Source of the DNA: a virus
Virus record (IMG/VR): IMGVR_UViG_3300036859_000189
Coordinates: 1 to 55,189 of that record
Direction: 5' to 3' (one strand)
DNA length: 55,189 nt
Positions 1 to 55,189 of the stretch are shown here, piece after piece (position 1 is the first letter of the stretch; each line of letters starts with the position of its first letter). The translations under genes and the position numbers were made by a program. The notes beneath the pieces were generated by a model, which saw nothing but the letters and a program-made list of their open reading frames with translations, was not told where the DNA came from and did not search any database.

Positions 1-127
1 GTTCTTTAAAAACCTAAAAGACACCACTTGCCGAACGAATTTATACCTATCCAAGTGGCGGGACCAAATCACCTCTGATGATTCGGTAATCGCATTCGCA
101 GGTTCGAATCCTGCACCCCCAGCCAAT
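1..127 (+). repeat. attL: left 127-bp direct repeat ending in a tRNA-type 3' end
   Basis: This stretch is identical, base for base, to 51973-52099; the two copies diverge at the next base on the right. It may extend left beyond the window. The end has a T-arm with stem GCAGG/CCTGC and loop TTCGAAT, then acceptor strand ACCCCCA, discriminator G and an encoded CCA. The A72/G73 pattern and the CATTC before the T-arm recall tRNA-Gln, but no matching 5' acceptor strand (TGGGGGT) lies in the repeat, so the gene identity is open. Phage integration into tRNA 3' ends is well known; here the integrase gene lies beside the other copy. Confidence 0.85.
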
Positions 128-174
128 AGATAGAAATAACATCCGTTTCCGGCAAGGAAGCGGGTTTTTTATTG

Positions 175-195
175 CCCGCCAACGTGCGGGTTTTT
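175..195 (+). terminator. Rho-independent terminator after attL
   Basis: A 5-bp stem CCCGC/GCGGG with a 6-base loop is followed directly by five T. It would end transcription coming through the RNA gene at attL and so insulate the prophage left end. Confidence 0.6.
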
Positions 196-521
196 CAATT
201 CCGTGGCCAATCAAGGTAAGTATTGACCACAGATAGGGCAACCCCCTAAGCCTCAGCGGCTTCACTCATCCTCAAGAGGAAGTAAAGCGACTAGCGACGG
301 CTGAATGAGCTGGATGGAGTTCCAGCAGGTGTTTTAACAATCTGGTGCGCTCCCCGGTGGGAATGCTGCGGTAAAGGCTCATTAGCTGGCAGTGAAAGTC
401 TGCTCCCTCCATGTAGGTAGAACCGCTTAGAGTCTCACCCGAGAGCGCATCAACCAAGACCTTCAGTAAGTACCTGCGGTGAGCAGTAGGGGCTGGAGGA
501 AATCGTATCTTGACAATTTAG

Positions 522-628
522 CTAGGTAGCATGAGAGGGGGAAGGCGAGATATTTTCTATGTGATTCTGCATTACTAGACTATGTACGCCACAAGTGATG
601 AGCTTGTACCCCCTCTCATGCTACCTAG
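522..628 (+). ncRNA. Long hairpin A, candidate structured RNA
   Basis: Two perfectly complementary 20-base arms (522-541 and 609-628) enclose a 67-base loop. No convincing coding frame covers the region. This is the longest perfect stem in the window. No T-run follows the right arm, so it is not a simple terminator. Whether it is transcribed, and from which promoter, cannot be seen. Confidence 0.5.
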
Positions 629-631
629 AAC

Positions 632-765
632 GTTAGACGGTAGCTGATGGCTGGGATATGCAAAAGTGGGTTATAAAAGCGGCCAGCTAATAACTGGTGA
701 CAGGCAAAGTACACGCTTGACTTGGCGGGCCCAATCCCGTCCCCAGCTGCCACCTACCGTCTAAC
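632..765 (+). ncRNA. Long hairpin B, candidate structured RNA
   Basis: Perfect 12-base arms at 632-643 and 754-765 begin three bases after hairpin A. Pairing continues inward with bulges (GCTGGGA near 651 against TCCCCAGC near 740-747). It shares the 10-mer GGCTGGGATA (649-658) with hairpin D (1045-1054), which suggests that these are related RNA units and not chance palindromes. Confidence 0.5.
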
Positions 766-786
766 AGATTGAGCTAGCTTACGAAA

Positions 787-850
787 GTTGAGCGCTCACA
801 CAGGCAGAAACGGCTACGGGCGAACCACGGACCCTGCGTGAACTAGCCCA
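787..850 (+). repeat. Dispersed junction repeat, copy 1
   Basis: This copy runs from a GTTGAGCGCTC block to the pair GCGAACCAC and GAACTAGCCCA. The same layout recurs at gene junctions through the early region to 11810. Here it lies in non-coding DNA between hairpins B and C, which shows that it is a DNA- or RNA-level repeat and not a protein motif. Confidence 0.6.
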
Positions 851-869
851 ACCCAGGTAACAACCTATT

Positions 870-948
870 CAGGTACATGCAGATAGATTTGTGCGGTAGG
901 GGCAGCGAGCTCCATCAATCCAGAGATGATACCTACCGCACACACCTG
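870..948 (+). ncRNA. Hairpin C, candidate structured RNA
   Basis: Perfect 11-base arms TGTGCGGTAGG (890-900) and CCTACCGCACA (932-942) carry an outer extension CAGGT/ACCTG. Soon after the stem comes AGGGGAACA, which is also found just after hairpin D, again hinting at a repeated RNA unit. Confidence 0.45.
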
Positions 949-1021
949 TCTACATGACAGGGGAACACTTGTCTGGCACTGCCTCACACGAGCGTCATTA
1001 CGATGGTGCTGGATGAGTCTA

Positions 1022-1092
1022 CACAGGTAGCTTGGGCTGTCATCGGCTGGGATAAGGCCGTGTCAGCACAGGGCGGCCCAAGTCTGCGTAGG
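1022..1092 (+). ncRNA. Hairpin D, candidate structured RNA
   Basis: Arms CTTGGGC (1031-1037) and GCCCAAG (1076-1082) have an outer CAG/CTG extension and an inner CGGC/GCCG stem around the shared 10-mer GGCTGGGATA. It lies directly upstream of the first clear gene at 1122, so it could also act as a 5' leader structure. Confidence 0.4.
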
Positions 1093-1121
1093 GGAACATT
1101 AACTTAAGGGAGTGGGAGAAT

Positions 1122-1304
1122 ATGAGCGACAAAACATTAGTCGGCGTAAACGCTGGCATCGCATTGTTCGTCTTCGTAGGTTGTACCTACTGGACGATTC
1201 TCAGGTTCGTGCCAACACAAGGCACATGGTTGAGATACGCCCTGCCGCTGATACCAATAGGCTTAGGCCTGGTTCAGCTAGCGCCGTATCTGAAGAAGAA
1301 ATAG
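1122..1304 (+). CDS. Small two-helix membrane protein
   Basis: A 60-residue protein with two hydrophobic stretches, about residues 8-28 and 39-54, and a basic KKK tail, so probably an inner-membrane hairpin protein. I chose this frame over an overlapping frame at 1112 because it has a purine-rich GGGAGTGGGAG site before the ATG and a sensible hydrophobic pattern. It is the first gene of the early region. Function is unknown; roles such as superinfection exclusion are known for such phage proteins but nothing here shows one. Confidence 0.65.
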   Translation: MSDKTLVGVNAGIALFVFVGCTYWTILRFVPTQGTWLRYALPLIPIGLGLVQLAPYLKKK

Positions 1305-1367
1305 GAGTCGGTTAGACTGGCGCTGGTTGCGAGCCACTCCTCGTTGCCAGCACTGGCCTAACCGGCC

Positions 1368-1403
1368 GAGGGAGGCGAAGGGTTCTTAGTCGTCGCCTCC
1401 CTC
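1368..1403 (+). other. Perfect 11-bp hairpin between early genes
   Basis: Arms GAGGGAGGCGA (1368-1378) and TCGCCTCCCTC (1393-1403) enclose 14 bases, with no T-run after them. It lies in the 285-bp gap 1305-1589, which holds a second, imperfect hairpin at about 1315-1365 and no gene that I can support. It may be an mRNA-stabilising structure or a further member of the left-end RNA set. Confidence 0.4.
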
Positions 1404-1589
1404 CAGGACCACCGGCTCAGGTAAGCCGATAGGGAAGCGTATATCCGAACCCACTGGCGAATGAAGACCCAAGGGAGCCAGAGGGATAAGACGCATTACC
1501 TGAACCAGTGTTCCGTTCTGCCGGGGCGAGAGACTAGCCCTACACTTGTGCTCTCGTCCTTGCAGATTGGTTAAAGCAAAGGAGAAATT

Positions 1590-1796
1590 ATGCAACCCGA
1601 TGAAGACGAAATGGAAGATTTAGACGGAATAGTTGGTCGTGGAGCCGGAGACCCTGACATACACGGGTATCCAGGTGAACCCCCGATAGGCGATCCTGAA
1701 CGCTATGACTTTGAACCCGAGGAGGTTAATCCTCCGGTCTATCACTACCACGGCGTAACGCAGTGTGCGGAAAGGCACGATGAACCGGCCTTTTGA
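1590..1796 (+). CDS. Hypothetical acidic protein
   Basis: A 68-residue, strongly acidic protein rich in Pro, Gly and Tyr. A good ribosome binding site AAAGGAG lies 6 bases before the ATG. The 3' end overlaps the next gene by 17 bases, as is usual in this compact region. I do not recognise the family. DNA-mimic inhibitors are also small and acidic, but that is only a thought. Confidence 0.6.
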   Translation: MQPDEDEMEDLDGIVGRGAGDPDIHGYPGEPPIGDPERYDFEPEEVNPPVYHYHGVTQCAERHDEPAF

Positions 1797-2019
1797 TTTG
1801 CTCACGATAGAGAAGATCGAAGCGCTGCAAGCCGAAGCCAAAGAAAAGGGTATGGAGGTGGACTGGGAGGCCGGAAAACTCGTCCCCAGAAAGTACGCAG
1901 GGATGTCCCACCACCAACGGGACGCGGTCGCCGCAGCGGACACGAGACGCCAACATTACAAAGATTTGAACGATCAGCAAGATAACGACGCCGCAAGTCC
2001 TGAACAGGCTTGGGCGTAG
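1780..2019 (+). CDS. Hypothetical early protein
   Basis: A 79-residue, mostly helical charged protein with the stretch IEKIEALQAEAKEKG near its N-terminus. I place the start at the ATG at 1780, preceded by GGAAAGG; a longer frame from GTG 1765 is possible. It overlaps the upstream gene and is followed by a new ribosome site 7 bases before the next gene. No family recognised. Confidence 0.6.
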   Translation: MNRPFDLLTIEKIEALQAEAKEKGMEVDWEAGKLVPRKYAGMSHHQRDAVAAADTRRQHYKDLNDQQDNDAASPEQAWA

Positions 2020-2026
2020 GAGACAT

Positions 2027-2341
2027 ATGGCTAAACCAAAGAATCACATTCCAGGACTTTCAGAAAAGCTCCAAGTGTATGCAGACTCACGTTTGCTCGA
2101 TCTACACCAGTACTCGCCCTACCACGCCAGGATTATGGACGGCGGGTTTGTTGTCCTTGATATTTGGACAACTGGTCGCTACTACATTCTGACCACTGAC
2201 TACGACGAAATGACTGACGGAAATGTTATCGAGCGTGGGGGAGAAAAGGGACAGGTACCAATCTCAAGTGTTGAGGATTTAGAAAGTTTCCTAGATTTAA
2301 TATTTTTCCCAGGGAAAGGGGACGCAGATGAGCAGAAGTAA
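2027..2341 (+). CDS. Hypothetical early protein
   Basis: A 104-residue protein with TAGGAG before its ATG. The sequence alternates short strands and helices (VVLDIWTTGRYYILTT in the middle, an amphipathic SVEDLESFLDLIFF near the end), suggesting a small alpha/beta fold. Its last 14 bases overlap the next gene, so the two are probably translated together. Function unknown. Confidence 0.65.
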   Translation: MAKPKNHIPGLSEKLQVYADSRLLDLHQYSPYHARIMDGGFVVLDIWTTGRYYILTTDYDEMTDGNVIERGGEKGQVPISSVEDLESFLDLIFFPGKGDADEQK

Positions 2342-3014
2342 CCCAACGCCGACTAACCCGGCGAAGAAGTTTTTTAAGTGGAGCGGCAGCAAAGGCCAGT
2401 TGGTCTACTACGACAAGGAAAAACAGCTCGAAGTTGAAGTCAAGTTACCGTTTGAGTTTTTGGTTCTGGATCAGCTATCTACGATTACGGGTTTTAGTAA
2501 GCCTGAGAAGAGTGGCTATTGGTCCAACGAAGTCCGCTCGACGGTTAAAGAAGAGCTGACTGTAAAAACCGCTACGGGTACTAAATATGTCGGTCTGTAC
2601 AAGAATGATCAGGGCATCGTGCAGATACCGAAGGGTGCGAAATACGCCAAGTCGATATACCTCGCGTTTAAAGAAGGTGACGAGTTTGTGATCGGCAACC
2701 TGAAAGCCTCCGGTTCTGCTCTGACGGCTTGGATCGAGTTGAGTAATAGAAAAGTCGTTGAACTCGGCAAAATCACTATAACTGGCTCAGAGGTGGTGGA
2801 CGGCGATCTGGGCGAATATCACGTTCCAACATTTGAGTGGAGCAACGCTACGGCCGAAGAAGACGACGCTGCTAAAAAGTTGGATAAAGAACTCCAGATT
2901 TATTTGAGCCAGTATTTGTCAGCAGCACAGTTTGATCGAGCCTCGCAGCAGGATGGTCAAGAGGAAAGTGTCGATGTGTTAAACGAAGTGTTCCCAGAAG
3001 CAGAGCGCGAGTAA
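2328..3014 (+). CDS. Conserved phage protein, possible ssDNA-binding/recombination accessory
   Basis: A 228-residue protein. Residues about 15-145 look like a compact beta-rich domain (FFKWSGSKGQLVYYDKE, then FEFLVLDQLSTITGF), and the tail after about 170 is very acidic. An OB-type core with an acidic C-terminal tail is the layout of single-strand DNA-binding proteins, and the NinG-like nuclease two genes downstream supports a recombination role. I recognise the sequence style from other phage genomes but not a proven function. Confidence 0.6.
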   Translation: MSRSNPTPTNPAKKFFKWSGSKGQLVYYDKEKQLEVEVKLPFEFLVLDQLSTITGFSKPEKSGYWSNEVRSTVKEELTVKTATGTKYVGLYKNDQGIVQIPKGAKYAKSIYLAFKEGDEFVIGNLKASGSALTAWIELSNRKVVELGKITITGSEVVDGDLGEYHVPTFEWSNATAEEDDAAKKLDKELQIYLSQYLSAAQFDRASQQDGQEESVDVLNEVFPEAERE

Positions 3015-3031
3015 TACCTGAGGGGGTATAG

Positions 3032-3361
3032 ATGCACAAGCAACTAGACTGGCTCGATCAGTTAGAAACGAACAGACGGCCATATATCGAAGAAGCCCGG
3101 CAAACCGCCCGGAAGCTTCTTTCAACGCGCCCCTACATCACGATTGATGATGTTAGGGCAGTTCTCCCGCCTCCAGAAGGAGTAGACCCTCGGGTTATGG
3201 GAGCGGTCTTTAAGCAGGACGAATTTGTGAGCGTGGGCTGGACGACCAGCAAGCGGAAGGTAAATCATCGCCGGCCGATTCAGCGGTTTAAGCTGAAATA
3301 TGATCCGCCTGAGGACGATCCGGATGAAACGCCGGAGCGGGAATATCCCGATGTCGCCTAG
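3032..3361 (+). CDS. Conserved phage protein beside the NinG-like nuclease
   Basis: A 109-residue basic protein. The middle (ITIDDVRAVLPPPEGVDPR, then VGAVFK-like and VGWTTSKRK) looks like a small winged-helix domain: an opening helix, a Pro-rich turn and a basic wing. The ribosome site GAGGGGG lies 9 bases before the ATG. It overlaps the start of the next gene by 11 bases. This type is common next to phage recombination genes, so a DNA-binding role in replication or recombination is likely but unproven. Confidence 0.6.
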   Translation: MHKQLDWLDQLETNRRPYIEEARQTARKLLSTRPYITIDDVRAVLPPPEGVDPRVMGAVFKQDEFVSVGWTTSKRKVNHRRPIQRFKLKYDPPEDDPDETPEREYPDVA

Positions 3362-3734
3362 CGTAGCAAAGCTCAAGAAGAAAGCGGACGCGGCGTTCAG
3401 TTTGTACATCCGTCACAGAGACTCTAAAGACGGCCTGACGCAATGTATTACCTGCCCTGCCAGACGCCCGGTAAAGGAAATGCAGGCAGGGCATTTTGTC
3501 CGCAGGTCAGTTAATCTTCTTCGCTACAACGAAGAGAACGTCAACGCCCAGTGCCCCAGTTGCAACGTCTGGAAGTACGGAGAGCAGTACTTATACGCCC
3601 TTGCATTGGATGAGAAGTACGGTCCTGGAACCGCTGAGAGGTTGATGTCTCAGAGATTCAAGATGCACAAACTGACCATTCCCGAGTTGGAAGAAATTAT
3701 TAGATACAGCAAAGAACAGATTAAGGAGGTATAA
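3351..3734 (+). CDS. ninG: NinG-like recombination nuclease
   Basis: A 127-residue protein matching the lambda NinG (Rap) family: it starts with LKKKADAAFSLYIRHRD, then C-x2-C (CITC), the AGHFVRRS motif, and N-x4-QC-x2-CN (NVNAQCPSCN). In lambda, NinG acts in Holliday-junction and recombination processing. The paired cysteines and the AGHF histidine fit a zinc-bound HNH-like fold. I place the start at ATG 3351, since the frame upstream of it overlaps the preceding gene deeply and lacks family similarity. Confidence 0.8.
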   Translation: MSPSVAKLKKKADAAFSLYIRHRDSKDGLTQCITCPARRPVKEMQAGHFVRRSVNLLRYNEENVNAQCPSCNVWKYGEQYLYALALDEKYGPGTAERLMSQRFKMHKLTIPELEEIIRYSKEQIKEV

Positions 3735-3735
3735 G

Positions 3736-4098
3736 TTGTCTGGGACGCTTACTGGCGGCAAGAAGGCCGCTGAAAATAACAAGAGGAAGTATGGACGTGA
3801 CTTCTACGCAAAGATCGGATCCAAGGGCGGCAAAGCTTCCACCACGGGCGGCTTCTACGCCAATCGTGAGTTAGCGAGCATCGCTGGGGCTAAGGGCGGT
3901 AAAAGGGGCCACAGAACGGCAGACACACCGGATGAACTTTTCGTTAGACTTTGGAACTGTTCACCCAGCCCCGCCACGGTGGCGAAGGTTCTTGACCAGA
4001 AACAATCTACCGCTGTTAACCGAGCGGTCCGCTTGAGAAAGAAAGGCTATGTTCTCAAGCCTATGCCCAAGGGAAGATATGCGAAAAGTAAATCATGA
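3736..4098 (+). CDS. KGG-motif protein with C-terminal helix-turn-helix
   Basis: A 120-residue basic protein starting at TTG with a strong AAGGAGG site. Residues about 25-55 hold two KGG-type repeats (KIGSKGGKAS and AGAKGGKRG), as in bacterial KGG stress proteins, whose motif probably binds nucleic acid. The C-terminal part (ATVAKVLDQKQSTAVNRAVRLRKKG, split by position) reads as a helix-turn-helix. It is a candidate small DNA-binding regulator; no CI-like repressor is otherwise visible in this prophage. Confidence 0.65.
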   Translation: MSGTLTGGKKAAENNKRKYGRDFYAKIGSKGGKASTTGGFYANRELASIAGAKGGKRGHRTADTPDELFVRLWNCSPSPATVAKVLDQKQSTAVNRAVRLRKKGYVLKPMPKGRYAKSKS

Positions 4099-4289
4099 CG
4101 ATCCAGGCAGCTCAGTATATGACAAACAGACACAACAGTTTCAAGAAGACGTACAGGCTCGGAGAAAAGCCGTCAAACACGCGGTCAAAGCTATTCACCG
4201 CCGCAGCCGTAGCTGGCTGGATAAGTTTCGGGGTCGTGGTGTTTAAGCCTACGTGGGTGTTGGAAGTGTTACTAAATTTATTTAAGTGA
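4095..4289 (+). CDS. Small single-pass membrane protein
   Basis: A 64-residue protein whose ATG overlaps the stop of the upstream gene (ATGA), so it is translationally coupled. The first half is basic; the second half has a hydrophobic span, about residues 34-50 (FTAAAVAGWISFGVVVF), followed by a further hydrophobic tail. A competing frame at 4049 lacks this pattern. Function unknown. Confidence 0.55.
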   Translation: MTIQAAQYMTNRHNSFKKTYRLGEKPSNTRSKLFTAAAVAGWISFGVVVFKPTWVLEVLLNLFK

Positions 4290-4300
4290 GGAGAAGCAAG

Positions 4301-5281
4301 ATGACACTAAAGTTTAAGCTTACGGACGAGACGAAGATCAACGCCTTTGGTGTGAAGTTGTTCCGTATTGAGGCTATCATGGACATTTCAGCGCGGAGTG
4401 TAAAGAAGGGCGATAAAGGCGGTTGGGTATCTAGCGAGAAGCTTGATAACGGTAACGCCAGGGTGTCCGGTGACGCCTGGGTGTCCGGTAACGCCGAGGT
4501 GTTCGGTGACGCCAGGGTGTCCGGTGACGCCAGGGTGTCCGGTGACGCCTGGGTGTCCGGTAACGCCGAGGTGTTCGGTGACGCCAGGGTGTCCGGTGAC
4601 GCCAGGGTGTCCGGTAACGCCGAGGTGTTCGGTGACGCCTGGGTGTCCGGTAACGCCGAGGTGTTCGGTGACGCCTGGGTGTTCGGTGACGCCAGGGTGT
4701 CCGGTGACGCCAGGGTGTCCGGTGACGCCGAGGTGTTCGGTGACGCCAGGGTGTCCGGTGACGCCAGGGTGTTCGGTAACGCCAGGGTGTCCGGTGACGC
4801 CGAGGTGTTCGGTGACGCCAGGGTGTCCGGTGACGCCTGGGTGTCCGGTAACGCCGAGGTGTTCGGTAACGCCGAGGTGTTCGGTGACGCCAGGGTGTTC
4901 GGTGACGCCAGGGTGTTCGGTGACGCCAGGGTGTTCGGTGACGCCTGGGTGTCCGGTGACGCCAGGTCTATTAAAGCCGACTTGTGGGAGCTGCTGTTAC
5001 ACGCTATTCCTGAAATCCCCGCTCTCAGACAGGCGATTGTCGATGGCAAAGTAGATGGCTCAGTATACGAGGGTGAGTGCGCTTGTTTGTGCGGCACGAT
5101 TGCTAACGTGAGACAGTGTAGTTACAAAGAACTCGAAGGTATAGACCCTAATAGCAATCGTCCCGCCGAGGCGTACTTCATGGGCATTAAAAAGGGTGAT
5201 ACTCCAGAGACTAATCCAATTGCTAAAGAAGTGCTTGGGTGGATTGACGAACTCCTGGCGTTGCTTAAGGCCGCGAACTAG
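4301..5281 (+). CDS. Hexapeptide-repeat left-handed beta-helix protein
   Basis: A 326-residue protein. The N-terminus ends in [22 protein letters not shown], split here as the motif GGWVSSEKL, which leads into about 28 six-residue repeats of the type [12 protein letters not shown] (residues about 51-222). Such repeats fold as a left-handed beta helix, and this GGWV-plus-repeat layout is known in E. coli YdcK-like and phage-borne proteins. The C-terminal domain of about 100 residues holds a CACLCG motif. I choose ATG 4301 with GAGGAGAAG before it over GTG 4286. It sits among early genes, so it is not clearly a tail fibre. Confidence 0.75.
4451..4966 (+). repeat. 18-bp tandem repeat array, about 28.7 copies
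   Basis: Nearly identical units of GGTGACGCCAGGGTGTCC follow each other without a gap. The variants change one to three bases per unit (GTGAC/GTAAC, CCAGG/CCTGG/CCGAG, GTCC/GTTC). Each unit encodes one hexapeptide of the beta-helix protein. The DNA-level identity means that copy number can change by slippage or recombination, giving proteins of different length. Confidence 0.9.
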
Positions 5282-5293
5282 CAGGGAAAATGC

Positions 5294-5542
5294 ATGAACT
5301 ATAGACATTTTCTTGAAGAGAAGCACTGGAGCAGGTTCTTAGATTGGCTTAGCGAAGTGTCCTTTGACCCTCGTAACGGTGAGCACATCGACACGATCTT
5401 CTGGTGGTGGATTATCAATGTCCAGTTCCCGGCAGAAGACGAAAAGCGTGCTAAAGAAGTCGAGCGGGAAGGGTCTAACCCCACGCCTACGAGCGAACCA
5501 CCAGCCGCCGAAGGCGCGGGAACTAGCCAGGAGGGCTTATGA
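5294..5542 (+). CDS. Hypothetical early protein with repeat-encoded tail
   Basis: An 82-residue protein with an aromatic-rich N-terminal half (HFLEEKHWSRFLDWL, TIFWWWIINVQF). The last third is a Pro/Glu-rich tail encoded by copy 2 of the dispersed junction repeat, so it is probably an add-on and not part of the fold. It overlaps the next gene by 4 bases. Function unknown. Confidence 0.6.
   Translation: MNYRHFLEEKHWSRFLDWLSEVSFDPRNGEHIDTIFWWWIINVQFPAEDEKRAKEVEREGSNPTPTSEPPAAEGAGTSQEGL
5459..5529 (+). repeat. Dispersed junction repeat, copy 2
   Basis: GTCGAGCGGG, then GCGAACCACCAG and GGAACTAGCCAG, with the same order and spacing as the other copies. It forms the 3' end of the gene at 5294 and stops just before the ribosome site of the next gene. 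Confidence 0.65.
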
Positions 5543-5928
5543 GTAAGACACCCACCACAGACGTTAAGAGCTCCCCAGGTGTAGCCGTGGTTAGCCGTCG
5601 TAATCTCAGGCGCGGGCAAGCCAGTCTGTACGACCTTATAGTTTCAAAGCTCGATACGGGAGAACGCATCACGCTCGACGAAGCTGAGAATATCTGGCGC
5701 ACGAAGGTCTGTCGCAACATGCTTAAAGGCGTTCCGCACTCTTACAGATTCTACCCCGCTGAAGACGGTACAAATAATTGGTATGGCAGGTACGACCCTA
5801 TGTCGCGTGACGAAATCACTTTCACCGTGCTCAACTGGCTTACCAAAAACATCGGTATCTTAGTCATCCGAGGGTACTTGAAAGTCATACCCATGATTGA
5901 GCTAGAGCCAGCAAGGAGCCTTAAATGA
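5539..5928 (+). CDS. Hypothetical early protein
   Basis: A 129-residue protein with AGGAGG before its ATG. The N-terminal 25 residues are low in complexity, and the rest is a mixed alpha/beta sequence (ASLYDLIVSKLDTGERITLDEAENIW, in two halves, then ITFTVLNWLTKNIGILVIRGYLKV). The second half resembles a winged-helix pattern, but I do not recognise a family. It overlaps the next gene by 4 bases. Confidence 0.6.
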   Translation: MSKTPTTDVKSSPGVAVVSRRNLRRGQASLYDLIVSKLDTGERITLDEAENIWRTKVCRNMLKGVPHSYRFYPAEDGTNNWYGRYDPMSRDEITFTVLNWLTKNIGILVIRGYLKVIPMIELEPARSLK

Positions 5929-6095
5929 CCACCGAAGTCGAGCGCTCTCCTCTGCTCACGCGTGCCCGTACGAACCACCGGCTCCTGCGCAAACTAGTCC
6001 ACATCCACAAATACACCACAACAGGGGACAACCTCTACACCTACACCAAAACCTGCCCCTGCGGAAAGACTAAGACAATAAGGAGGAACATGTAA
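5925..6095 (+). CDS. Small basic protein with CPCG motif
   Basis: A 56-residue protein whose ATG overlaps the stop of the previous gene (ATGA) and whose stop overlaps the next ATG (TAATG), so coupling on both sides supports it. The first 25 residues are encoded by copy 3 of the dispersed repeat. The C-terminus has TCPCGKTKT, half of a zinc-ribbon-like knuckle. Function unknown. Confidence 0.55.
   Translation: MTTEVERSPLLTRARTNHRLLRKLVHIHKYTTTGDNLYTYTKTCPCGKTKTIRRNM
5937..6000 (+). repeat. Dispersed junction repeat, copy 3
   Basis: GTCGAGCGCTC, then ACGAACCACCGG and GCGCAAACTAGTCC. Here the repeat lies at the 5' end of a small gene and is read in a different frame (ARTNHR) from copies 2 and 7, which argues that the repeat is kept at DNA or RNA level. 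Confidence 0.6.
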
Positions 6096-6766
6096 TGAAG
6101 ATCATTACTAAAGTGGTCGTCGGTTCACGTCTCCACAACCTTCATACTGAGAAGTCAGACTATGACTATCGTGGCGTACATATAAACGACCTTAAGGATG
6201 TTCTAAGCCCTTTTGCCAAGACGCGGAGCACTACATGGATCGAGGGCGACGAAGACAATACCAGCTACGAGCTGGCGGAGTTCTGCAAACATGCCACACA
6301 AGGCAGCGCTACCATCCTTGAAGTCTTTTTCTCTAACCAAATTATTGAGTCCTCGCCGATAGCCGACGAACTGCGGGCTAACTGGCAGAAATTCATGGAC
6401 ACCGACAAGTTTGTACTCGCTAGCCGGGGGTACGCGCATAACCAGTACAATAAGATGCAGTTGTTTGAACCTGACCAGCGCACGCCTAAATTCGCTGTAG
6501 CCTACGTCCGGGTGTTGTGGCAATGCGCGGAGTTTCTAAAGGCCGGAGAATTCCCTTGCCAAATTACCGAACCGTACGTGCATGACTTCCTCATGGATGT
6601 GAAGAACAACTTTAGCATCAAGTACGTCCCTAAACTTACTGAAATGTTCATGGAAATGCAGAAGCGTGTCACCGATGCGTACAGCCACCCGGCCCTGAGA
6701 CTAAAGCCAGACATTAATTGGATCGAGGAGTTTATCTACGATGCGTACACCAGCAATAATCTGTGA
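6095..6766 (+). CDS. RlaP-like nucleotidyltransferase
   Basis: A 223-residue protein of the polymerase-beta superfamily in the RlaP type (RNA-ligase-associated nucleotidyltransferase). The signature GSRLHNLHTEKSDYDYRGV starts at residue 10: the GS pair and the acidic pair D22/D24 match the nucleotide- and metal-binding site. The family is tied to RNA repair. It overlaps the next gene, a T4-type 3' phosphatase, by 26 bases, so the two probably act together on broken RNA ends, for example tRNAs cut by a host anticodon nuclease. No RNA ligase was seen. Confidence 0.75.
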   Translation: MKIITKVVVGSRLHNLHTEKSDYDYRGVHINDLKDVLSPFAKTRSTTWIEGDEDNTSYELAEFCKHATQGSATILEVFFSNQIIESSPIADELRANWQKFMDTDKFVLASRGYAHNQYNKMQLFEPDQRTPKFAVAYVRVLWQCAEFLKAGEFPCQITEPYVHDFLMDVKNNFSIKYVPKLTEMFMEMQKRVTDAYSHPALRLKPDINWIEEFIYDAYTSNNL

Positions 6767-7154
6767 CATCGACGGCACTCTCGCGCACATGAAAGACCGT
6801 AGCCCATATGACTACTCCAAGGTGTCAGAGGACGAGGTTGACCACGCTATTAGGCTCCTGCTTATCCAAATGGGGCGCGTTTGTGCGGTCATCCTTGTTT
6901 CTGGTAGAAAGTCCTGGTGCAAAACCGATACTGAACAGTGGCTTAAGGACAATCGCGTCGCCTACGATTATCTATTCATGGATCGTCAAACCGATGACAA
7001 CCGCAAAGACACCATCATTAAACAAGAAATGTACGAGCAGCATATCAAAGGGAAGTATGATGTCCTGTTCGTGCTAGACGACCGCCAACAGGTCGTGGAC
7101 TTTTGGAGAAGCGTGGGCCTTAAATGCCTACAAGTGGCGAAGGGAGATTTCTAA
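6741..7154 (+). CDS. Polynucleotide 3'-phosphatase, T4 PseT C-terminal type (HAD)
   Basis: A 137-residue HAD-family phosphatase. DIDGTLAHMKDRSPYDYSKV (D9 and D11 are the catalytic pair) and the ending LDDRQQVVDFWRSVGLKCL match the phosphatase half of T4 polynucleotide kinase/phosphatase, which removes 3' or 2',3'-cyclic phosphates from RNA. The kinase half with its P-loop is absent; the length equals the phosphatase domain alone. It is translated together with the RlaP-like gene. Confidence 0.85.
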   Translation: MRTPAIICDIDGTLAHMKDRSPYDYSKVSEDEVDHAIRLLLIQMGRVCAVILVSGRKSWCKTDTEQWLKDNRVAYDYLFMDRQTDDNRKDTIIKQEMYEQHIKGKYDVLFVLDDRQQVVDFWRSVGLKCLQVAKGDF

Positions 7155-7294
7155 TGACCACACAAGCCGAAGACACCGGGTCGCAGCAAGACTCACAAGC
7201 GAACCACACGCCCTCGCGTGAGCTAGCAACAGGGGCACTAAAGAAGAAAGAGAATTATGAACAAACACTACTACGGTACAGTTCAAGAAAGTAA
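7154..7294 (+). CDS. Small early protein overlapping the next gene
   Basis: A 46-residue hydrophilic protein starting at an ATG that overlaps the stop of the phosphatase gene (TAATG). It begins MTTQAED, resembling the MTTEVER start of the protein at 5925, and contains copy 4 of the dispersed repeat. Its 3' end overlaps the gene at 7257 by 38 bases in another frame. It may be only a translational bridge. Confidence 0.4.
   Translation: MTTQAEDTGSQQDSQANHTPSRELATGALKKKENYEQTLLRYSSRK
7166..7230 (+). repeat. Dispersed junction repeat, copy 4
   Basis: GCCGAAGAC, then GCGAACCACACG and GCGTGAGCTAGCAAC, in the usual order, filling most of the space between the phosphatase gene and the gene at 7257. 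Confidence 0.6.
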
Positions 7295-7715
7295 CAAGGG
7301 CAAGTTTGCCATACAAATTCCACTTGAATACCCGTCTTGGGGGTCAGGGCTTGTCTTGCCACCCGTTATTGAGGCACAGCTTTGGGGTCAATATCCAGTT
7401 GTTTTCGTTCTAAACACAGGTCAGGCAGAATTAGCCAAGGCCTTTGATGTTAACCAACAGTCAGTATCTCGCTACCTTAAAAATGGCGAGGGGATTCAAG
7501 AGCTCATCACGGCCGGTACATATTCTGAGGTCGATATTTGGGGCTATTCGCCCACAAAACGCAGGATGAAAGCAGCGCGGGCTACTACCGAAGTTGAGCG
7601 GTTGCAAGGAAACGACACCAAGCTCCCAAGCGAATCACTGACCGAAGCGCGAACTAGCCCAGAACTAACGGGGGAGAATCGGCATGAGTTACGAGCAATT
7701 CGCGAGTTTGCTTAA
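7257..7715 (+). CDS. Protein with predicted helix-turn-helix
   Basis: A 152-residue protein. Residues about 62-82 (ELAKAFDVNQQSVSRYLKNG) read as a helix-turn-helix of the sigma/MerR-like size, preceded by a beta-rich segment. The C-terminal 45 residues are charged and repeat-encoded (copy 5) and are probably unstructured. A ribosome site AAGAAAGAG precedes the ATG. It could be an early transcription regulator, for instance of the late promoters, but nothing directly shows that. Confidence 0.6.
   Translation: MNKHYYGTVQESNKGKFAIQIPLEYPSWGSGLVLPPVIEAQLWGQYPVVFVLNTGQAELAKAFDVNQQSVSRYLKNGEGIQELITAGTYSEVDIWGYSPTKRRMKAARATTEVERLQGNDTKLPSESLTEARTSPELTGENRHELRAIREFA
7592..7660 (+). repeat. Dispersed junction repeat, copy 5
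   Basis: GTTGAGCGG, then GCGAATCACTGACC and GCGCGAACTAGCCC, inside the 3' end of the gene at 7257. Confidence 0.6.
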
Positions 7716-7872
7716 ATACCTTGCTGTAAGCATAGGTATCGGTGTGGCGTTCAACATAGGCTGGGCGATCATATTCTGGAATAATGACGACCTGTTTATG
7801 TGGCACTGGTTGTCCGTACCACTAACGATGCTAATTATGCTGTATGGCGGAATCAGGAGTTGGAAGCTATGA
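7684..7872 (+). CDS. Small two-helix membrane protein
   Basis: A 62-residue protein with two hydrophobic spans, about residues 11-31 (YLAVSIGIGVAFNIGWAIIF) and 41-57. GGGGGAG lies before the ATG. The stop overlaps the next ATG. It is the second of several small early membrane proteins; function unknown. Confidence 0.65.
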   Translation: MSYEQFASLLKYLAVSIGIGVAFNIGWAIIFWNNDDLFMWHWLSVPLTMLIMLYGGIRSWKL

Positions 7873-8329
7873 CCGCTCCAGAATCCCCACAGGCACAAGA
7901 CCTAGTCAGCAACTGCTGCCACGCTGAAATGAAAGTTATGGGCGGTTCTCACGAAGGGGCCACCAACTACTACAAATGCCTTGCTTGTGGTGAGCCGTGT
8001 GACCCATACGCTTCCGACTTCCCTCAACCACACAAGGCTCCCAAGCGAACCACAGACCTTCCGAAAGCTAGCCCTCCCGGCCCAGGGGATGCACAGGGAA
8101 AGTTAGACAGAATCATGGAAGATTTAATCGTCGGCCATAACTTTGAATACGCCCGAAAGGCGATCCTAGCCCTCCTCTCAGACACGCTAGAACAGGTAGA
8201 GGCAGAGGGGCCAAAAGATGTAGATTATCGAAGTATGGGAGTCAAGATGACTGACTACGATGCTGGTGGGAATGAAGCCAACGCAGCCTGGCACAAACAC
8301 ATCGCTGCTACAAGACGGAGGTTACTGGG

Positions 8330-8333
<4 letters not shown>
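7869..8333 (+). CDS. Zinc-ribbon protein
   Basis: A 154-residue protein. The N-terminus has CCHAEMKVMG followed by YYKCLACGEPCDP, that is, paired cysteines about 24 residues apart that would bind one zinc. A repeat-encoded linker (copy 6) follows, then a helical C-terminal half (KLDRIMEDLIVGHNFEYARK, AILALLSDTLEQVEAE). I start it at ATG 7869, where it overlaps the stop of the previous gene. Function unknown. Confidence 0.65.
8041..8075 (+). repeat. Dispersed junction repeat, copy 6 (core only)
   Basis: AAGCGAACCACAGACC, then CGAAAGCTAGCCC. It lacks the GAGCGCTC block. It lies inside a gene, between the zinc ribbon and the C-terminal helices, and so acts as a linker between two modules. Confidence 0.5.
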
Positions 8334-9185
<852 letters not shown>

Positions 9186-9186
<1 letters not shown>

Positions 9187-9479
9187 TGAAACTAGGTGAC
9201 TTAGAAGTAATGATTAACGGAGCAGCCCACGAACTGTTGGAGAAGCTTGAGCGTGGCGAGAACGGCCTAGACGAGTTTCTTGAAGAAATGCTCAAGATCG
9301 TAAGTGGAGCACAAGTGGACTTGTTTGAAAAGTCTATCATTAAATTCCATGATAATTTTACCGAAGACCAAGTATCAGACATCAGAGGCAAACTTATCCG
9401 CGCTTGGATTGAATGGAACGAGAAAATGACAGGTCGAAATCCCGAAAATTACAAGAAGAAGGACACTGACTATGCCTAA
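9186..9479 (+). CDS. Hypothetical helical early protein
   Basis: A 97-residue acidic, almost wholly helical protein with AAAGGAGG before its ATG. It has the look of a small partner or inhibitor protein, but no family is recognised. It overlaps the tiny gene after it by 8 bases. Confidence 0.6.
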
Positions 9480-9591
9480 CAACAGCCCTCATAAATGTAT
9501 CAAGTGTGGCGAACCAGCAAATAGTCCCATGTGGAAAACATACTGTTGGGATTGCTACTACAAATACACTGACGGAAAGGTTTTTGAGTGA
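9472..9591 (+). CDS. Tiny zinc-ribbon protein
   Basis: A 39-residue protein starting MPNNSPHKC. Two cysteine knuckles, CIKCGEP and CWDCYYKY, 19 residues apart, make a complete one-zinc ribbon. It overlaps genes on both sides in the manner typical of this region. The next protein also begins MPN and has a CGCSSC knuckle, so the pair may be distant duplicates. Confidence 0.6.
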   Translation: MPNNSPHKCIKCGEPANSPMWKTYCWDCYYKYTDGKVFE

Positions 9592-9593
9592 CC

Positions 9594-9938
9594 ATGCCTA
9601 ACACCACACCAGAAGAGCACCACGGCATGATTTGCGGCTGTTCATCCTGCGTCAAGCTTAAAGGCGGCGCTAGTGATGTCGTAAAAGGCAGCCGCACCAC
9701 ACCAGACACAAATACCATTCGAGAAATCTTGCAACGCTACATCGCCGAGTACGAAGACGGTGACGTCCTTAAAGCCGGAGATGACGCCGAGGCAGCCCTG
9801 AAAGCCCGTGAGGATCGTCTTAGCCACCTAGCGCGGATTGATGAGATTGAGTTAATGCAGAAAGGCTGGCGGGGCTTTACGTCATGGTACGACCGCAATA
9901 GCGAACGCCTCGCCCATCTAAGAAAGGACAGAACATGA
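9594..9938 (+). CDS. Hypothetical early protein with Cys motif
   Basis: A 114-residue protein: MPNTTPEEHHGMICGCSSCVK at the start, here noted as the CGCSSC motif, then a charged helical body (REILQRYIAEYEDGD, RLSHLARIDEIELMQKGW). Start at ATG 9594 is chosen for its likeness to the previous start; GTG 9588, overlapping the upstream stop, is also possible. Function unknown. Confidence 0.55.
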   Translation: MPNTTPEEHHGMICGCSSCVKLKGGASDVVKGSRTTPDTNTIREILQRYIAEYEDGDVLKAGDDAEAALKAREDRLSHLARIDEIELMQKGWRGFTSWYDRNSERLAHLRKDRT

Positions 9939-10264
9939 GCAGAGCAAACGCACAAGTTAAATTTCCCGACGGGACAATCAAGCACGGTATCTACAATGGC
10001 ACTATCGACGTCTATATGGCCTACTTGACCAATTCCAACGAAGAAGCCTGGAATCTGTGGGACGCGTACAAGAAAAGTGGCTATGACGACTCACTATTCG
10101 AAAAGCGGGGAGATACTGAATTTTTTGAAGTTGAGATTGCAGACGATTATGGTGGCGGTGACACCTATAGGGGTCAGGCCACGAAGTCCCAAATTGTGAG
10201 CGAGCTTGACACTGACGACATGGAAAAAATTAAAGACGGTCTACCTGAATGGTGGGTTTCATGA
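9935..10264 (+). CDS. Hypothetical early protein
   Basis: A 109-residue acidic protein with an initial beta-rich stretch (QVKFPDGTIKHGIYNGTIDV) and a helical middle. It is coupled to its neighbours by 4-base overlaps. I do not recognise a family. Confidence 0.6.
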   Translation: MSRANAQVKFPDGTIKHGIYNGTIDVYMAYLTNSNEEAWNLWDAYKKSGYDDSLFEKRGDTEFFEVEIADDYGGGDTYRGQATKSQIVSELDTDDMEKIKDGLPEWWVS

Positions 10265-10554
10265 CCAACACCCCAGACAGTGAGCTGCGAAAAAAAGTCC
10301 TAGGCAAGATACACTTAGCAGTAAGGACTGATTTCTATAATGCCAACCGAAAGAACATGGAGTTTTTGGCTGACGATATTGAAGCCATAGTCCAGGCTAA
10401 GGTAGTAGAGGCACTAATCCTAGAACTTGAGAAGCTTGCAAATGTCTACCACGGCCAAGAATATCTCGACAAAGCCAGAGAACAAACGTGTATCGTTATG
10501 TTCGACAATCTCAGGATGCTCAAGGCACAAACTAAATCAGGAGGGAAGACGTGA
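10261..10554 (+). CDS. Hypothetical helical early protein
   Basis: A 97-residue protein, mostly amphipathic helix (NMEFLADDIEAIVQAKVVEA, LILELEKLANVYHG). ATG 10261 overlaps the stop of the gene before; the GTG start of the next gene overlaps its own stop. Function unknown. Confidence 0.6.
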   Translation: MTNTPDSELRKKVLGKIHLAVRTDFYNANRKNMEFLADDIEAIVQAKVVEALILELEKLANVYHGQEYLDKAREQTCIVMFDNLRMLKAQTKSGGKT

Positions 10555-10904
10555 ACGTAAAACAATATCGTAAGAAACCAGTGGTTATTGAGGCAATGCA
10601 CCCGATTGGATATACAGAGTTCAAAGCTGTTGAAGAGTGGGCCGCAGAAAGTGGCGTAGTCGTGATTGCGATGCAAGAGAATACGGGACCAGCCTTTCTC
10701 CTCATTAAAACGCTTGAAGGCACAATGCGTGCTGAGGTCGGAGACTACATCATCAAAGGCGTAAAGGGCGAGTTCTACCCGTGCAAACCGGACATCTTTG
10801 AGGCCACGTACGAGCCCGTGGACGCTCCAGACACCGGAAGCACCACCAGTGATAGTGCGAACACTGGACCGCGTAAGCCGGAAGCTAGCAAGGAGACACT
10901 CTAA
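10551..10904 (+). CDS. Conserved phage protein, PGDYG-like
   Basis: A 117-residue protein starting at GTG after AGGAGGGAAGAC. It begins KQYRKKPVVIEAM and ends its core with EVGDYIIKGVKGEFYPCKPD followed by IFEATYE. This pairing is very widespread in phages as a small protein of unknown role and resembles the PGDYG family. The last 25 residues are encoded by repeat copy 8. A 7-codon frame overlaps its stop and is probably not a gene. Confidence 0.7.
   Translation: MNVKQYRKKPVVIEAMHPIGYTEFKAVEEWAAESGVVVIAMQENTGPAFLLIKTLEGTMRAEVGDYIIKGVKGEFYPCKPDIFEATYEPVDAPDTGSTTSDSANTGPRKPEASKETL
10818..10894 (+). repeat. Dispersed junction repeat, copy 8 (diverged)
   Basis: GTGGACGCTCC, then TGCGAACACTGGACCGCG and GAAGCTAGCAAGG. 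It is less alike than the other copies but keeps the order of blocks and the position at a gene 3' end. Confidence 0.4.
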
Positions 10905-10961
10905 TGGAAAGACGAGGTTTGAAGTAAACTAGTCAGGTACAATACTAGCTTAGGAGAGATT

Positions 10962-11159
10962 ATGAGCAAAGAAAAACGTGCCAAGCAGCTTTTGGACGAA
11001 ACCTACCCAGGGCTCACTAACGCACAGATCACCGAGATACAGAGAAGGCGTTTGGCGACTGAGATTGCACAACGTCGGATTAATAGAGCGATAGAACGCA
11101 TCGCGGAGCGTGGTTTACAAAAGATGGAAGAACTACGGCGTCGGGGCTTGGTGCAATGA
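10962..11159 (+). CDS. Small basic helical protein
   Basis: A 65-residue protein with TAGGAGAG before the ATG. It is rich in Arg and Lys with one long helix (LATEIAQRRINRAIERIAER). The 57-base gap before it contains a TACAAT (10936-10941) that could be a -10 element, but no matching -35 is clear. Function unknown; nucleic-acid binding is plausible from charge. Confidence 0.6.
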   Translation: MSKEKRAKQLLDETYPGLTNAQITEIQRRRLATEIAQRRINRAIERIAERGLQKMEELRRRGLVQ

Positions 11160-11254
11160 CCGACTGCTGCTTTAAACGCATCCCAGACAACTTCTACTGC
11201 CACCACGCGTATCAGAAGGTACCGTGTCATTTGTGCTGTTTAGACGGTGTATAA
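11156..11254 (+). CDS. Tiny cysteine-rich protein
   Basis: A 32-residue protein whose ATG overlaps the stop of the previous gene. It has six cysteines and two histidines (TDCCFKR, FYCHHAYQ, CHLCCLD), so it is a probable zinc-binding micro-protein. Confidence 0.45.
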   Translation: MTDCCFKRIPDNFYCHHAYQKVPCHLCCLDGV

Positions 11255-11261
11255 TTAAGCC

Positions 11262-11399
11262 GTGATTAGATACATCAAACTGGAACTGATCAGATACGCA
11301 GCGTTTACGGTGTTAGTCTATGTCGTGTTGCGGTTGCTTGTCACGGGTTACCAATCAGATAAGTTTACAAGGATGGTTGCATGGCTGGAGACGAAATAA
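11262..11399 (+). CDS. Tiny single-pass membrane protein
   Basis: A 45-residue protein starting at GTG, with one hydrophobic span at about residues 12-28 (YAAFTVLVYVVLRLLV) between charged ends. No strong ribosome site is seen, so the start is uncertain. It overlaps the next gene by 19 bases. Confidence 0.4.
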   Translation: MIRYIKLELIRYAAFTVLVYVVLRLLVTGYQSDKFTRMVAWLETK

Positions 11400-11512
11400 G
11401 TGAGTATCCGAGAAAAGGTACGTTTGTTTGCCCAGACCTGGGATGTGTCCACGAGTACTGGGAAACGGCCCCTGACGAGTTCGAGCCTTACACGGGGCAA
11501 GATGCGGAATGA
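11381..11512 (+). CDS. Tiny acidic protein with Cys pair
   Basis: A 43-residue protein with AAGGA 7 bases before its ATG. It has FVCPDLGCVHEYW, a single C-x4-C-x-H knuckle, in an acidic context. Function unknown. Confidence 0.5.
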   Translation: MAGDEISEYPRKGTFVCPDLGCVHEYWETAPDEFEPYTGQDAE

Positions 11513-11536
11513 TGGTCATTTGTGCTGGGAGGAGAT

Positions 11537-11761
11537 GTGAAACTCCACAATTCCATTCATGTCTATATGGGGAGTGGCGGTGTGCCCCCCGACCCCATTC
11601 ACGGGGAGATAAAATACACCGGTTCCAGGAGCCTGTGTGACTGCGAGAAGGGAGAGGATCATGGGATCAAGTATCTGGAGTCTAAGGAAACCGCGCCGTT
11701 ATCCAAGCATGAGCTTGCTTTTTACCTGCGGATAAAGAAACCAAAGTTGAGTGCCCCCTGA
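11537..11761 (+). CDS. Hypothetical last gene of the early region
   Basis: A 74-residue protein from GTG 11537 with GGGAGGAG just upstream; GTG 11522 is an alternative start. It has a CDCEKGEDHG motif in the middle. It is the last gene before the strong terminator at 11789 and thus closes the early transcription unit. Confidence 0.5.
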   Translation: MKLHNSIHVYMGSGGVPPDPIHGEIKYTGSRSLCDCEKGEDHGIKYLESKETAPLSKHELAFYLRIKKPKLSAP

Positions 11762-11778
11762 ACGACGCTGTACTTCCG

Positions 11779-11810
11779 TACGAACCACAGACCTGTCGCG
11801 AACTAGCCCA
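11779..11810 (+). repeat. Dispersed junction repeat, copy 9 (core, within terminator)
   Basis: TACGAACCACAGACC, then GCGAACTAGCCCAG. Here the core of the repeat forms the loop and left arm of the terminator at 11789-11834, which ties the repeat family to transcript ends. Confidence 0.6.
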
Positions 11811-11834
11811 GTTCTACGGAACAGGTCTTTTTTT
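11789..11834 (+). terminator. Terminator of the early region
   Basis: Arms AGACCTGT (11789-11796) and ACAGGTCT (11821-11828) run into a seven-T tract (11828-11834). It separates the early genes from the first late promoter, which starts five bases further on. Confidence 0.75.
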
Positions 11835-11838
11835 AGTT

Positions 11839-11880
11839 AGACCCTTGTTATAAAGCCCAGCCTGTTATTAAGTGAGCTAT
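11839..11880 (+). promoter_or_regulatory. Late promoter L1, leaderless type
   Basis: AGACCCTTGT at 11839-11848 lies 42 bp before ATG 11881, with TAAGTG at -12 to -7. There is no ribosome binding site between the -10 region and the ATG. Six other units have the same layout. Confidence 0.7.
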
Positions 11881-12465
11881 ATGGCAGGAAACCAAAGACT
11901 CTCAATAGCAGAAGAAACCAAGATAGTCGCTCTCCTCGCTAGGGGAGACACCTACCAACAGATACAAGCTGCCTTCGAAGGACTTAGGAAGCTGAACGAA
12001 AAGACCATCCGCAAGGTAAAGATACGGAATAAAGAAAACTTAGACCTGATTAAAGAAAGACAACTCCAGAGGGAAGAAGCGGACGCTTTGGCCATTAAGC
12101 AGAAGGCTAATAAACTTATCTCTAGACGCTTGGATCAATCAGATCACGATGCCGAAGCTCTCGTTAAGGCAAACGAAGACTTTGCTAAGGGAACGATTAA
12201 TTACAAAGAGTGGCAAACACTTGTAGCTAAACTAAAGCCCACAAGCCTCCCAGAGCTTGTCTCAGTCTCTCGGGAGATGCATAACCAATCGAGTACCGAA
12301 ACTCCGCCACAAACCCCTCACAAGGATCTACAAGCGCTGGTAGCGGCTATCCGTTCGGGTGATGAAGTAAGATTAAGTGAAATGGTATTTAAGGGGAAAA
12401 GTGATGATCTCAGCCCGGCACCTCAGGGACTACCTCAACGAGATGCTGCGCCTAGCGTGGACTAG
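11881..12465 (+). CDS. Probable small terminase subunit
   Basis: A 194-residue protein with an N-terminal helix-turn-helix (IAEETKIVALLARGDTYQQI, then AFEGLRKLNEKTIRKVK), a long charged helix and a Gln/Pro-rich tail. That layout, and its place first in the late region ahead of the large terminase, fit the DNA-recognition subunit of the packaging motor. No sequence signature proves it. ATG 11881 is taken as start because it lies on the predicted transcription start of promoter L1; GTG 11872 is the alternative. Confidence 0.55.
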   Translation: MAGNQRLSIAEETKIVALLARGDTYQQIQAAFEGLRKLNEKTIRKVKIRNKENLDLIKERQLQREEADALAIKQKANKLISRRLDQSDHDAEALVKANEDFAKGTINYKEWQTLVAKLKPTSLPELVSVSREMHNQSSTETPPQTPHKDLQALVAAIRSGDEVRLSEMVFKGKSDDLSPAPQGLPQRDAAPSVD

Positions 12466-12685
12466 CGGAATATCTTTCAAGCTGCATTATAAGGATCGAG
12501 TGTTCTTGCTGACCATCGAACCAACTGGCGAGACATATAAACGCAGGCCTCCGAAGCGCAAGAAGAAGGGCAAAGTATACGTCTACCTCAACGAATGCGA
12601 AGAGTGCAGGGGGATACTGGTGAGTGGGATGTGTATAGAGAAGTCATGCCCAAGTAATAATCAAGAGTCGCACAATATTACCTAA
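12404..12685 (+). CDS. Small zinc-knuckle protein
   Basis: A 93-residue protein from ATG 12404, preceded by AAGGGG. An N-terminal helix and strand region is followed by a very basic patch (KRRPPKRKKKGK) and a CEECRGILVSGMCIEKSC zinc knuckle. It overlaps the preceding gene by 62 bases. A nucleic-acid-binding role in packaging or regulation is plausible. Confidence 0.55.
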   Translation: MISARHLRDYLNEMLRLAWTSGISFKLHYKDRVFLLTIEPTGETYKRRPPKRKKKGKVYVYLNECEECRGILVSGMCIEKSCPSNNQESHNIT

Positions 12686-13261
12686 GGTGTTATTTTACGA
12701 CGTCTAACCATGGGCAGCGCCATTCTACCAAGCAGCACGAGGTGAGGGAACTCGCGCAACAGACTGTGGGGCAGCAGTAAACGGGTAACGGCGAACAGAA
12801 TACGAACATTCTATGGTAAGGGTTATCATGAACTGGGGTGGATGGGAGGGGCTCTGTAGTACAGGTGCATTACGCAGGGCACACGCTACACCTTAGCTAT
12901 GCACGTCGTACATTCTACATTGTGCGACATAGTGTAACAGGGGTGAGTGTTATAAAGGACGTAATAATAGAGGTACACACACCACATCTAGTGTCGTATC
13001 GACCCCCATAGCACCCCGGTTAGAATCTGTCGGAGTCCCAGCACTCCAGGTTAACCCTTCCCCGACTCCCCCAACAAAAATTTTCCGTACAAACAAAAAA
13101 GGGCTTTCGCCCTCGGCTTCTGCAACCATCGTCCGTGCCAGTGTACTAACCTCCGACACCACCACAATTGTCTCTAATAAGATATTGTACCACGAGTTTT
13201 TGGAAAACAAGGCTCTGCGACAGCTTTCTTAACTTTCTACCTCTGTGCACGAAAATGGTCC
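12686..13261 (+). other. 576-bp non-coding region before large terminase
   Basis: No gene can be supported here. It holds small hairpins, for example GTCGTAC/GTGCGAC near 12907-12930 with outer ACAC/GTGT pairing, ACTG/CAGT near 12763-12778, and GGGC-tttc-GCCC near 13089. Phage cos or pac sites often lie beside the terminase genes, so this is the best place for one, but I see no signal that identifies it. Confidence 0.4.
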
Positions 13262-13303
13262 AGACCCTTGTTGACAGTTGAGAATTGTCATTAGATAGTA
13301 GGA
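13262..13303 (+). promoter_or_regulatory. Late promoter L2, leaderless type
   Basis: AGACCCTTGT at 13262-13271 lies 42 bp before the GTG start of the large terminase; TAGATA occupies -12 to -7, the best -10 element of the set after L7. Confidence 0.75.
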
Positions 13304-14833
13304 GTGGACTTTACGGATCTTGATGAAGATGATATTAAACGCCTGGCTTTGCAGCAGGTGGCGCTTCGTTGTAAGACGGATTTATTCTTTTTAGACAAAG
13401 AGATTTTGGGCTACGGGAAGATGACTCCAAAGACTCATCAGGAGTTGTGTGATTATACGACGTCTGTCTTGCCGAATCCTCCAGAGATTTCCCTGGAAGG
13501 GTACGACCCTAAAAAGAATCTTCTCCTCTTATTGATGCCCCGAGGGACGTTTAAGACTTCCGTGGTGACGATTGGTCTGACGTTACAGTTCTTTCTCCAG
13601 GAACCGGACGGACGTGTGCTCCTAGACTCGGAAACGTTTGCTAAATCGAAGGCTTTCCTTCGTGAGATTAAATGGCATTTGGAGAGCAACGAGAAATATC
13701 GGGAGGTCTTCAAAGCGATTCACGGGATGTATCCGTTTGAGACGAAGAATAAAGCGATTCTCTGGACTGACAGTGAGTTAATCCTCCCATGCAGGAAGCG
13801 AAGTAGAAAGGAACCCTCTATCTCTTGCGCGGGGATCGACGTTACGAAAAACGGTATGCATTATGATTTGATTATCGCGGACGATCTTCACTCGGAGCGG
13901 AACGTTACGAATAAGGAACAGATTGAGCAGGTGATCGACCATTATAAGCTGGCGTTCTCTCTGTTGGACCCGGGGAAACCTTTTATTATCATCGGGACGC
14001 GGTGGGATTACTCTGATTTATATCAACATATTCTCGACTTCGAGGCCGATGACTTCAATATTCTCAAAAAGAGCGCGTATAACGATGACGGGTCTTTGTT
14101 TTTCCCCGAGGTTTTGAACGAAATGGAGCTGGACAAGATTCGAAGGCGGCAGGGGACGTCCATCTTTTCTAAACAGTATTTAAATGAACCTGTCTCGGAT
14201 GAGAACGCGACCTTTAAACGGGATAAAATCGTTCGCAAACCCTGGGATGAGGTGAAGAATCGGCCGGTGAATTGGTATTTATCCGTCGATCCCTCCTACG
14301 AAGGGACGTATTCGGACTTCGCGGCCTTAGTGATCGCGGGGATGGACTACCAGAGAGACTTATATGTGAAGCATGTTGTCCGGAAGAAGTTAACGTATGG
14401 AGAAATCATCCAGGAAATCTTCAAACTCTATACAGAATCCGACGTTCGCATCCAAAAGATCCTTATTGAAACGGTCGCGACCCAAAAGAGTATCGGGATT
14501 GAACTCGCGAACGAACAAAAACGAAGAAACACCTGGCTGCCTATTCAAGAGATCCGTTCGAGACAGCAATCTAAAGAGGAACGCATCCGGGGGCTGGCCC
14601 CTTTCTACGAATTTAACCATATTTTCCATGTTAAAGAATGCCCCCAGATCGAGGAACTCGAATACGAGCTTCTTCATTTCCCAACCGGGAGACATGATGA
14701 CGTGGTGGACGCGTTAGCCAACATCTTAGAGGTGGCCTCGCCGCCGATGAACCGACAAACGCCGTATGATCGCGAGAGAAAGCGCAACAACCCCCTTGCT
14801 TGGAAGCCCAAGAGCGCAATCACGGGATACTAG
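13304..14833 (+). CDS. terL: Terminase large subunit
   Basis: A 509-residue packaging ATPase and nuclease. Walker A is MPRGTFKTS (residues 78-86), Walker B is YDLIIADD (187-194), and the GTRW coupling motif follows near 231. The nuclease half starts with SVDPSYEGTYSDFA (D329) and ends with HDDVVDALA near residue 465, as in RNase H-fold terminase nucleases. It cuts and pumps DNA into the prohead. The GTG start sits exactly 42 bp after the late promoter element. Confidence 0.93.
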   Translation: MDFTDLDEDDIKRLALQQVALRCKTDLFFLDKEILGYGKMTPKTHQELCDYTTSVLPNPPEISLEGYDPKKNLLLLLMPRGTFKTSVVTIGLTLQFFLQEPDGRVLLDSETFAKSKAFLREIKWHLESNEKYREVFKAIHGMYPFETKNKAILWTDSELILPCRKRSRKEPSISCAGIDVTKNGMHYDLIIADDLHSERNVTNKEQIEQVIDHYKLAFSLLDPGKPFIIIGTRWDYSDLYQHILDFEADDFNILKKSAYNDDGSLFFPEVLNEMELDKIRRRQGTSIFSKQYLNEPVSDENATFKRDKIVRKPWDEVKNRPVNWYLSVDPSYEGTYSDFAALVIAGMDYQRDLYVKHVVRKKLTYGEIIQEIFKLYTESDVRIQKILIETVATQKSIGIELANEQKRRNTWLPIQEIRSRQQSKEERIRGLAPFYEFNHIFHVKECPQIEELEYELLHFPTGRHDDVVDALANILEVASPPMNRQTPYDRERKRNNPLAWKPKSAITGY

Positions 14834-14836
14834 TCC

Positions 14837-14878
14837 AGACCCTTGTGAGCGTGACGAGATTGCTTTGTAGTTAGAATT
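14837..14878 (+). promoter_or_regulatory. Late promoter L3, leaderless type
   Basis: AGACCCTTGT at 14837-14846 is 42 bp before the portal ATG; TAGTTA lies at -11 to -6. It begins four bases after the terminase stop codon. Confidence 0.7.
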
Positions 14879-17092
14879 ATGGCGACAAAAGATGACGACC
14901 TTGAGCAGCAGCTCAAAGATTTGACCGACCAGGAACTAGAATTAAAGACAATCGGCCAGAAAAACGGCTGGAAACCTAAGAACAAAATGGAGCGCGGCGT
15001 TCGCCGGCAGGTATACGAACGCTTTTATGAACTCAGGGACGCGCCCTCCCGACTAGAAGCCGAGGCTGACTGGGCCATCGCCGATAAAGAATTCCGCATG
15101 TTCATCCCTCCAGATGGGAGCGTTGACTTTGACCGCCGAACCGTCGCAGACGTTGACGACTGGCGATCTAAACTCCAGCTACCCGATGCATTCTCCGCGA
15201 TTCAAACCCAAATGCAGGAGACGATCGAGCGAAAATCCCGTCCGGTCTTGAACCCGACCGAAGAATCCGATGAGCCGATAACTGAGTTTGGCAATGCTGT
15301 ACTGACGTACAACATGAACAACACGAATTATGATTACGAGTGGTTCTTAGCAAAACTCGCGGCGGCGAGCCGGGGAACGGCTTTTGTAAAAGATTACTGG
15401 CGGTTGGATAAACGGATCGTAAAAGACCCTTATGATGTCGACGAAGACGGGGAACTGAAATATCGCGACAAAGAGATTATCGACATCGACGACGACTACA
15501 CCGAGTGGCTCCCAAATGAATATTTATATATAGACGAAAAAGCCCTTCATATTAATAACGCGATTGACTCGGTTGAACGCGAGATTCTGAACGTCAACGA
15601 ATTCAAACGAGTATACGGGCGTAAGCCGGGGTTCGTTAATACCGATTTCGTCCAACCTGGCGGGGATACGACAACCCGGTCTTTCTTCCAAATGCCGAAA
15701 GACATCAATGAAAACGATGTTGAGGTACTACATTACTACAATAAGGCCATAGACGCCTATTGGGTAGTAGCCAATAATATCTGTATCCACTATGGGCCGA
15801 TCCCTTATAAACACAAAGAGCTACCCTACGCCGTCCTCTACGAATACCGTGTCCCTGGCCTGTTCTGGGGTCTGGGGATACCCAAAGTAATTCATTTCCT
15901 ATCCGAAGAGCGGGCTACGATCCGACGGATGAACATGGATCGCCAGAAGATGAACATTCATAAGATGTTCCTCCACAACTCAGCATTTGGGCTCGACGAT
16001 GAGGATGTAGTAATCCGTCCGATGGGGATTATCTCTGTCGACACCAACGGTCAGAGTATTGATAACGCGATTAAACCCCTTGAATTCGGCGATGTCCCGG
16101 CTTCGTACTTTAAGACTGAGGAGATTCTCCAAGAGGATATGCGCCGGGGTCATGGTATTGACGACCGGATTGTCGTTTCTAATCAGGGGACGACTGCGAC
16201 CCAGGCAGCGATTGTTAAGGAGTCTTCCCTGAAACGATTGAACATGATCTCAATTCAAGCCGAGATGGACACGGTTATCCGTGTGGGACGGTTGAAATGG
16301 TCTAACATCCAATTCTTTTATCCCGTCCCTCGCATGGAGAAAATCTATGACGGCGATAAAGAGAGCGAAGAAAAGACTTATCGCAAGATTTCGGTTGAGG
16401 GTAAGAAGTTCGAGCTGGTTAAAAACTCAGACGATGCTAAACCTGAATTGAGGATGAATGATGTCCGTGGCGCGACAGCTCTTCGTTTAGACAAGAAGAT
16501 GGCGAAATACCTTCAGGGGTCGTTTGACATCTCAGTCGATTCATCGGTTTACACGCCAGTCTCTAAAGCTTTGCAGCAATCCAAGGTTACAGAGGTGTTT
16601 AGCCTGGTTTTGTCGAATCCTGCTACTCTATCCGTTCTCGATCCTGAGAAGGCTGTTGCTCGACTGCTTACTGTGAACGAAGAGAAGCCTGACAACTGGA
16701 TGAAGCTTAAAGACGGAAAGACGACTGCCGACTGGCAGAAACTAGCCGATGCCGAGAATATGATCATGGCAGCTGGCCAACCTCTGGCCCCCACGGAGGA
16801 CGCAACCGAAGAGCATACGATGGAGCACCTGAACTATACGAAGACGGTTGAGTTCGCCGGACTCCCAGAAGAGGTTCAACAGATAATCATGGATCACATC
16901 CTCGGAGAGCACGACGCCAACCCAGCGACGGGGATGTCTTCCGATCTTCTCGCTGCGAACGGTCTCTCTCCAGGCGGGCAAGTCCCTGCAGGCATGGCAA
17001 CTCCGGAACCGATGGGGCTGTCCGCTGAGACCAGTGAACCCCAGAACCAAGTAGCCGATCTCCAGCCAACTAACTTCGCAGTGCCTGAATAG
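14879..17092 (+). CDS. Portal protein, P22-size class
   Basis: A 737-residue protein placed directly after the large terminase. The long acidic N-terminus, the central region with RIDRQKMNIHK-like helices (NMDRQKMNIHKMFLHN), the stem-helix style stretch TTATQAAIVKESSLKRLN and the length are all typical of portals of short-tailed phages (P22 gp1 is about 725 residues). Twelve copies would form the DNA channel at one capsid vertex. The last 90 residues, acidic and Pro/Gln-rich, are probably disordered. Confidence 0.85.
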   Translation: MATKDDDLEQQLKDLTDQELELKTIGQKNGWKPKNKMERGVRRQVYERFYELRDAPSRLEAEADWAIADKEFRMFIPPDGSVDFDRRTVADVDDWRSKLQLPDAFSAIQTQMQETIERKSRPVLNPTEESDEPITEFGNAVLTYNMNNTNYDYEWFLAKLAAASRGTAFVKDYWRLDKRIVKDPYDVDEDGELKYRDKEIIDIDDDYTEWLPNEYLYIDEKALHINNAIDSVEREILNVNEFKRVYGRKPGFVNTDFVQPGGDTTTRSFFQMPKDINENDVEVLHYYNKAIDAYWVVANNICIHYGPIPYKHKELPYAVLYEYRVPGLFWGLGIPKVIHFLSEERATIRRMNMDRQKMNIHKMFLHNSAFGLDDEDVVIRPMGIISVDTNGQSIDNAIKPLEFGDVPASYFKTEEILQEDMRRGHGIDDRIVVSNQGTTATQAAIVKESSLKRLNMISIQAEMDTVIRVGRLKWSNIQFFYPVPRMEKIYDGDKESEEKTYRKISVEGKKFELVKNSDDAKPELRMNDVRGATALRLDKKMAKYLQGSFDISVDSSVYTPVSKALQQSKVTEVFSLVLSNPATLSVLDPEKAVARLLTVNEEKPDNWMKLKDGKTTADWQKLADAENMIMAAGQPLAPTEDATEEHTMEHLNYTKTVEFAGLPEEVQQIIMDHILGEHDANPATGMSSDLLAANGLSPGGQVPAGMATPEPMGLSAETSEPQNQVADLQPTNFAVPE

Positions 17093-17096
17093 TGCC

Positions 17097-17138
17097 AGAC
17101 CCTTGCACGTCTAATTAAGGCTACCTACAGTTTGTAAT
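17097..17138 (+). promoter_or_regulatory. Late promoter L4, leaderless type
   Basis: AGACCCTTGC (last base changed) at 17097-17106 lies 42 bp before ATG 17139, with TACAGT at -13 to -8. Confidence 0.65.
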
Positions 17139-17390
17139 ATGAGTACAGTTATTGACTCGCTATCCGCGACCGACAAGAAACTCCTCATCGCTCTTTACGA
17201 AACCCAGCACTACCAGGCTCTTAAGCATCTGATTGAAGCAACGCGTTTGAATATCGCGACTCAAGCGCTGGACGCGAAAGACTTTGCCGAATTGAAGTCA
17301 TTGCAAGGTCAGGCATATGCACTGAAAGCGTTGCACGGCAAATTGAAAGATTTACATAACGAGAGCGAGAGGAACAAACCTAAAAGTTGA
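17139..17390 (+). CDS. Small helical head-region protein
   Basis: An 83-residue, wholly helical protein (LIALYETQHYQALKHLIEAT, then AYALKALHGKLKDLHNE). Position between portal and scaffold suggests a head-assembly or packaging accessory. Its start has no ribosome site but lies on the predicted transcription start of L4. No family recognised. Confidence 0.65.
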   Translation: MSTVIDSLSATDKKLLIALYETQHYQALKHLIEATRLNIATQALDAKDFAELKSLQGQAYALKALHGKLKDLHNESERNKPKS

Positions 17391-17469
17391 TACTTGCTCA
17401 GGCGGTGCCCACCCCCTCCTGAGCGGCTACCAGCCTTTAGCTGGCCAAGAACAAATCTAGGAGTTAAAC

Positions 17470-18258
17470 ATGGCAACAAATGCCGACGACGTCCAAGAGG
17501 ACACCCAAGTAACTGAAGCCGATTTAGCGGCCCTCAAAACTAAATCCGAAGAGGTAGATGAGGAAACTCAAGACGAATCCGAGGAAACTAGCGAAGAGGA
17601 AACTCAAGAAGACGCAGAAGCTACAGGCGAGGAAGACGAGCAAACCGACGACCAGACCGCTGAGGAGGAGCAATCCGAATCAACTTTTACAAAACCCGAC
17701 AAGTTCAAATGGGTAAAAGGCGACACTCCCCAAGAATTTGCTGACAACCTGATGGCGGCCTACGAGAACTCGACATCCGAAGCCCTCAAGTGGAAGAAGA
17801 TAGCACAGGACTCAAAGACGTCAGAAGAGAGCACGAATAAACCTGTTGATCCAGCTCTGGCTTACGCCAGGCAGTTGATGCAAACCAGTATCGACACTGA
17901 CATCCAAGACTTCTCGAAAGAGTACTCCCAGATGCAGGACGAAACTCAGGTTGCAAAGATACAGGGATACGTTGGTGTAGTCAGTGAAGCAATTCAAAGA
18001 GCTGAAGATGGCCGCATTCCTTCTATGAAGGAGTGTCTGGAAAAGTCAGCAGTTATTCTAGGATGGCAGAAAACCGACAAGCAAGAGCAGGTCGGTGCTG
18101 CTGTGAAGAACGGCGCGGCTACTACTAAAACCAACTCAGCTACGAAGCAAACCCCGCAGAGTAAAGTGTCTGACAAACAGGTACTTGTTGCTCGCAAAAC
18201 CTGGGGTGCTAACAAGAGTGATGCCGAGATACGCAAAGAACTTGAAATATATGTATAG
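17470..18258 (+). CDS. Capsid scaffolding protein
   Basis: A 262-residue protein with a very acidic, low-complexity first third (runs of EE, TSEEE and DDQT), helical coiled segments in the middle and a basic C-terminus (ARKTWGANKSDAEIRKELEI). This is the usual build of a phage scaffold, whose C-terminal basic helix binds the capsid protein. It lies just before the decoration and capsid genes. TAGGAG lies before the ATG. The 79-bp gap upstream has a CAGGCGGTGCC/hairpin-like stretch only. Confidence 0.75.
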   Translation: MATNADDVQEDTQVTEADLAALKTKSEEVDEETQDESEETSEEETQEDAEATGEEDEQTDDQTAEEEQSESTFTKPDKFKWVKGDTPQEFADNLMAAYENSTSEALKWKKIAQDSKTSEESTNKPVDPALAYARQLMQTSIDTDIQDFSKEYSQMQDETQVAKIQGYVGVVSEAIQRAEDGRIPSMKECLEKSAVILGWQKTDKQEQVGAAVKNGAATTKTNSATKQTPQSKVSDKQVLVARKTWGANKSDAEIRKELEIYV

Positions 18259-18301
18259 CATCACATAGAGATGCTCTGCTGATAAATTTAGGAGTTTTAC
18301 T

Positions 18302-18784
18302 ATGGCACTCGATCAAGGCCGAGTCATGCTTGGGCGTGCCGATGGCAAGGTGAACTTCGCTACCTATTCCTTCCCAGTTGCTAACGGTGTAACCGTTACA
18401 GCTGGCGACTTTGTGTATTTTGCATCAGGACGCATTACTAGTGCTTCGATTGGTGGAGCACGCTGCGTAGGAATGGTGACTGAAACAGCTACTGGTAATT
18501 CCGGTGGTACTGTCAAGGCGATAGTTTGCGTTGATCCATTGATGCGCTACTTACTTAAAAACGATAACGATTCCACGACGTTTGCTGCGTCTCATGTGGG
18601 CACTAACTTCGATTTGATCGGAGCCACCGGAGCACAGCTGGTCGACACGTCTACTACCGGAACCACAGGCCAGCTACTTTGCCTGGAATATAACCCCCAG
18701 ATTGACCCAGTTAAGTCAGATACGACTTATGGTGTTTTTATTCTGGCAGAGCACATATTCTACACCGGCACTGGCGCTCAATAG
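18302..18784 (+). CDS. Capsid decoration/stabilisation-type protein
   Basis: A 160-residue beta-rich protein: repeated short strands with Gly/Thr turns (VTAGDFVYFASGRITSASIG), ending in an aromatic HIFYTGTGAQ. A gene of this size just ahead of the capsid gene usually encodes a head decoration protein or a small capsid stabiliser. TAGGAG lies before the ATG. No exact family is claimed. Confidence 0.6.
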   Translation: MALDQGRVMLGRADGKVNFATYSFPVANGVTVTAGDFVYFASGRITSASIGGARCVGMVTETATGNSGGTVKAIVCVDPLMRYLLKNDNDSTTFAASHVGTNFDLIGATGAQLVDTSTTGTTGQLLCLEYNPQIDPVKSDTTYGVFILAEHIFYTGTGAQ

Positions 18785-18804
18785 TCTTTGAAAGGATAAA
18801 TTAA

Positions 18805-19740
18805 ATGGCAAGTTTAAGACCCTCATGGCCGGATCTGCTTGATCCAAATTTCCGTAAGATTTATGGTGATGAACTCAAGCTGATCCCTCAGACAGGTCCA
18901 TCCATATTCCACATGCTGACCTCGACGAAGAACCTTGAGAAAGATAGCTCCGCTTCCGGTCTGTCTAAACTCGTACGGCGTTCTGAGAACCAGTCGCTAA
19001 CCTATGAAGATGAAGTTCAGGGTTTCGACGTGACTTATACCCACGTCGAAGATGCCCTGGGTACATCAGTAAGTAAACGACTCTGGGAAGACGACCAGTT
19101 CAACGTCATCATGCGCAAACCGAAAAATCTGGCGAATGCCAAGATTCGTACCCAAGAAGAGATGATGGCTCACATCTTTAACTACGGCTTTACCGCCGGC
19201 GGTGGTGGAGTGTCCACGTTTACTTCAGGCGATGCGCTGGCATTGTTCGCTAGCAACCACACCCGCGAAGACGGTGGGGCAACCCAATCCAACTACGCGA
19301 CGACTGACCTCAATGAAGCGTCACTCGAAACTGGCATGTTGGCAATGCGCTCGACGCTCGACCACAAAGGCCAGCTCTATCTAAGCCGGGCAGATACGCT
19401 TATCGTAGCCCCCGCGCTTGAGAAAGAAGCTCGCATTCTGTTGAACAGCACCCAACGTGTAGGAACCGCTAACAACGACATCAACCCATACCAGGGTGCG
19501 TTGAAGCTGGTTGTTTGGGACTGGCTCGGCTCGGCCTCGACCGGCGGTAGCGATACTGCTTGGTTCCTGATCGACTCAAGTCTGCATCAGTTGAACTTCT
19601 TCAATCGCTCCGATCGCGGTATGGAAGGCCCAGACTGGGACTTCGACACCTCCGCCGCAAAGTGGAAAGTCGAAGTTGTGCACAGTGTCGGCTTCTCCTC
19701 TTGGAGAGGGACCTACGGCTCCAAAGGCGACAACAGCTAG
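18805..19740 (+). CDS. Major capsid protein
   Basis: A 311-residue protein. Size, place after scaffold and decoration genes, and sequence features (an N-terminal helix with PQTGPSIFHMLT; AHIFNYGFTAGG; ALFASNHTREDGGATQSN; the TLIVAPALEKEARILLNS stretch) match HK97-fold capsid proteins of the Mu gpT-like style, where LFSNxH and DTLVVPP-like motifs recur. Hundreds of copies form the head. AAAGGA lies before the ATG. Confidence 0.85.
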   Translation: MASLRPSWPDLLDPNFRKIYGDELKLIPQTGPSIFHMLTSTKNLEKDSSASGLSKLVRRSENQSLTYEDEVQGFDVTYTHVEDALGTSVSKRLWEDDQFNVIMRKPKNLANAKIRTQEEMMAHIFNYGFTAGGGGVSTFTSGDALALFASNHTREDGGATQSNYATTDLNEASLETGMLAMRSTLDHKGQLYLSRADTLIVAPALEKEARILLNSTQRVGTANNDINPYQGALKLVVWDWLGSASTGGSDTAWFLIDSSLHQLNFFNRSDRGMEGPDWDFDTSAAKWKVEVVHSVGFSSWRGTYGSKGDNS

Positions 19741-19756
19741 TAACTAAGAACCTGAT

Positions 19757-19774
19757 GGGGAGCTTCGGCTCCCC
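19757..19774 (+). terminator. Strong hairpin after the capsid gene
   Basis: GGGGAGC and GCTCCCC with a TTCG tetraloop, one of the most stable small hairpins. There is no T-run, so it may act as a transcript stabiliser or partial terminator that sets a high capsid mRNA level. Confidence 0.5.
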
Positions 19775-19792
19775 GGGGGATTAAGGAATATC

Positions 19793-20626
19793 ATGGCAAT
19801 AAAACACGCGACGTGGCCTTGGGCCTCGCGGCACTCCACCGGCACGCTGCACTATAAGCAACTGTATAGCAATACATTCGGCTATACAGAGACACAGAAG
19901 GTAGTGGCGGCTGGAGCGACAGCTTCAGTTATCGCAGCTACCACCGGTTCGCTGACTGCGGATACAACGGTGGTTGATGGCATCACCCAACCTGATGTAC
20001 CACGAGTCCTAAAATTGACGATTACAACAGCTACTACGTCACCAGGTACGGTAGTCGTTACCGGAACAAATGTTGAAGGTAAAGTCATTACTGAGGGTTT
20101 CGTTGTTGCTCAGGGAACCACCGGTGACGTCAACGGTACTAAGGCGTTCTTCAGTGTTACCAGTTTGTTCATACCAAAGAATATGGGTACAACTACCACT
20201 TATTCTGTTGGTACTTTGAACGTACTTGGTATCAACCATCGGCTGTTCAAGCAGAATACTACTGTCAAGGTATACTCTGCATCGACTGTCTATGGAGCAT
20301 TGACGCTTCAGGCGCAACCGACAGTTTCAGCCAATGGCGGGACAGTTGAGTTGAATACGGTCACACCGGCTATTACACCGGACGGTACAAAGTTCCTTAT
20401 TATCGCCTATGCCTATGACAACTGGTCTGACGGCACGAGTGTTAACGATGAGCCGGAGTACTCCACCACGACTTCGACAAGTTCTACATCAACGTCTACT
20501 TCGACCACGACGATTACAACGTCGACATCGAGTACCTCGATTTCTACGTCCAGCACGTCAATCTCGACATCTAGCACTTCCACCTCGACCAGCTCTACAT
20601 CAACCTCAACAACGACAGCGCCGTAG
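19793..20626 (+). CDS. Virion protein with C-terminal Ser/Thr (mucin-like) tail
   Basis: A 277-residue protein. Residues 1 to about 220 are beta-rich with Thr/Val/Gly repeats, like phage head-fibre or decoration proteins. From about 222 to the end it is almost only Ser and Thr (TSTSSTSTSTSTTT style) with a few Ile. The same type of domain occurs in the proteins at 34307 and 38227. The gene follows the capsid gene and AAGGAATATC precedes the ATG. I infer a surface fibre whose tail is O-glycosylated by enzymes of the following operon. Confidence 0.7.
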   Translation: MAIKHATWPWASRHSTGTLHYKQLYSNTFGYTETQKVVAAGATASVIAATTGSLTADTTVVDGITQPDVPRVLKLTITTATTSPGTVVVTGTNVEGKVITEGFVVAQGTTGDVNGTKAFFSVTSLFIPKNMGTTTTYSVGTLNVLGINHRLFKQNTTVKVYSASTVYGALTLQAQPTVSANGGTVELNTVTPAITPDGTKFLIIAYAYDNWSDGTSVNDEPEYSTTTSTSSTSTSTSTTTITTSTSSTSISTSSTSISTSSTSTSTSSTSTSTTTAP

Positions 20627-20635
20627 GAGGTTTGC

Positions 20636-20938
20636 ATGGCTGACTTTAGTAAGAAGGTACAGAGCGAGAACGAGCATTTGGGCAATCTTACTTCGGCGAG
20701 GTTTGCCCACGTTCCAGCTTCAACTACGGCTACCGTACGCTCCCAGGCTGGAAGGTTGCTTAGAGTGGTTCTCAACACCAACGGCGGGACGGTCACACTA
20801 AGGAACGGTTCAGAGGTGATAGGGATTATTGCCTCTGACGCTCCTGAGGGAACGTTCAACTACGGGGTTTACTGCAATACCGGCATCATTTGTGAGACCG
20901 GCGCAACATGTGATGTCACGGTAGTATTCGCTCCGTAA
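20636..20938 (+). CDS. Small beta-rich virion protein
   Basis: A 100-residue protein with repeated strand patterns (TTATVRSQAGRLLRVVLNTN, TVTLRNGSEVIGIIAS) and a Cys pair near the end (YCNTGIICETGATCDVTV). It resembles the small, jelly-roll-like proteins found near head genes. TAGGAGG precedes the ATG. It is the last gene before the terminator at 20945. Confidence 0.6.
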   Translation: MADFSKKVQSENEHLGNLTSARFAHVPASTTATVRSQAGRLLRVVLNTNGGTVTLRNGSEVIGIIASDAPEGTFNYGVYCNTGIICETGATCDVTVVFAP

Positions 20939-20944
20939 CAGAGA

Positions 20945-20978
20945 TAGACAGCTAGGTTTTCCACAACTTGGCTGTCTA
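20945..20978 (+). terminator. Hairpin terminator after head genes
   Basis: TAGACAGC (20945-20952) pairs with GCTGTCTA (20971-20978). A T-rich stretch follows after a few bases (TTCTTTGGTTTTT). It separates head genes from the glycan operon. Confidence 0.5.
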
Positions 20979-20995
20979 TTCTTTGGTTTTTAATT

Positions 20996-21037
20996 AGACA
21001 CTTGCATTATTCCCATGCTATGATTCCGATAACGGCT
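20996..21037 (+). promoter_or_regulatory. Candidate promoter of the glycan operon
   Basis: AGACACTTGC at 20996-21005 differs from the late element at two positions. A TATGAT lies at 21019-21024, nearer than in the other copies. There is no start codon 42 bp downstream, so if it works it gives an mRNA with a short leader. It is weaker evidence than the other seven. Confidence 0.4.
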
Positions 21038-21074
21038 AGTCTCTTAGATGCACAAGTGTAGAAGTTATCTACAC

Positions 21075-22376
21075 ATGTCTAAAAAAATCTTTATTCTCTC
21101 AAACTTCTCCACCTACCTCCGGTCTTTCTCGCCGATCATCATCGTGGAGAGCCAACTGAATATGTTAAAACGGGCTGGTTACACACCAGTCCTTATTGCT
21201 GCTGATGGTTGGGAACCACCAGAGGATAGTATCTTCGCCGAGGTTGAGACAAAGCTTCTCTCTCCCGTCGCGTATCAAGACCCGCCAATTGTCAACGATC
21301 TGTTCAAAGAGGACGTGAGTTTACTCGTCCAACAGCTAGACGATATTATCCCCGATGGGTCAATAGTCCTCACGCACGATCTGATTTTTTTGCCGGACTA
21401 CACCAAGCACAACATCGCCGCACATAAGTTAGCCGAACAAAAACCGAACATCCGGTGGATCCACTGGGTTCATAGCGCCACTGGTCCGAACTCTCTAATC
21501 CAAGAAAGAGAAATGTACGGTGACGAGTATAAACGGCTTCTCTTGGACAAATTCCCCAATTCGCTGGTAGCTTACCCGAACGCCCAAGACATCCCCCGGG
21601 TAGCACGAAACTTCAGCTATGAAGAGTACGAGGTGGTGGAAGTCCCCCATGCGACCGATCCGGTAGAGGGCATGCATCCTCTGGTTCAAAGACTGTACGA
21701 CGAGTTAAAGCTGGGTGAAAAAGAAGTCGTGATGATCTACCCGATTCGCTTTGACAGGGGGAAGAATCCGCACATGAATATCCGAGTCGTAGCTGGGCTA
21801 GAGGCAATCGGGGTGTCGGCACATCTGATATTTTGCGACTTCCAATCTACGGGCGGGGATAAGGTTGTCTACAAAGAAGAATGTAAAAAACTTGCTGACG
21901 AGCTTGGTGTCCGGTCGAATATTACCTTCCTCTCAGAATTTGACGATCTCGCCCAGCTTGAAGTCTCACACGGTGTAATTCTCGATTTGTTCACTCTGTC
22001 GAATGTCTTTTGTCTGCCAAGTCGGAGCGAAACGTATTCGCTGATCGCGCAAGAGGCGATGCTGAAAGGCAACCTCTGTATTCTTAACTATGACTTCCCA
22101 GCCTTTCGACAAATCTACGGAGACAAGGCGTTGTACCGACAGTTCGATGGCGCAGAGATAGGCATGGATGGATTCGACGGCAAGATCGAAACATCTCACT
22201 CGAATATCGATTCATACTTCCGTGAAAGATTCGCTATCCCGATCAAAGCGTGGTTGATGCAGGACAAAGTTCTACATGGCAAAACGTGGGTGCGTACAAA
22301 GCGTAACCCTGACTATGTATTTCGTGAGTTTATCGAACCGTTAATTATGAGCGAGGATGAGAATGCCGAAATTTAG
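21075..22376 (+). CDS. Glycosyltransferase, GT-B fold (family 4-like)
   Basis: A 433-residue protein. The N-terminal half starts KKIFILSNFSTYLRSFSP; the C-terminal half has VMIYPIRFDRGKNPHMNI and the donor-site motif PSRSETYSLIAQEAMLKG, the E-x7-E pattern of GT4 enzymes. It would move a sugar from a nucleotide donor. First gene of the glycan operon. ATG 21075 is my choice because the family likeness begins there; ATG 21048 in the same frame is possible. Confidence 0.85.
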   Translation: MSKKIFILSNFSTYLRSFSPIIIVESQLNMLKRAGYTPVLIAADGWEPPEDSIFAEVETKLLSPVAYQDPPIVNDLFKEDVSLLVQQLDDIIPDGSIVLTHDLIFLPDYTKHNIAAHKLAEQKPNIRWIHWVHSATGPNSLIQEREMYGDEYKRLLLDKFPNSLVAYPNAQDIPRVARNFSYEEYEVVEVPHATDPVEGMHPLVQRLYDELKLGEKEVVMIYPIRFDRGKNPHMNIRVVAGLEAIGVSAHLIFCDFQSTGGDKVVYKEECKKLADELGVRSNITFLSEFDDLAQLEVSHGVILDLFTLSNVFCLPSRSETYSLIAQEAMLKGNLCILNYDFPAFRQIYGDKALYRQFDGAEIGMDGFDGKIETSHSNIDSYFRERFAIPIKAWLMQDKVLHGKTWVRTKRNPDYVFREFIEPLIMSEDENAEI

Positions 22377-23199
22377 TGTTGTCCTGCCTGTCTACTCGGC
22401 TAAAGACCCCAATGTTATCAATGCCGAACACCGGCATTATCGGGGGAAGCAGGTGCAAAGGGCGATTAAATCTGTCATTAATCAGCAGTTCCCCGACTGG
22501 GAGTTGATTATTGTTGACGACGGTTGCACCGATGAAACCCCAGAGATTTTAGATAAGTTTGTTCAAGCCGATCCCCGTATACGAGTTGTGCATCAGGTAA
22601 ACCAAAACCGTGCGGTTGCGCGGAATCGCGGTATGGATGAGGCGACCGGCGAATGGATTTGCTGGTTGGACTCGGACGATGAGTACAGTACCCACTATCT
22701 CCGCGAGCTTCATCAGGCAACCTTGGACTTCCCGGACTATCAGATATTTAACTTCGGCAGTATCATCCATTTTCCCGACCATCACACAGCAATCAGAAGT
22801 GTCTTCACGCCTAGTATTGAAGAAGACGGTCACGAATACTTTAAGAGTGGGCATATCGGATGTGGGAGTTTTGTCTTCAAGCGCGACCTATGGAAGAGCA
22901 GTGACACGTACAGAATCCCCGACGAGGTAAATCCGTATCAATTCGCAGCGACTTCAAAGTTCGACATGCGTTATCCCGACGATCAGCCAGACATCGAAAA
23001 CCCTGCTGGCGCGTTCACTGACGGAGTCTATCGCCACGGTCTTAGTTTGGGCAACCCCTGGGGAGACGACTTTCTCCAGTTCTACAAACTGACAAGACAC
23101 AACCGTAGCAAACCTCTGGATGTGCTTTTGTACATTCAGTATCCCCGCGCCCATGAAGAAATATACGAGCACTTTGGGGAGATTTATGAAGCCAATTGA
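22363..23199 (+). CDS. Glycosyltransferase family 2 (GT-A)
   Basis: A 278-residue enzyme with the classic start FSVVLPVYS, the VIINQ-type helix followed by WELIIVDDGCTDETPEIL, ARNRGMDEATGEWICWLDSDD (the DxD metal site). It overlaps the gene before by 14 bases; GAGG lies 6 bases before ATG 22363. In this operon it probably builds the phage glycan. The C-terminal part is unlike common family members and may set acceptor choice. Confidence 0.88.
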   Translation: MPKFSVVLPVYSAKDPNVINAEHRHYRGKQVQRAIKSVINQQFPDWELIIVDDGCTDETPEILDKFVQADPRIRVVHQVNQNRAVARNRGMDEATGEWICWLDSDDEYSTHYLRELHQATLDFPDYQIFNFGSIIHFPDHHTAIRSVFTPSIEEDGHEYFKSGHIGCGSFVFKRDLWKSSDTYRIPDEVNPYQFAATSKFDMRYPDDQPDIENPAGAFTDGVYRHGLSLGNPWGDDFLQFYKLTRHNRSKPLDVLLYIQYPRAHEEIYEHFGEIYEAN

Positions 23200-23977
23200 T
23201 TTGCATCTGGTGAGCTGGAACCGGCCAAAGATGACCGAGTTAGTTATCAAAACCATCCACCGAAATACCAAGCGAGACAACTTCCGGTTGGTTGTGCTTG
23301 ATAATGGCTCAAGTCCCGAGCAACAGGCTATGTTATTCAATCTGCACGAGCGGGGATTGATTGACGAGCTAGCCCTGTTATCCAGAAACTTCGGATTGGA
23401 GGCTGCTCGGCAGAAGATGCTATTAGAGTCAACCCGCAGCGATTACTTCGTTTGCGTGGACAACGATTGCTTGCCTCCACCTATCTCTAAGAAAACCGAT
23501 TGGCTGGAAAAGCTTGTCGATCTCGTGAAGCAATACGATGACTTTGCGGCCATTTCCTGTCGCACTCAAGTAATGATTGGTACGGGCAATATATTTGAAG
23601 AAGCTGACCAAGCAGGTGATGACATCGTCGAGTTCCCTCACCCTGGCGGCAGCTTGCGCATTATGAGAACTGATGCCGTGAAACAAGTCGGAGGCTGGGA
23701 CAGAGAAGCGCGTGGACGCGGTGGTGAGGAGCGATATATCTGCGGAAAATTAAACGACGTTGGTTATCGGACGGCTTTCGCGACGAAGATTAAGTGCTTG
23801 CATTTGTTCGGCACAAGAGGCTCGAATGGAACCGACCCTTGGGGGTACACTCAGGATATGCGGCCTGAAGGATCAGGGCATAACGATATTTCCCATCCGG
23901 CACTGACGCAAGGAGATAACGAGAAGGACGTGATTCGATTCGCAGGTGACTATCTAGCAGGGAGATACTTCGGATGA
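23186..23977 (+). CDS. Glycosyltransferase family 2 (GT-A)
   Basis: A 263-residue GT-A enzyme: LHLVSWNRPKMTELVIKTI, LVVLDNGSS, ARQKMLLESTRSDYFVCVDND (donor/metal site), then GGSLRIMRTDAVKQVGGWD and the acidic GGEERYICGKL, typical of the family 2 acceptor region. ATG 23186 with GGGGAG before it is preferred to an earlier GTG in frame. It overlaps both neighbours. Confidence 0.85.
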   Translation: MKPIDLHLVSWNRPKMTELVIKTIHRNTKRDNFRLVVLDNGSSPEQQAMLFNLHERGLIDELALLSRNFGLEAARQKMLLESTRSDYFVCVDNDCLPPPISKKTDWLEKLVDLVKQYDDFAAISCRTQVMIGTGNIFEEADQAGDDIVEFPHPGGSLRIMRTDAVKQVGGWDREARGRGGEERYICGKLNDVGYRTAFATKIKCLHLFGTRGSNGTDPWGYTQDMRPEGSGHNDISHPALTQGDNEKDVIRFAGDYLAGRYFG

Positions 23978-24621
23978 TTACAGTAATAATCAAGGATTCG
24001 GGCGAGCCTAGAGTCGTCCAGCTCACATATGAAAATATCTGGAAAGAGATCAAAGACATCCCAAAGTCCGAAATCATCGTGTCAGAGGACTGGTTTGCGC
24101 CGCTCAAGGATATTAAAAATACTTTCGTGTGTCTTGTGGAACCAGATTGCCTAGTCAACTCCGGTTACTTCACCTCTATGCTCGGGTTGATCGAACAAAA
24201 CCCTCGCTTTCGCAAGATGTCTATGCTCAGTTCATCGGTTGCAGTCACGCATTGGGTGAACAGATTTTATGGGTACAGTCTCAATAACGGGTACACCGAC
24301 GCGGTTGTGCCAAACCGAGAGAAGAAGTCACGCGGGCTTTATCCGATCCAGATCGGGTATGTGCCTGGCGCGATTGTCCGGATGGCGATGCTCAAGAAAT
24401 TTATTAAAGACCTTAACAGAAACCCCGGATGGCAAGATGATCTTGTGACGTTCTCTACCCGGTTGTCGCTTGAGTTCTGGCAGCAAGGTGATGGCAATCC
24501 TGTTTTTGTTAATCCAAACACAACTTACGTAACAACTGAGGACTATGTCAACAACATCACCAATATTGACCTCAACGTTGGTGAACTGCCAGAGGTATTT
24601 AGAAGGGAGATTATCTCATGA
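23974..24621 (+). CDS. Diverged GT-A glycosyltransferase-like protein
   Basis: A 215-residue protein. It keeps the flow of a short GT-A domain (EIIVSEDWF, FVCLVEPDCLVNSGYF in the place of the DxD strand, GYVPGAIVRMAMLKKFI), but the first strand and the DxD are altered (VEPD), so donor binding may be changed or lost. The gene is held in the operon by 4-base overlaps. It could be an inactive partner of a neighbour transferase. Confidence 0.55.
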   Translation: MITVIIKDSGEPRVVQLTYENIWKEIKDIPKSEIIVSEDWFAPLKDIKNTFVCLVEPDCLVNSGYFTSMLGLIEQNPRFRKMSMLSSSVAVTHWVNRFYGYSLNNGYTDAVVPNREKKSRGLYPIQIGYVPGAIVRMAMLKKFIKDLNRNPGWQDDLVTFSTRLSLEFWQQGDGNPVFVNPNTTYVTTEDYVNNITNIDLNVGELPEVFRREIIS

Positions 24622-24836
24622 GCGGAACGTGGCCTCACCAGTTCACTAAAAACGGCAAAGAGTACCAGATCGGTGAACAACCTTATCTGGATGAGTTGAC
24701 CCGCAAAGTTATGGCACAACCGATGATTTGCGTGCATTGTCACAAGGAGTACGTCCAGGGAGTTGACCCTAGACCGCTAGACCCTTGCCCAGCGCGAAGT
24801 GATAAGAGAGAAAAGAAGAGGATACTCAATACATGA
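24618..24836 (+). CDS. Small cysteine protein in the glycan operon
   Basis: A 72-residue hydrophilic protein with ICVHCHKEY and a later DPCPARSDK, so perhaps one zinc site. It is coupled to both neighbours by ATGA overlaps. The string AGACCCTTGC occurs inside it (24780-24789) but without the promoter context. Function unknown. Confidence 0.55.
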   Translation: MSGTWPHQFTKNGKEYQIGEQPYLDELTRKVMAQPMICVHCHKEYVQGVDPRPLDPCPARSDKREKKRILNT

Positions 24837-25504
24837 ACTTTTGGGACAATCTTTTAGGCGACGATGACCATGCCGCAACCTATATGGAAAGCTATGGGGA
24901 GGGGCCAGGGTTTGAGCTGCGTCACCGTATTGGTGCTTTGATTAACGATGGCGAATCCGTGCTTGATGTAGGTTGTGGGCCTGGGTGGAATCTTGACCAC
25001 TTTCAAAGTTTTGGACCAAGCGTTGGCAAATATAGAGGGTTAGACTATTCAGAGAGGTTTGTCAGAGTAGCTAACGAGAGGTGGGTGGGCCGAGAGGCAT
25101 TCTTTGCCACGCACGTCGTAAATTATCAAGGGGAGAAGAATAATAATCTCTCCGATGCTCTTCCTCTGTTCCGTTTGGGCGACGTTCGTAATATCGAGGA
25201 GCCAGATAAGTCGTGGGATGTAGTCATTCTCCAAGACGTGCTTGAACACACTAATGGCTACAAACAGCCCATTCAAGAGGCGTTGCGAGTAGCCAAGAAG
25301 CGAGTCATTATTACTTTTTGGCACCTTGCCGACAGTGATTCTCCCCATATAAACGACGACGGTGACGACGGCTGGGGGGCTTGGTACGACAAACGTGAAT
25401 GGGAAAAGCACCTCGACTCTTTGGGGATTCATTGGCTGTTGGATGAAGCTGAGATCGGCAATCGAATCCGGCACATCTATGTACTTGATAAGGAGATCGA
25501 GTGA
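24833..25504 (+). CDS. SAM-dependent methyltransferase (class I)
   Basis: A 223-residue protein with the SAM-binding motif SVLDVGCGPGWNLDHFQS, then the second strand YRGLDYSERFV and motif WDVVILQDVLEHTNGYK. These are hallmarks of class I small-molecule methyltransferases. In a glycan operon it would methylate a sugar. The last third carries a run of HINDDGDDGWGAWYD that is not part of the core fold. Confidence 0.85.
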   Translation: MNFWDNLLGDDDHAATYMESYGEGPGFELRHRIGALINDGESVLDVGCGPGWNLDHFQSFGPSVGKYRGLDYSERFVRVANERWVGREAFFATHVVNYQGEKNNNLSDALPLFRLGDVRNIEEPDKSWDVVILQDVLEHTNGYKQPIQEALRVAKKRVIITFWHLADSDSPHINDDGDDGWGAWYDKREWEKHLDSLGIHWLLDEAEIGNRIRHIYVLDKEIE

Positions 25505-26202
25505 AAGATTTAATTATCGGTTTTGGTCAAATCGGCAAAGCAGTGCAAGAAGCTATTTGCTTTGATCAAGCAAAGACGTTAGATAGCACGGCGAAAGATA
25601 TTATGCCTGGGGTCAACGTTATGCATGTCTGTTTCCCATACTCAGACGATTTCATTTCACAAGTTACAGACTACATTAAGAGATTTCAGCCAGAGCACAT
25701 CGTCATATACTCAACCGTGCCGATTGGAACGTGCGGTGAGATAGACAGTCGTGTTGTACACTCACCAATCGAAGGTAACCATCCCAATCTGGATCTTAGC
25801 ATTCGCCACGCCAGGCGGTGGGTTGGCTACAACAACGAAGAAGAGGGTAGATTTTTCAAAACATACTATGCGAACAAAGGGTTAAGCTCGAAGCTTGTGC
25901 CGAGTACACATTTTACCGAAGCGCTGAAACTCCTCAGCACAACAGAATACGGTCTGAATATCGAGTTTGCCAGATACAAGAAGCACATAGCCGATGAACT
26001 TGGTATGACTTTCGACCTAACGAAGGAATGGAATCTGGACTACAACAAACTCTACAAGAATCTCGGGCTAGGGGACAGGTACCAAAAGTTCATTCTTGAT
26101 GCGCCCGAAGGGAGCAAGGGCGGGCACTGCGTCACGCCAAACGCCAGGCTGTTGTTTGAGCAGTATCCGGCTGAAATCTTACGAGAGGTTGCCGAGTTAT
26201 GA
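25501..26202 (+). CDS. UDP-glucose/GDP-mannose dehydrogenase-like protein, short
   Basis: A 233-residue protein starting at GTG. LIIGFGQIGKAV near residue 4 is the NAD site; VIYSTVPIGTC and HSPIEGNHPN follow the order seen in nucleotide-sugar 6-dehydrogenases, and KGGHCVTPNARLL matches their catalytic-cysteine motif GGHC. Family members are about 400 residues, so the C-terminal domain that completes the substrate site is missing. It may make a uronic acid, or have a changed reaction. Confidence 0.7.
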   Translation: MKDLIIGFGQIGKAVQEAICFDQAKTLDSTAKDIMPGVNVMHVCFPYSDDFISQVTDYIKRFQPEHIVIYSTVPIGTCGEIDSRVVHSPIEGNHPNLDLSIRHARRWVGYNNEEEGRFFKTYYANKGLSSKLVPSTHFTEALKLLSTTEYGLNIEFARYKKHIADELGMTFDLTKEWNLDYNKLYKNLGLGDRYQKFILDAPEGSKGGHCVTPNARLLFEQYPAEILREVAEL

Positions 26203-26774
26203 TTGTCTTCGACTCTGATGATTTTGGATGTGACCACGTTATTTCTGACATGTGCCAAAGCCATGATTGCCGCGATATTCTCCTAGAACTTAAGAATGCT
26301 AATCCAGCTTTTAAGGCTACCTTGTTTGCGATACCGGGAGAAATGACACCCGAACTAATCCTGTGGGCGGTTGCTAATAGGTCATGGATAGAACTTGCTG
26401 TACACGGTATTTTTCACAGGAGCAACTACGAGTGTGCAGGATTAACTGCTGAACAATTTAAGCAAGATATGGCGTTTGTAGAAGATGCTGGATTCATTAG
26501 GTTTTTCGCTAAAGGTTTCAAGGCACCAGGATGGCAGATAAGCGACGGCGTTTATCAGTGGCTTAAAAATAACGGCTGGTGGGTAGCCGACCAAGCCTAC
26601 AACGATGAACGCCGTCCGACAGACTTGCCTGTCTACAAGATTGGCGAGAATTCTATCCACACGCATACTTGGAATTGTGTCGGCAATGGGGTTTACGAGT
26701 TATACGATCAGCTTGTAGAGCAGGTAAAAGATGAGACTGATTTTAAGTTTGTTAGCGAGGTTGTGAATGCGTAA
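26199..26774 (+). CDS. NodB-like polysaccharide/sugar deacetylase
   Basis: A 191-residue protein. FDSDDFG at residues 4-10 gives the metal-binding Asp, AVHGIFHRS gives the H-x3/4-H pair, and GFKAPGWQIS matches the R/KxPxG motif of NodB-fold enzymes. These remove N- or O-acetyl groups. Length equals the bare catalytic domain without signal peptide, so it acts in the cytoplasm on a precursor sugar or glycan. Confidence 0.75.
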   Translation: MIVFDSDDFGCDHVISDMCQSHDCRDILLELKNANPAFKATLFAIPGEMTPELILWAVANRSWIELAVHGIFHRSNYECAGLTAEQFKQDMAFVEDAGFIRFFAKGFKAPGWQISDGVYQWLKNNGWWVADQAYNDERRPTDLPVYKIGENSIHTHTWNCVGNGVYELYDQLVEQVKDETDFKFVSEVVNA

Positions 26775-27399
26775 CGATTGGTGGCACCAAGAATTCGCCA
26801 AAGGCTCTCCGGCCGCTCAGATGGGTGGCCCAGAAGGGCGGCAAGGCGTGGATCATGCGACCCATGAATGGTTTACCAAACACGTCCCAGAAGGCAGCTC
26901 TGTGCTGGACGTTGGCTGTTGCAACGCACACACCCTTGAGTCGTTCAAGAAAGCCGGCAAGAAGATTACTTACCACGGCGTTGACCAGCTCGACGGACTG
27001 GTCGCATATTGTTTGAGTACTTATCCCGATGCTGCTTTTTCACAGTCTGATGCCTCAGACTTACAGCAGTTTCAAGACAACTCGTTTGACTACGTTCTCT
27101 CCCGTCACGTAGCTGAGCACTTGAATCACTATTCTCAGCACTTTATGGAGATGTGGCGCGTAGCTAAAAAAGAAGTTGTGATTGTCGGGTTCCTAGAGTT
27201 CACGGGAACCGACTTTGACAGGTTGCAATATGGCGTCAAAGAGAATGGCAAACTTCTGGCCCATTGGTACAACCAGTACAGCCGCGCAGGAATAGAACGG
27301 TTCATCGCTTATAACATGCCGACGGCAAGCGTTGAGATCGTCGAGGACTACGAAGAAACCGGACACCCGATAATCATCATCAGAAAGGAACAGCCGTGA
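26767..27399 (+). CDS. SAM-dependent methyltransferase (class I)
   Basis: A 210-residue protein with SSVLDVGCCNAHTLESFKKAG (split at the glycine pair), YHGVDQLDGLV, FSQSDASDLQQFQDNSFDYV and SRHVAEHL, the complete order of class I methyltransferase motifs. It overlaps the deacetylase gene by 8 bases. It probably methylates a glycan residue; it differs clearly from the other two methyltransferases of the operon. Confidence 0.85.
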   Translation: MRNDWWHQEFAKGSPAAQMGGPEGRQGVDHATHEWFTKHVPEGSSVLDVGCCNAHTLESFKKAGKKITYHGVDQLDGLVAYCLSTYPDAAFSQSDASDLQQFQDNSFDYVLSRHVAEHLNHYSQHFMEMWRVAKKEVVIVGFLEFTGTDFDRLQYGVKENGKLLAHWYNQYSRAGIERFIAYNMPTASVEIVEDYEETGHPIIIIRKEQP

Positions 27400-28229
27400 G
27401 TTACAGCGTAGTCATACCAAGCCTTGCCAACGAGAAGACAAAGCCCTATCTAGAGCTTTGCGTTAAAAGCCTTCGAGAGAGCGGGTTCGATGGTCAGATC
27501 ATCGTAGTAACGAACGGTACTACTGCGCCGATCCCGTTACCGGAAATTGCCAACATGTGCGTGCGACTGCACACCCGCGATCAGGGACAATGCAACGCGG
27601 TCAATATCGGAGCGCAGATTGCAACAGGTGACTACCTGATGATTAGTAACGATGATATGTACTTCGCGCCTTACTGGGGTAATTATTTACGATTCGATGA
27701 TCCAGTATTTTCCCCGAATCTGGTAGAACCTACTGACAATGCCGGTTCCGCCCGGCCGTTTATGAAGCTCGATGGCGGGTTCACTATAGAAGCATTTGAT
27801 AAGGGTAAGGTTGACGAGTTCGTTGAGGAGTGGGGGTATAAGTTTAGCGGACGGGCTACGCCGATACGGGAAGAGCCAGGCTTTAACCTACCCTTTTTTA
27901 TAAAGAGAGACCTCTGGAATCTTCTAGGGGGGTACGATACCGCCTACGATCCCTGGGGGAGCAACAGTGACACCGATCTACAGACGCGTATAAACCTCGC
28001 GGGCGTTATACCGATGCGCCTTAGAGATGTTCTGGTCTATCACTTCTCAAATAAGTCTGGAACTTTTGACGGTACGCACCAGGACTTTTACCAGAACAAT
28101 CTCGAATACTTCAAAGATAAGTTCGGCTTTGACCGCGACGAACTAGGCTCGGATGTTTGGTACAACAAAGACATGATCCCAACTGATGAAAGCAAGATCA
28201 AATACCAGCATGAGAAGTACAATGGTTGA
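27396..28229 (+). CDS. Glycosyltransferase family 2 (GT-A)
   Basis: A 277-residue enzyme from GTG: YSVVIPSLANEKTKPYLELC, IIVVTNGTT, NIGAQIATGDYLMISNDDMYF (metal site NDD), FNLPFFIKRDLWNLLGGYD, and DTDLQTRINLAG as the acceptor-side acidic motif. All belong to GT2 enzymes. It overlaps genes on both sides. Confidence 0.87.
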   Translation: MSYSVVIPSLANEKTKPYLELCVKSLRESGFDGQIIVVTNGTTAPIPLPEIANMCVRLHTRDQGQCNAVNIGAQIATGDYLMISNDDMYFAPYWGNYLRFDDPVFSPNLVEPTDNAGSARPFMKLDGGFTIEAFDKGKVDEFVEEWGYKFSGRATPIREEPGFNLPFFIKRDLWNLLGGYDTAYDPWGSNSDTDLQTRINLAGVIPMRLRDVLVYHFSNKSGTFDGTHQDFYQNNLEYFKDKFGFDRDELGSDVWYNKDMIPTDESKIKYQHEKYNG

Positions 28230-28719
28230 CCTTGAAGCATTAGATTTAAAAGCCAACCCTGGGGCATTCTCTACATTTGACATGGCCGTGCTGGTTCCAG
28301 AGGTAGAGAAACTAAAGTCAGGCCAACTATATCTAGAGATCGGGGTTGATAAAGGCAAGTCACTTTCAGTTGCCCGAATGGTCGCTAAGAAGGGGGTGAG
28401 AGTTTACGGCGTTGATCTGCGTGATAACCCACAAGTCCCGGATACCGTATTCATTCACGGCGACAGCACGAAGGTTGCATTTGCCGGCGAGATAGATGTT
28501 CTTTTTATCGACGGTGACCACTCTTATGAAGGTTGCAAAGCAGACATAGACGCTTGGTACCCAAATATGGCCGAGGGCGGCGTGATGCTCTTCCATGATT
28601 GCGATGAGTCGTCACCCGGGGTTGTCAAGGCGGTTAAAGAATTTGTGGAGAAATACGATCTTAAAGACGTTTACTATGATCCCAATCAACGTTGCAGCAT
28701 GGCGAGGATACGCCTGTGA
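28222..28719 (+). CDS. Methyltransferase, Methyltransf_24 type
   Basis: A 165-residue protein. LYLEIGVDKGKSLSVARM is the SAM motif, VYGVDLRDN the second strand, and DVLFIDGDHSYEGCKADIDA followed by GGVMLFHD is the signature of the Methyltransf_24 family, which includes sugar O-methyltransferases. ATG 28222 overlaps the upstream stop; an in-frame ATG at 28210 is an alternative. Confidence 0.85.
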   Translation: MVDLEALDLKANPGAFSTFDMAVLVPEVEKLKSGQLYLEIGVDKGKSLSVARMVAKKGVRVYGVDLRDNPQVPDTVFIHGDSTKVAFAGEIDVLFIDGDHSYEGCKADIDAWYPNMAEGGVMLFHDCDESSPGVVKAVKEFVEKYDLKDVYYDPNQRCSMARIRL

Positions 28720-29387
28720 AGGGCTTAACTTCGGTTATAGTCGTGGGGTACCATAAGACGGCCATATCAGCACACATGACGATGGCGTGTCTTGCGAACC
28801 TCACTAAATACACCGACACCGACGACTACGAATTGATCCTGATCGAAGACGTACCAGAGTTTAAAGTCCGTGATGACTACCATGTTCTGAAGATTGACAG
28901 ACACATCACCTTGGATGAATACACCAACTATTCAACGAAGATGAACCTCGCTGCTAAAGAGGCAAAAGGTGATGTTTTGTGCTTTGTGCAGAACGATGTT
29001 TTCGTGTGGGAGGGCTGGCTCGAAGGTTTGCGTTACTATCTAGATAATGGTCTAGGTGACGCTATTATCCCCGCGCAATTCCCCTGTACTCGTCAGCAAA
29101 TACTCGAATCCTATCAGACATCTATGGAAGAAGGACTCAACAAAGGCGCTCGGGATGCGTGCATGATTATGATTACACGGGATGCGTTTGACCGGACGGG
29201 GGGATTTGACGACAACCTACAAGCGTTTGTGGAGGCGGACTTTTACCAGCGCATGAGCGATAACGGCGTGAACCAGATCACAACTAACAAGGTCCAGGTT
29301 ACGCATCTTACGCTCGGCACGCACTACCAGGACATGAAAGCGTTTGACGAGAAAGTAGACCACGACTCAAGGATCAGGAACACATGA
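28716..29387 (+). CDS. Glycosyltransferase family 2 (GT-A)
   Basis: A 223-residue enzyme from GTG 28716, with GAGG upstream. SVIVVGYHKTAISAHMTMAC, ELILIEDVPEF, NLAAKEAKGDVLCFVQNDVF (metal site QND), then MIMITRDAFDRTGGFDDNL and EADFYQRMSDNG. It is a compact single-domain GT2. The QND in place of DxD is also found in active members such as the NDD of its neighbours. Confidence 0.82.
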   Translation: MKGLTSVIVVGYHKTAISAHMTMACLANLTKYTDTDDYELILIEDVPEFKVRDDYHVLKIDRHITLDEYTNYSTKMNLAAKEAKGDVLCFVQNDVFVWEGWLEGLRYYLDNGLGDAIIPAQFPCTRQQILESYQTSMEEGLNKGARDACMIMITRDAFDRTGGFDDNLQAFVEADFYQRMSDNGVNQITTNKVQVTHLTLGTHYQDMKAFDEKVDHDSRIRNT

Positions 29388-30205
29388 AAAAGTACGTCTA
29401 TCTAATCACTGGAGGGTCGGGGTCTCTAGGTAAAGGGTTGTTAGAACGCATCAAAGACGCCAAAGAGATACGGATAATGTCCCGTAGCGAGACTGGACAA
29501 ATCCCCCTGAAGGCTAAGTACCCGCACGTTAAATTCATCTTGGGTGACGTTCGTGACCCCCAGGCAGTCAGAGATGCGGTCAGGGGCGTTGATATTGTTA
29601 TCCACGCAGCAGCGTTTAAGTTTCTCGACCTCGCGGAGTCCCAGGTGAGGGAGTGCGTGTTTACGAATGTTCTCGGGTCTCTGAATGTTATCGACGCGGT
29701 GAAGCAGGAACCAAGCGTGAAACTTTGTCTTGGAATCTCCACCGACAAGGTAGTCTACGCCCGAAACGTCTACGGCTGTACCAAGCATATTATGGAGAAG
29801 CTTTTCAAAGAGGCTGACACTCACTCCAAAACTAAATTCGCCTGTGTTCGCTATGGGAATGTGCTCGCTACAACCGGCTCGGTGCTAACTATCTGGGAGC
29901 GCCAGAAAGCCGAGGGGAAGGCTTTGACCATTACAGACAAGCGTATGCGTCGTTTCTTCTTTTCACTTGATGAAGCAATCGACCTTATCTTCTACGCAAT
30001 GAAACACACGAAAGGCGGTGAGGTGTTTGCGATCAAAATGCCTTCACGTTCGATTTACGAGATGGCGCAAGAAATCTCCGACGACATTATCGAAACTGGC
30101 TTGCGTCCTGGAGAGAAAATCTACGAGCATTTGGTAGGTGACTACGAAGGCGAGGAGTTCACTAGCGAAGAAAGTGGTAACAACGAAATCGTGGTATTAA
30201 GATGA
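29384..30205 (+). CDS. CapD/FlaA1/PseB-like nucleotide-sugar 4,6-dehydratase
   Basis: A 273-residue short-chain dehydrogenase/reductase. ITGGSGSLGKGLLERI is the NAD motif; FILGDVRDPQAV, HAAAFKFLDLAE, GISTDKVVYARNVYGCTKHI (the catalytic Tyr-x3-Lys as YGCTK), VRYGNVLATTGSV, MRRFFFSLDEA and TGLRPGEKIYEHLV all match UDP-GlcNAc 4,6-dehydratases of the FlaA1/PseB group. The product would be a UDP-4-keto-6-deoxy sugar. The short length equals the soluble form without the CapD membrane part. Confidence 0.88.
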   Translation: MKKYVYLITGGSGSLGKGLLERIKDAKEIRIMSRSETGQIPLKAKYPHVKFILGDVRDPQAVRDAVRGVDIVIHAAAFKFLDLAESQVRECVFTNVLGSLNVIDAVKQEPSVKLCLGISTDKVVYARNVYGCTKHIMEKLFKEADTHSKTKFACVRYGNVLATTGSVLTIWERQKAEGKALTITDKRMRRFFFSLDEAIDLIFYAMKHTKGGEVFAIKMPSRSIYEMAQEISDDIIETGLRPGEKIYEHLVGDYEGEEFTSEESGNNEIVVLR

Positions 30206-31098
30206 AGGCAATTATCTTCGGCAGCGAGGGGTTCGTCGGGAAACACTTAGGCGAATATCTCATCAATCAGGGCTGGGAAGCTAAGGGGTTTAATCTCCGT
30301 GGCGGGCAGAACATTCTTGATGCGGAACAAGTCCGCAACGTCCTGGATATTGAACGACCTGATGCGATCTTTCATCTCGCCGCGCAAGCGTACGTCCCTG
30401 AATCTTTTGTTAATCCGAAACGGGCTATCGAGGTTAACGTTCTCGGGTCACTGAACATCTTGGAAGCTGTCCGGCAACTCGGTATAAAACCGAAGATTCA
30501 CCTCGCAGGGACGAGCGAGGAGTACGGCGATTCTCTTTATGGTGATGGAGACACGACCGAAGAAACCCTACCAAACCCGCAGTCTCCGTATGCGATCTCA
30601 AAACTTGCGATGGACCATCTCGGACAGCTTTACGCTAAATCCTATGGACTGCATATTGTTGTTACCCGGGCCTTCAACCACACCGGACCAAGCAGAGGCG
30701 AGATGTACGCTGAGTCCTCATGGGCTAAACAGATTGCGGAGATTGAGTTAGGCAGAAGGGTTGTCTTGGAGCACGGCAATCTTGAGTCAGTGAGAAACTA
30801 CACCGATGTAAGAGACATTGTCCGAGCTTACAGCCTGGCGATTGATCTACCGTCGGGCGTATATAACATCTGCTCTGACCAAAACGTAAGTATGCATGAT
30901 GTGCTCGACACTCTGATCGATCTCTCCCCGAACCCCATCCCGACTAAAACAAACAAGGCGTTATATCGGCCGGCAGATTTTAGCTTTAAGACGCCCTCAT
31001 GCGAGAGGTTTGTAGGTCTGACTAGCTGGAGCCCGGAAATACCGCTGGCTACTACGCTGAAGGATCTCCTGGAATACTGGCGGGGGAGGCTAGCGTGA
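30202..31098 (+). CDS. GDP-mannose dehydratase/reductase (GMD/RMD)-like epimerase
   Basis: A 298-residue SDR enzyme. IIFGSEGFVGKHLGEYL is the NAD motif, followed by FHLAAQAYVPESFVNPKRAI, NVLGSLNILEAV, HLAGTSEEYGD, SPYAISKLAMDHL (Tyr-x3-Lys) and TRAFNHTGPSRGEM. This order is that of GDP-mannose 4,6-dehydratases and GDP-6-deoxy-lyxo-hexulose reductases. With the preceding gene it shows that the phage can make unusual deoxy sugars. Confidence 0.87.
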   Translation: MKAIIFGSEGFVGKHLGEYLINQGWEAKGFNLRGGQNILDAEQVRNVLDIERPDAIFHLAAQAYVPESFVNPKRAIEVNVLGSLNILEAVRQLGIKPKIHLAGTSEEYGDSLYGDGDTTEETLPNPQSPYAISKLAMDHLGQLYAKSYGLHIVVTRAFNHTGPSRGEMYAESSWAKQIAEIELGRRVVLEHGNLESVRNYTDVRDIVRAYSLAIDLPSGVYNICSDQNVSMHDVLDTLIDLSPNPIPTKTNKALYRPADFSFKTPSCERFVGLTSWSPEIPLATTLKDLLEYWRGRLA

Positions 31099-32009
31099 AG
31101 ATATTATTTCTTGGAAACTTCCTCAGCCCGTCTTGGGACGGTAGTATTCCAGACGAGGAGCATATTGCTTCTGCGTTGGAGCAGTTAGGACATAACGTCC
31201 GGAGATGGCAACGTGATGGAGTGGTCCCTGCCCCAGCCGAGATAGAGTTTAGCCCTGATTTCATTCTTATTGCTCAATGGGATGGCTATGGTGATATGCA
31301 GATTGGTATCGTCAAAGAGTTCAGAAAACCCGTCATCTACTGGGCCTTCGATCACCAAGCCGACGGCCAGGATTGGCATGAGCGGCTGATCGAGGCATCT
31401 GATCTCTATCTGAGCAAGCGCATCGCTGATAGCAAATACCCGAACTGGCAATGGCTGTCGCAGGACTTTGCCCCAGAATTTCTCGATAAGTATCCTGAGC
31501 GTATCGAGAAAGATATCGATGTCTTGTTCACGGGCACATATCTGCCTTGGGCAACTGATCGCAACAAGATTCTAAAAGCGGTGGACGAGAAGTTTAACTT
31601 GACCATCCACTCCGTAAATCCTGACGAGTGGAAAGTCCAAGGATTCAAGAACGTCCACGGACCGGTTATGGACGATGCGTTACCCGCGCTGGTAGCCCGT
31701 GCGCGGATTAATCTTTCTATTGACCATACGCTAGAAGCGGGTTACTGGTCTGACCGCAACGCTCAGATTATGGCTTGTGGCGGGCTCGTAATGTTTAAGT
31801 ATGTCCCGTTATCCAAGAGCATCTTCAAAGATCATATTGTTTACTTCAAAGACGTTGAGGATTGTTTGTGGCGGTTGGGACAATTACTCGAACGTCCGCA
31901 AGAAGATTTAGACTCAGTTGCCGAAGGGGGATACAGATATGCGCACGAGTACATGATGGTTGGGGATAGAGTGAAAGATTTGTTAACGATTGTGGATGAC
32001 TACTTATGA
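31095..32009 (+). CDS. CgeB-like GT-B glycosyltransferase
   Basis: A 304-residue enzyme from GTG. KILFLGNFLSPSWDG opens the first Rossmann half; DVLFTGTYLPWATDRNKILK opens the second; ARINLSIDHTLEAGYWSDRN followed by MACGGLVMF and VYFKDVEDCLWRL is the CgeB-like donor-site pattern. CgeB-type enzymes are frequent in glycan clusters of spores and phages. Confidence 0.82.
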   Translation: MKILFLGNFLSPSWDGSIPDEEHIASALEQLGHNVRRWQRDGVVPAPAEIEFSPDFILIAQWDGYGDMQIGIVKEFRKPVIYWAFDHQADGQDWHERLIEASDLYLSKRIADSKYPNWQWLSQDFAPEFLDKYPERIEKDIDVLFTGTYLPWATDRNKILKAVDEKFNLTIHSVNPDEWKVQGFKNVHGPVMDDALPALVARARINLSIDHTLEAGYWSDRNAQIMACGGLVMFKYVPLSKSIFKDHIVYFKDVEDCLWRLGQLLERPQEDLDSVAEGGYRYAHEYMMVGDRVKDLLTIVDDYL

Positions 32010-32986
32010 AGATAGCTCTATTCGATCCGTACGGCGGCAAATTCACCGACGGTATGCAGAAGTGGTGGCGGGAGCATGGCTACGAAGTCGAGTACCAGCG
32101 ATACTACAACCCTCAGATCGCTGAACAAGCGGATGTCCTATGGTTCGAAACCACCGATAATAATATCGCTTCAGCCACCAACCCAGGCCAAGCGATCTTG
32201 GCGGATGACGCAAACTACAAACCCTGGGATTTGCACGATATGGATATGTCGAATAAGAAGGTGATTGTCCGTGCTATCGACATCGAAGTCTGGCAAGGGC
32301 ATTTCGCGGCTGCTCACTGGGACTTAGTGGACGATCTTATCTTCATAGCCCCGCATGTCAGGACATTAGTTGACCCTGATGCTTTGCCGTTGGTTACAGA
32401 AAAACTAAAGCTTCACACGATTCCTTGCGCTGTCGATCTAGACAAGTGGACGTTCAAAGAACGCGGCCCAGGCTTCGACATAGCCGTGATTTCCGAAAAG
32501 TGGACATCGAAGGGGACCGATCTTATCCTCCAAATTGCTCTCAAACTTAAACAATTTGACGAACGCTATAAGATCCACTGGCTAGGCCAACGGAGTGATT
32601 ACCCCTGGGAGTATGCATACTTCGATGAATTTGTGGAGCATCACAACTTAAACATCGAATTTACGAATATCTTGAATGACGGATCGACGGTTGACGACTT
32701 TCTGGAGGGAAAAAACTTTCTACTCCACGCGTCGCATAAAGAAGGCTTTTCTTACGCTACGGCTGAAGCGATGGCAAAAGGAATCAAACCAGTTATTCAC
32801 CGTTTCTTCGGGGCTGATGATTTGTGGGGGAGCCTGACGTGGAGTTCTATCGACGAAGCAATCGAGAAGATTGTGATCGGAGAGTACGACTCCCACAGCT
32901 ACCGGCAGTTTTTAATCAATCACGGCTATGTAATTCCTGACATGATGGAAGCGATAGATAAAGTAATAAAAGGAGAGTCAAGATGA
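32006..32986 (+). CDS. Glycosyltransferase, GT-B fold (family 4-like)
   Basis: A 326-residue enzyme. KIALFDPYGGKFTDGMQKWW starts the first domain, IPCAVDLDKWTFKERGPGFD leads to the second, followed by ISEKWTSKGTDLILQIALKL and the donor-site motif LLHASHKEGFSYATAEAMAKG (E-x7-E). Typical GT4-like glycosyltransferase, about 50 residues shorter than average. Overlapping start and stop codons join it to its neighbours. Confidence 0.83.
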   Translation: MKIALFDPYGGKFTDGMQKWWREHGYEVEYQRYYNPQIAEQADVLWFETTDNNIASATNPGQAILADDANYKPWDLHDMDMSNKKVIVRAIDIEVWQGHFAAAHWDLVDDLIFIAPHVRTLVDPDALPLVTEKLKLHTIPCAVDLDKWTFKERGPGFDIAVISEKWTSKGTDLILQIALKLKQFDERYKIHWLGQRSDYPWEYAYFDEFVEHHNLNIEFTNILNDGSTVDDFLEGKNFLLHASHKEGFSYATAEAMAKGIKPVIHRFFGADDLWGSLTWSSIDEAIEKIVIGEYDSHSYRQFLINHGYVIPDMMEAIDKVIKGESR

Positions 32987-33321
32987 CCAGAGAAGAAGCA
33001 CATAAGTTAGTTGACGAATTATTCGATTCTAAAGAAAAGCAGCCTGCCTTAACAGCGGAAGACATAGTTACTCCAGCATCAGCAGCCAACGAGCCAGACC
33101 CAAAACCCGAGCCATCAAAAGACAAGCGCGCGGTCCGTACTAAGTCAAGCGGCGACAGGGTTTACTTACTTGACGAGACGAAGAAAACCCGTCAGTGGGT
33201 CACGAATCCGACGGTTCTAAAAAATCTTGGCTTTGAGCTGCCCGATGTCAAAGAGATAGACGATGCCGAGATGCTGAAGTATCAAATGGCACCTGCCCTC
33301 TACCGAGTAGAAAATGGATAG
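32983..33321 (+). CDS. Small protein with a domain seen beside glycosyltransferases
   Basis: A 112-residue protein. The first half is charged and Pro-rich, probably flexible. Residues about 55-108 (DRVYLLDETKKTRQWVTNPT, then VLKNLGFELPDVKEID) match a small beta domain that I know as a repeat fused to or near glycosyltransferases and peptidoglycan-related proteins, with the pattern VYLL-x-R-x-W-x-x-NP-x-x-x-x-x-LGF. It might hold the glycan acceptor. Low certainty on function. Confidence 0.55.
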   Translation: MTREEAHKLVDELFDSKEKQPALTAEDIVTPASAANEPDPKPEPSKDKRAVRTKSSGDRVYLLDETKKTRQWVTNPTVLKNLGFELPDVKEIDDAEMLKYQMAPALYRVENG

Positions 33322-34267
33322 ACCGAAACTCAATACATTCATAATTCCGATCCTGCGTACTGATCTGATCGAGCGGTGCTTGGAGACGCTTTACCGGTAC
33401 ACGGAACCGAACTTCTACGTGTTTGTTATCGATCAGTCGATTGAGGGTCTGGACCCAGAACTCAGGGACAAGTACAAGAATCTGATGGTCATCCGAACAC
33501 CGAAAAGTGATCTCCACTACACGGGGAACCTCGGCCATAGCCAGGCCACGAACTTAGGAGTTCAACTCGCACAGACGCCCTACGTGACGTTCCTGAATGA
33601 TGACGTTGAGTTTGTCTCGAAGAAATGGTGGCAAGGTGTCCTCGATACGTTCGAGAAGGTAGAGACAGCCACACCTACTCGGCCGGCGTTACTCATCAAT
33701 GTAGGCTCGATAAAGCTTCCTGATTGGTCTGTTGGGAAACCGAAGGGGGAGGACCACTACATCCTGCCTTACAAGGACGAATACACAGATGCGGACTGGG
33801 ATTTTTTGGTCAACGAAGAACATTACGTTAACGAACATCTGACAATTCAACCAGGTTCTATTATTGATGGTATCAATCTCTACTGTTCGGTTGTCGACAC
33901 TAAACGTCTGCTGGAAGTTGGACTGATTGATGAGTTCTGGTATCCGGGCAACTTCAATGATTATGACCTCTGTTGTCGAGCCAGTATGTTCGGCTATCGC
34001 TGCGTTGGGACGACTCTATCCTGGGTTTTTCATCATTGGAGCCAGACCTTTGAAAGCGCAGATCAGGTCAGTCTATTGGTTCAAGACGAACTGAAGCACT
34101 TCAACGAACGAGAGAAGTGGGGAGATCGTTTCGAACTCTGGGGCGTGCGCTGCTCGAAGGAAGGTTGTGACGAGATCATGCACACCAAAGACGGCGTGAA
34201 GGCAACTTGCCCAAAGCATCCTGAAGAAGTCTACGCTATGCCAGAGAATACGATCGAACCGCTCTAG
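33314..34267 (+). CDS. Glycosyltransferase family 2 with C-terminal zinc knuckle
   Basis: A 317-residue enzyme ending the glycan operon. TFIIPILRTDLIERCLETLY, YVFVIDQSIEG, ATNLGVQLAQTPYVTFLNDD (metal site NDD), YPGNFNDYDLCCRASMFGY and FHHWSQTFES are GT2 features of rhamnosyl-type transferases. After the catalytic domain comes a CSKEGCDEIM...CPKH zinc knuckle not usual for the family. The late promoter L5 begins with its stop codon. Confidence 0.83.
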   Translation: MDRPKLNTFIIPILRTDLIERCLETLYRYTEPNFYVFVIDQSIEGLDPELRDKYKNLMVIRTPKSDLHYTGNLGHSQATNLGVQLAQTPYVTFLNDDVEFVSKKWWQGVLDTFEKVETATPTRPALLINVGSIKLPDWSVGKPKGEDHYILPYKDEYTDADWDFLVNEEHYVNEHLTIQPGSIIDGINLYCSVVDTKRLLEVGLIDEFWYPGNFNDYDLCCRASMFGYRCVGTTLSWVFHHWSQTFESADQVSLLVQDELKHFNEREKWGDRFELWGVRCSKEGCDEIMHTKDGVKATCPKHPEEVYAMPENTIEPL

Positions 34268-34306
34268 ACCCTACCCCGAGGCCAGTGTCTTTGCCATGCT
34301 GAAAGT
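34266..34306 (+). promoter_or_regulatory. Late promoter L5, leaderless type (diverged)
   Basis: AGACCCTACC at 34266-34275, identical to the consensus in its first six bases and in one further T, lies 41 bp before ATG 34307, with CATGCT at -12 to -7. No ribosome site lies between. Confidence 0.55.
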
Positions 34307-36109
34307 ATGGCACGCCTGCGCTCTAAGGGTTTTGAGTTTAACTCCGCTACGGCGGGGATGGAGTGGTCAGACGTTGTTAATGCGCCGACCATTGTTACTT
34401 CTCCCGTCCGCTCGGGGACTTACGCTGGTTCGATCCCGAGTTTGACCAGTGGCGTAGAGAAGTTCTTTGAGGATGTTTTTGCCACCTCCGATCAAGCTGG
34501 CGACCACTTTGTCCGGTACTACCTCTATATCACTACGCTACCGAATGTCACCACTACGATTTCGGCTTTTGTCAACACCGCTGGCGATCAAACGGGGTGG
34601 ATTGACCTCACAACCACCGGAGTCTTGGAACTGTTTGATGGAGTTGGTAATTCTGTTGGCACGTCATCTGCCCTCAACACCGGGCAATGGTACAGGATCG
34701 AGCACAAGCACGGCGCGACTACGACCATAGATGAGTTCAAGATCGACGGCACCGTGATCGCTACGACGGCCACGGGCGGTGGCGGGAGTATCGCCAGGTA
34801 CCGCTTGGGCGGCAACATCTTCACGCAGACCACTACTACGATCTCAATCCAGTTTGATGATTATGCCATTAACAACACGGCTGCTGGTGCGGGGCAGACC
34901 GGCTACCCCGGCGACGCTAAATTAGTCCTAGCCTTGCCTACTGGTGCTGGTGACAACGCTGCCACGACCGGTACGTTCAGCATGATTAATGAGATCCCGC
35001 CCTCCGATACTGCCACCACAGGCGTGACGATGATTGAGCTGGACACCAACACTTCTATCGGTGACTACGCGATGACCGATAGCTCAACTCTGGGCATTGC
35101 ATCTGGTGACACGATTCAGTTGGTGGACGTTTACGCTAGGGTGCGCGAGGAGACAGCAGGAACGTCAAACTATACGCTGCGGATCAAGTCCGCTTCTGGC
35201 GGCACGGTATCAGCTAGCACCAGTGTGGATGCCGGCGACGCTACCCCTCGGACAAACCCGAGCGGTACTACTGCCTTCGGAACACGGCTTGTATCGTACA
35301 CTGACCCGACGACTGCGGCGGCGTGGACGCCCACAGGGACCAATTCGATAGACAACATGCAGGTCGGAGCCGCTACTACTGATGGTACGCCTGATATATG
35401 GGTGTTGTGGCTCGGCGCTTACATTGAGTATGTCCCATCGGCTACCACAACCTCAACATCCTCTACGTCGTCAAGTATTAGTACAAGCTCTACGAGCTCT
35501 TCAATTTCGACTTCATCGACCAGCTCAAGCATCAGCACATCGTCAACTTCCAGCTCAACTTCTACCAGTAGCACTAGCTCATCACGGTCGACTTCTACGT
35601 CGAGTACGTCAAGCAGCGTCTCCACCTCATCGACGTCCAGTAGTCGATCCACGAGCACCAGTAGTACGTCTAGCTCTCGGTCGACATCGACCAGCTCAAC
35701 GTCATCATCGATTTCCACGTCTTCGACTAGCTCGTCAATAAGTACTTCGTCGACGAGCAGTTCAATTTCGACCAGCTCCACCAGTAGTAGCATCTCGACG
35801 TCTTCGACGTCTAGCTCGATAAGTATTTCGACGAGTAGCACATCTAGCTCCACGAGCCTATCGACGAGTTCGACAAGCTCGTCCGTGTCCACCTCCACAT
35901 CCTCTACGTCAAGCAGCACGAGTTTTAGTACATCGAGCACTTCGTCTTCGACATCAACGACTCAATCGTTCACGACCTCCACCAGCAGTACGAGTACTTC
36001 TTTTTCAACCAGCACGACGGCCTTAAATGTTATGGCCTTTCCTAGACCGCGCATTCGTCCTGAGGTGATGGGATTTAGAATTAAAAAACCAAGGATCGCA
36101 TTTCGATGA
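34307..36109 (+). CDS. Virion fibre-type protein with long Ser/Thr mucin-like stalk
   Basis: A 600-residue protein. Residues 1 to about 200 resemble a LamG/concanavalin-type jelly roll (WYRIEHKHGATTTIDEFKID, RYRLGGNIFTQTTTTISIQF); 200-375 form a second beta-rich domain. From about 378 to 572 it is almost only Ser and Thr with occasional Ile, Arg or Val. The codons in this stretch are mixed (TCG, AGT, TCA, AGC, ACG, ACT), so the protein composition is under selection while DNA repeats are avoided. The tail after 575 is basic. I infer a glycosylated surface fibre or appendage. Confidence 0.72.
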   Translation: MARLRSKGFEFNSATAGMEWSDVVNAPTIVTSPVRSGTYAGSIPSLTSGVEKFFEDVFATSDQAGDHFVRYYLYITTLPNVTTTISAFVNTAGDQTGWIDLTTTGVLELFDGVGNSVGTSSALNTGQWYRIEHKHGATTTIDEFKIDGTVIATTATGGGGSIARYRLGGNIFTQTTTTISIQFDDYAINNTAAGAGQTGYPGDAKLVLALPTGAGDNAATTGTFSMINEIPPSDTATTGVTMIELDTNTSIGDYAMTDSSTLGIASGDTIQLVDVYARVREETAGTSNYTLRIKSASGGTVSASTSVDAGDATPRTNPSGTTAFGTRLVSYTDPTTAAAWTPTGTNSIDNMQVGAATTDGTPDIWVLWLGAYIEYVPSATTTSTSSTSSSISTSSTSSSISTSSTSSSISTSSTSSSTSTSSTSSSRSTSTSSTSSSVSTSSTSSSRSTSTSSTSSSRSTSTSSTSSSISTSSTSSSISTSSTSSSISTSSTSSSISTSSTSSSISISTSSTSSSTSLSTSSTSSSVSTSTSSTSSSTSFSTSSTSSSTSTTQSFTTSTSSTSTSFSTSTTALNVMAFPRPRIRPEVMGFRIKKPRIAFR

Positions 36110-36315
36110 AAGACATTAAACCCGTTAGCAAGCTGAAGAACCAACCACTGACCTCTAGCCCGCAAGCCGGGTATCCTTCGGCGATTATGGACGATACTGT
36201 TTACACGATGGACGACAGCCGAGTGCTCATGGGAGGGGAGGTCAGCACAGCCTCAAGTGTCAAGGGGCGTATCAAAACAGTGAAGCCCTCCAGCACCATC
36301 CGGCCGTATCGTTAA
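36106..36315 (+). CDS. Small hypothetical virion-region protein
   Basis: A 69-residue basic protein coupled by ATGA overlap to the fibre gene. It contains AIMDDTVYTMDDSRVLMGGE and has no recognised domain. It may be a chaperone or a linker peptide for the fibre protein. Confidence 0.55.
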   Translation: MKDIKPVSKLKNQPLTSSPQAGYPSAIMDDTVYTMDDSRVLMGGEVSTASSVKGRIKTVKPSSTIRPYR

Positions 36316-36321
36316 CGCCCC

Positions 36322-36362
36322 AGACCCTTGTAGGGTCTCTTGGGTTGTCATTAGCTAAAGAT
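36322..36362 (+). promoter_or_regulatory. Late promoter L6, leaderless type
   Basis: AGACCCTTGT at 36322-36331 lies 41 bp before ATG 36363; TAGCTA occupies -11 to -6 inside CATTAGCTAAAG. Confidence 0.7.
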
Positions 36363-37019
36363 ATGGCATTCCCCGGGGCACTCCCAGCAGCAGGTACCGC
36401 ATCGTCAACGGATACTCTAGCCGCTGCCGGCCACACATCACTACACAATACTGATCGCGACGAGATACGAGCAATTGCTACAAAGGTCGGAACTGGCGCT
36501 TCAACCCCAGCAGCAGGTACCGTTATGCGCGGAACCGGTGTAGGTACATCCGCGTGGGGTGCCGTTAGCCTAACGACTGATGTGACTGGCACACTCCCCG
36601 TTGCAAGCGGGGGTACTGGGGTGACCTCAACAGCTGATCTCATCCAGCTCGTCCTACCTACAGCCTACCCCGTCGGCTCGATATATACGTCTGTTGTTTC
36701 AACCAATCCAGCAACACTTTTCGGGTTTGGTACATGGGTTGCTTTCGGTCAAGGCAGGGTACTTGTTGGCCTTAACTCAGGTGATACGGACTTTGACACG
36801 CCTGAGGAAACAGGTGGCGAAAAGACTCACACATTGACAGTGGCTGAAATGCCCGCGCATCAACATACTGGCGGCATTACTACTGGTGGGGCACTAGGCA
36901 TTAAGTCAGCTCCGGACGTCGGGACGACTCTTCAGGATACGGGCAGTGTGGGTGGTGGTGGGGCTCATAACAATGTCCAGCCTTACATTGTTGTTTATAT
37001 GTGGAAAAGGTCGGCGTAA
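36363..37019 (+). CDS. Tail/receptor-binding protein with collar-type C-terminal domain
   Basis: A 218-residue protein. The N-terminal part is a Thr/Ala-rich shaft with the GTGVGTSAWGAVSL and PVASGGTGVTS motifs frequent in tail fibres. The C-terminal part (YPVGSIYTSVVSTNPATLFG, TWVAFGQGRVLVG, GEKTHTLTVAEMPAHQH, NNVQPYIVVYMWKR) is the widely spread baseplate/collar domain of phage tail proteins. It is likely a host-binding tip. ATG 36363 is the predicted transcription start of L6. Confidence 0.82.
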   Translation: MAFPGALPAAGTASSTDTLAAAGHTSLHNTDRDEIRAIATKVGTGASTPAAGTVMRGTGVGTSAWGAVSLTTDVTGTLPVASGGTGVTSTADLIQLVLPTAYPVGSIYTSVVSTNPATLFGFGTWVAFGQGRVLVGLNSGDTDFDTPEETGGEKTHTLTVAEMPAHQHTGGITTGGALGIKSAPDVGTTLQDTGSVGGGGAHNNVQPYIVVYMWKRSA

Positions 37020-38224
37020 TGATTATTCCTGTAATAAATCCCGAAACTATTGATCTGGAAAAGTCCTACTTGGCTGATCCAATTGCAGCAGGTACGACGT
37101 CCCTAACGGTTAAGAATAATAATCGCTTCGTCGCGAATGATCGGATCATGATCGGTGAGATGGGGCATGAGAAGACGGAGGTTGTCACGATTTCCTCCGT
37201 CTCTGGCGGAACGGTCGCGGCTGTCGGCTCGACGGTCTTTGAGCATGAGGCTGACGCTCCTGTGTACAAGCTTTTGTTTGACCAGGTTAAATATTACCGT
37301 GCGACCTCTCTAAACGGTTCCTACTCTGTTATCTCCACACAAGATATGGATGTCGACAACGCCAACTTAACCACGGTTTACGATGACACATCCGGTACAG
37401 TTAGCCACTTCTACAAGTTCACGTTTTATCACAGCGTGTCGGCTGTTGAGAGTTCGTTCTCTGATCCTATTGCTGGTGGGGGGTATCGCCGACGGCAGGT
37501 TGGAAATATCATCGACGAGGTACTCCAGGAGGTTTCTGACCCGAACGAAACACACGTCACCAGGAACGAAATGCTCGGATACTTTAATGATGTAAACGAC
37601 GATTTGACCATTAATGTTTCCAAGCCATATGACTTTCTTCGGACACGCACAGCTCTGACAAGAACCGCAAATACGATTACTCTGGATTTTCCAACGGATT
37701 CAGATGGAGATGAGACCATGTGGAAATTTGACCGCATGGATTATAACTTCACTGACACGACTCCTGATCCTGACACGGATACGATGAAGACCATTGACGT
37801 TATCCCGGAGGAGGAGTTCCGCAATCGCTATTCGGACATTGAGATAACGGCGACAAACGTGGACGATCGAATGCCAGACGCAATTTCTTTGGATACGGCA
37901 GTCAAAAAAATTCGCTACTGGCCTGCCTCAGAGAACACGATTGCTAACGCTTTCTATCTGTACTATTGGAAGTTCTTTACACGTATTGATTCTGAAGGGG
38001 ACGTGATCGAAACCCCGACCCCGAAAATTTACAAGCTCTACTCCAAGGGAATGTACTACCGGAAGCGTGGTGTAACCGAGCCAAGCTACAACCAGACTGC
38101 CGACAGGTATTTTGCTGACTATGGGATAGAGAAATCTAAATACACCGGGATCGACCGTCGAGATAAAGGGACACCCCGTAGTTTTAGACCAGAGACCCGA
38201 ACGATTAAATCTTTCAGGAGATAG
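37019..38224 (+). CDS. Head-tail adaptor-like structural protein
   Basis: A 401-residue protein. Residues 10-90 have a beta-rich fold (SLTVKNNNRFVANDRIMIGE), then a second segment with FTFYHSVSAVESSFSDP, and a helical C-terminal half (IIDEVLQEVSDPNETHVTRN, MLGYFNDVNDDLTINV) ending KIRYWPASENTIANAFYLYY. This last part resembles adaptors of short-tailed phages such as P22 gp4 in style. Order before the nozzle-like gene supports a connector role. Its ATG overlaps the previous stop (TAATG). Confidence 0.6.
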   Translation: MIIPVINPETIDLEKSYLADPIAAGTTSLTVKNNNRFVANDRIMIGEMGHEKTEVVTISSVSGGTVAAVGSTVFEHEADAPVYKLLFDQVKYYRATSLNGSYSVISTQDMDVDNANLTTVYDDTSGTVSHFYKFTFYHSVSAVESSFSDPIAGGGYRRRQVGNIIDEVLQEVSDPNETHVTRNEMLGYFNDVNDDLTINVSKPYDFLRTRTALTRTANTITLDFPTDSDGDETMWKFDRMDYNFTDTTPDPDTDTMKTIDVIPEEEFRNRYSDIEITATNVDDRMPDAISLDTAVKKIRYWPASENTIANAFYLYYWKFFTRIDSEGDVIETPTPKIYKLYSKGMYYRKRGVTEPSYNQTADRYFADYGIEKSKYTGIDRRDKGTPRSFRPETRTIKSFRR

Positions 38225-38226
38225 CC

Positions 38227-40209
38227 TTGCCACAGCAACGTCAGTATAACCAGCTTGATCTCTCTGGCGCGGTCCAGCGAGCCACCTCTCATTTGCTCCG
38301 CAAGGGGAATGAAGTTGTCGATTCCAGAAACGCGGCCTACAACATCCGCATAGGTTCGGCTGTTCGACGCCCTGGATATGAGAAGGTGGGCAGGACAATT
38401 GAGCATGGCAACGATTCTCTGGGGGCGACGGTTTATAAATACGATCAGAACAACAAGATCGTCGTTGGGATCAATAATTCTACAAACACAAACGCGACAC
38501 TTCGGTATCTAGACACCGCCGACTACTGGACGACGATTCTCTCCAACGCTGCGGCTAATACTCGCTTTCAGATGACGACTTTGGGTGGGCTGGATCAACT
38601 CTTTGTAGCTGGTAAATCAGACAATGAGGTTTACCTGCCATTAACAAACATCGATTCAACCCTCACGGCCTCTACAACGAGGAACGTTTACACAGCACCG
38701 AAAGCAGCTTTCATCGCGCCGTTTAATGGCGGGATGCTCGCTATGAATGTCGAGGTGAATGGAAAGAAGTACGGGGAGCGCATGTATCCCTCTTCTCCAG
38801 CTATAGGCCCAATTACCTTTGTTCAGACAGATCAGAAGGGGCTTTTGAAACAACTTCGTATCGATGCAACTACCTATTTGAAGGTAGGCATGAGCTTAGA
38901 CATCTACGGCGCTGGGACGGAAGCTAAGAAGGTTTCAGGCTTGACGATCGTTTCTGTGGACAAGAAGAACAAACGATTCTCATTCGCTGATGCCACAATC
39001 GATGTAGCCGATAACGATGAGATCTGGCTCTCCGGTACCAAAGGGAAACTCAATATTTTCTGGAACGTGGACGATCCAAACACCGAAGATGCGGAATACT
39101 TTGAGACCAAGAATGGCCGGCCGATTACTGGTTGGACGGGGAATAACAACCGTCTGCTCGTATTTACCGACAGTTCTTTTACCAAGCTGGACGGAGCGAA
39201 TGTCATTACTATTTCTGAAGAGATCGGCTGCGTGTCTCACGAGACGATCCAGAATATCGGCTCTTGGACGATCTGGCTACACACCTCGGGGGTCTGGGCG
39301 TACAACGACAACACAGGTGACCTGAAGCTTTTATCCAAGGCTATCGAGCCGTACGTCCGCTCGATTAACCAAGCGAACTTTCGCTTTGCCTCCGGTGGAG
39401 TGGTGGGACGTACTTATAAACTGGCCGTTGGTGAGCTGCTGCCGATCGAGAGTGTAACGACCTCAACATCGACTTCCTCAACTAGCACATCCTCTACAAG
39501 CAGCAGCACCAGCTCAACGTCGACCAGTAGTACGTCCACATCATCCACGTCCAGCTCGACAAGTTCAACGTCGACCAGCACGTCGCTTACGACTACGTCC
39601 ACGAGTTCGACAAGTTTTAGCACGTCATCCACGTCATTCAGCACCAGCTCAACTTCTACGTCGATGTCCACCTCGACCAGCTCAACAACTACGACCACCG
39701 CAATATCCACGAAAAAAGTAGTGAGATTTGTTTACGACTTCGATATGAATGCCTGGTGGTTAGAAGAGCACAAACGCGAGATCCGCTTCCAGTTCAACCA
39801 CACCATGCACGGATATACTAAGCCGTACTTCACCGATGACACTGGCCGATTGTTTAGAGACGAGACCGGCAACACCGACAACGGCGATTCAATCCCTGTC
39901 GAGATCGAGGTGGGTCGCGATAACTTCGGTAGCAACCTGAGAAAACAGTACAGCACGGTGATCTCAGACAGCGAGAACGCCCGGGGCGCGATCATTCAGT
40001 ATGCAACTGACGGCGGGCAGCACGTAACCCTAGGTCAGATTACTAGACCTGTACAAGTCTTTGACTATCCGCAGGGGAATCAGGCTATCGAAGGGCGTGA
40101 CATCAACTACAAGATCACACACAACGACAAAGGCGCACCTCCGTACTTTAACGGACTGGGAAGCTATTACTCCGTAACAGAAAGCATCCCAAACGCGGGT
40201 CAACAATGA
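38227..40209 (+). CDS. Tail nozzle/hub-like protein with inserted mucin-like segment
   Basis: A 660-residue protein from TTG with CAGGAG upstream. The flow (LDLSGAVQRATSHLLRKGNE, RPGYEKVG, FVAGKSDNEVYLP, WLHTSGVWAYNDNTGDLKLL and a C-terminal YDFDMNAWWLEEH, FRDETGNTDNGDSIPVEIEV) matches the beta-propeller-like tail hub or nozzle proteins of podoviruses (P22 gp10, T7 gp12 type). At residues about 411-495 a Ser/Thr-only stretch is inserted between two parts of the fold, where a surface loop would be. It would display glycans on the tail. Confidence 0.7.
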   Translation: MPQQRQYNQLDLSGAVQRATSHLLRKGNEVVDSRNAAYNIRIGSAVRRPGYEKVGRTIEHGNDSLGATVYKYDQNNKIVVGINNSTNTNATLRYLDTADYWTTILSNAAANTRFQMTTLGGLDQLFVAGKSDNEVYLPLTNIDSTLTASTTRNVYTAPKAAFIAPFNGGMLAMNVEVNGKKYGERMYPSSPAIGPITFVQTDQKGLLKQLRIDATTYLKVGMSLDIYGAGTEAKKVSGLTIVSVDKKNKRFSFADATIDVADNDEIWLSGTKGKLNIFWNVDDPNTEDAEYFETKNGRPITGWTGNNNRLLVFTDSSFTKLDGANVITISEEIGCVSHETIQNIGSWTIWLHTSGVWAYNDNTGDLKLLSKAIEPYVRSINQANFRFASGGVVGRTYKLAVGELLPIESVTTSTSTSSTSTSSTSSSTSSTSTSSTSTSSTSSSTSSTSTSTSLTTTSTSSTSFSTSSTSFSTSSTSTSMSTSTSSTTTTTAISTKKVVRFVYDFDMNAWWLEEHKREIRFQFNHTMHGYTKPYFTDDTGRLFRDETGNTDNGDSIPVEIEVGRDNFGSNLRKQYSTVISDSENARGAIIQYATDGGQHVTLGQITRPVQVFDYPQGNQAIEGRDINYKITHNDKGAPPYFNGLGSYYSVTESIPNAGQQ

Positions 40210-40466
40210 TGTCTGAAGATAAATACTCCTACGAGAAAGCAGGCTTCGACGCATTTCTCTCTCGATCAATAGACAACACGCCGCAGTTTAACCTTGACTC
40301 ACGCGGCCCGGTTTCAAGACAGGTAGCCTACGACCGAACACAAGTGACCGGAACACTTGGGGATACTTTGCAGATCGGTCAGGTACGCGTAAATAGGACC
40401 AACATCACGATGTCTGACGGTACTAATGAACGCTTACTGATTGGCGAGGACAAGGGTGGTTTCTAG
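40206..40466 (+). CDS. Small tail-region protein
   Basis: An 86-residue protein with an N-terminal helix and a C-terminal strand region (VTGTLGDTLQIGQVRVNRTN, ITMSDGTNERLLIG). It overlaps both neighbours. The repeated strand-Gly pattern suggests a small beta-structured tail accessory. Start at ATG 40206 or 40209. Confidence 0.6.
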   Translation: MMSEDKYSYEKAGFDAFLSRSIDNTPQFNLDSRGPVSRQVAYDRTQVTGTLGDTLQIGQVRVNRTNITMSDGTNERLLIGEDKGGF

Positions 40467-41302
40467 TGGCCGAAGATTTTGGGGTTAAAGTCTCCCAAGC
40501 CGGTAAGGAAGTCGTCGGGGCAGGAGATCAAGACTTACTGTTTAGTTCATCCTGGCCGAACCTGAAGATCGTTTTTAACGGTCGTATTCGCGCAACCACA
40601 CGCGAGGTTGTCGAGCCAGGCGTTAGCTCGGGGATTGTGATGAAGCACAACCTCAAATACGTTCCTTTTTTTATTCCATACAAGATTGTAAAGCCAGGCG
40701 ATGCCGGGTCTACCAGCAGCAAGGATGAGTACTCGATACGGATGGATTTTCCGATCTCAGCAGACAAAGACTATATTTACTTGTCAGCGTCGACTGGAGG
40801 AGCTGCCCGGGTTGCTTTCGACATCGGTTTAATCATTTTTGCTCTCGATATTGAGAAAAACTTCAAGGCTCCTAATATCGATGCGGGAACCTCTTCGGCT
40901 GCTGGCAAGAGCGACGATGTTGGTATCAAGTTCACTAAGGAAGGCAAAGATATATCGTCCAACGACCTGAGAGACTATCTGATTCACTCTCGTACTCGCA
41001 GCCCGATGGTACACGAGGTCTTCAACCAGCTCCCATCAGAATCAGGCAGTACATCCGTGCTCAAGGATTTTGTCTACACGCATGATCTGCCGTACAATCC
41101 AATGTTCTTCCTATTCGGGCAGGAGAGCAATAAGACGCTCGCTCCGAACAACGCCTATGCGTTCATAACCAGCCCGTTCCCGGTTGTTACCCAAGGGAGT
41201 ACGATCAGACTGCGAGACTGGAGCCTTAATAAAAGAGTCTCAATCGTCGTCTTAAAAGACCCGTTCATTGTGGACGACAACATCCAGAAGGTAGTCGTAT
41301 GA
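40466..41302 (+). CDS. Tail protein with two repeated modules
   Basis: A 278-residue protein from GTG. Two modules begin alike: GVKVSQAGKEVVGAGDQDLL (residues about 5-24) and GIKFTKEGKDISSNDLRDYL (about 153-172), each followed by SSSWPNLKIV or SRTRSPMVHEV. The next gene carries a third module. This looks like tandem duplication of a beta-rich tail or fibre module. Function unknown beyond a likely structural role. Confidence 0.62.
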   Translation: MAEDFGVKVSQAGKEVVGAGDQDLLFSSSWPNLKIVFNGRIRATTREVVEPGVSSGIVMKHNLKYVPFFIPYKIVKPGDAGSTSSKDEYSIRMDFPISADKDYIYLSASTGGAARVAFDIGLIIFALDIEKNFKAPNIDAGTSSAAGKSDDVGIKFTKEGKDISSNDLRDYLIHSRTRSPMVHEVFNQLPSESGSTSVLKDFVYTHDLPYNPMFFLFGQESNKTLAPNNAYAFITSPFPVVTQGSTIRLRDWSLNKRVSIVVLKDPFIVDDNIQKVVV

Positions 41303-41784
41303 CCGATGTTTTCCGGGTATCGAAGCAAGGAACTGACCTCAAGTACTCCTCTCCGACTGATCTGGTAGTTGATACCAAATACCCACACTGGAAGTGTGAT
41401 CTGAAACGTAACCCGAGGCATTATGGATTTGTCGACGCCGATGTATCTCTGGCGGCTGGGCAGTCTGTTACGATCTTTAGTGCTGAGCACGGCTACCGTT
41501 ATGCTCCGAGTTTCCTCATCATCTGGACATATCCGGCGGGGGCGGGTATTCAAGAACAGACCTACGGTATGGGCTTGCTCGAAGACTTCCTGCCACTTGC
41601 ATCCTCATTTGTCACGAGAATAAACGATACTTCCCTGACGATTGTCGGGGATAACTCCATAAATTCAGATGCGCTTTCGCATGTTTCGGTTCAGTTTAGA
41701 TTCTACATCTTTGCTGAAGACTTCCCACTCTATGACTACATTATTGAGCTGGACGAGAACACGCACAGCCCCCGCCATTTATAA
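41299..41784 (+). CDS. Tail protein with one module related to the previous gene
   Basis: A 161-residue protein beginning FRVSKQGTDLKYSSPTDLVV, aligned with the two modules of the gene at 40466 (V-x-x-x-G-x-D/E-x...DL). It ends in a strand-rich SHVSVQFRFYIFAEDFPLYD. It is coupled by ATGA overlap. It is likely a partner or diverged duplicate of the preceding protein. Confidence 0.6.
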   Translation: MTDVFRVSKQGTDLKYSSPTDLVVDTKYPHWKCDLKRNPRHYGFVDADVSLAAGQSVTIFSAEHGYRYAPSFLIIWTYPAGAGIQEQTYGMGLLEDFLPLASSFVTRINDTSLTIVGDNSINSDALSHVSVQFRFYIFAEDFPLYDYIIELDENTHSPRHL

Positions 41785-41828
41785 AAAAGAGTTGTGTCCT
41801 GTAGTAACTTGTGATATTTTACAACACA

Positions 41829-42035
41829 ATGAAGAACCGCAACTTGAGAATTGCTCTTGCATGTCTTGTATTGTTTTCGGGCTATTGGTTTGGCTACCGG
41901 CCATTCAATACGAAGAAAACTTGTCATACTCTGGCAAACAACAAAATTATAGAAATGGGTTACTCTGATGATAGTGACGCCCAACGGGCGTACCTAGTTT
42001 ACTATGAAGCATGTTTGCATAGACGTGGCTTATAG
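41829..42035 (+). CDS. Small exported or membrane-anchored protein
   Basis: A 68-residue protein from ATG 41829. A basic N-terminus (KNRNLR) is followed by a hydrophobic span IALACLVLFSGYWFGY, then a hydrophilic part with two Cys (KKTCHTL, YEACLHR). It reads as a signal anchor with a small outer domain. No ribosome site is seen; AGAGTTGTGT lies 41 bp upstream, a faint echo of the late element. Role unknown. Confidence 0.5.
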   Translation: MKNRNLRIALACLVLFSGYWFGYRPFNTKKTCHTLANNKIIEMGYSDDSDAQRAYLVYYEACLHRRGL

Positions 42036-42040
42036 GAGCC

Positions 42041-42082
42041 AGACCCTTGTAGCCTCTTGAAATCTGTCCACATAATGTGGAT
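42041..42082 (+). promoter_or_regulatory. Late promoter L7, leaderless type
   Basis: AGACCCTTGT at 42041-42050 lies 42 bp before ATG 42083, with CATAAT at -12 to -7, the closest to the bacterial consensus of all copies. Confidence 0.75.
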
Positions 42083-43093
42083 ATGGCAATAAGCGTAGGT
42101 GTAGCGAATCCAGGCAATATTTCAGGTGTCGGCGTTGCACAGCCTGGGCAGATCTCTGGAGTAGGCGTAGCCCAGCCGGGACGCATTACTAGCGTGGGGA
42201 ATGCTACCCCTGGTACGATCAGCGGTGTAGGTGTTTTAGGTAGCCTAAATAACGCAGCGATAGCTGGAAACGCATATGTAAACCAAGCTCAAGTCGATTA
42301 TCAAAAGCTGATTCGAGATGCACTTTCAAAGATAGGTGCTCAACAACAGCCAGTTTATGCTCCCAGGTTGGATTTTGCAGCTATTAATGCTCAATCAAGG
42401 GCAGCGGCAGAGAATGCGGTCAACCCGCTTTATACTAGAAAACTAAATGAATTTCTGGCGGAGCAATCAGCAAAGCGTGCCCGCCAGCAGCAAACATTTG
42501 AAACTGCCAATAAGATCCTTGAAGAAGATCTAGGCCAAGCTCTCGGAGCTAGTGAGTTACAACGTAGTCGAACGGCCGAAGACGTAGCTACCAACATTGG
42601 GCAGACTAGGCAGCAAGAACAGCAATTTCAAGAAGACAGCGGTACCCAATTCGAGGATCAACGGCTGGCCCAAGCGAGAGCACAGGCTGCTTCGGGTATT
42701 CTAGGTAGCGGCGCTGGTCAGCGTCAAACTACACAGGCCACTGGAGCGCGGAATACTCAAGAAAAGCGGCAAGTAGAACAGTTTAACCAGGCAAGGGCGG
42801 CACAGGAATTGTTTAAGACCCGATCATTTGAAGACCTACTCAAGTCTGATGAGCTGAGCAAGCTGAAGACGACCAGAGGCAAAGAGGCGGCTAAGTTCGA
42901 TCTTGATGCTTATATCCAGGATCTTGGATTTGAAGAAACGAAGACTCGCTCGCAACTTGAAGAGGAACGGCTAGGTTCAATCCAGAAAGAGGTGGAAAAT
43001 CAACGCTCTGGCTTGGTGAGCAACTTCATTAACTCGATTCAGAACGCGGGACAAAGAGACGCGGCGTTTAGGGCTTACGGAGGTATGTTGTAG
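42083..43093 (+). CDS. Internal virion protein with N-terminal GVG repeats
   Basis: A 336-residue protein. Residues 1-50 hold four repeats of the form GVGVAQPGQIS; residues 80-300 are Gln/Glu/Arg/Ala-rich and helical (AENAVNPLYTRKLNEFLAEQ and on). Place and composition fit an ejection (internal core) protein of a short-tailed phage. Its ATG is the predicted transcription start of L7; the last base overlaps the next GTG start. Confidence 0.62.
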   Translation: MAISVGVANPGNISGVGVAQPGQISGVGVAQPGRITSVGNATPGTISGVGVLGSLNNAAIAGNAYVNQAQVDYQKLIRDALSKIGAQQQPVYAPRLDFAAINAQSRAAAENAVNPLYTRKLNEFLAEQSAKRARQQQTFETANKILEEDLGQALGASELQRSRTAEDVATNIGQTRQQEQQFQEDSGTQFEDQRLAQARAQAASGILGSGAGQRQTTQATGARNTQEKRQVEQFNQARAAQELFKTRSFEDLLKSDELSKLKTTRGKEAAKFDLDAYIQDLGFEETKTRSQLEEERLGSIQKEVENQRSGLVSNFINSIQNAGQRDAAFRAYGGML

Positions 43094-43722
43094 TGCCCCC
43101 TTCACCATTAGGGAACTTCCCCGAACTAGCCCAAGCCTATGCTAGTTCCTTTGATCGGGTCGGTCGTCAGACTCAGAACGCTGGGAATGAATATAACACC
43201 GGTGTGCAAGCCCAAGCAGAACAAGCTCAACGAAAGGCCAGTCTTGAGGCTGAATCCCAACGCTTGAAAGATATGACCGATCCAAATAAGTATCAACTCC
43301 GTCAAAAAGAAGATGGTGGGTACGACTTCTTTGACCCAGAGGGCAACCAAATAGATGTCGCTACTTATACGCAAAGAACTGGCCAACGTGCAGCCGATGT
43401 GCTTAAGGACTCTCAAAATCCTATCGATATTCAGTACGTTGAAGATTTCAATAATCTTCAGGGGTTCTTTACGGCTTTGGTGAATAAGGACACCAAGTCT
43501 ATCGAGGCGTACAAGAAGCAGCAACCGAACCTTTCAAAATACGAAGGCGCGGGTGGTATGGACAAGTTGACACAAGATTTCAAAAAATACTACCAACGAT
43601 ACTACGTTACCAGACAACAAGATCCCAATGCCTGGGGGACTCGTCCTCAGCAAGGTACTCTCGTACCAAGCTCTCAGATGGTAGCTAGGGCTCCCCAAGG
43701 TGGTGGCGGCTTTGAACTATAG
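43093..43722 (+). CDS. Internal virion protein candidate
   Basis: A 209-residue, Gln-rich helical protein from GTG (NAGNEYNTGVQAQAEQAQRK). A central QKEDGGYDFFDPEGNQIDVA is a small beta-hairpin-like segment. Lying between two other Gln/Ala-rich proteins, it is likely part of the set injected with the DNA. No family recognised. Confidence 0.55.
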   Translation: MPPSPLGNFPELAQAYASSFDRVGRQTQNAGNEYNTGVQAQAEQAQRKASLEAESQRLKDMTDPNKYQLRQKEDGGYDFFDPEGNQIDVATYTQRTGQRAADVLKDSQNPIDIQYVEDFNNLQGFFTALVNKDTKSIEAYKKQQPNLSKYEGAGGMDKLTQDFKKYYQRYYVTRQQDPNAWGTRPQQGTLVPSSQMVARAPQGGGGFEL

Positions 43723-43731
43723 AGAAGAGCT

Positions 43732-46707
43732 ATGGCTGTATTAAGTTTTTTAGCAGATATTGTCGACGCCAACACTGAAAGAGACAAGAAGAAGCGTCAG
43801 CAACGGGGCGAGCCTGAACTGTACGCAGACCAGCAGCGGGCAAGAGGCATAACCAGACCCGTACAGAATATCGGGCAACAACTGGTCGGTAATACGCTGC
43901 GCTTTTTGAACACTGTTAAGGCCGGAGGCGGAGGGGCTTTAGGGCTTGGCGAGACTTTTGCAGCGTCTATAGGTGGCAATAACCAGGCTTATGAACGTGC
44001 CAAGCAGGGTACAGCAGAAACCCTTAAAAAAGATTTGAGTCCGACGGGTGGTTTACTTGGGGCTGGGACCCTCTTTGAGAATCCTGGGCAGGCTCAAAAC
44101 ATCGGTGCCAGTGATTTAGCCAAGAAGACAGTAGGTGGTGGATTCGGTGTTGCATCTGAAGTTCTACCAATACCGTTCGGAAAAGCCGCCGAAGGTGCGA
44201 GTCTCGCTACACGGGCAGTGCGGGGTGCTGCTGCTGGTGCTACCGGGGCAGGGCTTAGTAGTGCCGCCGAGCAACTTGTCCTGAAGGGGTCTATAGACCC
44301 CAGAGAGTTGGCAAAAAGTACTGCCTTTGGAGCAGCCGTAGGAGGGACTGTACCTGTTGCTGGATCAGTTATTCGAAATCGCATACCATTGAATGAAGGT
44401 GGTTTCGTGAAGATACCAGACGATATTATGTCTCGGCTATCAAAAGCTACCGACGAAACAGAAGTAAGAAAAGTCCTCAAAGACCTTCCTGATGATGTGT
44501 CTGCCCGTGTCGCCCCAGCAATTGCACAGACCAAAGACCCAAATATCATCCAGAACATAATCAATCGAGCAAATGAACCAAAAATCTCCGACATAGGTGG
44601 CGCACGACCTTTTAATGACATCCAGAAAAATATTGAAGCTGCTCATAATGCCGGCGACAATGTAACCGCTTCCAAGCTCATAGATCAACTCCCCGTTGAA
44701 AACCAAGGGGCGATGCGATCCGCGCTAAATATCCCGCCACCCCAAGAAGTACCGGCCGCACAACGCGTTATAAGCGCACTTGATGAAGCGTCTAAGCAAA
44801 GAGGTACCCAAGAACAGCTTTACAGTGCTGAACGTTCCAAGCGTTTCGCCGCCGCCAAAAGTGCGGGTGCTAAACTACCAGGGACTGAAGGCTACAAAGC
44901 AGAACTCCGTCAGCTAAAAGGCGAACTGCCGAAGGTAGACTACCGAGGGCTGGCTGAAACAGTGGCTCCAGATGAGCAAGAGAAACTATTCTCTGAATTA
45001 CGTTCACAGGTACAAGGGCTTGGCTTGCAAACCGGGCAGAGCATCAGTACTCAAACAGCACTTCGGAAAGTTATCTTTGGCGAAGGGGGTGTACCGACTC
45101 GCAGCGAAATACAGTACTTGCGCAACGCGTTCGGTGATGACTTTGCCGAAAAGGTTGTAGACAGTATATCGGGGTTTGAGAAAGCGAAGAACCTCGCGTA
45201 TGAAGTTGCAGGTGTTCCCCGTGCCTTGATGGCAACCGCCGATGTGTCCTTTGGTCTTCGACAGGGGTTGGCTGCTGGAACAAGACATCCAGTATTGTTC
45301 GCTAAGAACTTCGTTAAGCAATTCAAATATCTTAAAAGCGATGACGCGTTTAAGGAACTCACCCAAGAGATAACTAGTCACCCCAATTATGATCTCATGA
45401 AAAAAGCACGGCTAGCTATTACAGACATAGCGGGTGATAGCGCAACAAATCGTGAGGAGCAATATGTATCGACTCTTGCAGAAAAAATACCTGGCCTCGG
45501 AAGAATCGTCAGAGCGTCGGATCGAGCATACACCGGTTTTGCTACGTCAATGCGAGCCAATATCTTTAACGGGCTTATCGATGAGGCTGATCGGGCCGGA
45601 ATACCGCTTTCGGATAAATTACTACGTAATCTGGGAGAGGTAGTTAACACCGGAACGGGGAGAGGTAGCCTCGGAAAATTGGAGGCATCGGCCCAAAACC
45701 TCAGTACTGCGCTATTCGCCCCTCGCCTCATAGCATCACGTCTTCAGATGTTCAATCCGCAGTACTATATCAAACTCGACCCGCTCGCCAGGAAAGAAGC
45801 CCTCACAACCTTGCTATCACTTGGAACCGTAGTCGGAAGTGTCGCCGGGATGGCTAAATTAGCTGGAGCAGATGTTGAAGCTGACCCACGAAGCTCGGAC
45901 TTTGCCAAAATTAAAGTAGGGGATACTCGTTTCGACATCGCGGGAGGTTTCCAGCAGTACGTCAGACTTGGCGCACAGCTCGCAAGTGGCAAGATTATTA
46001 GTTCTACGACTGGCTCAGAGATGACACTCGGTGGTGATGGTTATCGACCTCTAACTAGAGCGGATATTCTTGCGAGGTTTGCGCAAGGTAAAGAGAGTCC
46101 TGTTGTTTCTTTTGTTACCGACCTGCTCAAGGGGGAGGACTTTGCCGGCCAGCCCATAGATGTTAAGGATGCGGTCGTGAGCCGCTTTATTCCGCTTGTC
46201 GCTCAAGACTTGGCTGACATATATGGCCAGCGAAGGTACCAAGGCGAGTCTGTTGGCAAGAGCGCCACTACTGCCGTCGGTGTTGCTCCGCTAACAGCAA
46301 CCGGCGTCGGGACACAAACATATGGAACATTCAACCGAGGCGTTAGCGATAATCAACGAGCATATTTGAAGTTCCTCGATAAGCAAGGCGCAAGTAAAGA
46401 AGAGCTTTCTGCTAACGAGAGATTCTTTAAAGAACTTGGTCAAGCAAGCGGCAAACGAACTACGGTCAGCAAGAAGATAAATGATGCTATTGCTGAGGAT
46501 GATCCAGCTAAAGCTACGCAATTGGCCGAGGAGTATAACAAGATGTTAGCCGAAGGGATGACCCGGTGGGTCAAGAAATACGGCGAAGAGTATGGCAGCT
46601 CAACTCTGCAAGAGGCATACAACAAGCGGAAACTGTCGACTAGTCCTCAGTCGTTTAACAGTAGACAGAAGAGTGTCAAGCGTGCGGAACTCTTAGGAAC
46701 AAGGTAA
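43732..46707 (+). CDS. Large internal virion (ejection) protein
   Basis: A 991-residue protein, the largest in the window. It has several Gly/Ala-rich hydrophobic stretches (residues about 63-85, 130-160, 165-210; and LLSLGTVVGSVAGMAKLAGA near 695-715) that could cross a membrane, set in long helical regions. Large, Ala-rich proteins of this kind in podoviruses form the internal core and the channel across the host envelope. There is no lytic transglycosylase motif that I can see. Confidence 0.65.
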   Translation: MAVLSFLADIVDANTERDKKKRQQRGEPELYADQQRARGITRPVQNIGQQLVGNTLRFLNTVKAGGGGALGLGETFAASIGGNNQAYERAKQGTAETLKKDLSPTGGLLGAGTLFENPGQAQNIGASDLAKKTVGGGFGVASEVLPIPFGKAAEGASLATRAVRGAAAGATGAGLSSAAEQLVLKGSIDPRELAKSTAFGAAVGGTVPVAGSVIRNRIPLNEGGFVKIPDDIMSRLSKATDETEVRKVLKDLPDDVSARVAPAIAQTKDPNIIQNIINRANEPKISDIGGARPFNDIQKNIEAAHNAGDNVTASKLIDQLPVENQGAMRSALNIPPPQEVPAAQRVISALDEASKQRGTQEQLYSAERSKRFAAAKSAGAKLPGTEGYKAELRQLKGELPKVDYRGLAETVAPDEQEKLFSELRSQVQGLGLQTGQSISTQTALRKVIFGEGGVPTRSEIQYLRNAFGDDFAEKVVDSISGFEKAKNLAYEVAGVPRALMATADVSFGLRQGLAAGTRHPVLFAKNFVKQFKYLKSDDAFKELTQEITSHPNYDLMKKARLAITDIAGDSATNREEQYVSTLAEKIPGLGRIVRASDRAYTGFATSMRANIFNGLIDEADRAGIPLSDKLLRNLGEVVNTGTGRGSLGKLEASAQNLSTALFAPRLIASRLQMFNPQYYIKLDPLARKEALTTLLSLGTVVGSVAGMAKLAGADVEADPRSSDFAKIKVGDTRFDIAGGFQQYVRLGAQLASGKIISSTTGSEMTLGGDGYRPLTRADILARFAQGKESPVVSFVTDLLKGEDFAGQPIDVKDAVVSRFIPLVAQDLADIYGQRRYQGESVGKSATTAVGVAPLTATGVGTQTYGTFNRGVSDNQRAYLKFLDKQGASKEELSANERFFKELGQASGKRTTVSKKINDAIAEDDPAKATQLAEEYNKMLAEGMTRWVKKYGEEYGSSTLQEAYNKRKLSTSPQSFNSRQKSVKRAELLGTR

Positions 46708-46720
46708 TTAAGGAGATCTT

Positions 46721-47065
46721 ATGGGCATATGGAAAAAACGTCTCGTGGATGTGGCTACAAAGAAAAACCAAAAAAAGGGCATTACTAAAATTCGATACAT
46801 GTACACCAAAGATGAAAAGATGATTGCCAAGAAAGAAATCCCAGCAAACATCTTTGAACTTCTGCAAACACAAGACGAAGTGGACGACACCAATCTTTCG
46901 CTAGAACAGCCGTGGAAAGAGTGTATTTTTTGTAGTGAGCGTGCCACCAAGAGTCGTTTCGTACGTCTCCAGACGGTTGATCTGTGCAATGAACACTACT
47001 TCAGTATGAACGTAGGGAAGATTGCTCAAAAACTGAACGAGACTCTTCATGCCAGCGCACGATGA
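46721..47065 (+). CDS. Zinc-knuckle protein interrupted near its end by a homing endonuclease
   Basis: A 114-residue protein with AAGGAG before the ATG. CIFCSERATKSRF and DLCNEHYF form a C-x2-C ... C-x2-H zinc site. It ends SMNVGKIAQKLNETLHASAR. A near copy of this end, [19 protein letters not shown], is encoded after the endonuclease gene at 47500-47559. The original gene therefore seems to have continued there, and the inserted endonuclease brought its own replacement end. Confidence 0.65.
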   Translation: MGIWKKRLVDVATKKNQKKGITKIRYMYTKDEKMIAKKEIPANIFELLQTQDEVDDTNLSLEQPWKECIFCSERATKSRFVRLQTVDLCNEHYFSMNVGKIAQKLNETLHASAR

Positions 47066-47501
47066 TTTCGTATCTCTGGCGGGGATCATTGATGGTGAGG
47101 GGCATATAGCCCTGGCACGTTCAAATGGTCTTTGGCACTCATTGAGATTATCAATAGGATCAACTAGTTTTGAGCTAATAGAGTACCTGAAGGACACGTT
47201 TGGTGGAAGTTACTACGTTAGCGCTCGAACGGGTCAGTACGGAAACAACAAGCGGTCCTGGCATTGGTCAACAAGCGGGAAAAATCTTTACAAGATATTA
47301 GACGAAACCATGCCTTACTTGATAATCAAAAAATCCCACGCCCTCCTAGCATTGGGATACAGAGATACGATGATTGATGGGCGTACCCAAAGACTCACTG
47401 ACGATATCATTAAGGCAAGAGTCGAGATAGCAGACAAATTTAAGCAACTAAACGCCAGAGGCTTAGACAGTTTACGCAAGCCGACAACTGGTATTACATG
47501 A
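47049..47501 (+). CDS. LAGLIDADG homing endonuclease
   Basis: A 150-residue protein with the motif LAGIIDGEGHI at residues 10-20 and a following strand-rich body (LRLSIGSTSFELIEYLKDTF, GGSYYVSARTG, SWHWSTSGKNLYKIL), typical of single-motif LAGLIDADG enzymes that act as dimers. Such enzymes spread by cutting alleles that lack them. It is free-standing, overlaps the end of the zinc-knuckle gene by 17 bases, and is followed directly by the displaced end of that gene. Confidence 0.85.
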   Translation: MPAHDDFVSLAGIIDGEGHIALARSNGLWHSLRLSIGSTSFELIEYLKDTFGGSYYVSARTGQYGNNKRSWHWSTSGKNLYKILDETMPYLIIKKSHALLALGYRDTMIDGRTQRLTDDIIKARVEIADKFKQLNARGLDSLRKPTTGIT

Positions 47502-47559
47502 GAACGTGGGCCGCATCGCCCAAAAACTTAACGAGATCAAGGAGCCACAACATGCCTAA
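47500..47559 (+). pseudogene. Displaced 3' end of the zinc-knuckle gene
   Basis: This stretch reads [19 protein letters not shown] and a TAA, in one open frame without a start codon. It matches the last 19 codons of the gene at 46721 at about three quarters of the DNA positions over the conserved part. Its stop overlaps the ATG of the next gene, the normal arrangement in this phage, which shows that it is the original end. Confidence 0.7.
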
Positions 47560-47644
47560 AGTTAAAGGGAAAGAGTTCCCCTACACCGCAAAAGGTAAGA
47601 AGGCGGCCAAAGCCTACAAGAAAAAGCTCAAGAAAGGTAAGTAA
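47552..47644 (+). CDS. Tiny Lys-rich protein
   Basis: A 30-residue protein, [20 protein letters not shown] and a Lys-rich end. AAGGAG lies 10 bases before the ATG. Such tiny basic proteins are frequent next to phage structural genes; function unknown. Stop and next start overlap (TAATG). Confidence 0.55.
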
Positions 47645-47775
47645 TGCCACTAAAGAAGGGTCGATCAAAGAAAGTTATCAGCCAGAATATTCGTGAGTTA
47701 CGTCATTCTGGCAGACCTCAGAAGCAAGCCATTGCTATTGCCTTTTCTAAAGCTCGCAAGTCTAAGAAGAAATAA
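47644..47775 (+). CDS. Tiny basic conserved phage protein
   Basis: A 43-residue protein. The pattern [20 protein letters not shown] followed by [19 protein letters not shown] is one that I know from many phage genomes (small DUF6496-type proteins). It is highly basic with one short helix and could bind DNA or RNA. The preceding gene ends on its start codon. Confidence 0.7.
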
Positions 47776-47779
47776 TGAC

Positions 47780-48028
47780 ATGGACCCCATTCCCACATTC
47801 CTAGAACAAGCAGGCTTCGGCTTTATGGCAGGTATATTCCTCTGGTTGTATTTAGGCGAACGCAAGGACCACAAAGACACTCGCAAAGAGCTGAGTGCCA
47901 TGCAGGAAGCCCGGCGCTTGGACGCGGTGGAGACGCGTACAGACGTGACTTCAATCCTGCCAGGCATCTCCCAGGCTTTAGCGAATATCAGTGACAAGAT
48001 CGAGATAAGTAAGGCGAGGAAGCGATAA
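47780..48028 (+). CDS. Single-pass membrane protein, lysis-region candidate
   Basis: An 82-residue protein from ATG 47780. A short N-terminus is followed by a hydrophobic helix, about residues 12-26 (FGFMAGIFLWLYLG), then a charged helical part (RKDHKDTRKELSAMQEARRL). This is the layout of phage small holin-like or spanin-like proteins, and the M23 endolysin is three genes downstream. Confidence 0.6.
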   Translation: MDPIPTFLEQAGFGFMAGIFLWLYLGERKDHKDTRKELSAMQEARRLDAVETRTDVTSILPGISQALANISDKIEISKARKR

Positions 48029-48222
48029 TGTGGTTTCGGAAAACACGGCCGGTTGAACCAACAGAGACAGTGGAAGTCGCCGCCCACAAACGCGCCACCA
48101 AGCGTCAGATCACCGATGTCAAGAAGCAGAGTGCCAGCGTGAACCAGCAGTTTGAGGACAACGGGTTTACCTTTCAAATCTATCTAGCAGCCGGGGGTAA
48201 ACACCTAGGGGGAGGAAAATGA
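48028..48222 (+). CDS. Small basic hypothetical protein
   Basis: A 64-residue protein whose ATG overlaps the stop of the previous gene. It is basic and helical in the first two thirds (HKRATKRQITDVKKQSASVN) and ends in a Gly-rich tail. No family is recognised. Its place between two membrane genes makes a lysis-related role possible. Confidence 0.5.
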   Translation: MWFRKTRPVEPTETVEVAAHKRATKRQITDVKKQSASVNQQFEDNGFTFQIYLAAGGKHLGGGK

Positions 48223-48572
48223 TGGACATCAAGACGTTAACCTTGATCTTTCTCGGCCTGCGGCTTGTGTCTATGGTGTTCATCGTGGACGTTATCAAAA
48301 AACAAGTTCGCTTACTCCGCCGACCGGTTGACCCAAAGCTTAAAAATATGCGGATGGTCCTGCTTGGGGTTTCCCTGGTGATTTTCCTGGGGAACCTGAT
48401 CCCTATTGGTATAGATATTGCTACCCAATTCGTTGAAACTGGCCGCCCGACTCCCGTAAGACCCATCAGCGTCGCCTACGGGCTGTCTAGCAACATACCC
48501 GCCTTGCTATCATCGATCCTCATTTGGCTGCTCTATAAGATGGCTGAGAAGGCGCTGAAGGAGGGAAAGTGA
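48219..48572 (+). CDS. Three-helix membrane protein
   Basis: A 117-residue protein with three hydrophobic spans: about residues 6-24, 46-68 and 88-107. A basic stretch (KKQVRLLRRPVDPKLKNMR) lies between the first two. It overlaps both neighbours. Size and position just before the endolysin gene fit a holin or antiholin, but no signature settles it. Confidence 0.6.
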   Translation: MMDIKTLTLIFLGLRLVSMVFIVDVIKKQVRLLRRPVDPKLKNMRMVLLGVSLVIFLGNLIPIGIDIATQFVETGRPTPVRPISVAYGLSSNIPALLSSILIWLLYKMAEKALKEGK

Positions 48573-49231
48573 TGCAGGCTCCTAGCTCAAACAGAATCAC
48601 CCAAACCGCCCACGGCCCATACAACGCGGTCGATTATTCTTACACCCCAGATATAGACTTCTATGCCCCAGAGGACGGCAAGGTTGTTTTCTATCAAGAA
48701 TCTGGAAGCTGTGGGAACAACCTCCAACTTTTAGGCAAGACTGGTCGACACGGCTTCTGTCACCTTGAGACGGCTTATGTGAAGGTCGGGGACCAAGTGA
48801 AGCGCGGCCAACGTTTGGGGAAGATGGGCTACACGGGCTACACCGAGCCCAAAGGTCCAAATGGGAGGCATTTGCATTGGGTGCTTCAACTTCCAAACGG
48901 GATTTACGCATACCCACCGGACTTTATTAACGAAGCTTTCAACCAAAAGGAGGAAGACATGATAGACGACGCTGGAGCAAGAGAACTTTTAACGTTAAGT
49001 GGGATTCTCGCCCAACCTGGAGACAAACCGGACAGACAGCCTACGTTAGAGGAAATCAAGAACCTCATTGGGAAATCTTACCCCCAAGCAATGAGAGAAG
49101 TCCGTCAATACCAACCCTGGAAGAATAATCTAGCGAAGATCAAATACTACGACGCGGACATCGAGACGGCCCGGAAGCAAACCATCAACCGGGATACCGC
49201 ACTGGCTTATCTAACCAATAACTTGAAGTAA
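48569..49231 (+). CDS. Endolysin, M23 metallopeptidase
   Basis: A 220-residue protein. The M23 (LytM-type) zinc site is visible: H15 with D22 (HGPYNAVDYS), then HGFCHLETAY around residue 65, and HLHW with H101 and H103. Between them GDQVKRGQRLGKMGYTG is the usual strand pair. It cuts peptide bridges in peptidoglycan. The last 80 residues are helical and could bind the cell wall. There is no signal peptide, so it needs a holin for release. Confidence 0.87.
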   Translation: MMQAPSSNRITQTAHGPYNAVDYSYTPDIDFYAPEDGKVVFYQESGSCGNNLQLLGKTGRHGFCHLETAYVKVGDQVKRGQRLGKMGYTGYTEPKGPNGRHLHWVLQLPNGIYAYPPDFINEAFNQKEEDMIDDAGARELLTLSGILAQPGDKPDRQPTLEEIKNLIGKSYPQAMREVRQYQPWKNNLAKIKYYDADIETARKQTINRDTALAYLTNNLK

Positions 49232-49243
49232 GGAGGTTAGCGT

Positions 49244-49321
49244 ATGACCGAAATAACAATAATTCAGTAGGAAAGTTTGTACCTTAACATCACGGGCAAG
49301 TTTAGTAAGGAAAAGTCATGA
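49244..49321 (+). pseudogene. 25-codon frame interrupted by an in-frame TAG
   Basis: A perfect AGGAGG site precedes ATG 49244, which reads MTEITIIQ and then TAG (49268-49270). Beyond it the same frame stays open for 16 codons (ESLYLNITGKFSKEKS) and stops in a TGA that overlaps the next ATG, as real genes do here. It is either a broken small gene, an 8-residue leader peptide or a case of amber readthrough. Confidence 0.4.
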
Positions 49322-49692
49322 AGCAGAAAGTAAAGTTAGTATTCGCACGAAGTTACGTAGAAAACCCGACTAGCAACGATTGTTTTGCGGAGACAATCCA
49401 TATCGAGTTGCCAAGTCACATAAAACAAGCACATCTAATCTCAGCTCGCAGCTATCAGCCGGAAGAGATGAAAGACTCTCACACGCTCGGTGGCGACGAC
49501 ACTGCGACGATTTGGGATTACCACGATGAGCAACATCTCGTAGGAAAACTGCTCACCTATATAGATGCGACCTATTCAGACAAAGAGCAGCGGCAGGCCC
49601 ATAAAGACATCTTGAAAGATGTTGTGTATGGGTACTTCCAAGAATTGAGAACGCGTGCCATACAAACCGTGAAGGCCTATCCAGATAAGTAA
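49318..49692 (+). CDS. Hypothetical late-region protein
   Basis: A 124-residue protein with TAAGGAAAAG before its ATG. A beta-rich start (KVKLVFARSYVENP, ETIHIELPSHIKQAHLISAR) leads to a helical C-terminal half (SDKEQRQAHKDILKDVVYGY). No family is recognised. It lies between the endolysin and a holin-like gene. Confidence 0.6.
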   Translation: MKQKVKLVFARSYVENPTSNDCFAETIHIELPSHIKQAHLISARSYQPEEMKDSHTLGGDDTATIWDYHDEQHLVGKLLTYIDATYSDKEQRQAHKDILKDVVYGYFQELRTRAIQTVKAYPDK

Positions 49693-49745
49693 ACATTAAC
49701 CACCTTGCCCGTGGTGCTAGGGTACAACCTAGAGAAGGAGGATAT

Positions 49746-49925
49746 ATGGACATACCAAAACTCTACGCAGAGTATAAAAAGGCTTTTATGGCCGCTCTCG
49801 CTGCCGCAGGTGTGATTTCAGCCGCTTTAGCGGACTGGAGCCTCACGACGGAAGAAGGCGCTGCAATCGGCGCTGCGTTGGTCGGAGTGTATCTTGTTTG
49901 GAAAGCTAGAAACGAGGTTCTATGA
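49746..49925 (+). CDS. Holin-like small membrane protein
   Basis: A 59-residue protein with AGAAGGAGG before the ATG. KLYAEYKKAFMAALAAAGVI, then SAALADWSLTTEEGAAIGAA, then LVGVYLVWKAR: two hydrophobic helices around a short acidic turn. This type is common in phages near lysis genes and is the best holin candidate here. The next ATG overlaps its stop. Confidence 0.65.
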   Translation: MDIPKLYAEYKKAFMAALAAAGVISAALADWSLTTEEGAAIGAALVGVYLVWKARNEVL

Positions 49926-50086
49926 GTGTATCAGCACTACTAATCGGATTGTTTCTGGTAATGTACGGTGTCACCTCGCTTCACTGGGTGACTATCTCAG
50001 CTGAAGTCCTGGGATTGGTGGCTTTTATCGCCGGACTCGCCGTCTTGTTTGAGGGCGCGGTGGTAAAACTCGTGAAACGAGATTGA
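49922..50086 (+). CDS. Small two-helix membrane protein
   Basis: A 54-residue protein with two hydrophobic helices (SALLIGLFLVMYGVTSL and VLGLVAFIAGLAVLFEGAVV), translated together with the holin-like gene by ATGA overlap. It could be a second holin or an antiholin. Confidence 0.6.
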   Translation: MSVSALLIGLFLVMYGVTSLHWVTISAEVLGLVAFIAGLAVLFEGAVVKLVKRD

Positions 50087-50122
50087 GATTTAGCCTGAAA
50101 TAAACTATAATGAGCTTTCTGT

Positions 50123-50162
50123 AAGAGAGTCTGTACTGGCAAGTGGAGGCTCTTTTACTTTT
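50123..50162 (+). terminator. Terminator of the lysis unit
   Basis: AAGAG (50123-50127) with further inner pairs is complementary to CTCTT (50150-50154), and a T-rich run follows. It lies 37 bp after the last late gene. Confidence 0.5.
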
Positions 50163-50165
50163 TAC

Positions 50166-50195
50166 TTGACATTCTCATCCATCTTTGATTAGATA
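50166..50195 (+). promoter_or_regulatory. Sigma70-type promoter
   Basis: TTGACA (50166-50171), a 17-bp spacer and TTAGAT (50189-50194). It follows the lysis terminator and points into the structured region and the gene at 50540. It differs from the phage late element and is likely read by the host polymerase in the lysogen. Confidence 0.6.
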
Positions 50196-50217
50196 CTTAT
50201 CTACTTACCTTGATTGG

Positions 50218-50380
50218 CCTCGGAACACATGTTTCGGGGCTCTTTGAGTTCCTAACAAAGAAAATACCAATACAAACAACGGACTGCTTACGAACGTGCC
50301 AAGCGTTTGCTTAAAAGGTCGGTGAAAGCCGGTGGCACATCTTGGCGCTTTTACTAAGCAGTTCGCAGTAGGGGAGAGCC
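50218..50380 (+). ncRNA. Structured RNA with alternative pairings
   Basis: A hairpin CCTCGGAAC/GTTTCGGGG (about 50219-50239) is followed by a multi-stem domain. ACTGCTTA (50283-50290) pairs with TAAGCAGT (50355-50362). Inside, GTGCC (50296-50300) can pair with GGCAC (50334-50338), or the overlapping TGCCAAG (50297-50303) with CTTGGCG (50341-50347); both cannot form at once. This looks like a switching RNA or a compact small RNA. The remainder of 50381-50539 holds only a small CCAGA/TCTGG hairpin. Confidence 0.5.
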
Positions 50381-50539
50381 ATTTGAAGGCCAGACATCCT
50401 CTGGTAAAGCGAGAGATCTAGCAACGCCCCCTGATTTCTTCATGGTTTTGTAACGATTTTCAATCGCTTCACGTTCAACTCCGCTGGTATCGGTAAAGAG
50501 GGATTGTAATAGCTTCTAGAAGTAGAAGAAGGGGAGGTT

Positions 50540-50773
50540 ATGGCAAAAAAACAGTATACAGAGAAAGATTACGCTGTATACGAGCAAAATATGTTCTGGG
50601 CAAAGCAAGCCTATCGTCAGTACGAGCTTTTGGAGAGGCGTGCCAGCAAGCAGGTTAACAACAAGCCTGTGAGAAGCATGACCCCAGAGGACACTAAGCT
50701 GATTAAGGAGAAACACCTCTGGTATGATCGGTGGCAGACACACCTGCGGATAGCAAACAGCGTCCTAGAGTAA
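50540..50773 (+). CDS. Small hypothetical protein before the integrase
   Basis: A 77-residue protein, basic and helical, with AGGGGAGG before its ATG. It is rich in Tyr, Trp, Arg and Lys (YEQNMFWAKQAYRQYELLER). It stands alone in its own unit between the promoter at 50166 and the terminator at 50810, so it is likely made in the lysogen. Candidate roles are excisionase-like or superinfection functions; no motif decides. Confidence 0.6.
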   Translation: MAKKQYTEKDYAVYEQNMFWAKQAYRQYELLERRASKQVNNKPVRSMTPEDTKLIKEKHLWYDRWQTHLRIANSVLE

Positions 50774-50809
50774 CACAATCTTAAATAAACATTAAACAAC
50801 AGGTGGACA

Positions 50810-50847
50810 ATCGGAACATACGCTTAACAGACACGTTCCGATTTTTT
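50810..50847 (+). terminator. Rho-independent terminator
   Basis: ATCGGAAC (50810-50817) pairs with GTTCCGAT (50835-50842), followed by a T-run to 50847. It closes the unit of the gene at 50540. Confidence 0.75.
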
Positions 50848-50987
50848 AGAAAGTAACAACAGGGGTGACGCGAGAAACGCTCATCCTTTTTTAGTAGGAG
50901 AAAACAGAGTTGCTTAGACGACCAACTAGATGTATTACAGGTATAGCCACTTATATAACAGAGGTTAACCTTTACAGACTGTTATGC

Positions 50988-51051
50988 GTAGCGAACCAAT
51001 CAAAGAAGGTTCGTAGAATGGGCTCCCTTGAAAGTCGCCTACCTACGAACC
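50988..51051 (+). promoter_or_regulatory. Attenuator-like alternative hairpins before the integrase
   Basis: Three complementary blocks: GCGAACC (50991-50997), GGTTCGTAG (51008-51016) and CTACGAACC (51043-51051). Block 2 can pair with block 1 or, more strongly (9 bp, perfect), with block 3, so the two hairpins exclude each other. A TATAAT follows at 51060-51065, 33 bp before the integrase ATG. The 217-bp gap 50881-51097 also has a weak 63-codon frame from TTG 50910 that I do not call. Confidence 0.5.
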
Positions 51052-51097
51052 TGGCCTCATATAATACAGACCCCGAAGCAAAAATCAAGGGGGTAGT

Positions 51098-51940
51098 ATG
51101 ACTATCTCTGAAGCGTTTGATTTATACATCTTTGAGGGGATCAAGCTCCAGGGAGGAGCGCAGAAAACCCAAGCGAACTATGTCACGGCTAAAGCATCGA
51201 TCCTCCAGGCCGTCGGGGACATACCAATTGCTTTAGTTTCTCTAGATCACGTCACTCGCTGGAAGTTATATATGGACTCCCGGGGGAATCAGGTTAACAC
51301 CATCAAAGGTAACCTCGGTAGATTGAGAAGTATCCTCGCGTTCCTTAAGGTTCGGGGGATTGCGGTCATGGACTACCGGGACATCACCTTACCTAAGGTC
51401 GAGAGAAAGGGCATCCAGCCTTTAGATTACAAGGAAGTCCAACAGATTATCGACGTCGCTTCCAACCCGAGGGATAAAGCAATCGTAGCGTGTTTGTTTT
51501 CTACGGGATGCAGAATATCCGAGCTTTTGAACTTAAACAGGGGTGAGATTATAGACGGAGCAGCGAGAGTCATGGGGAAAGGGAGTAAGATCCGTCCAGT
51601 GTACTTTGACAAGACCTCCCTAGAGCTTCTAGGAGCCTATTTAAACAGCCGGAAGGACAAGCTGCCTCCGCTTTTCATCTCAGGTCAGTATCGCCGTCTG
51701 ACGGTCTCCAGGGTGGAGCAGATTCTTCATGTCTTAGCGAGTGAAGCCGGGATTGAAAAGAACGTCACGCCGCACGTCTTCAGGCATTCGACTATCACGG
51801 ACTACATCAAGAACGGGGCTGATATGTATGCGGTTCAGAAGATCGCCGGCCATGCCAGTATTCAAACGACCTTAAATATTTACACCCACGTTTCGGACAA
51901 GTACACTAAAGAAGCATTCGAAAAGTTCCATTCGCGTTGA
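51098..51940 (+). CDS. int: Tyrosine recombinase (phage integrase)
   Basis: A 280-residue protein. The N-terminal SAM-like core-binding domain covers residues about 1-90. The catalytic domain has R139 (TGCRISELL), the beta-hairpin Lys (GKGSK, about 162), H226 and R229 (HVFRHS), H252 (GHASIQTT) and the nucleophile Y262 (NIYTHVS). It integrates and excises the prophage at the 127-bp repeats; the right copy starts 32 bp after its stop. AAGGGGG lies before the ATG. Confidence 0.95.
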   Translation: MTISEAFDLYIFEGIKLQGGAQKTQANYVTAKASILQAVGDIPIALVSLDHVTRWKLYMDSRGNQVNTIKGNLGRLRSILAFLKVRGIAVMDYRDITLPKVERKGIQPLDYKEVQQIIDVASNPRDKAIVACLFSTGCRISELLNLNRGEIIDGAARVMGKGSKIRPVYFDKTSLELLGAYLNSRKDKLPPLFISGQYRRLTVSRVEQILHVLASEAGIEKNVTPHVFRHSTITDYIKNGADMYAVQKIAGHASIQTTLNIYTHVSDKYTKEAFEKFHSR

Positions 51941-51965
51941 CAAACATATAGGCTCATGCTAAACT
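51937..51965 (+). promoter_or_regulatory. Promoter reading into attR
   Basis: TTGACA (51937-51942), 17 bp, TAAACT (51960-51965). The predicted start, 7-8 bp on, is the first base of the 127-bp repeat. The -35 overlaps the integrase stop codon. It would make an RNA of about 125 nt ending in CCA from the right repeat. Confidence 0.6.
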
Positions 51966-51972
51966 GTGTTTA

Positions 51973-52099
51973 GTTCTTTAAAAACCTAAAAGACACCACT
52001 TGCCGAACGAATTTATACCTATCCAAGTGGCGGGACCAAATCACCTCTGATGATTCGGTAATCGCATTCGCAGGTTCGAATCCTGCACCCCCAGCCAAT
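51973..52099 (+). repeat. attR: right 127-bp direct repeat ending in a tRNA-type 3' end
   Basis: Identical to 1-127. Besides the T-arm and CCA it holds CCACTTG/CAAGTGG arms with a 21-base loop and AATCA/TGATT around a 7-base loop. So the repeat may be a folded RNA in itself. Phage side: integrase at left. Host side: minus-strand hydrolase gene at right. Confidence 0.85.
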
Positions 52100-52167
52100 T
52101 TCTCGACTAGCGCTCTGAAATCTCTTGAATATCAGCCTGTATTTTCTTGTTAGCCGAATACTCTCCG

Positions 52168-54180
52168 TCAAATATAATCTGCAGCAGAACCTGCTTTGAA
52201 TCTGATGAACTCGATTTTATGAAATCGTTCATTACTCCTTCGTGCATTTTTGTACCAGGTTTCTTCGATAGTTAGTCCTGAAGCGGTTAGGGTTCTCATA
52301 TTTGGGTAGGGCATGGGGCCACTGTCAGTGTGGGTTCTTTCGACAGCTGCCTTTTCCTGATTCGGGCGTTCACCACCAAGCAGGTTGTATAGTTCATCTA
52401 ACAGCTCTAGCCACGCTTCCGTCTCACTCATCTCAGGGCTGAGCTCTACTGCACAGTCCTTATAATCACCTGTGCTCACAACACTATCTACAAGTCGCGC
52501 GAAGATCCGGCAGTCATCTCCCTCACCCAACTTACTTGCTATGGTACTGATAGGGCCAATATCCACGTCCCTTCCGAACCTGGAAAGACAGGAAGCCAGC
52601 TTCACGAGTGCTCTGCTTATAATTTCCGCATGCCTAGCTTCTGCCGAGTCCACTGAGCTCCCATGTTCATCATCGCTGCGCTTCACTTGCTTAGCTACTG
52701 TCCTTATAACATTGCCCAGGAATTCCCGTGAGTCCGGAGTGGTTCCGATGTTGTGTCCTGCCGGCAATCGAAACACCGTGATGCCCGGTCCTATGTCTCG
52801 GGGATCGTGTGCATCTCTATAAGCGAGACGGCCCAAAAAGCTTTTTCCAATAACTTTCCAGTAACTTTCGGCAAACCCAGGGGGAGTTATTAAGTCATAC
52901 GTACCGAGAAGATCCACAACCGAAACTCCAGTGGCAAGCAAGTTTGCCGTAACCCGGTAGGTGCTACGGTCACGCCAGTCTTTGCCATCGAAGCCCCATT
53001 TTGGATATGCTTGAACGATCCCGCCATAACCGCCCTCAGGGATAGCTTCCTCGGGGAAACCGAGATCCGCAAAGTATCGCTCAATAATTCCTTTCAGGAT
53101 TCGCTCCCGCTCGTCAACGACGGGTTCAATCCTAACGGTATCCGATTTTGGGAGAGCTATACGGCCGTCGAGCGTACTAACAACTTGTTTTTTGTCATTG
53201 AGCAAGTTTTCAGTAAAGGACTTGACGTCTACTTGCAGATTCTCCTCGAACAATCCACGCGGCAGGCCAGTATAGCGCTCCAGCCTGCTGACAATCTCCT
53301 CGCGCTCTGCTGCTGACAGTGCGTGTGGACGAGCAAGAGCGTCCGTATATATGCCATTCGCAAATTCGCGCACTTCATCAAAAAGCTCGTCAGCTGGCAT
53401 AGTCTGTTCACGCTCTCCTAGACGCTCATGATACTTTGCCGTGGCTGCGAGGGACGGCAAAGGCAAAGCATACAGCCTCGGATCTTCCGGGTGGCCTATG
53501 CCACGTTGTTCTTTGCTCGCACCTGGTTGCAGAACGTTTGCTGCGTAGTCATTGAGAGGATTGATTCGCACCAGACCGACAGACTTACCGCGCTCGGCTA
53601 ATAAACGAGCGGCTTCACTACTTCGAAAGGTCGAATACGAGGACATAGCAAAGACAACTGGATTATCTTCTAGTCCGTTGATTGATAGGTATGTTTCGAC
53701 AAAAGCGCTAAAGGCCTGGGCATCGCGCTTGACGCTATAGTAGTGTTCCGGGTCTTTGCTACGTCCATAGCCAGTATCAGGGGCGTCGTAATAGACCAAG
53801 CGCGCCACAGGAAGAGGTGTAAACTCATTTGGAACCAAGTGTGGACGGTCAGATAATCGTCCATCGGCATGATACTCAACAACCATGGGACCAGTCCTGT
53901 TTATACCAGCCTGCGCCGGGGAAATCGGCCCACCTGGACATTCGAATACGACTACTCTTGAAGAATCGGCAACTTCAGCGATATCAAAGGCAGCAAAGCT
54001 TGCCGTAGCGCGAGATTCGGGTTGCCGGAGGTGATACGTAGTGTCTGATAATTGCACCATTCCAACTGTTGCTGCATAACCCAGGCCGTCTGGTAAACGA
54101 CGACCGGATTCGACTGTTTCAGTAATCTCTGCTGTAACGTTAAGCAGGTATCCTCTTGATATCTCTCCTGGAAAAGCCAT
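52168..54180 (-). CDS. Serine carboxypeptidase (S10)-like alpha/beta hydrolase, host gene
   Basis: A 670-residue protein. ECPGGPISPAQAGINRTGPM (about 80-99) stands where S10 enzymes have the oxyanion GGPG segment; YYDAPDTGYGRS matches their DQPxGxGFS. The catalytic Ser is S181 in MSSYST (the GESYG place), the Asp is D429 in LLGTYDLITPP, and the His is H476 in LPAGHNIGT. There is no signal peptide. It could cut peptides or related bonds. The gene points toward the prophage and is the first host gene after attR. Confidence 0.72.
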   Translation of the reverse strand: MAFPGEISRGYLLNVTAEITETVESGRRLPDGLGYAATVGMVQLSDTTYHLRQPESRATASFAAFDIAEVADSSRVVVFECPGGPISPAQAGINRTGPMVVEYHADGRLSDRPHLVPNEFTPLPVARLVYYDAPDTGYGRSKDPEHYYSVKRDAQAFSAFVETYLSINGLEDNPVVFAMSSYSTFRSSEAARLLAERGKSVGLVRINPLNDYAANVLQPGASKEQRGIGHPEDPRLYALPLPSLAATAKYHERLGEREQTMPADELFDEVREFANGIYTDALARPHALSAAEREEIVSRLERYTGLPRGLFEENLQVDVKSFTENLLNDKKQVVSTLDGRIALPKSDTVRIEPVVDERERILKGIIERYFADLGFPEEAIPEGGYGGIVQAYPKWGFDGKDWRDRSTYRVTANLLATGVSVVDLLGTYDLITPPGFAESYWKVIGKSFLGRLAYRDAHDPRDIGPGITVFRLPAGHNIGTTPDSREFLGNVIRTVAKQVKRSDDEHGSSVDSAEARHAEIISRALVKLASCLSRFGRDVDIGPISTIASKLGEGDDCRIFARLVDSVVSTGDYKDCAVELSPEMSETEAWLELLDELYNLLGGERPNQEKAAVERTHTDSGPMPYPNMRTLTASGLTIEETWYKNARRSNERFHKIEFIRFKAGSAADYI

Positions 54181-54200
54181 AAGACAGATAGTATAAGATT

Positions 54201-54275
54201 ATGGCCCAGCATGGAAACAATGAACCGATCGTTTGGTCCGGCATTCGGGAGTTCGAGTCTCTCCGCCCCAGCCAT
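54201..54275 (+). other. Second tRNA-3'-end-like sequence
   Basis: The end reads GCATTCGGGAG, then TTCGAGT, CTCTC, CGCCCCA, G and CCA, parallel to the att repeat (GCATTCGCAGG, TTCGAAT, CCTGC, ACCCCCA, G, CCA). AAAC/GTTT arms lie at about 54216-54233. A pairing 5' acceptor strand (TGGGGCG) is missing. It may be a remnant of another integration at this locus or an unusual RNA gene. Confidence 0.4.
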
Positions 54276-54414
54276 GCAAGAGAAGAGCTATTCTGCTGCC
54301 AGCTCTTAGGTTCTAGAAAATGCGGCAAAAGTGACCAAGGACAAATAGGTTGCAAACGAGATGTGATATTGCTAGGATACAATTTGTTAACGATAAACAA
54401 AAAAGGAGAGAGAA

Positions 54415-54570
54415 ATGGCAAAACCATCCTTCGTAGGAACTTCAGGCGGCCGGAGCGCTAGCTCAATGCCAAATGCCAAGTCAACTGCAGGCAAGACTAA
54501 GGCCGCAGCTAATCAGGCATCCGCCAAGGCAAAAGCTGCTGCAGCCAAAGCAAAGGGTAAGAGCAAGTAA
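54415..54570 (+). CDS. Small Ala/Lys-rich protein, host gene
   Basis: A 51-residue protein with AAAGGAGAG before its ATG. The first half is Ser/Gly-rich (KPSFVGTSGGRSASSMPNAK), the second an Ala/Lys repeat like a histone H1 tail (AKAKAAAAKAKGKSK). Probably nucleic-acid binding. A hairpin with GAGCCC/GGGCTTC and TTTT follows at 54594-54630. Confidence 0.6.
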   Translation: MAKPSFVGTSGGRSASSMPNAKSTAGKTKAAANQASAKAKAAAAKAKGKSK

Positions 54571-54593
54571 TTCCTCGAACTTTACAGCTATAG

Positions 54594-54630
54594 AGGAGCC
54601 CAACATTGTTTAATGAAGGGCTTCTTTTAG
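54594..54630 (+). terminator. Terminator after the Ala/Lys-rich gene
   Basis: GAGCCC and GGGCTTC pair around a 16-base loop and are followed by TTTTAG. It lies before the ABC exporter gene, which therefore has its own promoter; a TAGAAT follows shortly after. Confidence 0.55.
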
Positions 54631-54668
54631 TTGTAGAATAAGTCAGATGGATAGGGTTGCAAAATAAC

Positions 54669-55189
54669 ATGGCACACACAAACAACTACTTCGATAATAA
54701 GTCTCTTGCACGAAAGCAGTGGATGAAAGAGAACTTCCGGGCTTCGTGGCTTAAACTGACGGTCGGTGTGGTGTTTTCGCTGATTTCAGTCGGTTTGCAG
54801 CTACTCAACCCTTGGCCCTTAAAGATATTAATCGATTCAGTCTTTGGTAAAGTTCCGGCGCCAGGTTTTTTGCGCGCTTTTACTGGCACCTATACCTTAC
54901 TTGTCATCGTGGCCATCAGCTATGTCAGCTTGTATATAATCAGTGGCCTGTTAGACATCATAGATAGCTATCTCACGACATGGTTTACCAATCAACTCAG
55001 CATCAAATTGCAGACAGCGTTTTTCTATCACATCATCAATTTGCCAGAGGAAACACGGCGAAAAATCGAGAGCGGTGATTACGTCTACCGTCTGAACGAG
55101 CAGGCAGACAACCTGCCAGTGCTCATATTTAGTACTGCGGCTTCGGCACTGGCGAGTGTATTTACTATCGTGGCAGCGATTGTCATTTT
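54669..55189 (+). CDS. ABC exporter, membrane domain (cut by window end)
   Basis: The first 173 residues of a longer protein. Two hydrophobic helices (KLTVGVVFSLISVGLQLLNP; YTLLVIVAISYVSLYIISGL) and the linker WPLKILIDSVFGK are typical for type IV ABC exporters, followed by LSIKLQTAFFYHIINLPEET and GDYVYRLNEQADNL, the intracellular loop motif of the family. The ATPase part lies beyond the window. Host gene; substrate unknown. Confidence 0.8.
   Translation, partial: MAHTNNYFDNKSLARKQWMKENFRASWLKLTVGVVFSLISVGLQLLNPWPLKILIDSVFGKVPAPGFLRAFTGTYTLLVIVAISYVSLYIISGLLDIIDSYLTTWFTNQLSIKLQTAFFYHIINLPEETRRKIESGDYVYRLNEQADNLPVLIFSTAASALASVFTIVAAIVI

Follow-up and report, generated by a model that had tools for sequence, protein, structure and literature searches.

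What would a phage do with an operon of sugar enzymes placed among its virion genes, next to proteins that carry long stretches of serine and threonine? The question is raised by IMG/VR record IMGVR_UViG_3300036859_000189, which was examined whole (55,189 bases; hereafter the window). Phage particles are usually regarded as bare protein. Sequence comparisons indicate that this phage and its tract-bearing relatives likely sugar-coat their own particles. The Ser/Thr tracts would, with good probability, be dedicated acceptor domains on virion proteins, and the operon would make O-linked oligosaccharides and attach them to these domains.

The gene order in the window is terminase, portal, scaffold, decoration-like protein, capsid, ST1, sugar operon, ST2, tail proteins and ST3, where ST1, ST2 and ST3 are the tract-bearing proteins. 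Genes for internal or ejection-like proteins lie 3' of ST3, followed by a peptidase and an integrase. The presence of the integrase gene, at 51098, means that the phage may be temperate. No cultured member of this phage group was found, the capsid protein of the nearest isolate being about 31% identical, and the capsid relatives in genome contigs belong to scattered MAGs that are uninformative on the host. The structural genes that the argument needs are as follows:

13304 to 14833, + strand: terminase large subunit (PHROG 38, E 1e-79)
14879 to 17092, + strand: portal protein (PHROG 156, E 5e-10)
18805 to 19740, + strand: major capsid protein (MCP), the query for finding and placing relatives (PHROG 371, E 3e-16)
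19793 to 20626, + strand: ST1, all-beta protein directly 3' of the capsid gene, with a C-terminal Ser/Thr tail (tract 20456 to 20623; model pLDDT 89)
34307 to 36109, + strand: ST2, fibre- or tail-like protein with a 196-aa tract (35435 to 36022; PHROG 14065)
36345 to 37019, + strand: tail protein with a Gp10 C-terminal domain (PF21939, E 2e-32)
37001 to 38224, + strand: conserved protein of the tail region, encoded between ST2 and ST3 and also present in an operon-less clade of relatives
38227 to 40209, + strand: ST3, predicted tail-nozzle protein with the tract as an internal loop (39442 to 39711; Foldseek)

ST3 is a tail nozzle by its predicted fold, and hence would be a virion component. 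Its model matched the tail of Pa223 (E 1e-15), P22 gp10 and T7 gp12 in Foldseek, and residues 412 to 494 of the tract are modelled as a disordered loop between strands. The predicted fold of ST1 had no match in the PDB and matched only proteins of uncultured phages; the position of its gene directly after the capsid gene suggests that ST1 is a head-adjacent virion protein. The N-terminus of ST2 matches a minor tail protein of phage Galactica (E 2e-9). Gene position and weak matches thus hint that ST1 and ST2 are structural. Elsewhere in the window, positions 4286 to 5281 encode a protein of S/F-G-D-A-R/E-V repeats that matches the YdcK beta-solenoid repeat, and at 6095 to 7154 an RlaP-type nucleotidyltransferase adjoins a PNKP-type phosphatase, possibly as a nucleic-acid repair pair. 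A 670-aa protein near the right end (52168 to 54180, - strand), on the opposite strand, has no PHROG or Pfam match.

A sequence-only reading of the window had described stretches made up almost exclusively of Ser and Thr in the proteins at 19793, 34307 and 38227, and these stretches are indeed present. They span residues 222-277 of ST1, 377-572 of ST2 and 406-495 of ST3 (56, 196 and 90 aa, respectively), and Ser and Thr make up 88-89% of all three, versus 14.7% of the other structural proteins. The number of such 30-aa stretches expected by chance is negligible, at about 4e-11 per 15,000 aa. A wrong-frame artefact was considered and rejected, as conserved in-frame sequence lies on both sides of the ST3 tract in many relatives. 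All six Ser codons and all four Thr codons are in use, and codon sharing between like residues at the repeat spacing does not exceed that in shuffled tracts. Recent expansion of a DNA repeat was therefore rejected as the origin of the tracts. The randomised codons indicate instead that selection acts on the amino acids and that the composition itself is maintained.

The sugar operon (21048 to 34267) lies between ST1 and ST2 and consists of 17 mostly overlapping genes on a single strand, with one gap of 211 bp (24622 to 24832). Its features, in order, are:

20943 to 20980, + strand: possible terminator hairpin directly 5' of the operon, followed at 20995 to 21024 by a promoter-like site (consensus scan only)
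21048 to 22376, + strand: GT4a, a glycosyltransferase (GT), the first and best conserved gene of the operon (PF00534, E 2e-9; core)
22357 to 23199, + strand: GT2a glycosyltransferase (PF00535, E 1e-29)
23120 to 23977, + strand: GT2b glycosyltransferase (PF00535, E 2e-11)
23974 to 24621, + strand: divergent GT-A-like protein by alignment, without a Pfam match (weak match to profiles of solved GTs, best E 0.13)
24833 to 25504, + strand: methyltransferase MT1 (PF08241, E 2e-12; core)
25501 to 26202, + strand: nucleotide-sugar dehydrogenase-like protein, a variable gene (TIGR03026, E 7e-4, far below the cut-off)
26199 to 26774, + strand: polysaccharide-deacetylase-like protein with invariant D7-D8, H69-x3-H73 and H154-x-H156 (core)
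26767 to 27399, + strand: methyltransferase MT2 (PF08241, E 7e-16)
27396 to 28229, + strand: GT2c glycosyltransferase (PF00535, E 2e-10; core)
28186 to 28719, + strand: methyltransferase MT3, TylF-like (PF13578, E 2e-16)
28692 to 29387, + strand: GT2d glycosyltransferase (PF00535, 23.5 bits versus a cut-off of 23.3)
29384 to 30205, + strand: PseB/CapD-like protein of the UDP-GlcNAc 4,6-dehydratase family (PF02719, E 2e-71)
30202 to 31098, + strand: NDP-sugar 4,6-dehydratase/epimerase (PF16363, E 6e-55)
31095 to 32009, + strand: GT-B-type glycosyltransferase (PF13524, E 4e-14; core)
32006 to 32986, + strand: GT4b glycosyltransferase (PF00534, 26.6 bits versus a cut-off of 26.4; core)
32983 to 33321, + strand: small conserved operon protein without a Pfam match, kept in several relatives
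33314 to 34267, + strand: GT2e glycosyltransferase (PF00535, E 1e-10; core)

The sequence-only reading had counted nine GTs, three methyltransferases, three nucleotide-sugar enzymes and a deacetylase in this operon. Pfam confirms all three methyltransferases (24833, 26767 and 28186) and eight of the GTs (21048, 22357, 23120, 27396, 28692, 31095, 32006 and 33314), those at 28692 and 32006 being barely above the cut-off; the ninth (23974) is a probable GT, being GT-A-like without a significant match. Two nucleotide-sugar enzymes (29384 and 30202) likewise have Pfam support, the former scoring 226 bits against TIGR03589, below the equivalog cut-off, and the match of the third (25501) is weak. The deacetylase-like protein at 26199 has no family match, and a PDB profile search with it was also empty; its invariant Asp and His residues would fit a NodB-type deacetylase. 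The hairpin and promoter-like site might make the operon its own transcription unit, although promoter matches in the region were fewer than in shuffled sequence. Across the relatives the operon core is GT4a, GT2a, GT2b, MT1, the deacetylase-like protein, GT2c, GT1_2, GT4b and GT2e. The accessory genes vary, and additions include DegT-type aminotransferases, C-methyltransferases and extra GTs. A conserved core with variable accessory genes is what would be expected for a glycan with a fixed core and variable decoration.

If the tracts and the operon work together, they should appear and disappear together, as the sequence-only reading had anticipated. Capsid searches gathered about 100 relatives, with MCP identities of 34-84%. 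Among the 66 that could be scored, tract and GT operon are both present in 28 and both absent from 38, and no relative has one alone; one of these relatives (G038) was scored by tracts elsewhere in its record (763, 289 and 146 aa), with none beside the capsid gene. The case that would speak against the proposal, a tract without GTs, was sought in this group and found in none of the 28 tract-bearing loci. That tracts and GT operon are always jointly present or absent in the group strongly suggests a self-made, mucin-like sugar coat.

The most informative relatives form an operon-less sister clade of 15 members, whose capsid proteins are 50-56% identical to that of the window. The clade has the same layout, retaining in order the terminase, portal, scaffold, decoration and capsid genes and the homologues of ST1, the 37001 protein and ST3, and both the operon and the tracts are missing. 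In alignments, the ST1 homologues of the sister clade reach exactly to the start of the tract and end there; in the ST3 homologues the flanking strands are joined directly, the tract loop being missing. Four near-full-length genomes of the clade (G131, G134, G138 and G139; 40-49 kb) have no GT2 match and no 30-aa window with more than 53% Ser/Thr. A GT-A-like gene of the 23974 family (L297 13947 to 14537 and its equivalents) stays at the operon site in the sister clade, where it is the sole GT-type gene left. The MCP tree places the operon-less clade inside the tract-bearing lineages with strong support, and four changes are needed for the tract and four for the operon. There are two independent contrasts on well-supported branches and four in all; these are all concordant and by themselves not significant.

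Phages outside this group were collected with a codon-degenerate DNA pattern for TSTSSTSTS, which found 117 stretches of DNA, many of them without tracts and used as controls. Tracts and GT clusters occur in one genome in unrelated phages (G018/G030, G036 and G095) and in distant capsid relatives (G020, G038 and G101), and in several of these phages the tracts are directly adjacent to the GT clusters. Among lineages outside the capsid family, GTs were found in 5 of 8 with a tract and in 7 of 71 controls (Fisher p 0.0015), or in 5 of 8 versus 2 of 60 when the comparison was confined to records below 60 kb (p 1e-4), in a pattern-based sample for which the 50-aa tract threshold and the lineage grouping were chosen after seeing the data and which excludes short 'MSGSD...' tracts as well as short reading frames that are probably spurious. 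In other unrelated contigs (G016/G099, G096 and G100), Ser/Thr tracts occur without GTs of PF00535 or PF00534, and phage Ser/Thr tracts are therefore not always glycan acceptors. In G042, GTs lie beside an ST2 homologue that has no tract.

Several of these genomes have features of their own. G016 and G099, which are related to each other, encode very large proteins in which the Ser/Thr tracts are flanked by Cys, and have no GT2 or GT4 match; such tracts may represent another use of Ser/Thr stretches. A homologue of the ST2 N-terminal domain in record G043 (L042, 9416 onward) ends in a Ser/Pro tract (SPSVSPS...), and this record has no PF00535 or PF00534 GTs. G101 encodes three small proteins with long Ser/Thr tracts between its capsid gene and GT operon (28327 to 29330), as well as a 1249-aa protein of which 1141 residues are tract.

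Where the glycan would be placed bears on the choice between explanations. Virion proteins are cytosolic until assembly, and a route to the cell surface requires membrane GTs, flippases or ligases. About 215 operon proteins from 13 records have no clear membrane segment by hydropathy, the only value above 1.9 being 1.92 for a 119-residue reading frame in G036; hydrophobic proteins are present outside the operon in many of the same records. An operon without a clear membrane protein leads one to expect a cytosolic acceptor and makes lipid-linked host-surface glycans unlikely. Together with the tail-nozzle fold predicted for ST3, this supports the earlier proposal that the glycan is made for the virion rather than the host surface. 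It is conceivable that the operon instead makes a polysaccharide or alters the host surface, for superinfection exclusion or serotype conversion, with the tracts being unrelated linkers or adhesive tails. The integrase fits such a role, and temperate phages are known to carry GTs that convert the serotype (as discussed in PMC12619734), but the membrane GT, flippase and ligase expected of such systems are not evident: having no clear membrane protein, the operon encodes neither a flippase nor a polyprenyl-phosphate GT nor a ligase. Moreover, the operon is located among the late structural genes, away from the integrase, as the sequence-only reading had pointed out, and it comes and goes with the tracts, which makes this explanation distinctly improbable. 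Glycosylation of phage DNA, with incidental tracts, merits even less credence. DNA-modifying GTs have been described in phages (Pyle et al. 2024, as cited in PMC12619734), and phage-encoded GTs are the point of likeness, but no enzyme of the thymidylate-synthase/hydroxymethylase type was found in 12 genomes with tracts and GTs by a thymidylate-synthase-type search (a Tet/JBP search had no working control). The operon here also has many different GTs and sugar-modifying enzymes, its late-block location does not suit this role, and the co-loss with the tracts would be left unexplained.

Alternatively, linkage alone could explain the co-inheritance, in which case the tracts would be disordered spacers and the operon would glycosylate another virion protein or site. 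A stretch of about 20 kb holds the tract genes and the operon, so that one recombination could swap the whole block, and this explanation also gains from the small number of independent transitions and from the unrelated phages that have Ser/Thr tracts but no GTs. It does not account for the assembly of the same pairing by unrelated phages, nor for the Ser/Thr composition being kept while the carrier proteins differ (the ST2 carrier varies among the relatives), and we regard it as unlikely. The acceptor reading can be extended, and the balance of evidence leans somewhat towards the extended form, to a virus-encoded mucin-type O-glycoprotein system with disordered acceptor domains on head, nozzle and fibre and a complete cytosolic pathway, which would be conserved in the clade, gained and lost as a unit, and independently assembled in at least three other phage lineages.

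If the tracts are acceptors, their carriers would be the head-adjacent protein ST1, the fibre-like protein ST2 and the tail nozzle ST3, and glycosylation would take place in the host cytosol late in infection. One GT would put the first sugar on Ser or Thr, and the other GTs would extend it stepwise from nucleotide sugars supplied in part by the phage's own dehydratases. GT4a is our guess for the initiating enzyme; its profile matched no solved structure at E 0.01, so no close known Ser/Thr-initiating GT was found. The methyltransferases and the deacetylase-like protein would trim the glycan, and the outcome would be a hydrophilic, mucin-like coat on the particle. We infer the acceptor role of the tracts, the sugar structure and the benefit of the coat, which could be shielding or the tuning of adhesion.

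With the enzymes encoded beside obvious acceptors, and with sister clades that have or lack both, it becomes directly testable what a sugar coat would do for the virion, be it in shielding, adhesion, host recognition or stability. The operon also offers glycoengineering a ready-made collection of soluble enzymes that are candidates for O-glycosylation, and further self-glycosylating phages could be sought by looking for Ser/Thr tracts that adjoin GTs.

Among known systems, the glycans of chloroviruses are attached through N-linkages to a folded protein rather than to Ser/Thr tracts. Giant viruses and chloroviruses use their own GTs to glycosylate the capsid (reviewed in PMC9614988 and PMC7019647), and are alike in their virus-encoded GTs and capsid target but differ in having a eukaryotic host and a different capsid. 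The sequence-only reading knew of no described phage with this combination. Virion glycosylation by phage GTs is in fact known in mycobacteriophages Che8, Corndog and Myrna (Freeman et al. 2023, as cited in PMC11256854, PMC12619734 and PMC12363180), and what stands of that claim is that none with mucin-like acceptor domains was found among phages in the literature searched, which is not proof of absence. The likeness lies in the phage-encoded GTs, of which Pfam confirms eight here, and in their proposed targets, which would be virion proteins in the window too. According to the citing summaries, few phage GTs are implicated in mycobacteriophages, versus up to nine here, and the glycans are at the C-termini of capsid and tail-tube subunits (PMC12619734), whereas the window has several methyltransferases and sugar-nucleotide enzymes beside long tracts on several proteins, including a nozzle loop. 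In the SRRP loci of Gram-positive bacteria, such as that of Fap1, a Ser/Thr acceptor is encoded beside GTs that build an oligosaccharide stepwise (PMC5207161). The low-complexity acceptor beside GT genes and the soluble, membrane-free GT set are shared with the window. No Pfam match to accessory Sec genes (SecA2/SecY2) was found among the operon genes, and without a recognised export gene of this kind the operon is not classed as an SRRP locus. It also differs in that its acceptors would be virion parts, in its added methyltransferases and dehydratases, and in a GT4a without a close match among solved GTs, the initiating complex of SRRP loci being of the GtfA/GtfB type. Mycobacteriophage virion glycosylation is thus the closest biological precedent and the SRRP locus the closest working analogue, and dedicated mucin-like acceptor domains served by a large cytosolic operon would amount to a new, SRRP-like form of virion glycosylation.
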